DNA of 64,000 nt, from positions 7,703,424 through 7,767,423 of the forward strand of contig JAJEKV010000053.1 of NCBI GenBank assembly GCA_021234155.1. The letters are read 5' to 3'. This document shows, piece by piece, positions 1 to 64,000 of the stretch. Position numbers and translations under genes: made by a program. The notes under the pieces are model-generated. The model was given only the letters and a program-made list of their open reading frames with translations, searched no databases and was not told the origin of the DNA. The stretch is from Isoetes taiwanensis. Lineage: Eukaryota > Streptophyta > Lycopodiopsida > Isoetales > Isoetaceae. Position 1 is the first letter of the stretch. Each line of letters opens with the position of its first letter.

Positions 1-780
1 ACTTTCCCCCAATCTAACGGCTCTAATTGCTTCTAACCTAACTTTTTGTAAGAAAAGGTGCCCTTACAGACCCTTATGTGGGGCTCGAGCACGGCATAGG
101 ATACTTTTACCTTGCACGGGGGGATCTCGAAGGTGTGACCTTGGAGGACTGGTTCCCCTAGAGGTGTGATCCTGGAGGACGGGATCCCCCCCTTATTGCG
201 CAATTACAGCGACCCCATATAACGAAAATCAGAGATTTTTTTGGGTTGGTTTTTCTCCCTCAATTCTCCACCGAATCGGATGGGATCACTTCAAGGATGG
301 TCGGAATGTGCTGTAGAAGAGCCGCAGGCAGATGCTAAGGAGGAAGAGCGAGGAACGCCGCTGCTATCAGGAAGCAATGATCTGGCAAAAAAATGACCCT
401 AAACTGCGCAGCTACCCTTTAACTACGTAGTTAACTACAGGATCTCGGAGGAGGGGATTTCGTTGATTGCAGGATCCTGGAGGAGGGTATCCCATGTGGG
501 GATGCCAGAGGTCAGAATCCAATCCTGAGCCCTCAGCTCTCAGCTATCCTGAGCCCTCAGGCACCGGCTCGACCCATCTTATCCCTAACAAAAGTTTTTG
601 CACTTCTATTCTATTCTATTCTATAATATGACCAGTGCATGAGATCCCAACAACATGCACATGAATTTTTGTAGAAAATGACTAATAGATAGTAACTTAT
701 TTTTCTTTTAGTAGAAGACTTATATAATGATAGTATAAAAGAAAACAATGATAAGAATTAATAAGGGGCAGAAAGGAACA
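1..780. other. Gene-free stretch with short repeats
   Basis: No coding region is supported. The phrase CTGGAGGACGGGATCC and close variants recur near 120-190 and 470-490, so this may be the degraded end of a repeat. A short run of the pentamer ATTCT lies at about 604-625. The same pentamer forms the 3' tail of the LINE at 35.8 kb, so the left edge could be the plus-strand end of a related LINE, but no reverse transcriptase is visible here. Confidence 0.4.
604..625. repeat. ATTCT microsatellite
   Basis: About four tandem copies of ATTCT. The unit matches the tail of the LINE ending near 35.77 kb. Confidence 0.7.
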
Positions 781-2190
781 TCAAGCAAGAGAGCCATATT
801 GGAGGAAGTTAGGCAAGTGATGAGAGGCAAGACATACAATTTGAGAAAAAGAGAAACACGTTTCTTTCCCGTTTTGGGGAGGGAAACTAAGTCTTTGAAG
901 TAACATCAGAACAAAAATTGCCATTTTGTTGAAATTCTTAGAATATTCCTTGTTTGTCCACTTTAAGTAGCGAAAGAGGGGCGGAGCTTCAGATAGCGAA
1001 ACAAGGCCAATTTTTGAGCCCCTATTCTTGATCCCCTGTTCCTGAGACCTCTGTTTTTGAAGATCCCCATTCCGTCTTGAGCCCCTATTCTTCAGATCCG
1101 GCAGAGCTTCAATTACAATCACTGCCATTGAAGCACGATAGAGTCCGTTGAAAAGCACTCATGGTTTTTGTAGATGGAAGCCAGAAATAACCGCATTGTG
1201 ATGCTAAAGAACTCAATTCCATGTTTTTTTTGCAAATTTCCAGCTAAGTAATCCATATTTTTCTTTATCAATTTCTTTCTTAGAGGGTTTCTGCTTGCAG
1301 ATCTAACAATTGTGACCCTGGCCATGTCTGCAGTAGCTTTCTGTATGTTGCCTTGAATTAGAGGAATGTATCTGACCAATAGGATGTAAAAGCTGCCAGA
1401 ATTGCCCCATCCATGCAAATAATACTCCATGCAGGATACCTTCCTTATTCGCCCCCTACTCACGTGGCATCAAATCTGGCCCTCCAATTCAAGCCTCAAT
1501 TGCCAGAAATAATGCCACATTAGTAGGGAGACCGAATAAGGCAGGTTGGCCTAATCAGCATGTGGAGTAGTTCACAGAACGTGATATTGGTCAAAAGTTG
1601 GTCTCATATATTCGTTCGTAAAAGCCACAAAAATTCCAATCTTTTGGATGGCAAATTCTAGAATGTGGCTCGCATGAAACCAACAAACCGCGACTAGACT
1701 AGGCTTCTCATTCATCTCAGCAGATTTTCTACAATGGTGGATAGTGAGTAGCCGCACACATGCGAACTACCCATGAAAAATAAAGGGAATATCCAATTAT
1801 ATAATTTGGACCCCATAAAATACAATGCTAATAGATGTTTGGCTGGTGTACCTGCCGAAAGCCTATCACCGGGATTAAAAAACCCCGCCCTTTTGGGTTT
1901 TCGAGGAAAAACCCTAGTGATAAACCTTCGGCAAGGGGCTTGGACAAACGTAAGGCAGAGAAATCGCTCCTAAAACCCACGAATGGAGAAGTCGAAACAG
2001 ATGCCGCTCGCCAACGTGTACCTGCACATCACCAACACAAAAAAACATGACAAAACAAACCTCCCAGAGTGGAGGGGATGATCACGCGTGCCACGCGACA
2101 ATAAAACAAAAACCTCTTCAAATAGAGGGGCTGGTCACACGTGCCAGGCGACAAATACAATAAACAAAGAAGGGGGGGAAGGGTGGGTTC
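781..2190. other. No recognised gene
   Basis: Only short open frames without recognisable domains. Around 1865-1935 the text resembles the stretch at 57280-57345 (ATTAAAAA, a C-rich run, then TTTCGAGGAAAAA). That second stretch lies at the 3' side of a LINE, so both may be LINE-derived tails. Confidence 0.35.
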
Positions 2191-2194
2191 ACAA

Positions 2195-2750
2195 AAAAGA
2201 GAATAAGGTACTGCTGAGAGAGAAGAGGAAGCGCCGATGAGACGTTGATGCAGAACCGCGCCTAAAATAGCGAACTCCCAACTAGAAAAGGCATGTGCCG
2301 CATGCATGCATGCAAGACATACATGCTCGCCCCATTCTAGAATGGCGATCCGATGTCTCGGATCGATGGGATTCTATAATGGGGCTCGCATGAAACCAAC
2401 AAACCGCCCGAATACCAAAGGACTTCCTTAACAAAACTGGGATCGAGGACGAAGGTCACAGGATAAAGGCTAAAGAAGAGGCAAGGACGAGAAAGGACAT
2501 ACCACAGCATGAAAGAAACGCCAAATTGGTCAATCCAAGCAGGGAGAAGCCCCTCCCCTGCTTGGATTCAAAGAAAAGAGAATAAGGTACTGCTGAGAGA
2601 GAAGAGGAAGCGCCGATGAGACGTTGATGCAGAACCGCGCCTAAAATAGCGAACTCTCAACTAGAAAAGGCATGCGCCACATGCATGCATACAAGACATG
2701 CATGCTCGCCCCATTCTAGAATGGCGATCCGATGTCTCGGATCGATGGGA
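2195..2750. repeat. Two direct repeats of about 177 bp
   Basis: The segments 2195-2371 and 2574-2750 are nearly identical, running from AGAATAAGGTACTGC to GATCGATGGGAT. About 200 bp separate them. A related phrase, GGCTCGCATGAAACCAACAA, occurs at about 1666 and 2382. I see no coding signal, so this looks like an old tandem duplication. Confidence 0.75.
2532..2569. repeat. Short inverted repeat
   Basis: AATCCAAGCAGGG and its reverse complement face each other across about 11 bases, so the stretch could fold into a hairpin. The function is unknown. Confidence 0.6.
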
Positions 2751-3359
2751 TACAACAGCAACAAAAGCGCTCTAGTAACAAAAGCAGCAGAAAGGGGATA
2801 ATCTGTACCGATTTCAAAACCATGCCAGAATCTAAAGAAACAGAGTGAAGTCATGACAGGTTTGGGAGTGCGAACAAAGAATAAACCAATGGACGGAAAA
2901 AGTTGGTACATATAAAATATTATGTTCTATTGTAAATATATCTGTAGTGCCATATTAGCCATTCAATAGGCATAATTATAAATGAATTATGGTGGTTTTT
3001 GAAAAATGGATACCAGCATCTGTAAAAGTCTATTCTACAAGAGTAGTCTATAATGATTTTGCATAGACAACAATGGACCATAATGCTTTTACCATAGCCA
3101 AATGAAGGAGCCCCATGCCACCTACTGCAAATTGCACTTGTTAGACCTGCCCATCAGATCTCTAGTTTGCAACAAACAACTTTTATTCAAATCAACTCTG
3201 GAACAAGCTTTTCATGTTCACTTAAGAAAATCACATGTAAGATATAAGTAGAAAACAAGACGACGAAGGTTCACCTTTAACCACTGCAATGATATACATT
3301 TAGATTTATCATTCAATGAGGCATGGAGATAATGATGCATAAATTAATACTTACTTTAC

Positions 3360-3605
3360 CTACAACTGGATCAAGAAACACCGCAAATGCGGAATTTGAG
3401 CCCATCTCTCATTTAGAAATATCTTCTGCTTCAAGCGAGAGCATGCTAAATAGAAGTACAACATATGAGCATGCATTAGTTTACCTTCTGCCAAAAATCC
3501 TGGATGTGAACACACATCTAAAATGGTTCTAAAACTAACCTTGTCTGGTTCTACACCATCCCAATACATTTGCCTATAGATTTGAAAGCATTCAATTCAT
3601 AGCCC
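3360..3605 (-). pseudogene. PPR protein fragment
   Basis: About 45 codons match a pentatricopeptide repeat of the plant PLS type: the phrases FQIYRQMYWDGVEPDKVSF and ILDVCSHPGFLAEGKLMHAH have the typical spacing for one repeat and the start of the next. PPR proteins bind organellar RNA and normally carry ten or more repeats. Only one clear repeat is present, no start codon context or downstream E/DYW domain is visible, and the frame becomes unrelated after about 3470. It is a fragment left by decay or duplication. Confidence 0.65.
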
Positions 3606-5135
3606 TGCTCAGTATGAGCAGAAATACATGTGGTCCATGATCTTGCATACATATATCCTTCAAAGATTACATTTACTATACATTTTTAGAAGGGCATTTC
3701 TCACAACAACATCAGAGTTGAAGCTTTTAATACTGCTACAGTGAATAAGCTTGCCATATGCAAATGCTTCTATAACTGAACAAGCATTAAAAATAGCAGC
3801 AAAGATTGTTGTTTATCTTTTGATTGTATCTGCTCAAAAAGATGGTGTGCATCTTTCCATCTCCCCCATTATCCATAATCCCCATCGTACAAGAATTTCA
3901 TTATATTGGATGGCAGCATGTCTGAACTAATACAACTTTTTTTGTATGGGGCTTATCAGGTACATTTGTTAACTTAATTGTCATATTGTATCACGATAAA
4001 ATCCATTATTGCCCAAATATATGCATCACTGTCTTGCATTTGACCATTCTTTTTCAATGTATTTTTATTCCAGCTGCTCTCTGCTCTCTTGGAACTCTCT
4101 CATTGGCATATATGCACAACATAGCTGTGAGTAAGAAGCATTTCAAACTCTGTCTTCTATGATGCTAGAGGATGTTATGCTATCTATAACTTCATTTTGC
4201 TGTCATTCTACCATGGTCAATAAAGCCCACCACTTGTCTTTATGAGTCCAGAGTACTAAATTACAAGAACCTTGGAATATTACAACTCCACAGCTGACAT
4301 TGGAAAAGCTGGACGGACAGTTGTAGTAGAGGTCTTACCGAAGATTATTTTGCCTTTACCTGATATAGCAACTTGGACTTCCTTGCTTAACAAATCTTAT
4401 TCAGTTAGTAATGTCATGTACACATGAATTTTTTTAACCCAATTGTAATCCATAAAATCTTTTATAGAAGCTAGCGCATTCAAAGAGACTAAATGTTTAC
4501 TAAGCACGCCAACACTGATTTGTTTAGGATCTAAAAAACCAAGAAAGCAAGGTAAAGTAAAAGTTGGACTTGCCAGGGGGTATATTCTTATAAACATCTT
4601 CAAGAAATAGTGATCAAAATGAATGATATACTTCCTTAGAAATGCCATCAACCAAATGAAGAGGGCACTGCACCCTAGTACCCTGAGAGTTCATCAAGGA
4701 AGAGGCAATCCTCGTCACCTTAGCCTTCGAGCTTCATCATGTGGTTTAAGAACTTGTACATCCTAATCTAGACCATCAATGGAAGAGCATACAAAAGTAC
4801 ATGTCTATAGATGTAGCATACAAAAACCGAATATGCAATAATAAATGCATAATTTATGAGACTCGGTTAGCATTGTTTGTCTTTGCTCTAGTGATCCTCC
4901 AAATGTTGCTTCTCATATCGGTTGAGCTGCTGTACCTAAGCTACTTGCACCCAAGCATTAATATGTGGTGATTGAGAAGAGCTATAAACCATATGCCAGG
5001 AGACAAGCATGAATGCAAGGTGTCGTCTGCATGCATACTGGAACCACTGCAATTCCTGTGTTTCAAGCCAATCAATTTGAACATGGACAACATGATAAGC
5101 AGAAGTTAGAACAGACATCATTGGAGTAATGATTA
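3606..5135. other. No gene seen
   Basis: AT-rich DNA with only short open frames and no recognisable protein family. Confidence 0.4.
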
Positions 5136-5139
5136 AAGC

Positions 5140-5687
5140 ATTAGGGTTTTTTTGAGATTAAAAAAGGGCCTTCAAAACGTGCCAACTAAGCCAAATAAAG
5201 ATAAATGAACTACCAATCAGAAATCAGAGCTTGACGGGTCCAGTCAGCAAAACTGTTATAACTAACTCACTGGATCACATTTTCTAGCATAACTATTGAT
5301 AGAAAAGTCCAAATGAGCTCTCGTTTAGTGCAATAGATAGGTCTCGTTGAGATCTTTCCAATCTTAGGTGCTTTGCACATATTTTAACCACTTATGATTG
5401 TCAAAACTCCCAAAAATATGGTTTTTACCATTTTTTACTATCCTACGGGGCTAAAAGATATGCAAACCACCCAAGGTTGGAAAGATCTCAATGAGATCTA
5501 TCTATTGCACCAAACAAGAGCTCATTTGGACTTTTCTATCAACACTTATGCTAGAAAATGTGATCCAGTGAGTTAGTTATAACTGTTTTGCTGACTGGAT
5601 TACCAGTTCTGTTTTCTGATTGGTAGTTCATATAGCTTAGTCAGCAGTTCTTAGAAGGCCCTTTTATGATCTCAAAAAAACCCTAAT
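5140..5687. mobile_element. Foldback element, 548 bp
   Basis: The left arm (5140 to about 5375) and the right arm (about 5463-5687) are imperfect reverse complements over more than 200 bases, with a loop of about 90 bases. The ends read ATTAGGGTTTTTTTGAGAT and its complement. It has no coding capacity. Flanking TA dinucleotides merge with the palindrome, so no target-site duplication can be assigned. It could be a MITE or a locus that produces double-stranded RNA. Confidence 0.75.
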
Positions 5688-7000
5688 ATATGCAGATTGA
5701 TTGACGTAATAGTAAAGCACCAGCATTAAAAACCTCAAAATGAGTGACTTTGCTTTAGCTCATCACATCCTCTAGCATTTCTTGGACACCATTTTCTCGG
5801 TTGTTATTCTTCATCTCAACACAATATTAGACCAAATCGAATCGTTGCCCTTTGTTCTTATAGCGACATGTACTGAAGAATGAATCCCAAAAGGCTTTCA
5901 AAAAGGTGTTGCATCCTTTTCAAATCAAATCGAAGGTGCTAGTTGTTTGCCAAAACAGAAACTCCTTGTAGAAAATGATGGCGCTTTCAGTTTCCTTGCT
6001 GGATCCACTATCGAAGGTGGATCTGCCGTAAACTGGTCTGCTTCAATCTGCATTCCAGATCATGTCTTAGACGAATGGGGAAGAGAATATGGCTTAAATC
6101 TGTTTCTGAGCTAAGAATACAGCTCGCCTATGGCCAAGGTATGCAATGGACTTGGATTCCAGACGGAAATATGTGAAGAAAGCTTTCAGAACAGGGTTTT
6201 ACGAATTTGGTGTGAGAAATTAGGTTAGAGAGTTGAAGACATACCTAGAAATAATGGCACACTACATAATTGTGGGCACTCCAGATTTGGCTGCAAAACA
6301 GAATCAAAACAATCCACTTCCGAGACGTGGCTTGTAGATGCTGCATCTGCTGGAGCAATTATTCTGACAAGTTTCAAAGCAGAAGGAATCCTCCTTATAG
6401 GATGAACTGCAAAAACAGGCTATAGAAGCCCAAAGGAGGCCTCTTCGGCCCAACAACGGAAACAAGTGATAGTTTACAGCCAATAATGGGTTTGGAGCAG
6501 TTATTGGCATATTTCGGGCATATATTGGCATATACCTGGAATATGCCACAAACCCACATGAACGAAGGTTTGCCCCCTTAGGGGCAACCCAAAAAAGACC
6601 CAATTGTTATATTGTTCCCCATCACCATGTTCTGCCATTTGCTTTAGTAACCTTCACCATGTTTCTACCATTTGTTCCCCATCACCATGTTGTACTAGTG
6701 CAGAATTGTTTGGGCAACTTAAAAAAAAGGGACCCAGGAATTGTTATATTGTTGTAGGGAAAACCCAATTGCTATAGGGTTCAGGAGGGCAACCTATTGT
6801 GCGACAGCACCTTGTTCTTCTATTTGATACTACATGATACCACGTCACATATTCATTTAAGGACAAATTGAAGCACAAAATGAAACCCCAAGGTGGGACG
6901 TACAATATATAATAGCAGTTTAGACTTGTTTGCAACATATTATGTGTTCCATCATTCCATTAATAGCTGGTGGAAATACAGAAAAGCTAAAAAGCGATAA
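5688..7000. other. No gene seen
   Basis: Sparse DNA. The phrase TTGTTCCCCATCACCATGTT is repeated near 6612 and 6673. No supported coding region. Confidence 0.4.
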
Positions 7001-7002
7001 AT

Positions 7003-7536
7003 TTATGGGAGGCAATTAGGCATAAGCTCCATGATAGGAAGAGAGAGCTTGAATACAAAGTTAAAGGTTTGAATGTCACCAGAGAGCATAGTGAAGGTAG
7101 CCATGACAGGCCCACCAGAAAGCATACCACCACAACCAAAAGCAGGTATCTCCCAATCGGGCAGAAGGATGCGACCAGAGAAGCACACAGTTCCGGCCAC
7201 ACCGTTGGGAAGCTTAAATTCCATGCTGAACTGAGAAACGTAGCTAAAATCCGTCATAGAATCGCCCATGTAGAAGCCACGGTTTCGAGTGACTTCCTGG
7301 GAGTTGAAATCCGGCGTTGCAGTACATTTCACATCGAAGATGCCCAATGCGCCAAATTTGTTGGTGTTGTTGAGCGGCTTCACCACATAGAATGCATTGG
7401 CCGCTCTGTTGGGCTCCGGAGTTATGAATTTATGGCAGTACGCTGTGATTGGATGCCTGTTTCCTTCCGCCCTTGTCATTATGCTCAATCCACATAGCAT
7501 CATCATACACGGCATCGTTATCCTGCTCCTCGCCAT
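7003..7536 (-). CDS. Dirigent-like protein
   Basis: A single intact frame of 177 residues, the usual length for dirigent proteins. Dirigent proteins are secreted eight-stranded barrels that steer phenoxy-radical coupling during lignan or lignin synthesis. A hydrophobic start (MPCMMMLCGLSIM) fits a short signal peptide, possibly from the second Met at residue 8. Recognisable features are NTNKFGALGIFDV, then NRGFYMGDSMTDFSYVSQF (the family's GFY plus hydrophobic strand region), then a Gly-rich turn followed by alternating strands. The family signature is weak toward the C-terminus, so an allene-oxide-cyclase-like barrel is the alternative. No introns, as is common for dirigent genes. It lies outside all mobile elements identified here. 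Confidence 0.6.
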   Translation of the reverse strand: MARSRITMPCMMMLCGLSIMTRAEGNRHPITAYCHKFITPEPNRAANAFYVVKPLNNTNKFGALGIFDVKCTATPDFNSQEVTRNRGFYMGDSMTDFSYVSQFSMEFKLPNGVAGTVCFSGRILLPDWEIPAFGCGGMLSGGPVMATFTMLSGDIQTFNFVFKLSLPIMELMPNCLP

Positions 7537-7565
7537 TTTGGGTTTGCATCATCCTCCATTTTGTT

Positions 7566-7578
7566 TTCATATATATAT
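7566..7578 (-). promoter_or_regulatory. Possible TATA box for the dirigent-like gene
   Basis: On the minus strand ATATATATATG lies about 30-40 bases before the upstream-most ATG. If it is used, the leader would be very short, which favours the second Met (residue 8) as the start. Confidence 0.3.
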
Positions 7579-7739
7579 TTGCTTTCCATGTCTTCGATAG
7601 CTGCCCGTGTATTTGCCACTTCACCTTTAGTTTTGTGATACAATTCATTCACCAGTTTTGGAACTTGGAGTGACAAGGTTCTGTTGTGGATTGGATAACT
7701 CTCGTTAAAACTTGGCCCCTTGGGCATAACAAAACTAAC

Positions 7740-8607
7740 TTGGATGACATATGATATTTCTTAACAAAAGTTGTGAATCAGTTGGAATGTCTAATTGAGA
7801 ATATGTCAATCTTGAATGTTGGTATATGAATCTCTCCACAACTTAGGTTGGTATTCATTAGTTGTTAGACGGTGATATGAGATTGCAAGACTCATCAAGT
7901 TATTTAAAATCTATAGGCTACATTAAATATATCACACCATTGGCATGTTGGTCGTGTCCAAGATCCTGGGGAGAAATAAACTTAATTAGTTCTAGTTTTC
8001 AAAATTTATTAGTACCGTATGTCTGATCCAGCTTTATTTCATTACTTCTCATATAAACATATTACATTTTTGTAGATGTGGCAAGTACATTATCTCTCTT
8101 TGAAGTATTGAGTACTTTCATTTATGTGGCAATTAACTACTGCAATCTCGTCTCTTCCAACAAAAACTCTGGCTGCACATAGTCAAAATTGGGCATTATC
8201 TAATTGCTTGCTGTAGATTAAAAGAAGTCCTAATAGGCTTTTCATCCTAACATTTTCTACAAAACTTCTCACACACCAACTCCTTGTGACGCCAAGGAAA
8301 AACTATAAAATTTGTTCCATTTACCCACAATTTCTGAATCACCTTTATCTTGTATCCATTTTTTTCCAAGCTCTAGAAACAAATAATTTGAGGTACAGCT
8401 CCCATTCAAACTAATAATATTTTGCAATTCAAGGTGCAAGTGAATCGGAGCTCCCATTCAAAATAATATTATTTTGCAATTCAAGGTGCAAATGAATGTA
8501 GGATTGATGGTTAAAAATCCTTGTGGATTGCTATACAATAGCCACAAAAGTATGAAACCATCATGAAAAACAAGTGAGATGCCTGTTATATCCTGCTAGT
8601 GCCCTAT
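7740..8607. other. No gene seen
   Basis: AT-rich intergenic DNA between the dirigent-like gene and the left end of the large element E1. The phrase GCAATTCAAGGTGCAA is duplicated near 8423 and 8475. Confidence 0.4.
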
Positions 8608-8632
8608 AAGTCGTATTTAATTAAAGTGGGAC
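8608..8632 (+). repeat. E1 left terminal inverted repeat
   Basis: Begins AAGTCGTATTTAATTAAAGT and ends GGGAC. It is the perfect reverse complement of 34795-34819. The flank immediately outside is CTAT. Confidence 0.65.
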
Positions 8633-8805
8633 AAATCTTGAATTTTGGGACTCGGACTGAAAATGGGACTCACACCCCATAAATTTTTTTTTTTTGAATC
8701 GATTGCTTGAATAGAATTACACATCACACACAAAGAAATGGGTTACTTGTTTTCCTCATAAATTTTACAAACCACTAGTTGAGAAAGTTTTCAAGCTTCT
8801 CAATA

Positions 8806-11451
8806 TTATCTACCCTCATACAATGATATAGCATGGAGGTTGCTCATGGCTTTGTCCATCTCCCTTTTTGGGATCTTGTGTGTGTTGTCCTTTGCATTGT
8901 GAGAACTTGGATATGACCATACCACACACTCCACCAATTCCCTCCTTTGAGGATCAGCATAATTTGCCCTCCACTTCTTCTCCCAGCAGTCGGTGTATTG
9001 CTCCTTCAAGTTGCCCTTCTTGTGTCTCCCAATGGGCTCCCAATATTGAATTTGGAATTTAGGACACAACTCCTCTCCATCAGGCATAGTGGTGGTTACT
9101 TTAGAGCCCTAACCATATTGGACAGTCCTCATCATCAGGCCTTACTAGCACAAAGTATCCTTCCTTGATGTCCTCAAAGGGATCCCACTCAGGAAGATCA
9201 AACCACTTCGGCTTTGAGGCCTTACTTCCCACAAACCACTTGGAACCCTTGTTAGGACCCAAGTGAACATTCTTAGACGTGCTTGCTTCTTGAGAACCCT
9301 CCCATCTTGACTCTGGCAAGAACCCGTCTCTTAGCTTCCTCCCACATGGCTGTTCAGTTTCTAAGCATGTCACAACTTTCTCCCAGTACTTAATTAGGGA
9401 GTCCATTTGATTTTTCTTAAGAGTGGAGGTGTGCTTTCCATTTCGAACATCATCCCAGTGCGTTATGTAATCCTTGATGCCCTTCACTAGTTGGCTAGAG
9501 TCTTTGACAGTCTTGAAGGGAGGTAGTGGTTTTGGCTACCCTTTAGGAATGAGAACTTCACCAGCAGCACCTCTTTGCCACAACTCGATTCCTTGTACAG
9601 GCATCCACAACTTGTCACCTGGTCTCCTATATTGCATGATTGGTATTCCATCCCTAACCCAAAACTTGAACTGAAGTGGCTTTGTGTGTCCTGTCAACTG
9701 GTCCTTACCATCTAGCAAGTATCCCTCTACAAATGATTTCCAATCTGCAACCTCATCCATCAAGAAAGCCATTGGGTTGGGGTCAATGCAGCTCTCAAAC
9801 ACATCCATTAGTTCAAGGAGACTAGTCACGTTTTCTCTCTTCAGCTTGGTGGAGAAAGTTCCAAAGAATCCATCTATATCATCATGCGTATACCCAACCA
9901 TCATGAATCCCACTTTCACAACTTTGAATACTCCCACTGCTGTCAAGTATGACATTGCCCCAAACATCCATCTATTCTTGTTTTCTTTCCAACAGTTGTC
10001 CAATTGAACACATAGCTCCTCATGCAGTGGTTTCTCAAGTAAGGGGAAATCATCCCAAGTCCTCCTTGATTCACTAGACACCTTGGATGTGAGCTTTTTT
10101 ATCTGCCTTTGGTAACAAAGCGGTTGATCATCCATCAAAGCCTCAAAATGGGGTCAAGGGGAATACCTCCTCCCTTCTATCGATCCTTTCTCTAGTGTTC
10201 TCAAGAACTTGAAAATAGAGCTCACATGGAAGTTTGGATCATCCCTCCATAGATCAAGCACAAAATGACCATATGTTCCGGTTCCATGACCATGTGTTAA
10301 GACACCCGCCGGACTTACTTTCATCAAAAAAGCGTTTTGACAACGCTTTGGGTAAAGGATCTAGCTTTGGCAAGAAAGTCTTGTGTTGGTCCATCTTATC
10401 ATGAATTATACACAAAAATTTGTCCTTTGCATCTCAGAAAATGTTCTCCACTGCCAATACAACTGTCTACATGATATTTGGTCCCTTTGGTGATCTGCAA
10501 ATTGCTCCCTAATTGCCATTCTTTCTTTCTCTATTGCAGTTGATGCAAGTGTATCCTTGAGTTGAATGCAAGTGTTGCACTTTGAGAATGGCATGTGGCA
10601 AAAGACACTCACGCCCCGAGAAGTGAGTGCTCTATAACTTGCTAAAATGTGATTGAGAAAGAGGCCTACCTCCAGTAGTTTCTAGGATGGAGTTGACCTC
10701 TTTAAGGCACTCCTTTTGGATATAGTGTTGTGGCAACACCCTTTGCACCACTCGCGTTCACCTTCGACTTGTGGGGCATAGATTGAGACATGTATCTCAC
10801 AAAGCTCTCGAAGACTGCAATGGCCTTGAGAGTATTTGCTCTAGGTTTCAAAGTGAGTGCATTACCATGTTGGAACAAACTGTGCCCTTTTCTAACCTGC
10901 TCCCAGTATCTGTAGAATGAAGACTTGCTCACCCCAAGAATCCATCTCAATGCTCTCATACATACCCTCATGTCCCTCAATTGATATAGTAGCCTTCCTG
11001 TGTTTTCATCATATTTTGGAATTCTTTACGTATGAGTAGATGAAATTAATCCTATCTTTTTGAAGTCGCCCAATGTATTGGGACCTTATCTCGCACGCGA
11101 GGTCATCCACCTTTGTCTTGCCTTTGTGCAATCTAGGTTGCAACACTCTTGTCCCCTAATTGCCTCTAGGTTTTCTTTGGTTGGGGCCATACTTTCCATC
11201 CTTTCTAAATATTTGTCAATTCTAGCCCTCTTGGGCACCCTTGGCTGCCTTTTATGAAGAACATAACGTCTCTTCCTTGTGATCAAAGGATGCTCATCGA
11301 CCACCAAATCTTCCACATGGCCTTGAGTGGGTCTTGGGGTATGTAGTTGAGTAGGGCATTCCAGACTATCACCATTCTTGTGTGTAATATATCTAATTGG
11401 CCATCTCAACCGACTTTGGGACTCCAAAGAACCCGTGAGCACACAATGCAA
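8806..11451 (-). pseudogene. DUF7869-type protein, decayed
   Basis: Reading right to left, several frames join into one protein of a eukaryotic repeat-associated family that I recall as DUF7869. Its landmarks are SKCNTCIQLKDTL (a Cys pair, about 10590), IHDKMDQHKT (about 10390), then TYGHFVLDLWRDD, then VQLDNCWKENKNR (about 10010), and VGFMMVGYTHDDIDGFFG (about 9900). The D, N and paired D positions look like an RNase-H-fold core, so a transposase role is possible but unproven. The C-terminal part (9090-9500) has YFVLVRPDDEDCPIWLG, a BAH-like or barrel-like region. In-frame stops lie at 9536-9538 (TAG) and 10154-10156 (TGA), and there is a one-base frameshift near 9095. The gene ends about 180 bp from the left terminal repeat. 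The 5' part (10702-11451) reads in a different frame, and the true start is unclear. Confidence 0.65.
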
Positions 11452-11463
11452 TCACTAGAGCTT

Positions 11464-11720
11464 CCCGGGACATGATTGTATCAACCGATAAGAAGCTTCA
11501 CAATGCCAACTCCAAGATGATCATCTCCCGGCCTTTCATCATTCACACTATCAAAAGGATCAACTGCAGTTATTATGCCCTCTGCGCAAATACCGCCTCA
11601 CCGTTGCAAGGGTGCAACAACAAGCAACCCATCTTCCTCCATTGGAGCCTAGGGCAATGGCCTCAGGCCGGGCTTCCTTGGCTCCACTTTGCTCATCTCA
11701 CATGCTCCCTGAATTAAAGA
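11464..11720 (-). pseudogene. Possible 5' coding remnant of the DUF7869-type gene
   Basis: A minus-strand reading with the phrases MEEDGLLVVAPLQR, then IITAVDPFDSVNDERPG, then HLGVGIVKLLIG is interrupted by two TGA codons that would be CGA before a C-to-T change. It probably belongs upstream of the frame starting at 11451. No homology is firm. Confidence 0.3.
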
Positions 11721-11739
11721 GCACACATTAAAACCATAT

Positions 11740-11905
11740 ACAACCATATATGAATGAGCACTATAGCCATATAACCATTAGAAACCATACAACCATTAAA
11801 AACCTTATAACCATTAAAAACATTAAAATATTTAAAATCTTATAACCATTAAAAACATTAAAACATTTAAAACCTTATAACCATTAAAAACCATTAAAAC
11901 ATAGG
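11740..11905. repeat. AT-rich tandem repeat
   Basis: About seven degenerate copies of a unit like CTTATAACCATTAAAAACAT. It sits between the left-reading and right-reading genes of E1, where a divergent promoter region would be expected. Confidence 0.7.
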
Positions 11906-12221
11906 CTTCCCCGAAATCATGACTGTGCTGACGTGGCCCTTCATCAGTGACATCTGACATGGCCATGTCAGCAGTCCAGGTCACGGATGGCATGCCACAC
12001 ACGTGACTCTAGGAGTGTCATAAATGCCACTTTTTCGAGGTTCGAGGGTGCAGCCAGAAATAACTGCACCCTCTTCCTCTTCTCCCGCGACCCCTATTCC
12101 TTCCATTCCTCTTTGTCTTCCCCCTGTTTTCGACTCAGGCCGCCTTTGTTCCTCTGTTAGGCTTGGCTCGCCGACCGCTATTGCATTTCCAGTGCAATCT
12201 TATGATTATAGCGTGGTCGAC

Positions 12222-12520
12222 GGATCGCGATGCATCCAGCGACGAGGTTTTGGCTCAATTTGAGTCAGCCAGCAGAAAGTACTTCCTAAGAAGAAAGTGA
12301 GAAACCTTTTCTGTAAGTTTTGATATTCTTATACTGCTTGTTTATTGTTTTTTTTGCAATTCCTTTACTACTGTGTTGCTCCTATTATTTTTTTAGAGCC
12401 TCTTTATATACCCTGATACATTTTTCAGCCCGACAAATCCTTACTCGCTTTGCAAGCGCTCAGTAGCAAAATGGAATCGAACTCGCAGACTTCCTCCTCA
12501 TCCAACAAATCTACGGGTAT
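12222..12520 (+). pseudogene. Possible 5' exons of the E1 right-arm gene
   Basis: Two short coding-like blocks have splice-like edges. The first ends in ASRKYFLRRK followed by GTGAGA at about 12297. The second follows TTTTTCAG at about 12427, reads PDKSLLALQALSSKMESN and ends before GGTATTT. They may be the first exons of the gene that continues at 15.25 kb. No domain is recognised and linkage to the later exons is inference. Confidence 0.3.
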
Positions 12521-12899
12521 TTTTTTTTTTCTTAATATTTTCTCATTTTGTCTCTTTGTTTCAAAGTCGCTTCATCTTTTTTCCTTTTGATTTGCTTTTT
12601 TGTTTGTGCTTTCTTGTGTCTAGTTATTGTTTACTTGAATACCTTGAATGTAAATCGGTGTTCTTAGATGCTAATAGTAGTGGCAAGCACCCTAACTTAG
12701 GAATCGAGAGATAGGAAGAAAAGTATTGCATAACAAGAAGAGAACCGGTCTATGATTCATAAAAGAACGTAACTATGCATGAAATTGCTTTCTGTAAACT
12801 TAAAATAGGAATTGCCATACAGTTTGAAAATTTCACTCACAAAGATATCCTCCTTTGCGGAGAGGTGCGTAGGGAAGGAACACGGCTTTCTCGGTGGCG

Positions 12900-14420
12900 A
12901 GTCGGGGAATCCCTCAACTTGCCAACAATCCAGGAAAGTACTGAGGTGCCTTATTCTCGACTCGCGAGGCGAGAACGTGGAAATGTACACTGGATTGTTG
13001 GTGGGTTGAGGGATTCCCAACTCGCCGGTCGAGAATAACGCTTATTCTTGCATTCTCGACTCATGAAGTTGAGAATGTCATTCCTAGCCAATGCCTCTAA
13101 CCCGCCGACAACACCCGCTAATCTCACACACACCAGTGCCGGCTCTAGTGCATTCTACAGGTGCCTGCAGACAGTCTTAACCACTCTCCTTCAAACTATC
13201 TTGCTCGGATATTGCGAAGGGAAGTGGTTTTGACTGTCTGCAGGCCAACTCTTAGCAAGCCAATTCTCCCGTATGGTCGCGTTGGCCTCTACCCGTCGAG
13301 ACCGCCTCCTTCGAACCATCTTCGTCGAATATTGCGAAGGGGATGGGCTCGGACTGGGTGGAGGCCTCTACAACTAACCACAGGGAAACCACGAGTTGTC
13401 GCCCTGCATTCTCACCGGCCATGAAGTGAGAATGCCTTATCTAGCTTGCACTCCATGTGTACTATCTGGAGTTCTCGATGGCTAAGGCATTCTCGACTTG
13501 CGAGTCAAGAATGCAGACAGGAAGCCAACACTTGCATTCTCGACTTGCAAGTCGAGAATCCCTTAGCCAGCCAATTCTCCTGTGTATGGTCGCAGTGGCC
13601 TCGACCCAGTCAGAGCCACTCTCCTTCGAACCATCTTCGTCGAATATTGCGAAGGGGAGGGGCTCGGACTGGGTGGAGGCCTCTACAACTAACCACAGGG
13701 AAACCACAGAGCTTGCTGTCTGCATTCTCGACTTGCGAGTCGAGAATGCCTTAAACCAGCCAGCACTCCATGTGTACTATCTGGAGTTCTCGATGGCTAT
13801 GGCATTCTCGACTTGCGAGTCGAGAATGCAGACAGGAAGCCAACACAGGCCTTTCTCGACTTCGCAAAGTCGAGAACTCGTGAAAGACCAATTCTCCTCA
13901 GGTATGGTCGCAGTGGCCTCTACCCAGTCAGAGCCACTCTCCTTCGAACCATCTTCGTTGAATATTGGGGGGAGGGCTCGGGGGTGGAGGCCTCTACAAC
14001 TAACCACAGGGAAACCACTGAGCTTGCTGTCTGCATTCTCGACTCGCGAGTCGGGAATGCCTTAAACCAGCCAGCACTTGCATTCTCGACTCGCAAGTCG
14101 AGAATCCCTTGGCCCGCTCCCACATAGCAATGCCCGCTCCCGTGCATTCTCCAGGTGCCTGCAGACAGTCTCAGCCACTCTCCTTTAAACTATATTGCTC
14201 GAATATTGCGAAGGGAAGTGGCCCCTGTCTCAAGTGCCTTTGGGACGTAACCTGAGGGCCTCTACAACTAAGCACTTTGTATTCTCCTTTTTTTAGTCCC
14301 AAGTGCCTCTAGCCTATCTCGAGAGCCTCTCCTTGAACCACATTCCTCGAATATTGCGAAGAGGAGTGGTTCCGACAGGGTGGAGGCCTCTCCGACTAAC
14401 CACAGGAGGATGCATTTGAA
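12900..14420. repeat. Tandem repeat array with palindrome variants
   Basis: A unit of about 312 bp is repeated: the phrase CTCTACAACTAACCACAGGG starts near 13369, 13681 and 13994, and TTCGTCGAATATTGCGAAG or a close match recurs near 13200, 13320, 13635, 13955, 14200 and 14345. Each unit carries one or two copies of the palindrome that marks E1, at 12953, 13499, 13536, 13724, 13804, 14035 and 14082, with a diverged copy near 13851. Here the outer base is usually A, giving ATTCTCGACTTG-type halves. Open frames across the array are products of the repetition rather than genes. Confidence 0.8.
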
Positions 14421-14696
14421 CCGCATCTCCAGGGCCTTAGACCTAGCCTGATTTATATACAACATTCGAAGAAAACATTCCAAGAAAAAACACACCTAAA
14501 ACGGAACTGTTCACATTTGCCCCCGATCCATTGTTTCCGTGCCGGGCATCTCTCAACCCAGAGAGTAATTCATCTCTCGAAGCTGAAGAATGCTCGACAA
14601 GGAAACAAAAACTGATGGAGCTTATGAGCAGTCCCATGATCTAAGCACGGACGGCATGTTCTACACACAAAATAACAGGCATCTCTGAAACTCACC

Positions 14697-14932
14697 TCTT
14701 CACGCAGTAATTCCTTGGGCCATTGTATGACAAATCCCGCAGCCTCACCGAGAGTCTTTGCTTCTTCTGTGGGTCTCATCAAGAGTGCATTCACATCTAA
14801 TACTTGTATCAATGCAATTTTAGTGTATCCCCGTTCCATGGCGTTGCAGTGTAGCATTCCCATGTCTGGCAGCTCCTCTCCGCTTGCTACCTTAGCTCCG
14901 TGCTCATCGATCAAATCAACTACTTGCAATAA
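14697..14932 (-). pseudogene. Exon with a DUF8039-like domain
   Basis: About 78 codons have the pattern VDLIDEHGAKVASGEELPD, then YTKIALIQVLDVNALLMRP, then TLGEAAGFVIQWPKELL. This resembles the small domain I recall as DUF8039, found in plant transposon proteins, usually beside a transposase or Ulp1-type protease. A strong donor, GAG|GTGAGTTTC, ends it at about 14697, and an acceptor-like TTGCAAGTAG precedes it. No matching partner exon is identified. It could be the first exon of the left-arm gene or a separate insertion. Confidence 0.45.
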
Positions 14933-15249
14933 GACGCGCGGTTAGAAAAAATAAACAGAGCAAGGCTGCGGAGGAGCTTACCGGCCGTGGCGCCATTCCG
15001 AAGTCGCTATCGATGCTCGGCTCCCAACTCCGAAGTCGCCAATGCCGCAGTTGAAGATAAGCTACAATCGCTCACCACTAAGTCCCCGGATGTGATTCAA
15101 TTTCGAATGGTGTTTGGGCGGGCTAAAGCCCACCGTGCTGTACCCTTAGCCCGCTTTCTTAAATGATTGTATGTCTTTAAATTCAAAATTAAGAACACGC
15201 CCGACCTTTTTTACATGCAGTCCTAAAACCTCCAAGGCGCGGAGGAAGC

Positions 15250-16036
15250 TTAATTTACGAAGGGTTCGAAAGCAAAGAAGAAGATGCGGGGGCATACAGA
15301 CATGACGACTGGCCCAAGAAGCTTAGGCCGGAGTGGAAGCTGGTTCTAGCGGCAGCAAGAGGAAAAAGACAGGCGCTCCAGGTGAGATGTGAGGTTTTTC
15401 TTTGGTCGGAATACCTTTACTCATCCATCCTTTGGTCTTGCAAAGATTCACCGAGGACTCACTAGTGATCACCGTCGAACTCCGTTCTTCGGCCATCGAG
15501 GGATTGGAGACAGAGCTTCTTGACACACCAGCATATTCTTGGTGGTATGTCGAGGTATCAACAAGTGGGAAGGAGAAAGATCTGTTTCTCCACCAAAGGG
15601 ATAAGAAGAGCTCCGGAGACAAGTACAAGAAGGTCGGTGTTGTGCTCTCCGCCTCTGCGCTTGATTGAAGCATCTATCAATGTTTCGGAAGACTGCCGGA
15701 AGAGTAAGTTCTACCACACGAAGAAATTATCAGTTTCAAATTATTCTCACTCTTCAATGAGCAAGTCGAAGGGCACCGACAAAAGGCCGGCGCCTTTAAA
15801 CTGTCAGAACCTTGGGTGGAAGGATCTGGAAAGGATGAAGGAGGCCGGGACCCTAACATCTAGGGAGCTTGGAATGGAGATTTCCAGAGTGAGGGAAAAA
15901 CTATTCAACACGGGGAGCTTCACCTCCAGTGTGCTGAAGACTCTACAACACTCGGCAGTGGGGAGGGAAGTTGTGGTTCATAAAGAAAAAAGTCCGGACA
16001 AGACCACAGATGGAGGAGATGACACCACACGGGAGG
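15250..16036 (+). pseudogene. E1 right-arm gene, exons before the retrotransposon
   Basis: Three coding-like blocks. The first, 15250-15381, contains EDAGAYRHDDWPKKLRPEW and ends in CAG|GTGAGA. The second, about 15446-15632, contains ELLDTPAYSWWYVEVSTSGK. The third, from about 15700 or 15760 to 16036, contains NLGWKDLERMKEAGTLTSRE and ends in an acidic run. The reading frame stops only because the Ty3/gypsy element begins at 16037. With that element and one copy of the GGAGG duplication set aside, the frame continues exactly into the block at 29629. No known domain is recognised in this N-terminal part; it is charged and probably a linker or interaction region. Confidence 0.55.
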
Positions 16037-17606
16037 TGTGACGTCCCCTACTCGTATACGGTGCACTCACCGTATACAAACAGGAGTTCTTCCCCCACAC
16101 CAGCTCCATGCTGATACAGGGCCCTCCACATATCACTGCGCCCGTAACGAGTCCCAGTGGGAAGAGTGAAGGTGTCATTCTACCCTGTCTCCCTCAGGGC
16201 CTACCTAGCTGCGGAAGCGTAAACATACATGTCAGTAGCACATACATCAACATCATATGACCATCGCGAAGGATGGTCCCCCACATATCTGCATAGACGA
16301 AGATCAGCACATCACATAGGGAATCCTACCCAAGGCTCAGACACAGGGTTGGACTGACAAGCTTGGGTCTCCAGAGTTCATTGAAGACGGAATTCATGGC
16401 AATGGATTTGGCTGGCATAAGAACATGGCCTAGGGTTGTCCACTCCATCCGCCCCTCCTGTGCACACTTTGCAGAGTAGGCTGAGAAGTGTTGGGACCTG
16501 ACTGTAGCCCGCCGGATGCATAGCCAAGGGGCTATATCCCGGGTTACATCTCCCCGCCCGATGGGGCGGGTAGGGATCACTCCCTCCGAGAGATCTCCAT
16601 CTTTGATTCAAGGTGACTAGAGGGCCACTGCCCGTATTCGACTTGAACTCAATGGAAGGTCATATTCACCACCTCACGAGTGTCGAGCCCATGCCTTGCC
16701 CACACGCGGTGGCAAGCCATTAGACCTAGTCACAGTGACCCCCGGCAGTCTTTACACACCAGAGGGGTCGTTCAAGAATCAGAACATGAACCTCCTTATA
16801 AGCCCGGCCTCGCCCCTTCACCCACAACCGTGTGTGGCTCTTGTGCATGTGTGCCGCTAACTATCGTGGTGCTAGAGAGGCTACTCTAGGAGCATCAACT
16901 ACAAGGCTTTAGGTCTCTACCCCCCTTCCCAATACAAGGAGTTCACAGAGATACAGCATCCAACTACATCACAGAAATACTAAAGAACTAGATCTAATCA
17001 TAGAGTTAGGTTCTTTAGTTAGTGTCCGAGATCTAAGATCTAGATAGCTACTATGGGCAATTTAATAGTCTAAACCTACTGATTCTATGACTAGAAGACG
17101 GTTTAAGCTATTAAATTGACCAAATACCTGATCCTTGAGTGGCTCCCCCTGACCTGAGTTCAACCATCCTGCCGACTGGCTTAATTCGGGGAACCGATGG
17201 TGCAATGGCCTTGGCGTCGGGAGGCGGTTTTGGCTCTGGGGCAGCCAAAACCGAGCTCTAAAACCCTAAGGATCTAAAAAAACTAGCAAGCTAGGGTTTT
17301 CCTACCCTAAATAGACATGGGGTTTAGGCTAGGGTTTCCAATTACCCAATTTGGCATGTGGGATAATTGGAAAGGGCCCACTTGCCTTTAATGGCTAGGT
17401 GGCAAAATATGCCAACATGGAAAGGTGTGCCCTCATTAATGTGCACATGTGCACATTAATAATATATGAACACTCCTAGCAAGTTGCCCCTAGGGCTACT
17501 TACGGCTATCCGCTGGCGCATTACGCCAATCGGGTGGCGCGGTAACGGCGTGACGTGGCAATTACAATGTACGCCCGGGGGAGCGATATCTTGGCCGAAC
17601 GTCACA
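16037..17606 (-). repeat. 3' LTR of the chromovirus
   Basis: Nearly identical to 28054-29623. Near its outer end GTATACGGTG faces its complement across four bases, forming a small hairpin. The inner edge abuts the polypurine tract. Confidence 0.93.
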
Positions 17607-17622
17607 TTCTCCCCACCTTGAA
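17607..17622 (-). other. Polypurine tract
   Basis: On the minus strand AAGGTGGGGAGAA lies directly against the 3' LTR, as expected for the plus-strand primer of a retrotransposon read right to left. Confidence 0.75.
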
Positions 17623-18451
17623 ATGATGTTTGTCGCGGCAAGATGGTTTCGCCCCACCTTGGGATTTTACCTAACACGCAATCAACCCGATGCATACGAT
17701 ATACTACTATAACACTTTACATGCTTATTACGATTACCTTAAGGTAATACTTTTATCACATTATTATATTATAAAATAACTTGTCAATTCACAATATTAC
17801 TAACAGATTACTCCAACATTCCCTTAACATTACTATTAAGTTTATCAAAATTTAAAATTAACGTTCGAGGTACCCTTGATTCCTTGCAACACATTCCAAC
17901 AAAATTTGTGTTGCAAGTCTTCGTCTTCGACCTCCTTGCCCTCGGGAGCTTTCGCGGCTGCAGGTCGACACTACGTTAGTACCATTAATTATTAATTAAA
18001 ATTTTTGGTTATATGGTGACCACCCCACCTATCTACATGAATGCATGGCTAATCTCCCGGCGTAGGAAGAGGATGAATCTTCCATAATGGCCGTGGAGAC
18101 AGCGCCTATATGCCTATATGCCACTCATGCCTACACCTCTAGTTGCCCAGCGTGGAGGATATCCTTCTCGCGTGGGGGGCGTGAAGGATGGATTCCTCCT
18201 ATCAAAGCATATATGGGGCTAAAGGTGCTTTCCTATCAATGCATTCCTTAATGACCTCTTTTCTTCGAGGTCGTCTACTTAAGGTGGGGAAGTAGACTTT
18301 CTAATCTACCTTCCACTCGCCCAAGCGGAAACGCGGTCATGCCTACATTGACATTACACCACGCCCTAGAGATCACCGTAGTGGTCCCATCATCGGTGAC
18401 AACGCATGCGACCCATACTAAGCGTAGGTGGCATGCGTAGATTAATCTTAA

Positions 18452-18790
18452 CTATACAAGAATTAACCTACACAAATCGACATGCCCGGCGATTTCTTGG
18501 GAGATGACCTTGCCGTCCCATTGCTCCATAAATTGTGGGTACCGCTTTACTAAATCTTTCTTAAGTACCCACGCATGCGTCTTCCAGCGGTAAGTGTTTC
18601 CACTTGACCAAATCTTTGGAGGAATTCTCGATCTCCTCGTTTTTTTCTTGAAAGCTTTATCAAGAATCAATTTCGGAACTATTTCCAAATTTGTTCCTCG
18701 ATCATTTCCAGCGTTGGCATAATCCAAGACTTCGTGCGGATTGGGGTATGCTTCTTTAGCAAACTCACGTGGAAGACCTTATGAATCTTT
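18452..18790 (-). pseudogene. Polyprotein C-terminus, chromodomain-like
   Basis: The segment around RRSRIPPKIWSSGNTYRW followed by WVLKKDLVKRYPQF has the spacing of the chromodomain at the C-terminus of chromovirus integrases, where it guides insertion to heterochromatin. Aromatic positions are partly lost and the frame shifts, so it is decayed. Confidence 0.5.
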
Positions 18791-19024
18791 AGGTGTCTTT
18801 GGCAAGTCTAGCCTTGTAGGCTTGATTGCCTAGTTTTCGACTATTACGAAAGGTCCAGCCCACCTTGGAGCAAGCTTCTTGCAATTGCCGATCCCCGAGC
18901 CGCCGCTTCACCTTAATCTTGAGCCAAACATCATCTCCCACTTTGAACTCTCTTATCGCTCGATGCTTGTCGGCGATGCTCTTTTGGCGACTTCTCTTGC
19001 GCTAGCGATAGCCACGAACTTCCT

Positions 19025-20049
19025 CTACAAGGCGCCGTGCATATCGGCCAACATCTGCTGCGAAACTTCCACTTTTGACACGGGGTTGTGCCAAGTGTGC
19101 GGAGTTAGGCAGCGATAGCGTAATTGATCATAAACGGCGACATTTGGGATGATTCCGCTTGGTGCTATTGTATGCAAACTCCACCAAGTGAATAAATTCT
19201 TCCCACATACCTTGCTTATTCCGGACATAGTTTCAGTAGCATGTCCTCTAAAATTCGTTGGTCCGCTCCCGCCCGCCATCCGCCTCGAGGATGATATGCC
19301 GTGCTCATGGATAGCTTCGTCTGGATCGTCGCAAAGAGGTCTTGCCAAAAGGCGCTCATGAACTTCGGATCTCTGTCGGAGATGATTTCCCTTGGCATGC
19401 CATGAAGCCTGAAGATCTCTTTGGTGAAGAGCTTTCTTTGTGTCCATGGTCAGATTCGTGGTTACGCAAGGCACAAAATGTGCCATCTTCGACAACTTGT
19501 CGACCACTACCATTAAGGCATCCTTGCCTCTCGCTGTTCTTGGGAGTCCTGTGATGAAATCCATGCTGATTACCTCCCACTTAGCGTTTGGCACCGCTAA
19601 TGGCTCTAATGCCCCTGGAATTCGAAGCTGCTCTGCCTTCGTCTGTTGGCATAGCTGACATTCCTTGATGTAGCGAGCTATTTGCTTCTTCATTCCCGGC
19701 CAATAATAGGCTGCTGCGACTTTTGAAATATGTTTTCATGAATCCCGCATGGCCAGCTATTGGGCTGGCAGCGTGTCGTGGAGGATCAACTTCCTTACAC
19801 CCGATGATTCGGTGCGCACAACTTGTTCTTATGGTATAACAGGTTGCCTTCCTTCTTATAATGCTTGAAGGCCTCCCGCTCTTTATCTGTTCTAGCCTCC
19901 TTAGAGAGGCTTGCCCATACTTCCCTGAAATCCACATCCGTTGGCAAGGACTCTTCAATCTTCTTACCAAAGTCATTTGGAGAGCGTCGAAATTGCATTG
20001 CAATGCACTCTAGTTGTCGGGGATGCCTTGAAAGTGCATCCGCTACCAC
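19025..20049 (-). pseudogene. Integrase region of the chromovirus
   Basis: A zinc-binding segment (ECQLCQQTK, about 19650) is followed by ISMDFITGLPRTARGKDALM, whose Asp is the first residue of the DDE core. The second Asp is in SDRDPKFMSAFWQDLF (about 19370), which reads in another frame, and the third acidic residue lies near DQRILED. At least two frameshifts separate these parts, so no functional integrase is encoded. Integrase normally joins the cDNA ends to the target. Confidence 0.85.
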
Positions 20050-20536
20050 ATTGAGCTTCCCGGCTTGTAGACTATATCAAAGTCATATTCTTCGAGGAAT
20101 TCCATCCATCTCCCGCGCCTCCAGATTGAGGTGTGGTTGCGTGAATACATATTGGAGGCTCGATGGTCGGTATCCAATTGGAACTTCCTTCCCAAGAGAT
20201 AGTGCCTCCATATTCTTAATGCCCCGACAACCGCTTAAGCAATTCACGATCGTGCGTTGGGTAGCGCGTCGGCGTCGTTCATCTTCACGGAATCATACGC
20301 TACCACACGCTCTTCTTGCATAACCACGCGCACTCAGTAGCTATCTTACTCGCATGATCTGTTGCTACAAGCTTATCTTTCTCCGGGTGCGGCAAGGTCA
20401 AGGCAGGGTTGTCGTCGAGCTTCTTTCAACAATTCAAACCCCTTTTGGGCTTTCTTGTGCCAATGCTCTACCCGGTCTTTCACCTTTTACGCCCTCGTTA
20501 GGTGCGTTAACGGGGCTGCTATCTTAGCAAAGTTCT
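20050..20536 (-). pseudogene. RNase H region of the chromovirus
   Basis: Lies between reverse transcriptase and integrase, where RNase H is expected. The frame VADALSRHPRQL at about 20045 is the conserved end of the RNase H/connection segment of Ty3/gypsy elements. Upstream sequence is broken by frameshifts and I cannot place the catalytic residues. Confidence 0.6.
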
Positions 20537-21412
20537 TCACGAACTTCCCTGTAGTACCACCGCTAGACCAGAAAACTTTCGACCTCGTGCACATTCTTGA
20601 TTGCCGACCCTTTGGATCATTGCCTCAATCTTGGTGGGGTCCGCCGAGATGCCTTCCGCTTTAGAAATCACGTGACCAAGGTATTCCACCTTCTCATTGC
20701 GGCGGCAGTGGCGCCGACAACTTGGCGTGCATAACCGGTGCCTCTTCAACTTCTCTAGCACCCTTCTCAAGTGTTGCACGTGCTCTTCAAGGGATCTGCT
20801 ATACACCAAAATGTCATCAAAGAAAACAATCACAAAGGTGTCCAGGAACTCCCTGAAGATATCGTTCATGAGCCTCATGAACGCGGGGGGCATTTGATAA
20901 GCCGAAGGCATCAGCGTGAACTCATAATGCCCATACCGGCGTCCACGAAGGCGGTCTTGTGGATATCCTCCTCCTTTATCCAGTATCGATGGTAACTTGG
21001 ACCTTAAGTCGATTTTGGAGAAGATCTTTGCTCCTTGAAGCTGATCCATCAAGTCGTCTGATCTTGGGAGCGCGTACTTGTTCTTAATGGTGTGCTTATT
21101 CAACTGTCTATAGTCTATGCACATTCTCAAAGATCCATCCTTCTTCTTGACAAAAAGAATGGGCGCTCCAAACGGCGAGACACTAGGTCTAATGAAACCT
21201 AGGTCGAGCAGCTCCTGCAACTGCTTCTTCAGTTCCGACAACTCCTGCGTTGTCATTCTATATGGAGCCTTGCTTGTTGGCTTTGTCCCCGGTTCGAGTG
21301 CTATCTCGCACTCGACTCCTCTATAAGGAGGGAGCTGCTCGATCTCATCTGGAAAGAGATCGTGGAACTCTGTGATCAACTTAGCTATTTGCCTCGGCAA
21401 CTTGCTGAGCAT
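20537..21412 (-). pseudogene. Reverse transcriptase of the chromovirus
   Basis: An open stretch of 291 codons with the complete Ty3/gypsy fingers and palm: [44 protein letters not shown], and the catalytic FFDDILVYS (F-x-DD variant) followed by [16 protein letters not shown]. Between FSKIDLRS and [10 protein letters not shown] about 20 codons read abnormally, suggesting compensating indels. The enzyme would copy the element RNA in virus-like particles. It is probably inactive because the polyprotein is interrupted on both sides. Confidence 0.9.
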
Positions 21413-21448
21413 CTTGTCTTCTTTGCTTCCTTCCGATTCCGGCTCACT

Positions 21449-21834
21449 GGGTGTAAATTTGATAGTGGTACCCCAAAATGCGCGAAAGCACCAAGCACCT
21501 AAATTCGATCAAGGAATTGCAATTCTAATTTGTCGGAATTGCAATTGAAATGAACTAGTTTATTCTGGAATTGAAGAATGATAGCAAGAACTGATACAAA
21601 TTCCCGCCATCCAAGAAATCCCGCCATCCGGTAGAATCAACTAAGAAATCAATCTCGCGCCCAAAGAATCAATCCATGTCATCGATCCCTTCCTCCTCGG
21701 AAGAGGATTGTTATTTCTGGAATAACAACCTCGTAATTCGTTACTCTAAATTTTGATCGAGGAATAAGCATCTAAAGCACTTAAAGCAAGTGTCCGGACA
21801 GTGCTTTTGGGGTACCACTATCAAATTTACACCC
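21449..21834. mobile_element. MITE, 386 bp, with 30-bp TIRs
   Basis: Both ends carry a perfect 30-bp inverted repeat beginning GGGTGTAAATTTGATAGTGG. The tetranucleotide CACT flanks it on both sides (21445-21448 and 21835-21838) as a target-site duplication. It interrupts the chromovirus polyprotein between protease and reverse transcriptase. With the MITE and one CACT set aside, the two parts join in the same frame, confirming a clean insertion. It has no coding capacity. Confidence 0.92.
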
Positions 21835-21838
21835 CACT

Positions 21839-22210
21839 AATCTCAAGCTTGAAAATGTATGCCACTTGCTCACTCTTGAAGCACTTGAACAGTCGTTTAG
21901 AAGACATACACTGCATGATGGGAACAACTTCCTTACCTGTTATCTCAATGATCTTGCCGTCTGGTGCTGGGAAGGTCACCTTCCGCTTTCCACAATCAAT
22001 AATGGCCCCTGCTGGTCCAAGGTACTCCATACCTATTATCAAGTCATATTTGCCGATGCCCATTACCTCTGCCCCCATCTGGATCTTAATCCCCGGCAAG
22101 TCGATGTCAAAGTTGATTCTTTTACCTGCCGTCTGCCTTACTGCTCCACTTGCTAAGACAACAGGCCTTGGCTTTGACTTTAATGGTTTCAACTTCAACA
22201 TTTGAACCAT
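21839..22210 (-). pseudogene. Aspartic protease segment of the chromovirus
   Basis: The frame includes KYDLIIGMEYLGPAGAIIDC, which matches the retropepsin-like segment (D-x-I-L-G-M-x-W-L) of gypsy polyproteins downstream of the catalytic D-S/T-G. The D-S/T-G itself is not visible in this frame and may lie before 22210 in another frame. The MITE interrupts the protein directly downstream. Confidence 0.7.
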
Positions 22211-22229
22211 TCTGGGAGATGCAAAGTTA

Positions 22230-23560
22230 TGGCTACTTCGAATCTATCGGGGACTATAAATGACTTGGCCTTGGCCTTTCCCTAATTGTGGAAATTACTT
22301 TATAATGGCTTTACGCTTGCTTCTCAGTATCTATTGCGGCAAAGATATGACACTCACCTGAATGTAGTCGCGGGCCTCCTCGCCGTCGTCGTCCGGTGAG
22401 TGTCCCAATCTCCCAACTCTGCTAAGCCATTTGCACTTATGACATATGGGCGATTCGTTAAATCCTATGGCCTGGCTGGAAACACACGGAAGCAAATTTT
22501 GCTTTTCTATGCACTCCTGTCTCTTTTCCTTGGGCATGGCTGAGAAAGGATCGCCTTTGCTTTGGAGTAGTTTGACCCTTCTGTTTGTCTTTGAAGGACA
22601 CACGCTTCTTCTCCGCTTTGTTTCCCTTGATTGCCACTATATGGGGCTCTAGCTGGTCTGGGCCGGGCCGTCCTCGGGCTAAAGCACTTTCTTTGCCTTG
22701 CCTTTATCTTGGTATCTTGTTGCCTCGCCCGCTATTCGAGGTCCTGTCCCTTGCAAGCTTATTGCCTTGGACTCCGCCCGATACCGTTCTAGGGTTTATT
22801 GCCCTTACAAGCTTGCGGATCTCCTCATTCGGACCTTCAATGTAGCTTTCCTTTGCATGCTTCTCACCTAACTTTGGCACATACTGACCTTAGCCTCATA
22901 AATTCCCTCGTGTATTTTCATCTTGACTTGTTGCCTTTGCGCAACTTTCAAGAAGCTGGCGCATCATCTTGGACTTGTGCTCTCTTGGAGCGTAATGGCG
23001 CTTGAAGGCTTTAGCAAACTTCTTGAACACGCAAGCATCCCGCTTAAGCCATGAGCCTTGGCATAGCCCTTCCACCAAATGCGTCTTTGCTCCCTTCCGG
23101 GTTTGTTGCCACCCTGCCTTTATCCTTATCCTTCATACTATAGGCATTGCCGTATTGGCTCATCTCGTCAAGCCAAGCCTCTGCCTCCATGCGACGCTGT
23201 TTTTCGCTGAGAATTGCTCGAGCTTCACGGCCTTCAAACATTTCCCAATCACGAGTCTACTTTCTTACGGTAGTCGGAGGTTCTTGTGTCCCTTTGTCGT
23301 CCCTCAGGGTTGTTCCTCTGCCTTTCGATGCCTTTCGGACTTGATTACGCTCTTCTTCTTCCTCGAATCGAGGTGCGAATCGAGCTTAGTCGGAGGAGTC
23401 AGAGAGCTGGGGACCTTCCTCTCTTGCTCCTCTTCTTGTCTCTTCACGTTCTCGAGTGATGCTTGCGGCGGTTGGCGTTACCACCGAACACTGCTCAAGC
23501 ATGCGGCTAGCAAGGCCTTTATCTGTTCGAGGTCCGTCCTCATTTTGCGATATTTCTTCT
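22230..23560 (-). pseudogene. Gag region of the chromovirus, frameshifted
   Basis: Fragments such as FKRHYAPREHKSKMMRQLLE (about 22980) match the retrotransposon gag core, and ICHKCKW (about 22440) may be what remains of the zinc knuckle. The frame changes every 60-90 codons. Gag would form the virus-like particle. Confidence 0.6.
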
Positions 23561-23875
23561 TAAAGGGTCATTTGTCCAAATTCTTCAAGCGGGTTCCTTG
23601 CGTGGTGGCACAGGGAGCTCTGTTCCCCTGTAAGTTCAGCGGTTGTCGTTCTCTGGCGCTTAGGCCTCTAGCTGCATACACAAGTGGTTCATATCTACAT
23701 GGTTAGTTTTCCTTGCTTTCTTGCATTATTTATGTTTGTTGGCATGGTTGAGGGGACACAAAATATATCAACAAAACATTTATAGTGCAAGAGAATGTTA
23801 TATTTATATTTTATATTACTCTAATACAAGAACTTGCAACTCGCTAATCATTTACGTTGATGTCGGTAAGATGGA

Positions 23876-25388
23876 TTATCCTCCAAGAACTTTTTCACTT
23901 GGGTCATTCCCCTTCGAGTGGCCCAAGTTCCTAAGGACATTGGCTGGAGTTCCACCTTGTAATGCCCTTGCCAAATCTTCTATTAGCGGTGGGAGGTATA
24001 AGCCTGTCGCGACAATCTTGCTGCCGCTTTTGTAAGGTATGGCGAAGTCGAAGGCGTCGAGTGCTACCGCTCTTTTCACGAGGATTGCATACTCGGTGTT
24101 AAGGGGTAGCCGTGCATGCCGGCGAATCTGAGAGTGCAATCAGCGGCGATACTCCTTCCTCGCCTGGGGGGGGTGAATTTGCGGTGGATAACCGCTATTC
24201 TTCCATCCATCGGCAATGGCGGGTAATAGCGTAATGACTTTGTCGTTGATTTGCGAGATGGGTCCTCGACCCACTCGGTATCCAGCTCACGGTATGCGCT
24301 TCGAAATCATCAACCTCCACCGTGGTGAGCTCCTGTAGTCTCGACATTCTTTGAAGCCCTCCCGAGGTCGGAATTCGCTGTCCTATCGGGAAGGTGCCGC
24401 GGACGAAGCTTGCCGTTAGGATGTTTGAGGTCGCATAGCGGATCCCCATCGTTCTCGAGAGCAAGGAACTCTTCCTCTGTCGGTAGCTTGTTCTCAGCCT
24501 TATGCGCCTCCATGATCCGCCTGATGTTCTTTGTAGGCTTGGATGTCGGAGGTAAACTCTCCCGTGTAAGTGTCGGCTTCCCTTACTTGGAGGGGAAGTC
24601 GGACTCTCCTCGGACGATGAAGTCGCCCAAGTCCGGTTCTTCGGAGTTGGTGCAGCAACTCTTCAGGTCGGTACTCCCTTTCCCCGCACTCGGGAGGTTT
24701 TGAATGTCGCTCGGGAGTAGAAACTCCTCACCTTCGGCGATAATGGGAGCTAGGCTTGTGATTCCTAACCCGGGGTGGCGCGACTCGAGAGTCTGCCGGC
24801 TTCTTCGAAGTCTTGCCACTCCCGCCTCGCTTGTCGCCCGCTCCTCTGGCTGGGGTCGAGCTCGACATCGTCTTCCTCCTCCTCGATTTCTGTTCATCCG
24901 AAGTCTTCTTCCTTCCCTTCACGCTCCTGTTCATACTTGTGGTGAGGAGCCGTTGTTACCGCTTTACGCTAACGGATCCACGTCCATGGGGAATAGAGGT
25001 TTCCCCACGATGTTCTCGGACACGGTGGGTGAGAAAGATTGCCGGGGAAGTGTTGAAAGAGAAGTACTTGGTCCTGTTGATGATTAGGACCATTGGCTCG
25101 GTGTGCGGTCGGCGCTTTGTTTGTGAGGTATTTGGCGATGTTAGGGACATCGTCTAATGCACGCTGGGAGGGACCGTCTAGGAACAAAATATCCTACACA
25201 AGGGGAGTTGCACTAGCTACCGGTTCTACCCTAGCTTGGAACTCAGTCAAGACTCTACTATAAGCCGGGTCGCGTGCAAGGTTGCTTGGACGTCTACCCC
25301 TTCCCAAGATCCGGAAGATTTGGTCGACATCGGCCTCAAGAAAGATGATGTGGGCGCTGTACCATCTCCGGAAATCAGAAGTTGCCAT
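23876..25388 (-). pseudogene. Extra internal gene B of the chromovirus
   Basis: A minus-strand gene-like unit begins at MATSDFRRWYSAHIIFLEAD (25388; favourable context ATCAATGGC). After several frameshifts it continues through LFLDGPSQRALDDVPNIAKY, IINRTKYFSFNTSPAIFLTH, a basic Arg-rich stretch near 24840 and FAIPYKSGSKIVATGLYLPP to a stop near 23876. I recognise no family. A TATAAATA box lies about 110 bases upstream of the ATG. Typical gypsy elements have no separate gene here, so it may be an additional accessory gene or a strongly extended gag N-terminus. Confidence 0.45.
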
Positions 25389-25499
25389 TGATTAATTGCA
25401 GAAGAGGGTAACAAACGGTTGCAAGGGCGCCTCAGGGAGTTGGGAAATCGGCTAGAAGGGCAGGAGCAGATTTGTAGGGTGCTATGTGAGAAGTGACGG

Positions 25500-25509
25500 G
25501 TCTATTTAT
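25500..25509 (-). promoter_or_regulatory. TATA box of internal gene B
   Basis: TCTATAAATAGA on the minus strand, about 110 bases before the ATG at 25388, which leaves room for a leader of about 80 bases. An equivalent site precedes internal gene A. Confidence 0.5.
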
Positions 25510-25700
25510 AGAAAAGGGGGAAACCCTAATTTTTGGATGACTTGTAAATTTCCTAGGATTGGGTAATTCTAACTTATCTGAGGTCAAAATAGGAGTTTGA
25601 GGACTATAGGAGATGCATGAGCAAGGCTAGGTTACCTAAAAGATGCTATGCAGTAGTTTGAAGGTGACTTTGACAAGTCCTGGTGAAGGATTGGTAAGAG

Positions 25701-25967
25701 GTCTCACAGCTTGCGCCTCGCTTCAAAACTAACTTTTTGTTTTGCGACCAGGCGCGAGCTGTGAGACATCAGTCCCATTTCGATCAAAGATGTCCAACTT
25801 GGGTAAACTAATACTGTAAGGCTAATGGGCTCATCAAATTAGGCAGAATCGACCCCTTATTTGGTCGATTTGGAGCTGTTTTGGTCAAGCTTGGGCGAGG
25901 TCTCACGCCTTTGCGCCTCGCTTCAATCCTAACTTTTTGTTTTTGACGGCGGCGCGAGCTGTGAGAC
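25701..25967. repeat. Pair of hairpin motifs upstream of gene B
   Basis: Two copies, 25701-25767 and 25900-25967, of a motif of about 67 bp. Its ends, GTCTCACAGCTTGCGCCTCG and GGCGCGAGCTGTGAGAC, are near-perfect inverted repeats around an AACTTTTTGT-type loop. Two more copies precede gene A. Confidence 0.85.
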
Positions 25968-26377
25968 ATCATGTCTCGGCTCCCCAAATGTCCTATATCA
26001 CTGAAATAAAAGCTAAAACTTATTAATTTGCTCTAATTACCCAAGTTTATATTATCAAGATACACAAAATTGCTCTATATTACAAAAAAATTTTTAATTA
26101 TTTACAACAAAAGTTCTATATGTTCTCTCCTTAATGCGAAGTCATAAGACTCATGTCTTGTCGCATTAAGGTTACTCGTTTGCGTGGATAGTGCAGGCCG
26201 TCGAATCTTCAAAATGTTGTACTATCTTTGCCTCAGCCGCCTCTTGCATTGCCGCCGCCCTCGTCAAAGTGACTCTAAAGTACGTTGCGTCAGGCTGCAT
26301 TACTTCACGCACCAACCGAGCTGGCGAAGGGGGCACGAGGGGGATTAGGAGACCGTAGGCTGCTTGTTTGGAAGTGT

Positions 26378-27384
26378 CTAATCTCCCTTAGCTCTTCTCT
26401 CCACCTCCTTTCTATCGGCTTTCTTCTTTGGTGGTGGCTTGGGAACCTTGGGCCCGGTGGTGGCGGCTTTAAGGTTTCTTTGCCGTTGGTCGCCCTCCCT
26501 CGATGACCCTAACCCTTTTTCTTCATAATATTGGTTATAGGCCTCCCATTTCTTCATGTAGGCCTCGTGCTCCCTCATCTTCCTCTCGTAGATCTTCACC
26601 ACATGGGTGGCGTAGGCTTCCCCTGGCAGGTCTTGGTTCTTCTTTCTATCCCATGCCGGATTACTCGGGAGGATTACGCACTTGGTCTTCTTTGGGGTTG
26701 CTTTCGGTCTTTGTTTTGCTTTCGGGTGCTTCTGTTTCGTCGCTGGGTGCTTGGAAGAGCTTCCACCTTCAGCATTAGGGTCAAAGTCCTCCTCAGAAGA
26801 GTCGTCGGAGGGGTTTGGGGGTTCGTCGGGTTGCCGCTCCTTAATGATAATATTTGGGTTTGGCCTCTTCCTCGGTGAGGCGGATCCAACCCGTTCTCCT
26901 TATGCCCGATACGAACTTCCCTTTCTTTTTCTTCTTTTCTTTCCTTGCCTCTTGTTCCTCTTCCTCCCTTTTCCTCTTTTTGTCTTCCCTTTTCTTCTGC
27001 GGAATTTCGTACTTTTCGATGAACCTTCTAAGGTCTGCTACCTCTGGTGGCTCCGGACACATCACTGCTCATCTGCTTTCGAGGATCTCGTGGGTCGCGT
27101 CTGAGATAGTGCCGCTTGTTTCTGCTGCGGATCTCCCGCTCTATTTCTTCATACACCTCCCTCGTCTCGTCGTCCATGGAGTTTGGTGATGTGGCCTCGT
27201 CCTCCTCCACCTGCTGGTTGAAGACATCGATCGATCGGAGGTGTCTTGCTCTTCGTCCGGCTTAACGACCCCCTCTTGCGAGCCTCTCACGAAGCATCTT
27301 CCGAATGATCTCTGCCTCGTCTCGCCTATTTGGGTGGTTTCGCTTTGGCGACGCTTCCTTCTTGATCTGTTTGGTTCGGGCCAT
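26378..27384 (-). pseudogene. Extra internal gene A of the chromovirus
   Basis: Begins with ATG at 27384 in a strong context (AGCATGG) and reads MARTKQIKKEASPKRN; that frame closes after 43 codons at a G-run. Neighbouring frames continue with a highly charged protein: REVYEEIEREIRSRNKRHYL, a Lys/Glu-rich coiled-coil-like run (26900-27000), and YERKMREHEAYMKKWEAYNQ near 26590. No known family. The frame breaks at G/C runs look like small indels. It might be a gag-like or nucleic-acid-binding accessory protein. Confidence 0.45.
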
Positions 27385-27488
27385 GCTTTTACGGATCGTC
27401 AATCGGATAAAAGCGCCCGAAAAGATCGCCTAAGTTGGGAAGAGCGGATTTCTAGGGCTTGGACGAAAAAAATGAGGGGGTTCTACAT

Positions 27489-27499
27489 CTATTTATAGC
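27489..27499 (-). promoter_or_regulatory. TATA box of internal gene A
   Basis: GCTATAAATAGATG on the minus strand, about 110 bases before the ATG at 27384: the same arrangement as for gene B. Confidence 0.5.
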
Positions 27500-27599
27500 T
27501 TGGGGAATTTTAGGTCAAAACTCAAGTTGCTCTGTTTAACATGCTAAGGCACCAATTTATCTAAAACTTATACTTATTTCAGACTTTTTCTACCCATTG

Positions 27600-27850
27600 G
27601 TCTCACGACTTAGCCTCGTTCCAATACTAATGTTTAGTTTTGCGACCAGGCGCGAGCTGTGAGATCTCATACATTTCTAGGGTTTTTAGGTAATTAAAAC
27701 ATGCTATTCTAACTAATTCCTACCTTAGAATTAGCCTTACCACATTATTTTTCTCAGATTCATCATGTTTTGGTGTTCTTGGTTCAATGTCTCATAGCTT
27801 TGCCTCGCTTCAAAACAAAAGTTAGTTTTATGCGACCCGGAAATTTGAGA
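27600..27850. repeat. Pair of hairpin motifs upstream of gene A
   Basis: Copies at 27600-27664 and about 27789-27850 match the motif at 25.7-26.0 kb, including GCGACCAGGCGCGAGCTGT in the first. The second has lost part of its right arm. Confidence 0.8.
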
Positions 27851-28040
27851 CCACCTTACTTGGAAAATTTTGGCTCATTCTTTTTAATCTTGTTAAATTC
27901 CAATTCACTTAATTGTTACTAGCTTAGCATAACTACAAAGGTGAGAAAAAATTTTCCCACTTTTCGAGGCTTGAGGACCCTATCAGGTTAGTACTACTGG
28001 GAACATGGTCAGTGCTTTGCTCTTGGTCTCCAAGAACATT

Positions 28041-28052
28041 GCTCTGATACCA
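28041..28052 (-). other. Primer-binding site (initiator tRNA-Met)
   Basis: On the minus strand TGGTATCAGAGC, complementary to the 3' end of plant initiator tRNA-Met, starts one base inside the 5' LTR. This fixes the element's orientation as minus. Confidence 0.92.
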
Positions 28053-28053
28053 C

Positions 28054-29623
28054 TGTGACGTCCCCTACTCGTATACGGTGCACTCACCGTATACAAACAG
28101 GAGTTCTTCCCCCACACCAGCTCCATGCTGATACAGGGCCCTCCACATATCACTGCACCCGTAACGAGTCCCAGTGGGAAGAGTGAAGGTGTCATTCTAC
28201 CCTGTCTCCCTCAGGGCCTACCTAGCTGCGGAAGCGTAAACATACATGTCAGTAGCACATACATCAACATCATATGACCATCGCGAAGGATGGTCCTCCA
28301 CATATCTGCATAGACGAAGATCAGCACATCACATAGGGAATCCTACCCAAGGCTCAGACACAGGGTTGGACTGACAAGCTTGGGTCTCCAGAGTTCATTG
28401 AAGACGGAATTCATGGCAATGGATTTGGCTGGCATAAGAACATGGCCTAGGGTTGTCCACTCCATCCGCCCCTCCTGTGCACACTTTGCAGAGTAGGCTG
28501 AGAAGTGTTGGGACCTGACTGTAGCCCGCCGGATGCATAGCCAAGGGGGCTATATCCTGGGTTACATCTCCCCAGTTCCGATGGGGCAGGTAGGGATCAC
28601 TCCCTCCAGAGATCTCCATGCTGATTCAAGGTGACTAGAGGGCCACTGCCCGTATTCGACTTGAACTCAATGGAAGGTCATATTCACCACCTCACGAGTG
28701 TCGAGCCCATGCCTTGCCCACACGCGGTGGCAAGCCATTAGACCTAGTCACAGTGACCCCCGGCAGTCTTTACACACCAGAGGGGTCGTTCAAGAATCAG
28801 AACATGAACCTCCTTATAAGCCAGTCTGGCCCCTTCACCCACAACCAGGTGTGGCTCTTGTGCACAGGCCGCAACTACAGTGTGCTAGAGAGGCTACTCT
28901 AGGAGCATCAACTACAAGGCTTTAGGTCTCTACCCCCCTTCCCAATACAAGGAGTTCACAGAGATACAGCATCCAACTACATCACAGAAATACTAAAGAA
29001 CTAGATCTAATCACAGAGTTAGGTTCTTTAGTTAGTGTCCGAGATCTAAGATCTAGATAGCTACTATGGGCAATTTAATAGTCTAAACCTACTGATTCTA
29101 TGACTAGAAGACGGTTTAAGCTATTAAATTGACCAAATACCTGATCCTTGAGTGGCTCCCCCTGACCTGAGTTCAACCATCCTGCTGAGCTGAGCGAATT
29201 CAGGGGAACTGATGGTGCAATTCGCTTGGGCGGCGTCTGGGAGGCGGTTTTGGCTCCTGGGGCAGCCAAAACTGAGCTCTAAAACCCTAAGGACGAAAAA
29301 CTAGCAAGCTAGGGTTTTCCTACCCTAAATAGACATGGGGTTTAGGCTAGGGTTTCCAATTACCCAATTTGGCATGTGGGATAATTGGAAAGGGCCCACT
29401 TGCCTTTAATGGCTAGGTGGCAAAATATGCCAACATGGAAAGGTGTGCCCTCATTAATGTGCACATGTGCACATTAATAATATATGAACACTCCTAGCAA
29501 GTTGCCCCCTAGGGCTACTTACCTGGCTATCCGTTGGCGTACACGTCAATCGGGGTGGCGTGTACGCGTGACGTGGCAGTACAATGTACGTCCTGGGAGC
29601 GTATACTGTGCTGGAACGTCACA
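28054..29623 (-). repeat. 5' LTR of the chromovirus
   Basis: Same length as the left copy and nearly identical to it; most differences cluster in the last 150 bases. It would contain the promoter for the genomic RNA reading leftward. Confidence 0.93.
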
Positions 29624-29628
29624 GGAGG

Positions 29629-30175
29629 AATCAGATGATGAAGCAGACGAAGATATGGTCGACTCCCAATTAATAGATTTAGATGAGCAGATTAGGATTT
29701 CACAGAGAGGGGCACAGAAAATGGAGCGGTTGGCTCAGTATTATCCGTTGGGAATAGCACACATGCTGTTGGACATCAGACGCCTGAAGGTTTGCACGGG
29801 AGATGCTGTCTTGTTCAACCACAGGGAATTTAATCCAGTACACATGCTGGAGATTCTGAACCTGATGGTGCGACATCCTGTTGCAGATCCAATGCCTGCG
29901 GATGTCATACCTTTCAGCAGATCGACCGGTGAGTTGTTCAGCTGGAAGTCTGAGGAAGACCTGAAGGGAAAAGACATCCGGTTCTGGGTAGTAGACGGTC
30001 AGCATTCAGTGAGGGCAGCGCAAGTATTGCAGACGGAGAAGGAGGTGCCGCAAAGGATCAAGGATAGATATGCCAAGCGAGAGTGCATAGTTCTTGCAGC
30101 GGAGACGCCAGCAACCGAGCTGGCCAGCATTAGCCACTGCCAGAACACAATAGCAGTGAGTGCCAGCTACATAAG
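29629..30175 (+). pseudogene. E1 gene, ParB-like exon
   Basis: Continues in frame from the block ending at 16036. An acidic stretch (EESDDEADED) leads into about 150 residues laid out like the N-terminal ParB/Srx domain: a basic segment, a Pro-rich strand PVADPMPADVIPF, and the signature FWVVDGQHSVRAAQ, comparable with the G-x-H/R-R-x-x-A box of ParB and DGQHR proteins. ParB proteins bind palindromic DNA and hydrolyse CTP; related domains head many prokaryotic DNA methyltransferases. The exon ends AAG|GTAAAG at 30175/30176. This exon has no stop codon, but the gene is broken elsewhere. Family assignment rests on motif reading alone. Confidence 0.45.
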
Positions 30176-30963
30176 GTAAAGAACTCTCTGATTCGGCGGT
30201 TTCTCGACTCGCGAGTCGAGAAAGCCCTAGCATCTTATCATTTCTCATTTTTCACTGGGGTTTCTCGACTCGCAAGTCGAGAAAGACAGGGGAACACAGA
30301 AAAGTCAAAGGATGCGGAGCTTTCTCGACTCGCGAGTCGAGAAACCCCGGGGCGGTAAAGAAATTTCGAGATTAATGGTCGACGACTGAAAGCATCGAGC
30401 CTTCCCATCCTTTCTTCCTCGACCTCTTTGGGCAATGTCGCTTAGTTTCTATTCTAAGTTGCATCGTTCGAAGAGGCGCGACAAGAAAGGATTTGGGAAT
30501 GAGCGGTGCTTTCACTCTGGCCTTCACTCTCGCATCATGTTCTCTCCTCTCCCGAGGGTATTCTCGACTCGCGAGTCGAGAAAGTCCCTTGAATCTTCTC
30601 CTTGTGCTCCTCTCACTTTCTCGACTCGCGAGTCGAGAAACCCCAGGGCAATAGAGAGAACACTGGAGATTAATGGCTAAAGAGCAAAAGCATCGAGCCT
30701 TCCCAATCCTTCTTTCCCCGCCTCTTCGGGCAATGTCGCTTAGTTCATATCCTAAGTTGCATCGTTCGAAGAGGCGTGAAAGCAAAGATTTGGGAATGCG
30801 CGATGCTTTCGCTCTGGCCTGGACTCTCCTATGTTTTCTCCTCTCCTTGTGGGTATTCTCGACTCGCGAGTCGAGAAAGCCCCTGCATCCTCTTATTTAG
30901 TGTTTACTTCGGGTGTTAGTAGATACTTTCATGCTCTAACATTGGGACATTTACTGAATGCAG
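30176..30963 (+). other. Intron holding six palindromes
   Basis: The donor GTAAAG and the acceptor TGAATGCAG join two coding blocks in consistent phase (two bases of a codon before, one after). The intron contains palindromes at 30200, 30261, 30321, 30561, 30617 and 30855, and an internal duplication of about 300 bp: CATCGAGCCTTCCCA and GTTGCATCGTTCGAAGAGGC each occur twice. Open frames here are side effects of the repetition. Confidence 0.65.
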
Positions 30964-32562
30964 CCCGTATCCTGACCAGATCATACACGCTCGGCAATAG
31001 TGGAAAGCATTGGGTTGCCCTCAGCGTCCTAAACGAAACAGGGCTCCCTCGGATAAGTGGAAGACCTTTGAGAAACTATGCAGATATGTTCTCACTGGAA
31101 GGCCGTGAAGATGAAGAGGGGAGGATGAAGAGGAAAAGAAGAAGAGAACACCAAGAAAGGGGGAGTCTCTCTCGCACCAATATGATCTCATTCTTAGCAT
31201 CGAGGCTGGGCCCTGGGAGAAATGGACCGAGATATGGTCTCAATGGACAAGAGGCAAGTCAAGGACAAGAATGGGGAATTTCCATGCAAGCCGGACCCAA
31301 AGTTGTTCGACAGCAATTTATGAAAAGGATACAGGCCCGACCGACAAGGAAACGCTTGATTGATCGGGGCGTAATCCTGGATGGAACAATCCTGCTAAGG
31401 AAAAGCAGAAGCTCAAAAATGCAGGATGCAAAGGATTATGCCACAGTCCTAAAGAGACGACGTGCGTTGGAAGAAGGCATCACGGAGTTCTGCAATGTTG
31501 CTTCCAATGAATACCATGACTTTGATTATTACAAGGCTGCCCTTGATGAGGAAGACATGAAGGAATTGAACCGTCTATGTCAACCCTACATCAACATCAA
31601 GCTAAAGCGTAACGTCAAAACCCTTCCCTTCCCTGAACGTGCTATGGCAATTCTGAAGAGGAATCTTGGATTCGGGGTGGTCCCATTTAAGGCCGATGAT
31701 AGCTCCCCCCCATTCCTGGTAACATTGGGACACAAGGGATTTGGTGGTCTGGAACTGGCACTTGGGCCCGTGGCACTATTTGCCATCAACATGATTGAAG
31801 ACCCCACCCTTTTTTATGAGAAAGCTGACATAGAGCAGTGGTACAAGACGTGTCTGGACATGACCGACCTGGATACTTTCAGTTTCCTTGTCTTTTGCAT
31901 GCCTGGCAATCGACAACCATCGTCTCCCAATGGGCAACCGATATTAACTTCACCAACAAGATCTTGTACTCCATATACGAACTTGAACATGAGTGTAGAC
32001 TTGGCTTGCCAAGGCACCAAGCTTTGCCAATATAGTTTTGGTTTTGGTTTCAAGATCGGGTGTAGACTGGACAAGTGGTGGTCTAGCTTAACATCATTAT
32101 CTCGACAGTTCATGATTTCTCAAGAGCGGATGGAACCCCGAAGGGCGGCAGATTTATGGAGGATGTGCCATCGATGGGCAAAGTCAGCAATGATGGTGCG
32201 ACAGGTCCTATACATAGAATTCCTATCCGGCCAAGAGTTATCAAGTACTTCATAACTAGCTTGGTCGAGGAAGATCAAATTGTATACGAGTGGTACATGA
32301 ATGGCCTGTTCTCTCAGGGGGCTATGCTGTATGGAATGAAACCTATATCCGTGGTTGGAAATAAGGACATGGTTGAAACCATTCGGTCATACCTGGATCT
32401 GCTTCATGAGCATTTCAAAGGGAGGAAGACAAATGGAAGCAGTAAGGACGATGATGACGAAGACAAACCTGAGAGCGAGGGAGAGAAACATGACGGAGAC
32501 GAGAATGTCGAAGGTTTAGATCAGAATGCTGCGGAACTAATTCTTGAGAATCTGAGATTGAG
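30964..32562 (+). pseudogene. E1 gene, DNA-methylase-like exon
   Basis: The phase set by the intron leads into the frame DKWKTFEKLCRYVLTGRP, then a basic linker, then (one frame over, 31435-31890) the block PFPERAMAILKRNLGFG and LFAINMIEDPTLFYEKADI. Next, back in the first frame, come LEHECRLGLPRHQALP, a hydrophobic strand region and HDFSRADGTPKGGRFMEDV. It ends RPRVIKYFITSLVEEDQIVY, GLFSQGAMLYGMKPISVVGN. This order resembles N4/N6 DNA methylases, with EDPTLFY in the place of DPPY and the last block in the place of the cofactor-binding D-x-F-x-G-x-G region. Both motifs are degenerate, so activity is doubtful. Stops at 30998, 31106, 31112, 31361, 32033, 32063 and 32084 and two frameshifts (near 31425 and 31900) show decay. 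Donor AG|GTGAGT at 32563. Confidence 0.45.
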
Positions 32563-32693
32563 GTGAGTTCACTTTGCTCTCTAGGTGTTTCTCGACTCGC
32601 GAGTCGAGAAACCTCTCGGGACTAACTTTTTTCCATTCTCGACTCGCGAGTCGAGAAAACTCGTTTCCTATCTGACATCTGTCATCATTTCAG
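32563..32693 (+). other. Short intron holding two palindromes
   Basis: Donor GTGAGT and acceptor CATTTCAG; splicing keeps the reading frame. It is 131 bases long and carries palindromes at 32588-32611 and 32635-32658, which fill over a third of it. Confidence 0.75.
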
Positions 32694-33541
32694 GGAGATC
32701 GATGTCAACGACTCCGGATCATTGAGCATATCTAGTGGCGGTTCACCTCGCGAGGAGGACAATGCACTCCCCAAAGACAATCAAGAGCAAGACACTGCGG
32801 GCAGCCAGAAAGGACCTGAAAAATTAATGATCCCGCATATGGATCCCGATGGACCGGAAATCTGGTCAGAGCCAAACTCCAACTGGGATCCAGCTGGTCC
32901 ACCAAGCTTGTAATATTTGATGTCAATGGAGTATTAGCTGCAGTATATCACGATAAAGACGTCCCTGAGCTTAACACCTCGCAGATCCCGACGAAAATGG
33001 AGCATAAAATCGTGTATCCGAGGCCCAGAGCAAAGGAAATTGTTGAATGGTGCCTGGAACGGGGATTCAAAGTGGCCATATGGTCTTGTATGGCAAAGAA
33101 AAATATTGTCAATGTTCTTGGTGTTCTCGGCCTTCCAGTTTTGAAGTTCAAGTTTGTTTGGGGAAACGAAAGGGTCGAGCATGTGTCAGACCTCGATCCA
33201 GCCATCACAAAGGGGAAGCATATTATGGTGAAAAGGCTGGACAGGGTTTATGAACAATTCTCGGACTATGGAAAACACAACACGCTGATCATAGACGACT
33301 CCGCCTACAAGTGCTATCATAACTCGCAAAATACAATCATTGCTAAGACTTATCGACCAGAAGAGTATGAGACGGATAGGTGGTTGTCTTTCGGACTTTG
33401 TCCTGTCTTGGCGGAATCCCTCTTTGCCATTCTTGTGGCCGATGTGATTAGGAACTATCCGAGCCTCAAGGAACCCGATCCAGAGAGCCGCGCGATCATG
33501 AAAGCTATGGACGACAAATATTTTGGTGATCAAGAAGAGTG
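32694..33541 (+). pseudogene. E1 gene, FCP1/HAD-like phosphatase exon
   Basis: A charged leader (REIDVNDSGSLSISS...) is followed, after a one-base frameshift near 32890, by an FCP1/SCP-type HAD domain. KLVIFDVNGVL holds the nucleophile motif, with Asn instead of the second Asp of the usual D-x-D-G-T. PRAKEIVEWCLERGFKVAIW and SCMAKKNIVNVLGVL follow, and LIIDDSAYK matches the family's DDS/DNSP motif. FCP1-type enzymes dephosphorylate proteins such as the RNA polymerase II tail. The D-x-N variant occurs in a subgroup of plant and fungal relatives. The frame runs to a TGA at 33539-33541 (residues ...GDQEE). Whether this exon is spliced to the methylase-like part in one protein is supported by the phase at 32562/32694 but not proven. 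Confidence 0.7.
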
Positions 33542-33639
33542 ACCTCTGCTTTCAGATAGTCAAATTGTGTGAATATTGTAAAGAAACGTGAAGAAATGTA
33601 CTATGTTTTGTAATGAATATACATGTATATTGAGTTTTC

Positions 33640-33915
33640 GCTGGCTTTCTCGACTCGCGAGTCGAGAAAGGCATGCTTGTCCTGTTGATGAAACCATTTG
33701 TATGTTTGTTTGCGTGACTGGATGCAGCCATAACCTATTATGATAATGGCTGTACATTGGGTTTCTTGGGCCTTTCTCGACTCGCGAGTCGAGAAAGGCA
33801 CTGCTTGTCTCCTTGACACAACCATTTGTATGCTTCCATGTGTGATTGGATGCAACTATATTCTAATGGGAATGGTTGTACTTTGACTTTCTCGACTCGC
33901 GAGTCGAGAAAGACT
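33640..33915 (+). repeat. Three tandem units each with a palindrome
   Basis: Degenerate units of about 115-125 bp, each with a palindrome (33646-33669, 33773-33796, 33888-33911) and phrases like GTGATTGGATGCA and CAACCATTTGTATG. They lie between the FCP1-like exon and the last exon. Confidence 0.85.
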
Positions 33916-34042
33916 ACTTTTCACGTGATTGGATGCAGTTATATGGAATGAATGTTCTCTATTGTAATTTGATTTCACCATTCTTTTCTTCGTTTTGACT
34001 AATGTCACCGTAATTGTTAATCATAGACTCTCCTTGCTCCAG

Positions 34043-34545
34043 GTGGTTCAGATCCGACACCAGCACAGATCCCCTTCAGGCATCTCAGAGACCGCTCCAG
34101 GCGGCACAGATCCCGCTCAAGGCAGAAGAGATACCGTTCTGGCACAGATCCCGCTCACGCTACACTCTTGCCCGACCTTTGGGATAAGGTTACTCGTGAA
34201 TGCAGACGCCATGCACACCCTCAGGATAAAGAAGACGCGAAGAAATTTCATGAAGTCCAGAAAGCTCAAAGCATCTTGCAAGCATTGCATAACATCCACG
34301 GGGGTTGGGGATGGAGCATATTCGATGCAAAGCTGTGGGAGGAGAGTGGAGAAGTCGGGTGGACAGGTCAGCCGGTAGCTCCAGAGGCACCTCCACGTGA
34401 GGCATTCCACACTCTTCAGGTTGCCCCCAAGGCTTACAGTCGGCGTGAAGAAGCGCCGCAAGTTAATCCCCTAAGGTGGACCACCTACCACGATGATGTA
34501 ACTGTAGTGACAGCAAGACCGCCATGGTCTCTGCGTCCGATGTAA
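34043..34545 (+). pseudogene. E1 right-arm last exon, RS-rich
   Basis: After acceptor TTGCTCCAG the frame reads an Arg/Ser-rich stretch (RDRSRRHRSRSRQKR), then LPDLWDKVTRECRRHAHP, HNIHGGWGWSIFDAKLW and a C-terminus DDVTVVTARPPWSLRPM with a stop at 34543-34545. No known family. A homologous tail, DNVIFVPAGPSWYLQ, occurs at the same position relative to the right end of E2 (50510-50565), so this is a conserved part of the element family rather than random open frame. Its upstream partner exon is unclear, because the FCP1-like frame stops at 33541. Confidence 0.55.
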
Positions 34546-34571
34546 AATACATTGTACCTATTCAATTTATT

Positions 34572-34577
34572 AATAAA
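34572..34577 (+). terminator. Polyadenylation signal candidate
   Basis: AATAAA about 25 bases after the stop codon of the last exon; E2 has the similar ATAATAAAA at the matching place. Confidence 0.45.
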
Positions 34578-34794
34578 AATTCTTTTTCAACTAGAGCTTT
34601 GGTTTCAATCTTTAATGAATTTCCTTTGTTTTAGTTGCATTGTTCTTGTTCTCGACTCGCTATCCAGGGAAAACTGGAAGAAAGCTTGGATGCACAATAA
34701 CAGACAAAAATTCGAATTAAGGATAGTTTTCGGGTCGGGGTGCTCCTTTTCGTGTAAATTAACAGGGTTCCGAAAAAAAGTGGGAATGGAATGA

Positions 34795-34819
34795 GTCCCA
34801 CTTTAATTAAATACGACTT
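34795..34819 (-). repeat. E1 right terminal inverted repeat
   Basis: Perfect reverse complement of 8608-8632, followed directly by CTAT. The preceding AAAAAAAGTGGGAATGG is shared with the right end of E2. Confidence 0.65.
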
Positions 34820-35760
34820 CTATACTTTAAAGATCATTCATGTATTATATTTAAAGTAGACCAAGCAAATGTGGGCTCATGGAGCACAATGATTGTATGG
34901 TTGTGCTAGGCATAAAAGATATTTTTTGAACAAAAATTAAAAGGAGCACAAAGATTGTACATGGTTGTACCTAGTAGATTAGAAGTAGATGTTCTTATGC
35001 TATCTAGGTTTTCACCGCTTTGTTGAAGTTCCGAGCATCTTAGTTTTGAAAATCTAAATAGTCCCCCTTTTTTAATCATTGTTCTAACGTAGCATTTTTA
35101 TGGGATTGCATCCTAGGATTGTGACATGATTTGATCCTAAGAACTTATCATTTGATCCTAAGAACTTATCCCCTGCTTCTCGATTTGTTTGTTCTAATTG
35201 TGGTGCCTTTGTATTTTATCTCTGCTCATGCTTCACTGCTCTGCGGTGCTTGTTTTCTCCTTGTAGAGATTCGACAATTCAGGAGGGCGATAATGCACAT
35301 GGGAGAGTGAGTCCAATACATCTTGAAATCACCTCCAATCTTTTCCAAAAGTTACATATAGATGCCGATTAAAGCTTCCATGGATGTCTCCTTCCTTTTT
35401 TAGAAGGCTAACCTCACCTAAAAAATGAAAGAGAGTATGTCATTGGAGAGTCTATTCTGGCTACCACCTATCATAGCCAATTTCCTCCACACTTGTTGGC
35501 AAATAAGAACCAAGAAAAGCCTTGTTGATCGACTTGCCTTGACCCTCGATAAGTTGTGGTTCGAGCAGACGATGCCTGATAAACACTAAAGGAGAGAAAG
35601 CATTTACGTTTTTCCAAATCTGGCGATAGTAGTGCAAGGTTAGCCCCACATGTGGCATTCTTTGTTGCATTTAGATTGCGGCTTAGACCAAAAGAAAAGA
35701 AAAGAAAAATTTATAGAAATGATTATACATGTTCAAATATATGTATTCCTTTGATGAGTG
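34820..35760. other. No gene recognised
   Basis: A minus-strand open frame at 35461-35670 (LTLHYYRQIWKNVNAFSPLV) has no family I recognise. The phrases GATTGTACATGGTTGTACCT and ATTTGATCCTAAGAACTTAT show minor duplication. Confidence 0.35.
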
Positions 35761-35768
35761 CTTTATAT

Positions 35769-37684
35769 AGAATAGAATAGAATAGAATATACATTAACGT
35801 CCCTCAGGCCGTGAGGCCCCCGGACTTATGTAGCATCCTGCGAGCTCCCATAGGGTGCTGCCAGCAAACAGACGCATAGGTTTTATGTAGCCATCTAGCG
35901 GGCTTCACTTGTTCTTTATATATTACCCGCATCGTGCTTATAGCTGGCTTCTTGGCCATACACAAATGCATCGTTATAAACAGTTTTGAACTGTACTTTG
36001 TGGGCTTCTCTGATCCGCCTCATCCGTGCTTTTTAGATTATTAGCCCTCTCTCTTTGTGCACCCCCCCGGTGTCTTATTATCATTTCTTTTATAGCTTTC
36101 GCTACATCTGTGAGTGTCTCTTCTTTGTCCATCAGTGCTGGGAGTGGGAGATCCCACCTGACCTTGTTAAATTTGGACCTTATGTCGGTGTAAACCGGGC
36201 ACTCCTTTACCATGTGCTCTTCGTCTTCTATTTTTCCTGAGTCACATACTCGGCATATTCGCTCTGCTCTATCTATTTTTCTCCATCTATCTTTCTCAAT
36301 TCGGAGGTCGTGGCTTCCCATCCTGAATCTGGCCAGCGTTCCCCTGTTACTCTTATTCAACATGCTGCTTTTGTATGTGATATGCCCTATCTGTCCCCCT
36401 GGATTGAAGGTTTCCAATAGCCAGTTTGCCTTAGGCCCTGTGTGCCGTGCCAGCCAGTTCCTCATTGCTCTGCCTGTCCATTCTTCGTCCCATCCGTCTG
36501 CTTGTATAATCTGGCTTAGTTGCATCCCCATACTTGCCGTCCATTTCGCCAATTCGTTAAACCATCCCTTGCCCGTTGTTATGTGCTGTTTTGCTGATTC
36601 ATCTATCGCTAGTGATGACAGTTTGTCCTCTTTCCCATAGCTATTGTCCTTTATTAGGTACCTAATTGTTCTTTCCCAGGCCCTCACTTCCATTGGCTTT
36701 TCCCCCGTCTCATATAAGATTGTTGCCAATGATGTACCTGTCTTCACCTGGAATTCCTGTCCGTGCCATTGCCTCAGTATGCCTTCTTGTTTTTCCCATT
36801 TCTTCTCTGACAGGCCTGGTCCCCATGTCTCACATCCGTACAACTGTGTTGATGCTACTATTGTGCTAAATAGGTATGCTTTGATTTCCCAATTGGTGAT
36901 CCTGTTGTTGTTGCAATAATTCATCATGATGTAATAATTGCCTATTGCTGCTTGGAATCTGGTATCCGCTCCTTTTGACCATCCCCCCATGTGTGTCGTA
37001 CCCCAGATACCTGTACCTTGTGGCTTCCTCTAGTTCCTCCCCCTTGTATCTAAATGGCCTATGCTTTATCTTTGTCCCGAAGGTCACTATTTTTGTTTTT
37101 CCTGTTGTTGATCTGTCAGTCCCCCTCTCCTCACAAAATTCCTCTAGTATCTCTAGCATTCTCATTGCATCCCTTTGGCTTTGGTCGCCATCATACCTAA
37201 ATCATCTGCATATAGCATTATTGGGACTTTTGTTTTCTCTATCATTGGTGCTTCACTGTCTTCCTGTCTTTCCCTGACAAATTCCTGTAGGGCATCTATG
37301 TATATCCCAAACAGTGTGGGTGATAGTGGACAACCTTGCTTTACTCCTGTATCGCATTCTATGGCTTCTCCTCCCCCCTCTGTTTTGGCATACACCTTTT
37401 GGTATAGCCTCGCGATTGATCCTACTAACCCTTCTGGTGCTCTTAGTCCTATTAGCCTAAGTAGAAGCTTATCCCTAGGCACTGTGTCGAAGGCTTTTTT
37501 AAAGTCCACGAAGCAACATATGATCTTCTTGTTATTCTCCTTTGTCTGCTCTATCATTATCCTTAGAGTCACCAAATGGTCCGTAGTCGAATACTCTGGT
37601 CGAAAACCTGCCTGGCCTTGTGCTCTGAGCTTCCCTGCTTCTGCCCACGTTTTCAGGTTGCCCACGTTTTATATTGTGCTATGA
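35769..37684 (-). mobile_element. 5'-truncated LINE with ATTCT tail
   Basis: The minus-strand 3' end carries a microsatellite tail of ATTCT units (35769-35790) and the 5' end is cut inside the reverse transcriptase, as expected from incomplete target-primed reverse transcription. TTTATAT occurs at 35762-35768 and at 37668-37674 and may be a short target-site duplication, though it is AT-rich. No endonuclease domain is present. Confidence 0.8.
35974..37665 (-). pseudogene. LINE reverse transcriptase fragment
   Basis: Reverse transcriptase core at 37162-37665: CCFVDFKKAFDTVPRDKLLL, CDTGVKQGCPLSPTLFGIYI and the catalytic IMLYADDLGMMA. After two frameshifts (37160, 36980) the C-terminal part (338 codons from 36990) contains ETWGPGLSEKKWEKQEG, WHGQEF and a zinc motif ICRVCDSGKIEDEEHMVKEC (C-x2-C, H-x4-C). 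The family is not L1-like; the C-terminal Cys/His motif and the tail suggest a different LINE clade, shared in style with the element at 57-59.7 kb. Confidence 0.85.
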
Positions 37685-37689
37685 GTCTT

Positions 37690-38560
37690 CGTGCATTTAT
37701 ATTGTCATAGGGTTGTCATTTACAAGCTTCCAATAATGCAAGGTTCAACTTTTGTTCATGCTCTGATCTCATTCTTAGATACCAAATTAATGGTAGAGAA
37801 GAATGTATGCAAATAAACAATATGTTATAGCCCTATATTAAATCAAAGAACAATTTACCAAGATAGATAGATGCCAACTTAAGAAACTTACCGATGATTG
37901 TTTCCATTGCTCTGGTTTTATTTTTCTCCCAAAATCTTTCTAAGTATCTTGAACGTTTTCATTTGAAGGAATAATTCTCATCCATCACAACTTTTAAGAT
38001 CATGATAGAATATTTTAAGGCACCCATATGTGAGATCAGAATAATTTATACAAAAAATTTATCCTCTCTGACCACTTGTCTGAATAAGCGAAACATTTAG
38101 CTTTACCAATTTACTTAGGAGGTATTTGTGTGATTTCACACTCTTTCGACTTTACACAACCCCACAATGCAAAATGTGTGTGCATAATTTTAATTGGTTC
38201 AACTAAGAAGTAGTCTTCTCTATATAGATAAAGGAAACCCATCATTTGTGCCCTAACATTTGCGCATAGAGAATTATGATTGAATGGATAATTTTGTATA
38301 TATGATTGCTTTTTCCTGAATTTTTTTTATCCTAGGAGGAGTTATTTGGGTTGGAATAATAATTGTCATTTGTTTGTAACTTAAGTGTGCTCTAACTTGC
38401 AATGGTCTTTCTCCCACGGCAATAGCTTGTTCTGATAGCTTGCTCTAACTACTTGGAATATAGAGTTATTTAATTGATGATTGTAAATAAGGAGAAGAAG
38501 ATACAGAAGAAGACTTGAATTTCACAAGTTTGGCCAGATTGTTTGATGAAATGAGTTAAT
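37690..38560. other. No gene seen
   Basis: AT-rich DNA without coding signal. Confidence 0.4.
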
Positions 38561-38562
38561 AG

Positions 38563-38834
38563 GAGCACCCTAAATGAGGTGCACCCTGGACTGCCATAGT
38601 CATCGGATTTGTCGATCCCACGACCCAGATCCTATGTTGGAGTTGTTAGTACCTCTTGTTTCGCGTATAGTCATTTATGATTGGAGGCGCCTATGATTTT
38701 GAAATATAAAATACGATTTCGCCTAAGGTTTTGAGGGAATATCGAACCTCTATACGGGGGCTCGAACCTCTACCAAAATAACTCAATGTCTTAATAAGAC
38801 AACTTTAACCAATATACCCAGTGAGCTAATGTGA
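38563..38834 (-). mobile_element. tRNA-derived SINE, copy 1
   Basis: Read on the minus strand it starts with a tRNA-like head carrying an A-box-like TGGTTAAAGTTG (38801-38812) and a B-box-like GGTTCGAGCCC (near 38760), followed by a body. It aligns along its whole length with 61195-61494 on the plus strand. About 270 bases, non-coding, RNA polymerase III promoter type. Confidence 0.75.
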
Positions 38835-39156
38835 TTATTTTTTATCTTAAATTTATATTTTTTTTATAACCCATTCAATTGTGTTAGGGATATATAATCT
38901 ATGTTCCAGAAAATTATTTTTTACATCCATATCAAATCCCCCGGAACTCCCTGTTATTTTGCTACATATTAATGTGCCTAAATTGGAATAAATTGAGTGC
39001 CTTAAATTAAAGCAATGATCTGTGCATTTCTTATAAAAAGTGGGTCAGGTTTAAACGTTTGGAACTCATACAATTTTTTTTTTTGAATTGAATGCCTGAA
39101 TAGACTTTTTTCTTAATAAAACAACAATAACATTTACAAACAACAATCCGAGAAAA

Positions 39157-39615
39157 GAAAGGAAGACATGGGAGAAATAATGGTAGGAAGGAGGGAGAGA
39201 TGGAAGGGAGGGAGGAGGGGGGGGAGATGCAGGGGAGAGGTAGGAGAGGCAGGGGGAGGGTAGAGAGGAGGGGGGAGAGGGAGGGGCAAGCCATGGAGAG
39301 GGGAGTGGTTTAGGGAAAGGGGCAAAGGGACAGCCATGGAGAGGGAGGGGTTTAGGGAAAGGGGCAAAGGGACAGCCATGGAGAGGGGAGGGGTTTAAGG
39401 AAAGGGGCAACTGGGGCAAAGGAAAAGGGAAAAACATGGAAAAAGAAGGAAGGGAGGGAGGGAGGGAGTGGTGAGGGAGGGAGGGAGGGAGGGAGGGAGG
39501 GAGGGAGGAGGAGAAAAAAGGTTTATTTTTTTTTTGGGGGGGGGGGGTGGTTGGCAAGGGGGGAGGGTTAGGGGCAAAGGGAGCATAATTGTAAGGGGCA
39601 ACGAGAGTTGGAGGG
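39157..39615. repeat. Purine-rich low-complexity tract
   Basis: Hundreds of bases made of GGGA and GGAG units with GGGAGGGAGGGAGGGAGGGA at 39478-39510 and a G-run near 39535. The opposite strand gives a long Pro/Leu/Ser frame that is not a gene. It could form G-quadruplexes. Confidence 0.85.
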
Positions 39616-39861
39616 GGAGAGGATCTCCCCTTCAAAAAATAAATAAAAACTAAATATTATAAATTAAAGAAAGAAATTAATTCTCATATTAAAAATAAAA
39701 ATTAAATATTACATAATAAAATAAATTATTACTAAATTAAATATCCTGTATCGGCTTCAATTTTTAGTTGCAAGAGGAGTGGTCAGTTGGACCAAACCAT
39801 TGCACATCATACGCGTGAATCAAAGTAGATGGCGCTCTGTTAGTCGAGAAGGCATAAGTCT

Positions 39862-40550
39862 GTGCAAGCCCACCGCCTTGCCTTTCCCAAAACGGAGAGC
39901 GGAGGGAAGCAAAATGTGGATACTACCTTATCTTTTCTTGATCCTGTTCAAGAGCAATCCCCTCCTTGTAACTGCACAAATTCTTCTCCTCCGCTCGAGA
40001 AACAGAGTGATCGGCCTCTGCATCAATGGTATGCAAATAAAACTTGGCATTATCCAGGCTTGTTTTCGCTCTGTTCCATGGATGTTTGCTTTAATTTTAC
40101 AAGATGTGAAGGCAAATCCGAGTTATTGATCTATAATTATGATATTGCATCGCCTCCGGTTAGGTTCTTTTCAGAGCTCAAAGCGGCATGCTTCTTTTTG
40201 GTATTTTCTGATAATGAATCTGGCCCTAGGCCACTGCCAAATACTTTGCCATTTTGGAACAACCATTTTGGAGCAGAGAAAAGAGCCATAGTAGCAGCGG
40301 GAGCAAGAGCAGCAGCTACTCATGCCGCTCATAATAATCCGCACCACGGTGCTTGGCGAGCATTACTCCCTCACCACTTTCAATCGCCTTCAGCCGCAGA
40401 CCGGCGTAGTCCATGAAATAGATGGCAGATCCTCCATCACTTTGCTCTGCCCTCCAAATGCAGTGCTAGATCCGGTGATCAAGAGCTTGGGCGATAATGA
40501 GCCCCTGCTTCTCATCGCAGACATCCTACGCTACCACGCAGTTTTGTAGT
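39862..40550 (+). pseudogene. Exostosin-like glycosyltransferase fragment
   Basis: The frame contains WHYPGLFSLCSMDVCFNFTR followed by CEGKSELLIYNYD, then SELKAACFFLVFSD and TLPFWNNHFGAEKR. Cys-S-M-D-x-C-F-x-F-x-R-C, a strand, then the A-C-F-F-L-V block and P-x-W-N-x-H are the landmarks of the N-terminal part of exostosin-type (GT47) transferases, Golgi enzymes that build polysaccharides. After about 40290 the frame becomes Ala-rich and then shifts (GVVHEIDGRSSITLLCPPNA near 40420). No catalytic C-terminal half is seen. It lies inside E2, so it may be a captured host gene piece. Confidence 0.5.
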
Positions 40551-40919
40551 ACCTTGAATATGAAAAGGAAAGCTTGCTTCTCAGAGAATTCCAGGTATAC
40601 ATCTGTTTAAATTGGAAAGAACCAGACATCAATAAGGCTATAAATTGTGATGATCTGGCTTTACAAAATATTACATTACGCAGGGTGGAATTGCAAGGTA
40701 GTATCTCCACCTAGCTGTCAAATTTGTCAAATGTATCTACTGTTTAATTGTTTACTACAAATCTAGTGTATTCGGCTAACTGGGTAAAAGGATACAAGGG
40801 CTGATCGGCTATAAACTGAGAGGCTCCATTGTACCTTTTGGCCCTTCATGCATTACCAATTTGTTGCTAATGTCATGATGTTTGGCTGCAGGTACCGATA
40901 CTTAAGTTTTTCACTCTAA

Positions 40920-41112
40920 GCTGCCTTTCTCGACTCAGACCTTCCTTTTCCACAGAATTGGCCCACAGACCTGCATTTTTCACTCTGAGCTGCTTTTCTT
41001 GTCGAGAAAGGCCCTCAGACTTGTATTTTCACTCTGAGCTGCCTTTCTCGACTCGCGAGTCGAGACCATTAGAGGGGCCTTGAGGGCCTTTCTCGACCCG
41101 CGAGTCGAGAAA
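40920..41112. repeat. Palindrome cluster in E2
   Basis: Two palindromes (41044-41067 with a diverged right end; 41089-41112) and partial half-sites near 40925 and 40993 in a short direct repeat (TTTTTCACTCTGAGCTGC-like). Each full copy is flanked by AGGGCC on the outside, so the hairpin is longer than in E1. Confidence 0.85.
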
Positions 41113-42945
41113 GGCCCTCAAAAAACTTATTACAAAAAAAGGGGAATTTTTTTTTTTTTAATTACGAGTAATTATATGTATTTGCACAAGGTGCATGTTC
41201 AAATTATGCAAAAGTCCTATGGTCATAAGGTTCAAAATACGGAGCTTTCGCCAGTTATGTTCGGCATTTGGAGCTTTTACAAGATATAGTCTGCATTTGC
41301 TTTTGCATACGATTCTTCTCTATGTATAGAAGGAAATTATACACTATTCTCATGATATAGGGCCTAAGACATTGGTGAAACTGTGGGCGAAAATAAAACA
41401 GGAATATTGTAGCAGTATTATGGTCATTTGGCACCATGGTCATTTGGCACAGTTGGCTTTTTTTGCATAAGTGCATATTATTTTGGATGGAAAATTTTAA
41501 CTACTATAAATGCCGAATCCATGGACGAGCATATCTGGTAAATTGTTATCTGTTAAAGTGTAAATTAATTTTGAATGGATTTTTCACGATATCTATATTA
41601 TCATTAAATGCGGCAAATGTTTATGTTGACCAATAAATGGAGTATGGCTGAAAACCAGTGGTTGGGTTGAACGGAATATATATACATGATACGTGCTTTG
41701 GAAAAATGAAATACACATGGTTATATAAATCGTGACCCTAAATGTCTAAATGTCTATTGAGCAGGTTTGTGACAAGAGCTAATAACTCATGAAGCTCATC
41801 GGCCGGCAACCATACAGGCCGATCTACAAAAGATTGAAGCAGTGGGTACTTTGAATCTGCTCCTAGTGGGTACTTTGAATCTGCTTCTGCGGCTTAGAAT
41901 ATTAGAGGTTTATTTTAGCCACAGCTGGTAGAAAGAGAGGCAAAATGGGTAGAAAGCCCAATTCTCTAATCGAATAAGGCATTCGTGGAGCTTCTGGCAT
42001 TGTGCAGATGAACATGACGGCATTGTGCAGATGAATATGACAAAGACATTAAAGCTGGAACAAAGGTCTTCTCTCAGGTCTGAATAATTCTATTTGTTGA
42101 TTCTATTTGTTGAAAACCCTGTGTACATCTCTGTCAAATCTGCTTCTAATTGCCTTTGAGCATACCATATTGTTAGTTTCTAGGTTTATAATAGTGATCT
42201 GGAAACCATGGCTACATGTTCTCTGGACTGTGCCTCTGCACTTTAACTTTAGTAGAACAGCATATTGGTATTCACTTTGCTTACATGCTATATATTGAAT
42301 CAATCTAAGACATGCCTGCTATTGCTCAGTAAAAGGTGTGATGCATACAGTAGCAGGATTTGAGAGCTAGTAATCTTAAAAACTGCCTATGCGCTATATG
42401 CTTTTACTCAGGACTTTGCTCACTAAAGCTAAGCCAGGATTGCCCAAAGTTATGTTCAGTGAGATTCTAAACTTCTTTGAAGTTCTTTCAAGCAGTCGGC
42501 ATGTGCAAACAATTGCAAGTTTTTTGCAAAGATACGATGTTTTACTCTAGATTCTATCATTGTGGTTTAATTTTGGGATAGGCAGCCGTGGAAAAGGTTC
42601 TGGGAACTTGAGATCTCCTCTGCCTTGGATAGCTTTGCCTCACTCATAGACATGCGTACAATAGGTCATTTAGCATTCGAGATCTGTAGAATTGTTCACT
42701 GACCTATAGTACTCCCTTAGCAGATTCTATATTAAAAGTCATTAAAATTGAATTGACACCATTTGATTTAGCTTCTACAACGATTGGCCTGTTGGGAAGA
42801 GCTTTTTAGCTTGCATGTTAACAGTAGAGGATGCATGCATGATGTTTATTTAATTATGTACTTCTGGATGAGTTTATTAGCATCCATACTAAGAGTAGAG
42901 ATTTTTGTAGGCGATTTGGGTAAGGAAGAAACCCCGTGTATATTG
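41113..42945. other. E2 interior without recognisable gene
   Basis: No supported coding region. The phrase GTGGGTACTTTGAATCTGCT is tandemly repeated near 41841 and 41867, and GCATTGTGCAGATGAA near 41995 and 42019. Confidence 0.4.
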
Positions 42946-42957
42946 TCTGCTCACAAT

Positions 42958-42996
<39 letters not shown>

Positions 42997-43195
42997 TAAG
43001 AGTGTGTTTTTTGTTATTAATAATAATAGTAAAGATACAGAGAGTCCCCAATGGGACAAATAGGAAGCATTAGGGCTATTATATGGGTTCTCTATGCATC
43101 ATGATGTGCGTACTAAGGGAAGTCCTATTCCACAATAACATAATGGTAGAGAGACCCTATCTGGTCAGTTACTCAGATTGCTTTCTCCACTAAAC

Positions 43196-46100
43196 TCAAA
43201 TTGTTCCACCACTAGACCTATCATGAAGGTCTAGGTCCTCAGAGCTCATCCAATGGCACTTGAAGTAGTTATAAAATCCTTCAATCTTACCAATTCTGTC
43301 CAATCCCTTATTATAGCTCATCCCCATCTTCCTGTGGTGGGACAATGCCATTAAAGCAACTTCCTTATTAAAAAGATTTTTAAGTTTCTCAATAGAGATA
43401 GATTGCCCCCCCAAAGTGACATCGCACCGATGTCTCCATATTGTCCAGAGAGCCAAACTAACCAGGGAGGCTTCAATACAATCTCTGTTTGAGACCATAA
43501 CAACATTCGGCCATCCAAGTTGGTGCAAATGCAGTCTCACAACAGGGCATACCCAATACCAGAACTCAATAATTCTTGGACAGAAGAAGAGATGTGAAAG
43601 AGATTCGCTAGCCTGGCACCCAAGAGGACATAAATCTGAAGACACAATTCCTCTATGGACCAGCTTCACTTTAGTGTTGAGACCTCTTTGGAGGGCCTCC
43701 CATCTAAAAAATTGTATTCTCCTAGAGCATAAGGTTTTCCAGGAGTTTGCCAAGAGGAGCTTAGCCACTGATCCACTCACTTGAAGCCTAGCCTCTGCTT
43801 TAAGAGGGGAGTCATCACAAAGGGCCCGATATATACAAGCAACATTGTATGTCTCCTTACCTGCACAGGACCACTTTTCCTCAGGACCAGTAGACCCTGA
43901 GAGAAGCTTAACATTACCTAGAATTTTCCGTAGTAACTTTCTATCACCCTCCCCTGCCCTTTGCACTTTGAGTCTAAATTCCATCCAAGAGATCCAACTA
44001 TCGTTTTCCCAAAGATGCTGCAATTTTAAGATCCCATGGTCTCGCCATTTCTTAAAGATGCGAGGATGAACTAATGCCAAGGGACGTCCATTCTCTTCCC
44101 ATACATGAGTATTCCAGAATATACTGACTTTCCCAGCCTCTCGAGGTATAGTCATGGGGGAGCATACTGTTTGCACCTCCCTCCAAGCATGAAGAATACG
44201 CCTCATGACTGGGGAAGTACCAGAGGCCACCTTAAAGTTATAAAAAAAGGCTCCTAGTTCATCCCTAGGAAGGGATGGTTTACCCTGAATCATGCACAAA
44301 TCAGTGCTTAACAAATGCCAGAGCAGAAGATGTATCCCCTTGTAAAACTCGCCAGACAAATCTAGCCGCCAGAGCTTGAGCCTGCATGAAAGGGTCCTTA
44401 CATCCAATCCCTCCATCCCTTTTATCCCTGCATAGCTCGGACCAAGCAACGTTAGCTAGACCCCCCCAAATGAACTTTCTAATGATAACCTGTATTTGAT
44501 TATATATTCCTTTCTGGGCTACCAGCACTGACGAGGAATATATGTGAGAGCTGGCCAGAACAGCATTAGCAACTGTTACTCTCCCTGCTACAGATAATCC
44601 TTTAGAGGACCATAGCCCAACCTTTTTTCTAAGTTTGTCTAAAATAGGAGCCCAGAGACCCTTCATATTATCTGAGACAGAAAGGGGCAAACCCAATAGC
44701 TTAACTGTTTCCCCTGCAGCCACGACTGGGAAGCCCAAACCATTAGCACGAGGGTCAACATCTCCCTCTAAAGCCCATAAAATGGTACATTTGGTGGCAT
44801 TTAGGCCTATGCCTGATATAACCTCAAAAGCAATCAATATCTCACGAAAGGAATGGAAGCTGCCATCGTCATACCTGAGGAACATAAAGGTGTCATCCGC
44901 ATACTGCATGATTGTGAGTTTTTCGGCTTGATTCGGTAAAACTAGACCGCTGATGCCCCCTTCCAATACTTTGAGATTAACCATCCTTGTGAGAAAGTTG
45001 GCCATAATTAGAAAAAGGTATGGGGCAAGCGGGCAGCCCTGCCTGATACCCTTCTTGAGGTCAAAGAGACCAGAAGGTTCACCATTGACCAAGACAGATG
45101 CAGAGGCAAATTTGTTCATTCCCATTGAGATGTCGATGAACTGCTTATTGAAACCCATGTGGCTCATCACTTCTCGCAGGCCATCCCACCTAAGGGAATC
45201 ATAGGCCTTTCTAAAATCCATCTTAACAAGTACACAGTTTTGCCGTGTAGATCTGCACCAATGCATACCTTCTCTAGCCGCTAGGTAATTGTCCAAAATA
45301 TATCTACCTAGCAGAAAAGCTGATTGCTCCCTTCCAATAACCCTGTTCAAGATAGGCTTAAGACGGTTGGCGATGCCTTTCATGATTACCTTATATAAGA
45401 CATTTGTTAGTGCAATGGGACGCCACTCCCCAAGTGATTGCGGTCTAGAGACTTTTGGGACCAAGGTGATGAATCCTGCCGCTAGAGTTGGATGTAACGA
45501 GCAAGAGGACCAAGCCCCCCAAACAGCCTCCACAAAGTCTGGTCCAAGAGCGTCCCAAAACTCCACAAAGAATTCGGGAGGGAAGCCATCAGGGCCGGGG
45601 GACTTATCAGAAGCCAGAGAGCATAGTACTTTAAATATCTCCTCTTCGCCCGGCTGACGCAGCAGAGTGTGGTTGTCATCTGCAGTAATCTTACGTGCCC
45701 AATCAATCTGGGCCAACCAAAGAGAGATTTGGGATTGATAAGAGAATGGGAGATTGTCTGCTTTGAATTGAGCCTGAAAGCTGTCCTGAATAAATGCCTT
45801 GATAGCCCCGGGATCAAAAGTATATTTTGACAGTTATCTTTAATTGAAGTAATACTGTTCTCTGCTAATCTGGCCCCTGCCATTCTAAAGAAGCACTTAG
45901 AGTTTTCATGATCTGACTCTACATACCACTTTGTTTTAGAACGAACCGCAGCCCCCCTAGCTTCCTCCTCCTCAATAGCTTTGGCTTTTGTTTCCAGTTC
46001 CTCCTCTAAAGATTGCTTGTCTCTGTTATGGGGATCAAGTAACAGATCCTGTTTGACTGCCCTTAGAAGGTTGTACACGACACTTTTTTCTTTCTTGAAT

Positions 46101-47020
46101 TTCAAGCATTCCTCCTTGCCCCATTTCTTGATCCACGTCTTCATAAGACTGATCTTTTTAACCCAAGCCTTCATGGAAGGTAGGCATTCCGTATTAGTTA
46201 GAGAAGCCAGGAAAGTCCTAAAGGGTCTGCAGAATGCCTCCTTCCCTAATAGGGAGGTATTGAACTTGAAAGGCACATTCCCTCCTCTTCTTTTAGTAGG
46301 GATGCTCTCCAACACTAACTTTTGTGGCACATGGTCTGAATGAGAGAACGCAAGCTCTCCTTCAACATACCATCTGTCCATGAAGGAGGCTGTCCTATTA
46401 GCCATGTAGAACCTGTCTAGTAAGCAGTATACTCTGTCATGCCCCTTCTGTTTATTAGACCAGGAGAATGCAGCGTTAGATGGAGGAATTAGGGAGAAGC
46501 CAACGTTGTTTAGAAGTGAGTTCCACGTGACTTCCTCCTCTTGTAGCAAATTCCTGTGCAGCCCAATTTTTTGATCCCATACATCTGTCATATTCAGATC
46601 TCCTCCAAGGATCCAATTTTCAACTCCAAAACTCTGATGAGTTATCCAGAGCTCAATCTCTCTCCACATAACTGCCCTTTCTGCAGGTATATTAGAGGCA
46701 TAAATGTTGATGAGCCCCCACATACAATTATTTGTTTCAAAAATTACAACCTGCCATCTACCACTTCCCCCTGCATATTGATACTTTTGGACTTGTCCCT
46801 TCCATAAGATACAGGTGCCTCATTTAGTTCCTTCAGCAGCACAACTAAAGGAGGAGTAATTACCTCTAATCCAACTGCCAATGGACCTGACCTCAAAGTC
46901 TGGAAGTCTATGCTCCTGAAGAAGGATGGCATCCGCCTTCATAGACCTAATAGCTGCTAACACTCGACCACGCTTAAGAACACCCTTGATGCCACGCAAA
47001 TTCCATGAGACAATAATCAT
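43196..47020 (-). pseudogene. L1 ORF2: endonuclease and reverse transcriptase
   Basis: Starts MIIVSWNLRGIKGVLKRGRV at 47020. The AP-type endonuclease contains ILLQEHRLPD, ILGGDLNM and SHSDHVP (catalytic S-D-H). The reverse transcriptase (about 44800-45620) contains DKSPGPDGFPPEF, the DFRKAYDS strand, LKKGIRQGCPLAPYLFLIM and the catalytic MQYADDTFMF. The C-terminus has the zinc-binding region CPLGCQASESLSHLFFCP typical of plant L1. Frameshifts near 46810, 45720-45830 and 44360 break it into pieces, so it cannot make the full enzyme. ORF2 nicks DNA and primes cDNA synthesis from the nick. Confidence 0.93.
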
Positions 47021-47126
47021 GAGTTGGAAGTTGTGGAACGGCCAGCTGTACCATTGTCATCAGCAAAATTGCTAGAGGAAGAGGTCGAAGCTTTCTTCCT
47101 TTTCATCTCACCTGAGTTATCTGGAC

Positions 47127-49397
47127 TCATACTGCATCTAGCTTATTTTTCTTACCAAGTAGAGCAAATGGATTCTCTAGCATCTCCACGTCATCTATTG
47201 TATCTGTTTCATTATCTGCCCAGTTGGAGTTGCCTTTATGATTCCCCAGAGCCGGTTCAAGAAGCCTTGCTCCTCGAGTATTCTTGGTTATCAAACCTGC
47301 GAGAGCCCCCTTCTCAGTAGAAGAAACCTTTGAAATATATTTAGACAGAGCTGACATTGGTTGTGGAGAGTCTGCACACTTTGAGTTCACCATGTCATGA
47401 GAGCCTCTGGATTTCCTGGCCAAATTTCTAGCTCTTATACCATGTTTGGAGGCCACCACTTGCCATTGAGTCTCCCCACCCAAGGCGTCCACTTTAGAAA
47501 ATGGCACACTTGGGGTCGCACTTCCAGGCACACCGAATGAAGAAGGGGTAGCAAACGCTGGTGCGGGAGCGGGAGTAAATGGGGGAGTAACCGCAACCTG
47601 GAGGGGAACATGTGTCCCTTGAGGGGGCTTCCTCCTGTGTATCGTCTTCAGACACATGCACATGTTCTCTGTCATTGCCCTCGGAGGCATTTTGATCATT
47701 GACGTTTGCCTGGCTTGGTTTGATCACTTCTTCTAGTTCCACATTTGGGAACATCCTCCTTATTTCCCATCCATTTAATAGCTTGAGTAAAAACTTAAAG
47801 CAACGCATACCACTTTTCACAGTCACTCCTTTGGGGATTTGCGTGTTAGCTGTGATGGCAACACAGATTCTAGGCCCTTTGGCAATAGAGTGAGAAACAT
47901 ATGAGCCAAGCGTGTTGGCAATAGATTTTAGGAACTCTGGGACTAGTAGGTCTGGTGGAAGATACTCTATTTCAAACCAGCAAGGGATTTTGATAGCGGA
48001 AAGCTTATTAGGGACAAAGCCTGGCGTGTAAAACTGGTACAAAATGAAGCCTCCTGCAAATGGGTCTGCTGCACGGGCAACTAATCTATCCACAGCTGCT
48101 TCACTGTCAAACATGATGAGAAAAAAGTTGTTACCCAGTGCCTTCAGCGATTGGTGTTGGGGCAAACCTAACCTCTTCAGGAGAGCTGATAGCCATGAGT
48201 TTAACCTGCGCAGGTCCAGGAAGCCCCCAGTAAAGAAGCCCACTACTGAGCGCGAGATCAAACTTTCCAGGTACCTTTTGTGCATCTCGTGATCAATTTC
48301 AGCTACTGGGAAATTATCTTCTGTCTGCACCTTGATGCCATTGACCAATCCAGGCTCATTATTTGTAGTTACTCCAGGATTCTGAACGGGACTTTCCTGA
48401 AATGCTTGGAGAGCCTCCGTGACTCTTGTGCTTCTGTTAGTAGCATGGGTTTGCTTTTGAATCCACTCCGAGAATCTCGGCTTGTTCACTATTCTCACTG
48501 AATCCTGTCCATTCCAGGCAGTACCCTTTGGATGCTTCACCCTGTTCTGTATAAGATTCCCTTGGCTAGCATCATTCCCGTCATCATGAAGCTCGGATCC
48601 AACATTCATATCTCTGTTAACTGCCCTGCTTTTTAGAGATGAGTGATCAGCAGATTTGTCTAGATTAATCGTCTTCTTGGGTGTTTGTTCCTTGGTAGGC
48701 TTTTCTATATCTTTTGGTGTGCCAGTAGTTTCCTGATTTTCGACTTCCATCTCTATCACTTCTGAGTTTTGCATTCTGGACATTGGACTGTTTGAATGAG
48801 AAGAGGACTTACATGTAGCGCTTATTTGTTGGCCCTTTTGTGCTTTCCTTATTGCCTCCATGAATCTTATTATGATGCGCTAGTATTGAGTCTACTGTTG
48901 CCGCAGATTTCTGCCTAAGCTCCAGCAGCTTGCTCTCATCTAGTTTTTTCCTTGCTTGCTGCTCCCTCTCCTTAGCATCTCCCTGTTTTGGTATTGCCTC
49001 CAAGGCTTTAATGAATCGGTTTGGGGCCTTGTCTGCTCCTACTGTCGGTTTAGGAAGAGGTTGGACCACCGATTGCCCATCTCCATCTAAGGCTTCATCA
49101 GAAATTGGGGCTTCTGCTTCCAAGTCCGTCAATGATCCAGAGATTGAGGATGGGCGAGATTTCAAGGGAAAACAGACCCGCACCTGGCCAAATCCTTCAT
49201 CCGCAGTAGCAGAAGCAGCAAAAAATGGGGCTTTTACCTTAGGTGCCAAAATCGGCCCTTCCTGGGTCCGACCAGCGTGATTGGGGCCACCAGGACCCCC
49301 CCTCCCCCCGCGGGGATCGATTCGGCCAGATCTTGTTCTTTGTCTCTGAGCTGCAACCCGCCGACCGCCGCCTTAGCGATCGCCACGTCAGCCATCG
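47127..49397 (-). pseudogene. L1 ORF1: RNA-binding protein with DUF4283-like domain
   Basis: The likely original start is ATG at 49397 (MADVAIAKAAVGGLQLRD); a frameshift near the C-run at 49300-49260 leads into the frame starting MAPKVKAPFF (49249). Further shifts lie near 48830 and 47660. The central part (about 47700-48260) matches the DUF4283 fold: SVVGFFTGGFLDLRRLNSWL, FFLIMFDSEAAVDRL, PCWFEIEYLPPDLL. The Cys-rich zinc knuckle expected after it is not visible. The C-terminus (WQVVASKHGIRARNLARKSR) is basic. ORF1 would bind the element RNA. Confidence 0.8.
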
Positions 49398-49439
49398 ACC
49401 GCTTATCTATTATGATAATCTCTGCTCACAATGTTAGTG

Positions 49440-50160
49440 CAACATGTGCATAGTTATCTACAATTGGTTCTTTTATTCCGTGATCAGTAATATTTCTCCC
49501 TAAGAGTAATAATACCTTGCGTTTCCTTCTATATGATTTTGGCTGGTTTGTTTGGTGTACCAGCATGGATTTGCAAATTTGTAGTTGGTCCTTAACCATG
49601 GCAGATGTTTTGGTGGCCTCATGTGACTTTAATTATGCTCTCGACACTCATAATGTCAATTACATTTAGGCTGTGACATGCTCATGTTGTCTACAGCTAA
49701 ATTACATTATCTATTGTGTTTATGATTACAACGAGGTGAAGGGCGTTAAGCTCAAGAAACCCATAGCTTACCTGTTAGTAGCTTAGGCTCTTACCCTGAT
49801 TAAGGCTAACTGTCCTCTGGTTCTACTGCAGGTAAGCGGGTTTCTTGCTCCACGATTTGTTTTCCCATTTATTCAAGTTGGAAAAGCTATATGACATGAT
49901 GACACTGAAGATATATTTACGACAGCAAGTCTGCTGAGTTCTATGGGATTAATCCCAAAATTGACAGAAAGAAATTGTTACTTATCATAGAATCTCATAC
50001 TTTCTTCTGCTTTGATAAATGTTGACCATTCTTAAGGCTTAAGTCAATTTTACACATGTTTTGGCTTAAGGCTGCATATTGGCCCGAAGTGGTCTTTGCA
50101 AAAGTCCATGGAAGGTAAAAGTCTGTTTGAACAGATTTTTTTTTTTTTTTTTGTTCTAAG
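49440..50160. other. E2 right arm without recognisable gene
   Basis: No supported coding region. An intron-like acceptor TTCTACTGCAG at about 49830 is present without a clear exon. Confidence 0.35.
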
Positions 50161-50165
50161 CTACA

Positions 50166-50336
50166 TTTCTCGACTCACGAGTCGAGAAAGGCCCTAATTT
50201 TTTCTTTCTACTTAAAAAAAAAGGAATTTTTTTTTTTGTTTTTTTTTTTTTGGCTCTAAGCTACATTTCTCGACTCGTGAGTCGAGAAAGGCCCTCAGAG
50301 GGCCTTAGGGCCTTTCTCGACTCACGAATCGAGAAA
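50166..50336. repeat. Three palindromes in E2
   Basis: Copies at 50166-50189, 50266-50289 and 50313-50336, with central CG changed in each by a single transition (CACG, CGTG and CACG with a further change). GGCCCTCAGAGGGCC lies between the last two. Confidence 0.9.
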
Positions 50337-50439
50337 GGGCCTCAGACATACTTTCTGCAGAAATGGCCATTAGAACTGGTTGTCTTCTTATTTGTATTGT
50401 CTTTCCGAGTATAGATCGCGAACAGAAAGGACATGATCG

Positions 50440-50565
50440 GGAGCCATGGAAGGACCCGCTCATTGACCTCGGACCTTGCTCTGCATGCTGTTTCTAGGTC
50501 TGTGTGCAAAGACAATGTAATATTTGTGCCAGCCGGACCATCATGGTATCTTCAACATTGTAAAA
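50440..50565 (+). pseudogene. Remnant of the E1-family last exon in E2
   Basis: After an acceptor-like TTTCTAG the frame VCKDNVIFVPAGPSWYLQHC matches DDVTVVTARPPWSLRP of E1 and sits at the same distance before the polyadenylation-like signal and the right end. Upstream sequence is not recognisably coding. Confidence 0.5.
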
Positions 50566-50813
50566 TACAATATAATAAAATTATTTATGAATAAAAGTTC
50601 AGGGCAAATCAGCAGCATTTTCATTGGTTTTAGCTTTGTTCTTTATCTTCTCGACTCGCTAACGGAGACAAGTAGACCATGTAATTTTCCTTAACATTTT
50701 TTTTTCACACAGGAAAACAAGCATCCTCTAAAGCATCAATGCGGTTTTAAAAGATTCCCTCGTCCGTTTCGTGTAAAATAACAGGATTCTAAAAAAAAGT
50801 GGGAATGGCATGT

Positions 50814-50838
50814 GACCCACTTTAATTAAATGCGACTT
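50814..50838 (-). repeat. E2 right terminal repeat
   Basis: GACCCACTTTAATTAAAT followed by GCGACTT differs from the E1 end at two positions. Confidence 0.65.
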
Positions 50839-51008
50839 ATAAGTAGTATTCTTATTCTCATAAGTAAGAGATTAGAGTATACTAACCTGAGACAATGGAG
50901 CCAATGACAACTCCTATTACAAAAGTTGGAGAAAATACATGTTTCAGAATTCTGTGCAACATGATATCTTAGTGCTAGTTGTTATATTCCTCTAAAAGGC
51001 TCATAGCT

Positions 51009-51227
51009 CACCTGCACAAGTAGAAACAAATCCTTGCAATCACCCAGTTAATTGTAACAAGTTCTGCCTGGTTGCCCACGTTCAAAATAAGCCACAAGGT
51101 TCCTATGTTTGAATGTCACCTGCACAAGTAGAAACAAATCCTTGCAATCGCCCAGTTATTTGTAACAAGTTCTGGTTGGTTGTCCACATTCAAAGTAGGC
51201 CACAAGGTTCCTATGTTTGAATGTGTA
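51009..51227. repeat. Tandem duplication, unit about 109 bp
   Basis: Two adjacent copies of a unit starting CACCTGCACAAGTAGAAACA and ending TTCCTATGTTTGAATGT. Confidence 0.9.
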
Positions 51228-51658
51228 GGTGCACTGGATAGGCTATCTCACTTAAATTCTAGCTATATTATAATCCCATATGCTTGGCACTAGATGGCTC
51301 ATACAGTAATACCACAAGAAAATATATTTGCATCATAAAGAAGAAGCTGGACTTTTTTCAAACTGTTCTTCATCCCTGATTGATAAAAAAAACTGCTTCG
51401 ACCCCATGTTCTTTCTTCTCACTTACTAGAGGCAGAAAATAATGATATGCCAAAGCCAACAAAAATGTCCCACACCAATTTGTTTCAGAAGAAACGTCTA
51501 AGTAGAAACAAAGGTTTAGGAATATGAACTCTTGGCATGGCTATGCGACCCTAAAATACCCTTGGCATAGCCCACATACTCTACCAGTAATCATCCACAT
51601 ACCTGTGAAAGCCTATAATCATCCACATTTCACATATTTTCAAAAGCTCTGTTCAAAT

Positions 51659-51885
51659 TGTTGAGATAATGATCTCACATCCTCACCGTACAAGTGGAGG
51701 ACACTGATCAAGAGTCACCAAGCAGTTACAGTGACGTTTGGGTTGGATCGATCCACCCAAACAGTCACACCTCTTCATACATAAATCTACATATTTGTGC
51801 TACGGGTTGGGGCCTGTCCAACCCAGTTTTTCCTCTGATCAATACATCTCATCTTTATATTACTTTCTGTTTCTGTTTTCTAACA
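51659..51885 (+). repeat. TRIM 5' LTR
   Basis: Differs from the 3' LTR at only a few positions, so the insertion is fairly recent. Confidence 0.93.
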
Positions 51886-51899
51886 TGGTATCAGAGCCC
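51886..51899 (+). other. TRIM primer-binding site
   Basis: TGGTATCAGAGCCC directly follows the 5' LTR and complements initiator tRNA-Met. Confidence 0.9.
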
Positions 51900-52361
51900 A
51901 GGTCATAGCCTGGGCAAATTCGTGCTTAGAAGGATGGAGGACGCCAATACTGAGGATGGCAATGAGGAGGACGAGCCTCCTGATCTATAATGAGGGAAGT
52001 GAGCCTATTCTATTTATGCTATTCACATTCCAATCCATCCAAAGAAGATCCGGATGCCTGCATGCATTTCGGATATGGTGCTGCTGGTGAGATGCATCTT
52101 GTGCTTGTGGTATTTAGATGCTGTGAAGAATTTGCGGCAGAGAATATGAAGCCCAAGCAGGTACATTCAAGATGCATGCTAGAGACTCCAAATTGTTATT
52201 CAAGACTCCGTCCCCGTAAAGAAGCCTGGTCCAAAACCAATTGATCCAGAAGAACCCACAGAGTGGTTTGTTGCAGGTATAGCAGCAGAAGACTGCACTA
52301 CAATTTGATGGGGAGTTGTCTGAAGATCTTGTTCTGGTTTGGATGCCAGATCAAGGGGGAG

Positions 52362-52588
52362 TGTTGAGATAATGATCTCACATCCTCACAGTACAAGTGG
52401 AGGACGCTAGTCAAGAGTCACCAAGCAGTTACAGTGACGTTTGGACTGGATCGATCCACCCAAACAGTCACACCTCTTCATACATAAATCTACATATTTG
52501 TGCTACGGGTTGGGGCCTGTCCAACCCAGTTTTTTCTCTGATCAATACATCTCATCTTCATATTACTTTCTGTTTCTGTTTTCTAACA
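52362..52588 (+). repeat. TRIM 3' LTR
   Basis: Same length as the 5' copy; preceded by the polypurine tract. Confidence 0.93.
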
Positions 52589-53149
52589 CAAATTTTAGAG
52601 GACCGGAACTTCTGCCATCATAGAGGCCACGAACTTTTACAAACATGCAAATAATATCTCCTTGCTTATACTTGAAAAAGCCAATGCTTCTATTAGATTT
52701 GCCATAATTTTCCGAGACTGCAACACATTCTAATTAAAAAGGAAAGAAGATCATAGAAAAAGGAATTAGAAACAATCTAAAATTATCTCCGTCCTCTCCT
52801 TGAATAACTATACAACTCCACACCTCTTACCAAACTCTGGCATAAACTAGACTGAATCTTTTACAGCGATGGCTGAATGTTTCAGTTAATACACAAGAAC
52901 TAGAGAAAAATTGCAGGCAAATGAGATCCAGACCACCAAAACTCTAGGCTAAACAAAAATCATGGCAGGGGCGAATTAGAATGTCAGGCTTGGCATTAAG
53001 CTGAGGATCAATACGAGATAGAAACCAGGCTCTTTAAGGTGTCGGGCTTAAGAAGACAATGAAATTCGATTCATTGAAAACCTACGAAAATTAAGGTGGA
53101 GTTCCCATCAATGGTGACGGTCAAAATGATGGTGAACCTTGAACCTAAT

Positions 53150-53664
53150 TTGGCGATGTGGCAGCATGTTGCCTGGCGAAGTGGCCCTCCCTTGGTGGCA
53201 TCCCACATTTTGGCAGAATGTGAGCTTCATTAGTGATGGCGGGAGAGGTTGCATATATGGTTATGCAGTTTTTTCTTATTGGAGCAGAATGTGCCATTGA
53301 TATCGCCACTAATTTCTTGCTTGGTGCCATGCTAGACCATGGCTTTCCATGGTTTCTTCTTCTATTTCTTTCACAAGAGCTTTTGAATAAACCATGCAAT
53401 GCATGGTAAGTCCTCTCTTGGCGCATTTTAGCTCAATTTCCTCCATTTTTGGAATGTGTTCTAGCTCCATCAAGCCTTTCATTAGCTATGAAGGGCGCCA
53501 AGGTAGGCAATGGCGCCAAGATCAGTGCTAGATTGGTTGTGCTCAAAGATCTTCCTGCTAGAACTACTGTTGTTGGAAATCCTACACACATTCTTCCTGG
53601 CAAATTGCTCAATGGAAATCCCAGCCAAACTATAGATCAAACTTGGTCTGGTTATGTTCTTTGA
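53150..53664 (+). pseudogene. Serine acetyltransferase retropseudogene
   Basis: The C-terminal frame (53449-53664) reads GAKVGNGAKISARLVVLKDL, PARTTVVGNPTHILPGK and ends DQTWSGYVL: the left-handed helix repeats and tail of serine acetyltransferase, which makes O-acetylserine for cysteine synthesis. Upstream (53270-53340) another frame reads GAECAIDIATNFLLGAMLDH, corresponding to the D-I-H-P...L-D-H active-site region, but the catalytic His is lost. The middle of the domain is shortened and stops intervene. No introns are visible, so a processed copy is likely. Confidence 0.6.
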
Positions 53665-53669
53665 TGCTT

Positions 53670-55280
53670 GTACATGTGTCTAGAGTTATTGTACCTTGTC
53701 ATAATAGGCAGCCAAATAGAATCGAGCACATGAATAATGCCCTGCTTTACATTACATTAAATTATACTTTTTGTCCTTTCTTTTCCACTTTCTATTTCTT
53801 GGTTGATGAAGTGACATTTGTAAGTGGTTTTGTTGGAAAAATGGTTATCTATTGAGTAGGAATGCGTGCTTATTGCACAAAGTCATCATTGACATTATTG
53901 CTAACAATGCAAAGCAATAAAAACTCGACCATTCAATATTTGCCTCTTACATTCATGATATTTGGGATTTCCAGTTTGTACAATTTGTTGGTAACAATGC
54001 AAACACATTTGAACTCAAGAATCTTCTAATCATAAAGTTTGCACAATCATCTTGGTATTGTGGGAGGGTATTTAAGTCTAGGTTTGGAGTAAGATTTAGA
54101 TGTGGTATTGTATATGTAGTCGTATGAATACAGGTATTGCGCAGCTTGATGCTAATATTTGAGCAGCTTAATTTGTTGAGCCTTTCTTTGGGCTTGTTGA
54201 TTTTTTTTTTTTTTTTTTTTTTTTTTGCCTTCTAGAAACGAATTCGAGTTTGGAAGATGGATCTAGGATTCCACATTACTTGGATTATTATCCAAGTTTC
54301 TATTTTAAATTTGAAGGGGCTAATGATGATTTTTTCTTCTAGTCAGTTTGGTTTCAGTTTTAATCATAGCTCTGCTTAAGGCTGTTTGATTCTTATATTT
54401 TCAAACTGCTGGTTCGTCCTCGGATATCACCTGCAATATCGGAGTTTGCATGAAAAGCTAGGGCTTGATTGCCTTTTTGCCCTCTTTGCCGACCTGTCTT
54501 TGATGTTGGACATGGCATGGAAGTTCAAATCGCGCTGCTATGGCCAATAGGGTTCAGGTCCCACTACTTGGCCGATATGTGGGTTGAGATCCCACTGTCC
54601 TGGATGCCGGAGATGTAGTGGAGGCATGTGCAATTTCAGCTGCACAGGTCGGAGCTTAAGGGTCTAGCATAGAACTCCTGGCAAACTTTTAATTCCGTCA
54701 TGTTTGTTTCACCATGGCTCTTGCCGTTAATTCGGGGTTAGATGGTGCAGGAAGTGGTTGCTTTGCACCATTGATTCATGCAAGAGGTTGAAGGGATGAA
54801 AAAATATTGGTTAAGATCTGAGGGTCCACAAATAACCTTCAAAACCTCAACCATATTGCCTCCAAGTTGTGGGACAAGAATATTTCTCCTAAGCAATCTG
54901 TACCAAATCGACCAATTGGGTTTGTAATAAGTCTGTACTATCAAAGTGACCTTTCTAATTCACCCCAGTCAAGACTAGCCAAAACCAAACCAAACTCCAT
55001 CCTCCAATAATCCTAGACGCAAGGATCAATGTCCCAATTTTCAATGGTTTGCAAATCGTATGGATTGGGAAGTTTCTATGATTTTTTTTTTTTTTGGCAA
55101 GGAACCATTTATTTGTGTGTTTTTTTAGGTAAAATTATACGTTTGGCATTCTTTTTGGATTTGCAAGGAATTTTCTTATGGCATGCAATGGCAAGATTTG
55201 ACCGACTATGTCATGCATTTTGGAGTCGTGGGAGTTGATATTCTGATAAGCTAGTTCCCTGTCCTATCCATTTCGTTGGT
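53670..55280. other. No gene recognised
   Basis: Contains a T-run at 54201-54226, which may be the poly-A tail of a minus-strand retroposon, but no such body is recognised next to it. Confidence 0.35.
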
Positions 55281-55741
55281 GTCGGTGGTGTTTTGAGTTT
55301 GTTTTTCTTTTGTCTACTCTGTGGTATGCGCCTTAGTCCAAAAATGTTGGGTTGTGATGGAAGGTGCTTTGATACCGTTGCCTGTTGCGGGTCTTGTCGT
55401 CTACGTCCTTTGTATCGCAGTTGTTGTATCTCTTATTCCTCTTGTGGATATGAGGAATGCTACAAGGATAACATCCGCTGCATGCTCTAAAACAAAATGG
55501 AAAGACGAAGTTATTCTAGCCTGGTGATGGCAGGTGGATCGATGTGTCTGTGACATTATCCTGCAATGGAGTGGACATTGATTTGGCATTCTTTGAGAAG
55601 CTTACGTTAGCGTGGAAAGGGGAGCAGATAATGACTACCTTGATTTGCAAGGTGTTTCCGTATTGCAGCACAGAATACTGCTGCTGTGAACAGGTAATTA
55701 AATAGTATCTGGGGTGGGAGGATGCCAAGACAATTCGATAT

Positions 55742-56220
55742 ATGTTAATTTACAAGGCTTTGAAGGATTCTAAATTGCATTTTTTTAAGGGAATGGTGGG
55801 TTACTATGTCAAGGATATAGGAAAACCGCATCATAAATATGCTTTCCATAATATAACCACTGAGCATGTTGAGGAGGGAAAAAGGTCCTATGCTATGTAT
55901 GGTGCAGGGGAACTGAAGAAAAATGTTGTTCTTGATCATAGAAACTTGATTACGAGATCCACTTTAGAAATTATCAGGTAAGTGGTAGGATGAACCCTGG
56001 TCTAATTTATATTGTGACAAAAATGATTAGAACAGGTACCTTCTGCATCTCCACTGCTTGGGTGATCCCCTATAATTCTGCTTACATCCAGAAGAACCGT
56101 GTCCATGCTGCATAGAGAGTTGCTTGTAAGCCCCATATTGCTTCTGTTAAGGATGTGGCCTTTGTGATTTTTTACTCTAGTCAGTGCATCAAGCCAATTG
56201 ACAGGATTGGAAAGAGAAGG
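55742..56220 (+). pseudogene. Possible HUH-endonuclease (Rep-like) remnant
   Basis: The frame at 55742-55981 reads FFKGMVGYYVKDIGKPHH, then an ordered block HNITTEHVEEGKRSYAMYGA and KKNVVLDHRNLITRSTLE. After a small frame change come MIRTGTFCISTAWVIP and SVKDVAFVIFY. Y-x-x-K-D with a hydrophobic lead is the tyrosine motif of HUH rolling-circle nucleases, and the remaining pattern resembles a replitron-like protein family I recall from algae and seedless plants. One in-frame stop is present. The upstream HUH motif is not found. The frame is cut by an LTR fragment starting at 56221. Confidence 0.4.
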
Positions 56221-56463
56221 TGTGACGTCCCCTACTCGTATACGGTGCACTCACCGTATACAAACAGGAGTTCATCCCCCATACCAGCTCCATGCTAATA
56301 CAGGGCCCTTCACATGACACTGCAACCATGACGGGTGCCAGTGGGAAGAGTGAAGGGGTCATTGCACCCCGTCTCCCTCAGGGCCTACCTAGCTGCGGAA
56401 GCGTAAACATACATGTCAGTAGCACATACATCAACATCATATGACCATCACGAAGGATGGTCC
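56221..56463. mobile_element. Chromovirus LTR fragment
   Basis: Begins exactly at the LTR terminus TGTGACGTCCCC and matches the first 240 bases of the LTRs at 16037 and 28054 with more substitutions, then breaks off after GATGGTCC. It is an older, truncated copy inserted in the HUH-like sequence. Confidence 0.9.
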
Positions 56464-57180
56464 TGTTGAGGGTATTCCTGGCAATCCCTCAACTGGAATG
56501 GTATAGGACCTCCAGGTTGCTTTAGGCAACCACTCTATGCTCAAAATTTACAGAAACAACCTTTCAAGAATCTGTTAGAACCAGTTTCCCAAATTGGAAG
56601 AAAATGCACAGTGCTAACCTTTAGATTCTGAGCAATATAAATTGAATTTTTTCCTGAAATCAATGCAATAGTATACTAGACAATTGGTGTAATATATGTG
56701 CAAAATATATTCTGAAGTCAGATATCATTTGGTACTTTAAAATCACACTAGCCCGACTAGGTCGAATTTGGTCAATGCCCTCTAAGAGAGCTCCTTTTTG
56801 CAGAATTCTCTAGGAATATCTTTTTGAATGAAACCACTTGGGAAGGTGTTAAAGGGTCTAAAAGGTCACGTGCAAACACTAATACTGATTCGAGAGATAA
56901 AGATATTTTGGGACTATGGGGTTTTATGGTATTGATCAGATCTTTTGCCCACGAGAGAATGCTTTTTTCAAATTTTATCGATATTTAAGTAGGAAATCTA
57001 TGTAAAAGGAACAGTAGATATATCCTAAATCAACCCTTGCTATTAAAAACCACTAGAGCTTCAGGAGTTTCAACTATAGAGTATGCAATGGTGCAGTTAA
57101 AGTGATGAGAAACGGAAGGGCATTATGATGAGCAGAGTTTTTTTCTTTATTAACCATAGAACAGTGTTGATTGATATGCA
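56464..57180. other. No gene seen
   Basis: AT-rich DNA. TTGAGGG and CCCTCAA face each other at 56466-56492. Confidence 0.4.
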
Positions 57181-57183
57181 TAC

Positions 57184-59735
57184 TAGTTGAAGGAAGGAAG
57201 GAAGGAAGGTACTTTTATCGTCCACGGAGACCAATCGGTCTATGGGACCCAATACAAAAACGCAGCAAGCGGATTCTCGCCGGATTAAAAACCCCCCGAA
57301 GGGTTTCGAGGAAAAACGAGTGGCAACAATCCTGCCGACAAACCGTGCTAATCATATAAAATGCAGAGACATCCCAATATATACAGTCATGCACCACCCC
57401 CGTAGTGTCTAGTCAGCGGACAGCCAGCGCGGGGGCAAAGGTGACCTCGCAGGTCCAGTACCTCCTGGATGTATGACCCCAGGGCACGTACTGACGGTGT
57501 GTTCATCAGCAAATGCAAGGGCACGTCCGGCCGTACTAAGGGGCGTATCGGCCCGGCCCGGACCGAATCTTTGGGCAACTCGGAAAGTGTGAGACTCATC
57601 CTCAATGGCACCGTTTGGACAAAGACCGCGGCGAGCACGTCTGGCGGGGCTCCCCAATCCACCTGCCCATCTCGATGCGAAGATGGTGGGCACCTGTGCG
57701 AATGGAGGCAATGAGTCTGCACTTTTTCAGGGGCAGCTGGGAACGCAGGTAGAGTTGTGGGCCCCGGGCTAACACGGGGTTGATGTGCTCCTTGTAATGG
57801 GCCATTTTGACCTGCTCTAGAGCAATGGGGTCCCAGAGCTTGCCAAGGAAACAAGCATCTAGGTACTCCCATGGCCATCCACGATCGGCCCATTGCGCCC
57901 GGTATGCGCATCGTGCTCCTCCCGACGTTCCATCTGGCGAACCAGCGATCTCTCTTACCCCTCCAACGGGCCCTAAGCGGCTGCGGACTCATGCCCACGG
58001 TGTAAGCCCAAAAGCGGGGCCGAGCATCACCCATAGTAACCACTTTACGAAAATAGACGATGTGTCTATCAAAGGGCTGCCCGTGAAGCGGCAAGAATCG
58101 ATTTCTGCAGTTGAGAATCGATAGGGGATGAAGGTTTCACCCCAAGTGCGTGCCAAAAATGCCTTACGCACCTGCTCCAAGTCATTCCAATGTCGCCAAA
58201 GAGACGGCCGGGCCCCAAACTCGACCCCGTCTGAAGGGCGAGGGCTCGACCGGTGCAGGAGCAGATGTGGTGATGGCCCCAATCATATAGCTCTGCACGG
58301 GTATTTGTTGTTCCGCATGGCATAAAAGCTTTCTAGCTTCTTTGTCACCAGCGGCGGATAGGCGCCTCAGCCAGGCGAGGAGGGGAACTCCACCCCTAGG
58401 TACTTGTAGGTGGGCGTGGCGCCCCTGGTATCCCCGATATGTGAGTGCGGGAGGCATGGGGGTGGCGTGAAGAGGATATGAGAACCACCCTGGTCTTGGC
58501 GGATTGCCCAGCGCATGTCGTAGCGACAAAATGTGTCTAGGGCATCCGGTGAGACTGCATAGCCACGGGGGTGTGGCCGGTGAGGCCAACATCGTCCGCA
58601 TAAATGGTGGCGGATGACACAGTGCAAAAGCTGTATGCCATCCCCATGCTTTCGATGAAGCAGGGCTCTAACCGATCAATGTAGAGGCCAAAAAGTGTTG
58701 GCGAGAGGGGGCAACCCTGCCGGACCCCGATACTACTGGTGAATGCTTGGCCCGTCGGCTGCATCCTGCCAAAACAACTCTCATACAACCTGTATATGGC
58801 ATTCTGCACAGGCAGCGGGAGCCCCAGTTGACGCAGTCTAGCCCACAGCTTTTCCCGGGGGACCGTATCAAAAGCCTTTGCGAAGTCCACAAAGCAGCAA
58901 TACAAGTCCAGCCGATGATTCCGGCTGTCTTCAATCAGTGCCCGCAGCGTAAAGATATGGTCAATCGTTGAGTGGCGGGTGGCTTACGCCGTGTGAGGGC
59001 TCGCACATCCATTGCCTCGCCCGGCCGGTCAAGCTGCTTCGAGAATGCCACCAACGGTTTGGCAAAATCTTGAGCCCGACCATGATCGTCCGGTAATTGG
59101 CGGACAGTGTGGGTCGCCCGCCTTGTGAATGGGAACAACCACAGCAGTGGTCCATTGTCGGGAAACCCTCTCCGCAATGCTACGTTGAGCAGGGTAGTGA
59201 GGACCGGCACAAGCGGCTGCCCCCGCCCACTTGAGTAACTTCGGCACGCATACCATCGAGGTCAGCTGCCTTCCCATTAGCTAGCCGTTGCAGGCCCTCC
59301 TCAACATCCTCGTCCACGAGAACCAATGGGGGGCCATCCTCTGGGGGTATGGGCGTACGCGTCCCTGGCGGGTCATAGAGCTGCTTTGCAAATCTTGTTC
59401 CCCCGGGTGTGATGTCCCCTGTAGGTCGGGCTGGCCGCCCGAAGCACTCTGCGCCAAAAGGTTGAGGATGAGTGTCCAACGGGCGAACATCTCCCACGAT
59501 GCTTGGCAAGGTACGGCGCCTTTGTGTCCCGGATGGGCGTGATGCGTGTGGTGGCTTCGCAAGCGGGTACACGGATCCGAATGTGGCCGAGCTGCGCTTG
59601 CGTTCTTCTGATCGCATCAAACCATCGGTTACGCGAGAATGTTTCGACCTGGCGGCGGCGCGGGGGTCCGCCAAAGCACTGTCATTTGCATCCCGTAATA
59701 GCGAAGTCGGTGGTACATGTCACGCTGCTCTAGTG
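57184..59735 (-). mobile_element. LINE with CTTC tail, 5'-truncated
   Basis: On the minus strand the 3' end carries a CTTC microsatellite tail (57190-57210). The body encodes reverse transcriptase without a recognisable endonuclease. The GC-rich composition contrasts with the flanks. The 5' edge near 59735 is placed where composition changes. Confidence 0.75.
57387..59674 (-). pseudogene. LINE reverse transcriptase, frameshifted
   Basis: N-terminal part (59180-59674) contains EDVEEGLQRLANGKAADLDG, the usual lead into the fingers. The core (58537-58905) has YCCFVDFAKAFDTVPREKLW, SIGVRQGCPLSPTLFGLYID and the catalytic ATIYADDVGLTG. Downstream comes TYKYLGVEF. The C-terminus (57600-57700) contains SIRTGAHHLRIEMGRW and EDESHTF, a remnant of the terminal Cys/His region. 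At least five frameshifts. The sequence style matches the LINE at 35.8 kb more than the L1. Confidence 0.85.
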
Positions 59736-61190
59736 TGGAAACAAAATAAACTATTTTTTGAATTTTCTTTAGTCTTTTTGCAATATAGAAGTTATTTCAG
59801 AGCTATTTTTTGGAACTTCAACAATTTCAAAGGGAAAGATATTACCAAATTGGATTTTCATTCACTTGATATATCAAATTGGAGGAATCACATCATTTTC
59901 GATGCCCACAGTTAATGAGCAAAGCATATTTCCAAAAACACGGACAGGTTTATGGTCAGCTTTACTGATCAACGATCAATTTGAACAACAAGGAGGGTGA
60001 ATCCAGCAGGAGATCACTTTTGCATGTACTTCACACCGGCAGTCTTCAATTTAGCGTAAAAGCCCACGAATTTTTCGCAAGATAGAGATTTGCCCTCTTT
60101 AAAAGGCCCGATTACATTTGCAATTCTTGAATCATACGGCCCGAGATCCTTTGTCTTTTAGCTTCGATTTGGTTTTCTTGATGTTGCAGAGGTGGATTCG
60201 GAAGGTAATGATGCGAATTTGTGGTCGGATACTGCCAAAAATTCCGTTTCTTGGTTGGCAAAAATTTAAGGGTTCTTGCTTTCTTCAGCGGATATATCCC
60301 ACAGGCCAAGAGCAAAAAGTTAAACAAGGATATAAATAGACTTCTGAAGCCGTTTTAACTGATTGCGTGGTCTCCTCCCACGCCAGCGTCGGCTCGTGTT
60401 TCGACCTGGCACGCCAGGGGACGCCACTTGGCGGAAGATGAGAGGGTAGATAGATGGGGGGGTAGATGTAGGTAGGTTTTGCCATTTTTTCCAAGAAGGC
60501 ACGTTTCCCAAGAAGTAGCTTAAGGAGGTCCAAATAAACTCAATTTGAAAATTTTTTGTGCCAGGTGGCATATTTTCACAAGGGCTACCAGGTGGTTTTG
60601 TCAAAAGATGATTTGGAGCACTTTGATTTTTTGTCAAAAGAGTGAAGGGGGGTGACTAGGCATAAATTTTGGTGAGGTGGCAAATGTACTGCTGATGTGG
60701 TACCATTGGATGACAAAACTTTTCCCTAGTCAAAATGTTTTAATGAGGTGGATATGGAATGAAAATGATGTGGATTGACACGTGTGAAATGAATGGTGAT
60801 GTGGACTTGTGAGTGATGATGTGGGCATAATCTTTTGGTGAACTTATGAATGTATGGATGGATCATGAGTGTGTGGGTCATTTGACTAGGGAAAGGCGAA
60901 TTGACAATCCCAAAGTATGGTATGATGAGATATAGATGTATGGGTAATGATAGTATGAAGTGTAGAGATGACAAGAGATAGGAAGGTGAAATATGAGTCA
61001 AATGGCAATTAAAATGGGAAATTGGCTAGGCAAAACTCTTACAACATCAAGAATCCAAACTTCAATATGTAGCAAAATAACAGGGGGTTCTAGGGGGATT
61101 GATATAGATATAATTCTTGAAACCATAGACCATATCCCTAAAACAATTCAATGGGTTATTATAAAAAAAAACATGGATTTAAGATAAAAA
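59736..61190. other. No gene seen
   Basis: AT-rich DNA. At 60720-60960 GATG-rich phrases (GATGTGGA, GTGATGATGTG) recur without coding signal. Confidence 0.4.
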
Positions 61191-61194
61191 AGAA

Positions 61195-61494
61195 TCACAT
61201 TAGTTCACTAGTTAGATTGGTTAAAGTAGTCTTATTAGGACATTGAGTTATTTTGGTAGAGGTTCGAATCCCCGTATTTCATATTCTAAAACCTTAAGCG
61301 AAACCGTATAGAGGCTCGATATACCATCAAAACCTTAGGCAAACTCGTATTTGACATCTTAAAATCATAGGCGTCCCCAATCATAAATGAGCATAATCGA
61401 AACGAGAGGTGTCCAGAGACTTCAACATACAGTCTGGGCCGTAGGATTGACAGATCTGATGACCGTGGTAATCCAGGGTGCACCTCGTTATGCT
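61195..61494 (+). mobile_element. tRNA-derived SINE, copy 2
   Basis: A-box-like TGGTTAAAGTAG at 61218-61229 and perfect B-box GGTTCGAATCC at 61261-61271, followed by a body that matches the copy at 38563-38834 in reverse. It ends near GGTGCACCTCGTTATGCTC. Non-coding. Confidence 0.8.
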
Positions 61495-61964
61495 CAAATC
61501 ATGAAATAGACTTCATACCATGCTCATGTCCTGCAATTCTTCAACAAGTGACTTCAAATCTTGTAGGAGTGATCTCTAGTACCTTGGATGATAAAAAACC
61601 TTGTCCATCCTCCAATTTTGAGATAACCAAGTGAATGTCCTTCTTTGGTTCTTCTAGACATTTGTTCCTTTTGTTGTTTGACTGAGTCTTCAAGTGCTTC
61701 TGAAAGCCAATGGTCTTCATATTTCCTCATGCATTCAATGAGCCAAATGTCAGATATGTCTAGGGCTCTTCTATGCTGCCATGAGTGGCAGCATCATGCT
61801 AAAAAAAAGAGGGAGACTGGTTTGCCAGACCCCTGATGACTTCAAAGTGCAGAAGATTGCCATGATGGAAAAATGAATGGCAATGTGGATATGATGCATA
61901 TGTTTGAGAAACAGAGTTCTTCATGGAGATCAGGCCAGACATGGAGCAGATGATGATGAATGAT

Positions 61965-62345
61965 ATTGAGGGTGAACCTGCATACAGTATGTAAAAGCAT
62001 GTTAGCTGAGTGTGCTTGCTGGGTGGTAAAGATGATGGCAGCACACATATGTGAAGTGAAGAGAATGAATGAGCAGATGGAGCGAATGAGTCAAGGATGA
62101 ACCTGCACCTGCATACAGTATATAACAAACATGTTAGCTGAGTGTGCTTCTTTGGATGGTGAGGATGATAGCAAACACACATATGTGGGGTGAAGATAAT
62201 GGATGAGCAGATGAAACGAATGATTCAAGGATGATCCTGCTCCTGCATACAGTACATAAGAACATGTTAGATGAATGTGTTTGCTGGGTGGTGAAGATGA
62301 TAGCAGCACACATATGTGAGGTGAAGATAATGGAGAGTGAAAAGA
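61965..62345. repeat. Tandem repeat, three units of about 124 bp
   Basis: Units share CCTGCATACAGTA, ACATGTTAGCTGAGTGTG, and GCACACATATGTGAGGTGAA. It lies downstream of the gypsy gene at 62.7 kb, possibly in its 3' region. Confidence 0.9.
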
Positions 62346-62703
62346 TGAAATGAATGATGTATGGCCAGTCGGATGTTCCTGCATGGAAACTTGATTAATC
62401 ATTAGCACCACATACCTGTTCTTCAAGAATCGTCTAGCTCATGGAATAGTTACCTCTGCAAAAGGTTATGACAACAAAGTGCAATCCTACAACTTACTTA
62501 TCTAACTTGAAAATTTAACTTCTCATGACATACTTCACACATTCTTTATATTTTTTAAGACTTATAAATAATTCAAGCTCTAACTTACTAATCTTCAGGA
62601 CAATTTATATCTAATGCAATGCAACTTGTTTTTTGTCTTTTGAAATATTTCATGACTCTGTTTCTACTCTAATAACTCATACTCTAAATATAGCTATTAA
62701 TTC

Positions 62704-63996
62704 TTATTCAAACAAACTAAGGGCAACATGTTGTTGCCAGTACCTCTTCAAATGCAGAATATTGATAGGATTTGGTAAGACCCTCCCTTCTGATATGGAC
62801 CTCAGCCAGTAAGAATCCTGGCATGCTGTTCCTGCAACCTCAAAAGGACCTTCCCACAGCTCTTCAAATTTGCTGGCACAATCCTCTTTTGCTTTATTCC
62901 ATTTTAAAACCAATTCCCCATCTCTCAATGTACCTTGTAATTTATGTGCAGCCTTGAATGCTGCCAGATCTTTGGCTTTTTTTAATAATATTGCATTCTC
63001 AGCTTCATGTCTGTGCTCTTCCAACTGCATAAGTCGTATACATCTTTCTTTGAGTGCTTCCTCCATTTCCAAATTTAGTTTCAAAGCCATTCTCAGGGAG
63101 GGAAGTTCTAATTCTATGGGGACAATAGATTCTACTCCATAAACCAGGCTAAAAGGTGTATGCTTGGTTGAGATTTTGGTGGTAACTCTATAAGCCCATA
63201 AAGCATCATGTAACTTCATGTGCCAATCTTTTTTTGAAACACTAATAGTCTTCTTGAGAATAGTCTTGAGCACTTTGTTTGTAGATTCTGCTTGGCCATT
63301 ACCTTGAGGATAATAAGACGAGCTCTTGGAGTGCCTCACTTTGAGAGTTGCTAGCAATGTGGCTATGACATCGTTTAAAAACTGACTACCCCTATCAGAT
63401 ATGAGTTTGAAAGGTATGCCAAACCTGGCACATATATTCTCATGGATAAATCTGGCAGTGGTATATGCATTGGCTTGTCTCAGGGGAACAGCTTCAGCCC
63501 ATTTTGTAAAGTAATCAGTGGCCACAAGGATGTACTGATGTTGTGCAGAAGAAGGTGGATCTACAGGTCCTATAAAATCAAGCCCCCAGGTCTGGAAGGG
63601 TCCTGGGGAAGTTATGGCAGTTAATGCAGCTGGCTGAAGAATCCTTCTGCCAAAAACCTGACATTTATGACAGTGCTTGATTGTCTCATAACAGTCCTTG
63701 AAAAGAGTTGGCCAATAATAACCAGACCTCAAAATCTTCTTTGCTGTGGTATCTGCTGCAAAGTGTCCACCACATACCCCTTCATGGCACGCTTCCACCA
63801 CTAATCTAGCTTCTTCTTTGTCAACACACCTTAGAATGATGCCTTCCTTGTCATACCTGCATAACACATTTCCAATTAGTCTATACTTGTTGCATTTTTC
63901 TTTGAACCTTCTTTTTTGGCTAGAATTGAGCCCTTCTGGTATTTCATTCAGCTCCAGAAACCTTCTTATCTCTTCTTGCCAATCTTCCTCCTGCAC
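62704..63996 (-). CDS. Ty3/gypsy integrase, C-terminal part of polyprotein
   Basis: 430 uninterrupted codons continuing to, and probably past, the right edge, so the given start is not a real start. Order: zinc-binding region H-x-H (ACHEGVCGGHFAADTTAKKI) plus CHKC; catalytic core with GLDFIGPVDPPSSAQH (first Asp), LISDRGSQFLND (second Asp) and YPQGNGQAESTNKVLKT (Glu); then LWAYRVTTKISTKHTPFSLV and a C-terminal barrel (GELVLKWNKA, FEELWEGPFEVAG, NILHLKRYWQQH). All three DDE residues are present, so this part looks functional. No chromodomain follows, unlike the element at 16-29.6 kb, so it is from a non-chromovirus lineage such as Tat/Athila. Confidence 0.9.
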   Translation of the reverse strand: MQEEDWQEEIRRFLELNEIPEGLNSSQKRRFKEKCNKYRLIGNVLCRYDKEGIILRCVDKEEARLVVEACHEGVCGGHFAADTTAKKILRSGYYWPTLFKDCYETIKHCHKCQVFGRRILQPAALTAITSPGPFQTWGLDFIGPVDPPSSAQHQYILVATDYFTKWAEAVPLRQANAYTTARFIHENICARFGIPFKLISDRGSQFLNDVIATLLATLKVRHSKSSSYYPQGNGQAESTNKVLKTILKKTISVSKKDWHMKLHDALWAYRVTTKISTKHTPFSLVYGVESIVPIELELPSLRMALKLNLEMEEALKERCIRLMQLEEHRHEAENAILLKKAKDLAAFKAAHKLQGTLRDGELVLKWNKAKEDCASKFEELWEGPFEVAGTACQDSYWLRSISEGRVLPNPINILHLKRYWQQHVALSLFE

Positions 63997-64000
63997 AAGA

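Follow-up and report, generated by a model that had tools for sequence, protein, structure and literature searches.

An element of the lycopod Isoetes taiwanensis, here called E1, most probably represents a family of terminal inverted repeat (TIR) DNA transposons of about 12.6 kb that are moved by a DDD-type transposase of the DUF7869 group and make 4-bp target duplications. The DNA analyzed (the window) is a 64,000-nt stretch of assembly GCA_021234155.1 (contig JAJEKV010000053.1, positions 7,703,424–7,767,423, forward strand), and E1 is the unit bounded by inverted ends at positions 8608–34819 of the window. A preliminary description had reported perfect 25-bp inverted ends 26 kb apart (8608–8632 and 34795–34819), matching CTAT tetranucleotides outside both and genes directed toward each end. 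We found the ends and both tetranucleotides, and the open stretches and Pfam matches agree with these gene directions. The features are listed below by window position.

8604–8607, no strand: left target duplication CTAT, in a register matching 14 other pairs
8608–8632, plus strand: left TIR, 25 bp (2,217 exact genome copies of this end)
8806–11451, minus strand: broken gene of the probable transposase, directed at the left end; its piece 9536–10153 contains PF25273 (DUF7869)
12956–14102, no strand: left cluster of 7 palindromes resembling CTCGACTCGCGAGTCGAG
15469–16036, plus strand: open stretch on the upstream side of the Ty3 insertion, leading into the ParB-like gene
16037–29623, minus strand: nested Ty3-type LTR retrotransposon, a later insertion, target duplication GGAGG
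29624–30179, plus strand: weakly ParB-like coding piece with motif VVDGQHSVRAA (weak matches only)
30203–30875, no strand: cluster of 6 palindromes within an apparent intron
30900–32566 (approximate limits), plus strand: additional open stretches in the right-hand gene, without a family match
32591–32655, no strand: 2 palindromes
32820–33542, plus strand: gene piece of an NLI-interacting-factor-like (FCP1/SCP type) phosphatase, PF03031 at 1.7e-9
33649–33908, no strand: 3 palindromes
34027–34545, plus strand: last open stretch, directed at the right end, without a significant family match (DnaJ 0.074, below cut-off)
34649–34660, plus strand: single half-site TTCTCGACTCGC, the right end lying about 160 bp away
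34795–34819, minus strand: right TIR, 25 bp
34820–34823, no strand: right target duplication CTAT
50763–50838, minus strand: right end of E2, a diverged relative (88% over 76 bp; TIR at 50814–50838 with 2 mismatches)

The nested retrotransposon proposed earlier is real: it has an LTR pair (95.5% identity across 1,588 columns) and the GGAGG duplication, and minus-strand pol-like fragments could be read by eye inside it. Without this element and one GGAGG copy, the length of E1 is 12,620 bp; that of another copy, L022, is 12,700 bp.

Ends, target duplications and unoccupied sites

The exact 25-bp end, for which the preliminary description had proposed a genome-wide search, occurred 2,217 times in the genome, whereas a reversed-pattern control occurred 0 times. 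Thus, the inverted ends of E1 are far beyond chance. Among the first 100 places listed, neighboring ends faced inward in 34 cases versus outward in 9, and the spacings of end pairs clustered at 3.5–5.8 kb and 11–15 kb. Target duplications were 4 bp long in 23 of the 25 end pairs, with 5 bp in one pair and a mismatch in another. A first set had a perfect 4-bp duplication in all cases (15/15), and a second set had the 4-bp register in 8/10, the other two being the 5-bp and the mismatched pair. The duplicated 4-bp targets are mostly AT-rich, and one of the 23 sits in an A-run. Pairing of the ends at consistent distances and duplications in their flanks, on which the proposal of a mobile unit had been made to depend, were therefore both found.

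Unoccupied sites with a single copy of the tetranucleotide, also proposed as a check, were detected at 40 places and covered 4 of the 15 insertions of the first set. In addition, copy L022 is inserted within a Ty3 reverse-transcriptase-like gene, the frame of which is kept across the site only with a single copy of the duplication. Shorter copies with E1-type ends moved too. No right end was seen in the DNA retrieved around copies L019, L024 and L028. Paired inverted ends, a duplication of fixed length and unoccupied sites are the features of class II (TIR DNA) transposons. The earlier view that the ends bound one mobile unit of about 12.6 kb after removal of the retrotransposon is borne out by the recurring distances between paired ends, the 4-bp duplications and the unoccupied sites, and the term "possible new family" is fair if it is taken to mean a distinct family that is present in high copy number and has ends of its own.

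The left gene and its DUF7869 protein

DUF7869 adjoins the left end in 12 of the 12 copies examined, all of which were selected by the left end. In copy L020 the counterpart of the E1 left gene is open and codes for 456 aa (PF25273 match 4.8e-44). A first look at the genome gave 9,902 candidates for PF25273, and all of those scored (150/150) exceeded the cut-off. An alignment of 19 DUF7869 rows contained six invariant residues, D44, D47, D97, D124, D163 and D166, which form three Asp blocks; these are conserved between the E1 left protein and PF25273 proteins. The E1 protein shares only 24–37% identity with 24 further DUF7869 proteins from this genome, and the group is therefore deep. Sequences of solved structures gave 0 matches to the A1 profile, to P0001 and to the ParB-like and phosphatase-like pieces; viral contigs contained no confirmed relative of P0001 or of either piece, and a viral fold library gave no match at E 0.001 or better. 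P0001 carries a 52-residue insert, which splicing might explain; no anchor turned up when other copies were examined for it.

A low-confidence model placed the elements of the fold in the order beta39–43 (D44), beta71–79, beta82–89, alpha98–110, beta118–123 (D124), alpha129–144, beta150–155 and alpha162–178 (D163/D166). The Asp blocks and this order would fit a DDD/E enzyme with an RNase H fold, the model being of low confidence and its fold matches below significance. A second fold comparison, also below significance, listed 50 rows, of which 30 were retroviral integrases and 15 Argonaute/PIWI-type proteins. Judging by the invariant Asp residues and the low-confidence RNase H-like model, the DUF7869 protein of E1 is very probably the transposase. 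PF25273 has a description without function in Pfam, whereas in E1 this function-less domain is now tied to defined transposon ends, 4-bp duplications and unoccupied sites, and its role as a transposase is therefore directly testable. The naming of many repeats of unknown type could follow from this link.

Known superfamilies and alternative explanations

CACTA/EnSpm transposons are large and contain a short protein-binding motif in many copies, and E1 resembles them in its size and in its many copies of a short motif. However, their ends begin with CACTA/G and their duplications are 2–3 bp, whereas E1 has 4-bp duplications, ends without this start and no match to a CACTA transposase in the pieces scanned. 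Duplications are 8 bp in hAT, 9 bp in Mutator and 3 bp in PIF/Harbinger elements. Helitrons have neither TIRs nor a target duplication, and were ruled out by the inverted ends and duplications of E1. Polinton/Maverick elements carry genes for PolB, a packaging ATPase and capsid, none of which had a Pfam match among the E1 pieces scanned. The TTAA-specific piggyBac and Kolobok were also rejected (TTAA in 2/15 duplications of the first set and 0/10 of the second). Ginger transposons make 4-bp target duplications, as does E1. They are described as related to the Gypsy integrase (PMC10741241), and an integrase-like RNase H core is predicted in E1; however, the E1 pieces scanned had no integrase-core Pfam match. 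Tc1/mariner elements duplicate TA (PMC10741241), and the 4-bp duplications of the E1 family ruled them out together with hAT, Mutator, PIF/Harbinger and CACTA.

The preliminary description could match E1 to no named superfamily. This stands only in part, as the features of Sola do fit, E1 and Sola being compared by description only. The chances are slightly in favor of E1 being a plant lineage of the Sola superfamily, with PF25273 as a Pfam model that covers a Sola-type transposase without being labelled as such. In the excerpts available, Sola elements have 4-bp duplications, a DDD enzyme and terminal repeats of 11–1124 bp, and some exceed 15 kb (PMC10741241); they are reported from a moss (PMC10741241, PMC9033089) and, with 2,739 copies, from a fern genome (PMC6890710). 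By description, Sola1–3 resemble E1 in the 4-bp duplications, large size and variable terminal repeats, and the three blocks of invariant Asp in the predicted E1 enzyme could correspond to a DDD transposase. However, the Sola descriptions in these excerpts (PMC10741241, PMC9033089, PMC6890710) mention neither NIF-phosphatase-like or ParB-like genes nor a set of palindromes, all of which E1 has. With a distinctly lower probability, the DUF7869 elements would be a superfamily still without a name, whose DNA transposons duplicate 4 bp and have GHTHDxID as the third acidic block. Our literature search found no naming of DUF7869, the domain is abundant in the I. taiwanensis genome, and the low identities given above indicate a deep group; however, among DUF7869 families, ends and target duplications are established for the E1 family only.

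Mobilization of the unit by an enzyme from elsewhere, with all E1 genes including DUF7869 as passengers, is quite improbable. A comparison among copies showed none of the gene pieces to be clearly under selection, and catalysis by DUF7869 is a prediction, both of which would be compatible with passengers. However, each of the 12 copies selected by the left end has DUF7869 next to that end, as does the 5.0-kb copy L026, which lost the middle, and both the Asp residues and the fold order of the DUF7869 family are transposase-like. A chance pair of inverted ends without any mobile unit has a negligible probability, as the unoccupied sites refute it; the abundance of the ends, their predominantly inward orientation and the 4-bp duplications also speak against it.

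Our preferred explanation is a TIR family moved by its own DUF7869 protein. The left gene would encode an RNase H-like, DDD-type transposase (PF25273/DUF7869) that acts on the 25-bp ends and moves the element by cut-and-paste, and a staggered cut at insertion would lead to duplication of a 4-bp, mostly AT-rich target. The right-hand genes and the palindromes, which are probable protein-binding sites, may help transposition or its regulation.

Right-hand genes, palindromes and E2

The ParB-like piece ends at a GT splice-donor-like site in copy L022. The phosphatase-like piece of the same copy had a match at 3.7e-10, and TIGR02245 was matched at 4.3e-5, under the cut-off of that model. With coverage of at least one half as the threshold, 6/12 copies contained the ParB-like piece and 8/12 the phosphatase-like and last pieces, several of the copies having been retrieved in part. 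The right-hand pieces are possible cargo genes in the sense of the preliminary description. Copy L026 keeps the transposase gene region and the right-end part without the ParB-like part; as it moved in this form, a copy can move without carrying the ParB-like part itself. The joined right-hand protein had no match in phage records. A reading by eye of the right gene C-terminus as degenerate amino-methyltransferase-like had no profile support and was rejected.

An 18-bp palindrome occurs in about 20 near-identical copies within E1. These arrays and the right-hand genes suggest that the transposon has a site-specific apparatus of its own for DNA binding, which, if true, would be unusual. A bolder and rather unlikely extension is that an unnamed DUF7869 superfamily fills the genome and that the ParB-like protein of the E1 lineage acts on the approximately 20 parS-like palindromes (CTCGACTCGCGAGTCGAG), which form clusters within introns and spacers and are accompanied by a half-site close to the right end; protein and palindromes would then serve the element as an assembly, partition or anti-silencing system of its own.

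The preliminary description had also proposed a second copy in the window, E2, sharing the right end and last exon with E1. The right end is indeed shared (last 76 bp, 88%). However, the shared last exon is unsupported: when six pieces of E1 protein were compared by tblastn with all other parts of the window, no match had an E value below 0.47. Allowing up to 7 mismatches revealed no left end for E2 in the window, and with neither a left end nor a protein match E2 was dropped as a full second copy. A weak tblastx match at 39885–39956 was also rejected, as its pieces (E 0.004) were non-colinear and tblastn was blank there. The palindromes described as common to E1 and E2 are present in both, and E2 likewise carries the half-site TTCTCGACTCGC, at 50648.

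Ends, size and genomic copies of the element

The DNA transposon E1, whose left gene encodes a DUF7869 protein (PF25273), is bounded in the window by inverted repeats, and CTAT adjoins both of them on the outer side:

8608-8632, left terminal inverted repeat, AAGTCGTATTTAATTAAAGTGGGAC, 25 bp
34795-34819, right terminal inverted repeat, reverse complement of AAGTCGTATTTAATTAAAGTGGGAC, 25 bp

A retrotransposon is nested in E1 at 16037-29623, with LTRs that are 95.5% identical (1,588 columns) and a GGAGG target duplication; by our reading of its pol-like frames, it is of the Ty3 type. It sits in the ParB-like gene of E1. Without this element and one GGAGG, E1 measures 12,620 bp.

Genome-wide searches were run on the 1.66-Gb assembly. 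The exact 25-bp end occurs in 1,102 forward and 1,115 reverse copies, compared with 0 for a reversed-pattern control. Among the first 100 places listed, 50 same-contig neighbours were found, of which 34 faced inward, 9 outward, 3 were ++ and 4 were --. The inward spacings were 3.5-5.8 kb (12 pairs), 11.0-14.8 kb (14), 23-27 kb (4) and >55 kb (4). The preliminary description had proposed that perfect 25-bp ends with an outer CTAT delimit one mobile unit of about 12.6 kb, and that its ends should recur in the genome as pairs at a consistent distance; the ends and the size agree with this proposal, and the inward spacings cluster in the first two classes. Searches with the left and right ends also returned closely similar copies, each of the 40 places scored out of 1,607 and out of 2,222 candidates, respectively, being at least 97% identical. 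The left ends of two copies, L019 and L017 (C1034: 21499596 and 21510118), are separated by 10.5 kb and share their ten adjoining bases, atgaggttgg, which suggests a tandem duplication taking in the element plus its flank.

Target duplications and unoccupied sites

Eleven left-end copies were fetched, and the right end was located for seven of them in fetched or follow-up DNA, plus L013; the right ends of L019, L024 and L028 were not found in fetched DNA, and these three were left out of the duplication count. The window, eight fetched copies and six pairs from matching left-end and right-end search places gave 15 pairs, all of which (15/15) had perfect 4-bp duplications: CTTT, ATTA, TTTT, TCAT, CTAT, AAAT, TTAA, TTAA, AAAC, TTGG, CATT, ATCT, TAAT, AAGT and CTAT. 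In a second set of ten pairs from the exact-end places listed, nine of the shorter class, the 4-bp register was seen in 8/10, one of these lying within an A-run and hence ambiguous. One pair had a duplication matching at 3/4 letters, and the pair at C16:327873-339935 was flanked by a 5-bp repeat, TGTAC, instead of a 4-bp one; therefore, the stagger may vary.

Unoccupied sites were sought with 15 joined flanks (60 bp left and 60 bp right, with a single duplication copy) in one 1,800-base search. Each of the best 40 of 3,005 candidates spanned a junction (40/40, 95-99% identity), and they corresponded to the sites of L026 (28), L020 (9), a further insertion on C1033 (2) and L017 (1), the absence of the other 11 sites among the scored places carrying no meaning. 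In addition, copy L022 is inserted in a Ty3 reverse-transcriptase-like gene, where the frame LDDILICSQTIEEH runs through the site with one duplication copy and is interrupted with two. Stops occur further along the joined stretch, and therefore this host Ty3 copy has decayed. Both flank duplications and empty sites with a single tetranucleotide, which the preliminary description had put forward as checks, were observed, the latter for 4/15 insertions.

Right-hand genes, shorter copies and palindromes

Fetched copies are colinear with the left and right parts of E1 wherever these are kept. Four pieces lie to the right of the nested retrotransposon. The first, with the motif VVDGQHSVRAA, gave weak ParB-type matches (PHROG 1033 at 0.025; PF20188, which we take to be ParB-related, at 0.13), and PF19898 matched the same stretch at 0.045. 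The third is a NIF/FCP1-like phosphatase (PF03031 at 1.7e-9 in the window and 3.7e-10 in L022). Family scans gave no match for the second piece and no significant match for the last. Among 12 copies including the window, and counting L013, L019, L024 and L028, which were fetched in part only, at least half of each piece was covered in 6/12 (ParB-like), 7/12 (next), 8/12 (phosphatase-like) and 8/12 (last). Silent changes among copies were 25-39% per piece, against an expected 20-23% (all changes) or 32-35% (transitions alone), compared without a significance test, and give no clear sign of selection on these genes. L026 (duplication TAAT) is a shortened copy of 5.0 kb. It retains the initial 3.3 kb, including the transposase gene region, together with the final ~1.8 kb on the right, while the remainder is absent.

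With no more than 2 mismatches, the window contains 23 matches to the palindrome CTCGACTCGCGAGTCGAG, where 0 are expected; 18 belong to E1, and the other 5 fall in the region attributed to its diverged relative E2. At up to 3 mismatches, the 11 fetched copies contained 108 in 138 kb of element DNA, the limits of incomplete copies being drawn by us from alignment to E1 and some lengths taking in later insertions, versus 0 in 61 kb outside; L022 alone had 21. The palindromes are located in spacers and apparent introns, and a single half-site, TTCTCGACTCGC, lies ~160 bp from the right end in E1 and 180 bp in E2. We infer that they are protein-binding sites.

Proposed mechanism and other DUF7869 families

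Most likely, the DUF7869 enzyme would bring both ends together, cut, and join them, at positions staggered by 4 bp, to AT-rich target DNA. Shorter copies would either retain the transposase gene, as in L026, or use the enzyme in trans. We infer the action of this enzyme and excision, as well as a role of the right-hand genes. In published accounts, Sola elements have a DDD enzyme, 4-bp duplications and terminal repeats of 11-1124 bp, some of the elements being longer than 15 kb (PMC10741241), and are listed for Physcomitrella (Sola1, PMC9033089) and for a fern (PMC6890710). E1 may be a member of the Sola superfamily. Our literature search found no paper naming DUF7869, and among the listed titles and abstracts of papers on transposons with ParB, phosphatase or captured genes, or on giant transposons, none described an element of the E1 kind.

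DUF7869 proteins other than that of E1 are very abundant (PF25273 genome search; L045-L068) and often open, with frames up to 987 aa, and form several clades, ~45-99% identical within. They probably represent further transposon families of this genome, some of them perhaps young. In one (L045, L046 and L047; downstream L069-L071), the alignment ends within ~0.4 kb past the gene, near TTTGCTCCCGTTTCAAATGC, a candidate terminus unlike that of E1.

Other repeats were also present in the window. Non-LTR retrotransposon-like open frames, with reverse-transcriptase-like motifs read by eye, lie on the minus strand at 43196-49372 and 35974-37684, and the former element is probably inserted in E2. A long imperfect inverted repeat at 5140-5687, with 178-bp arms that are 88% complementary and 5 nt apart, is possibly a foldback element.
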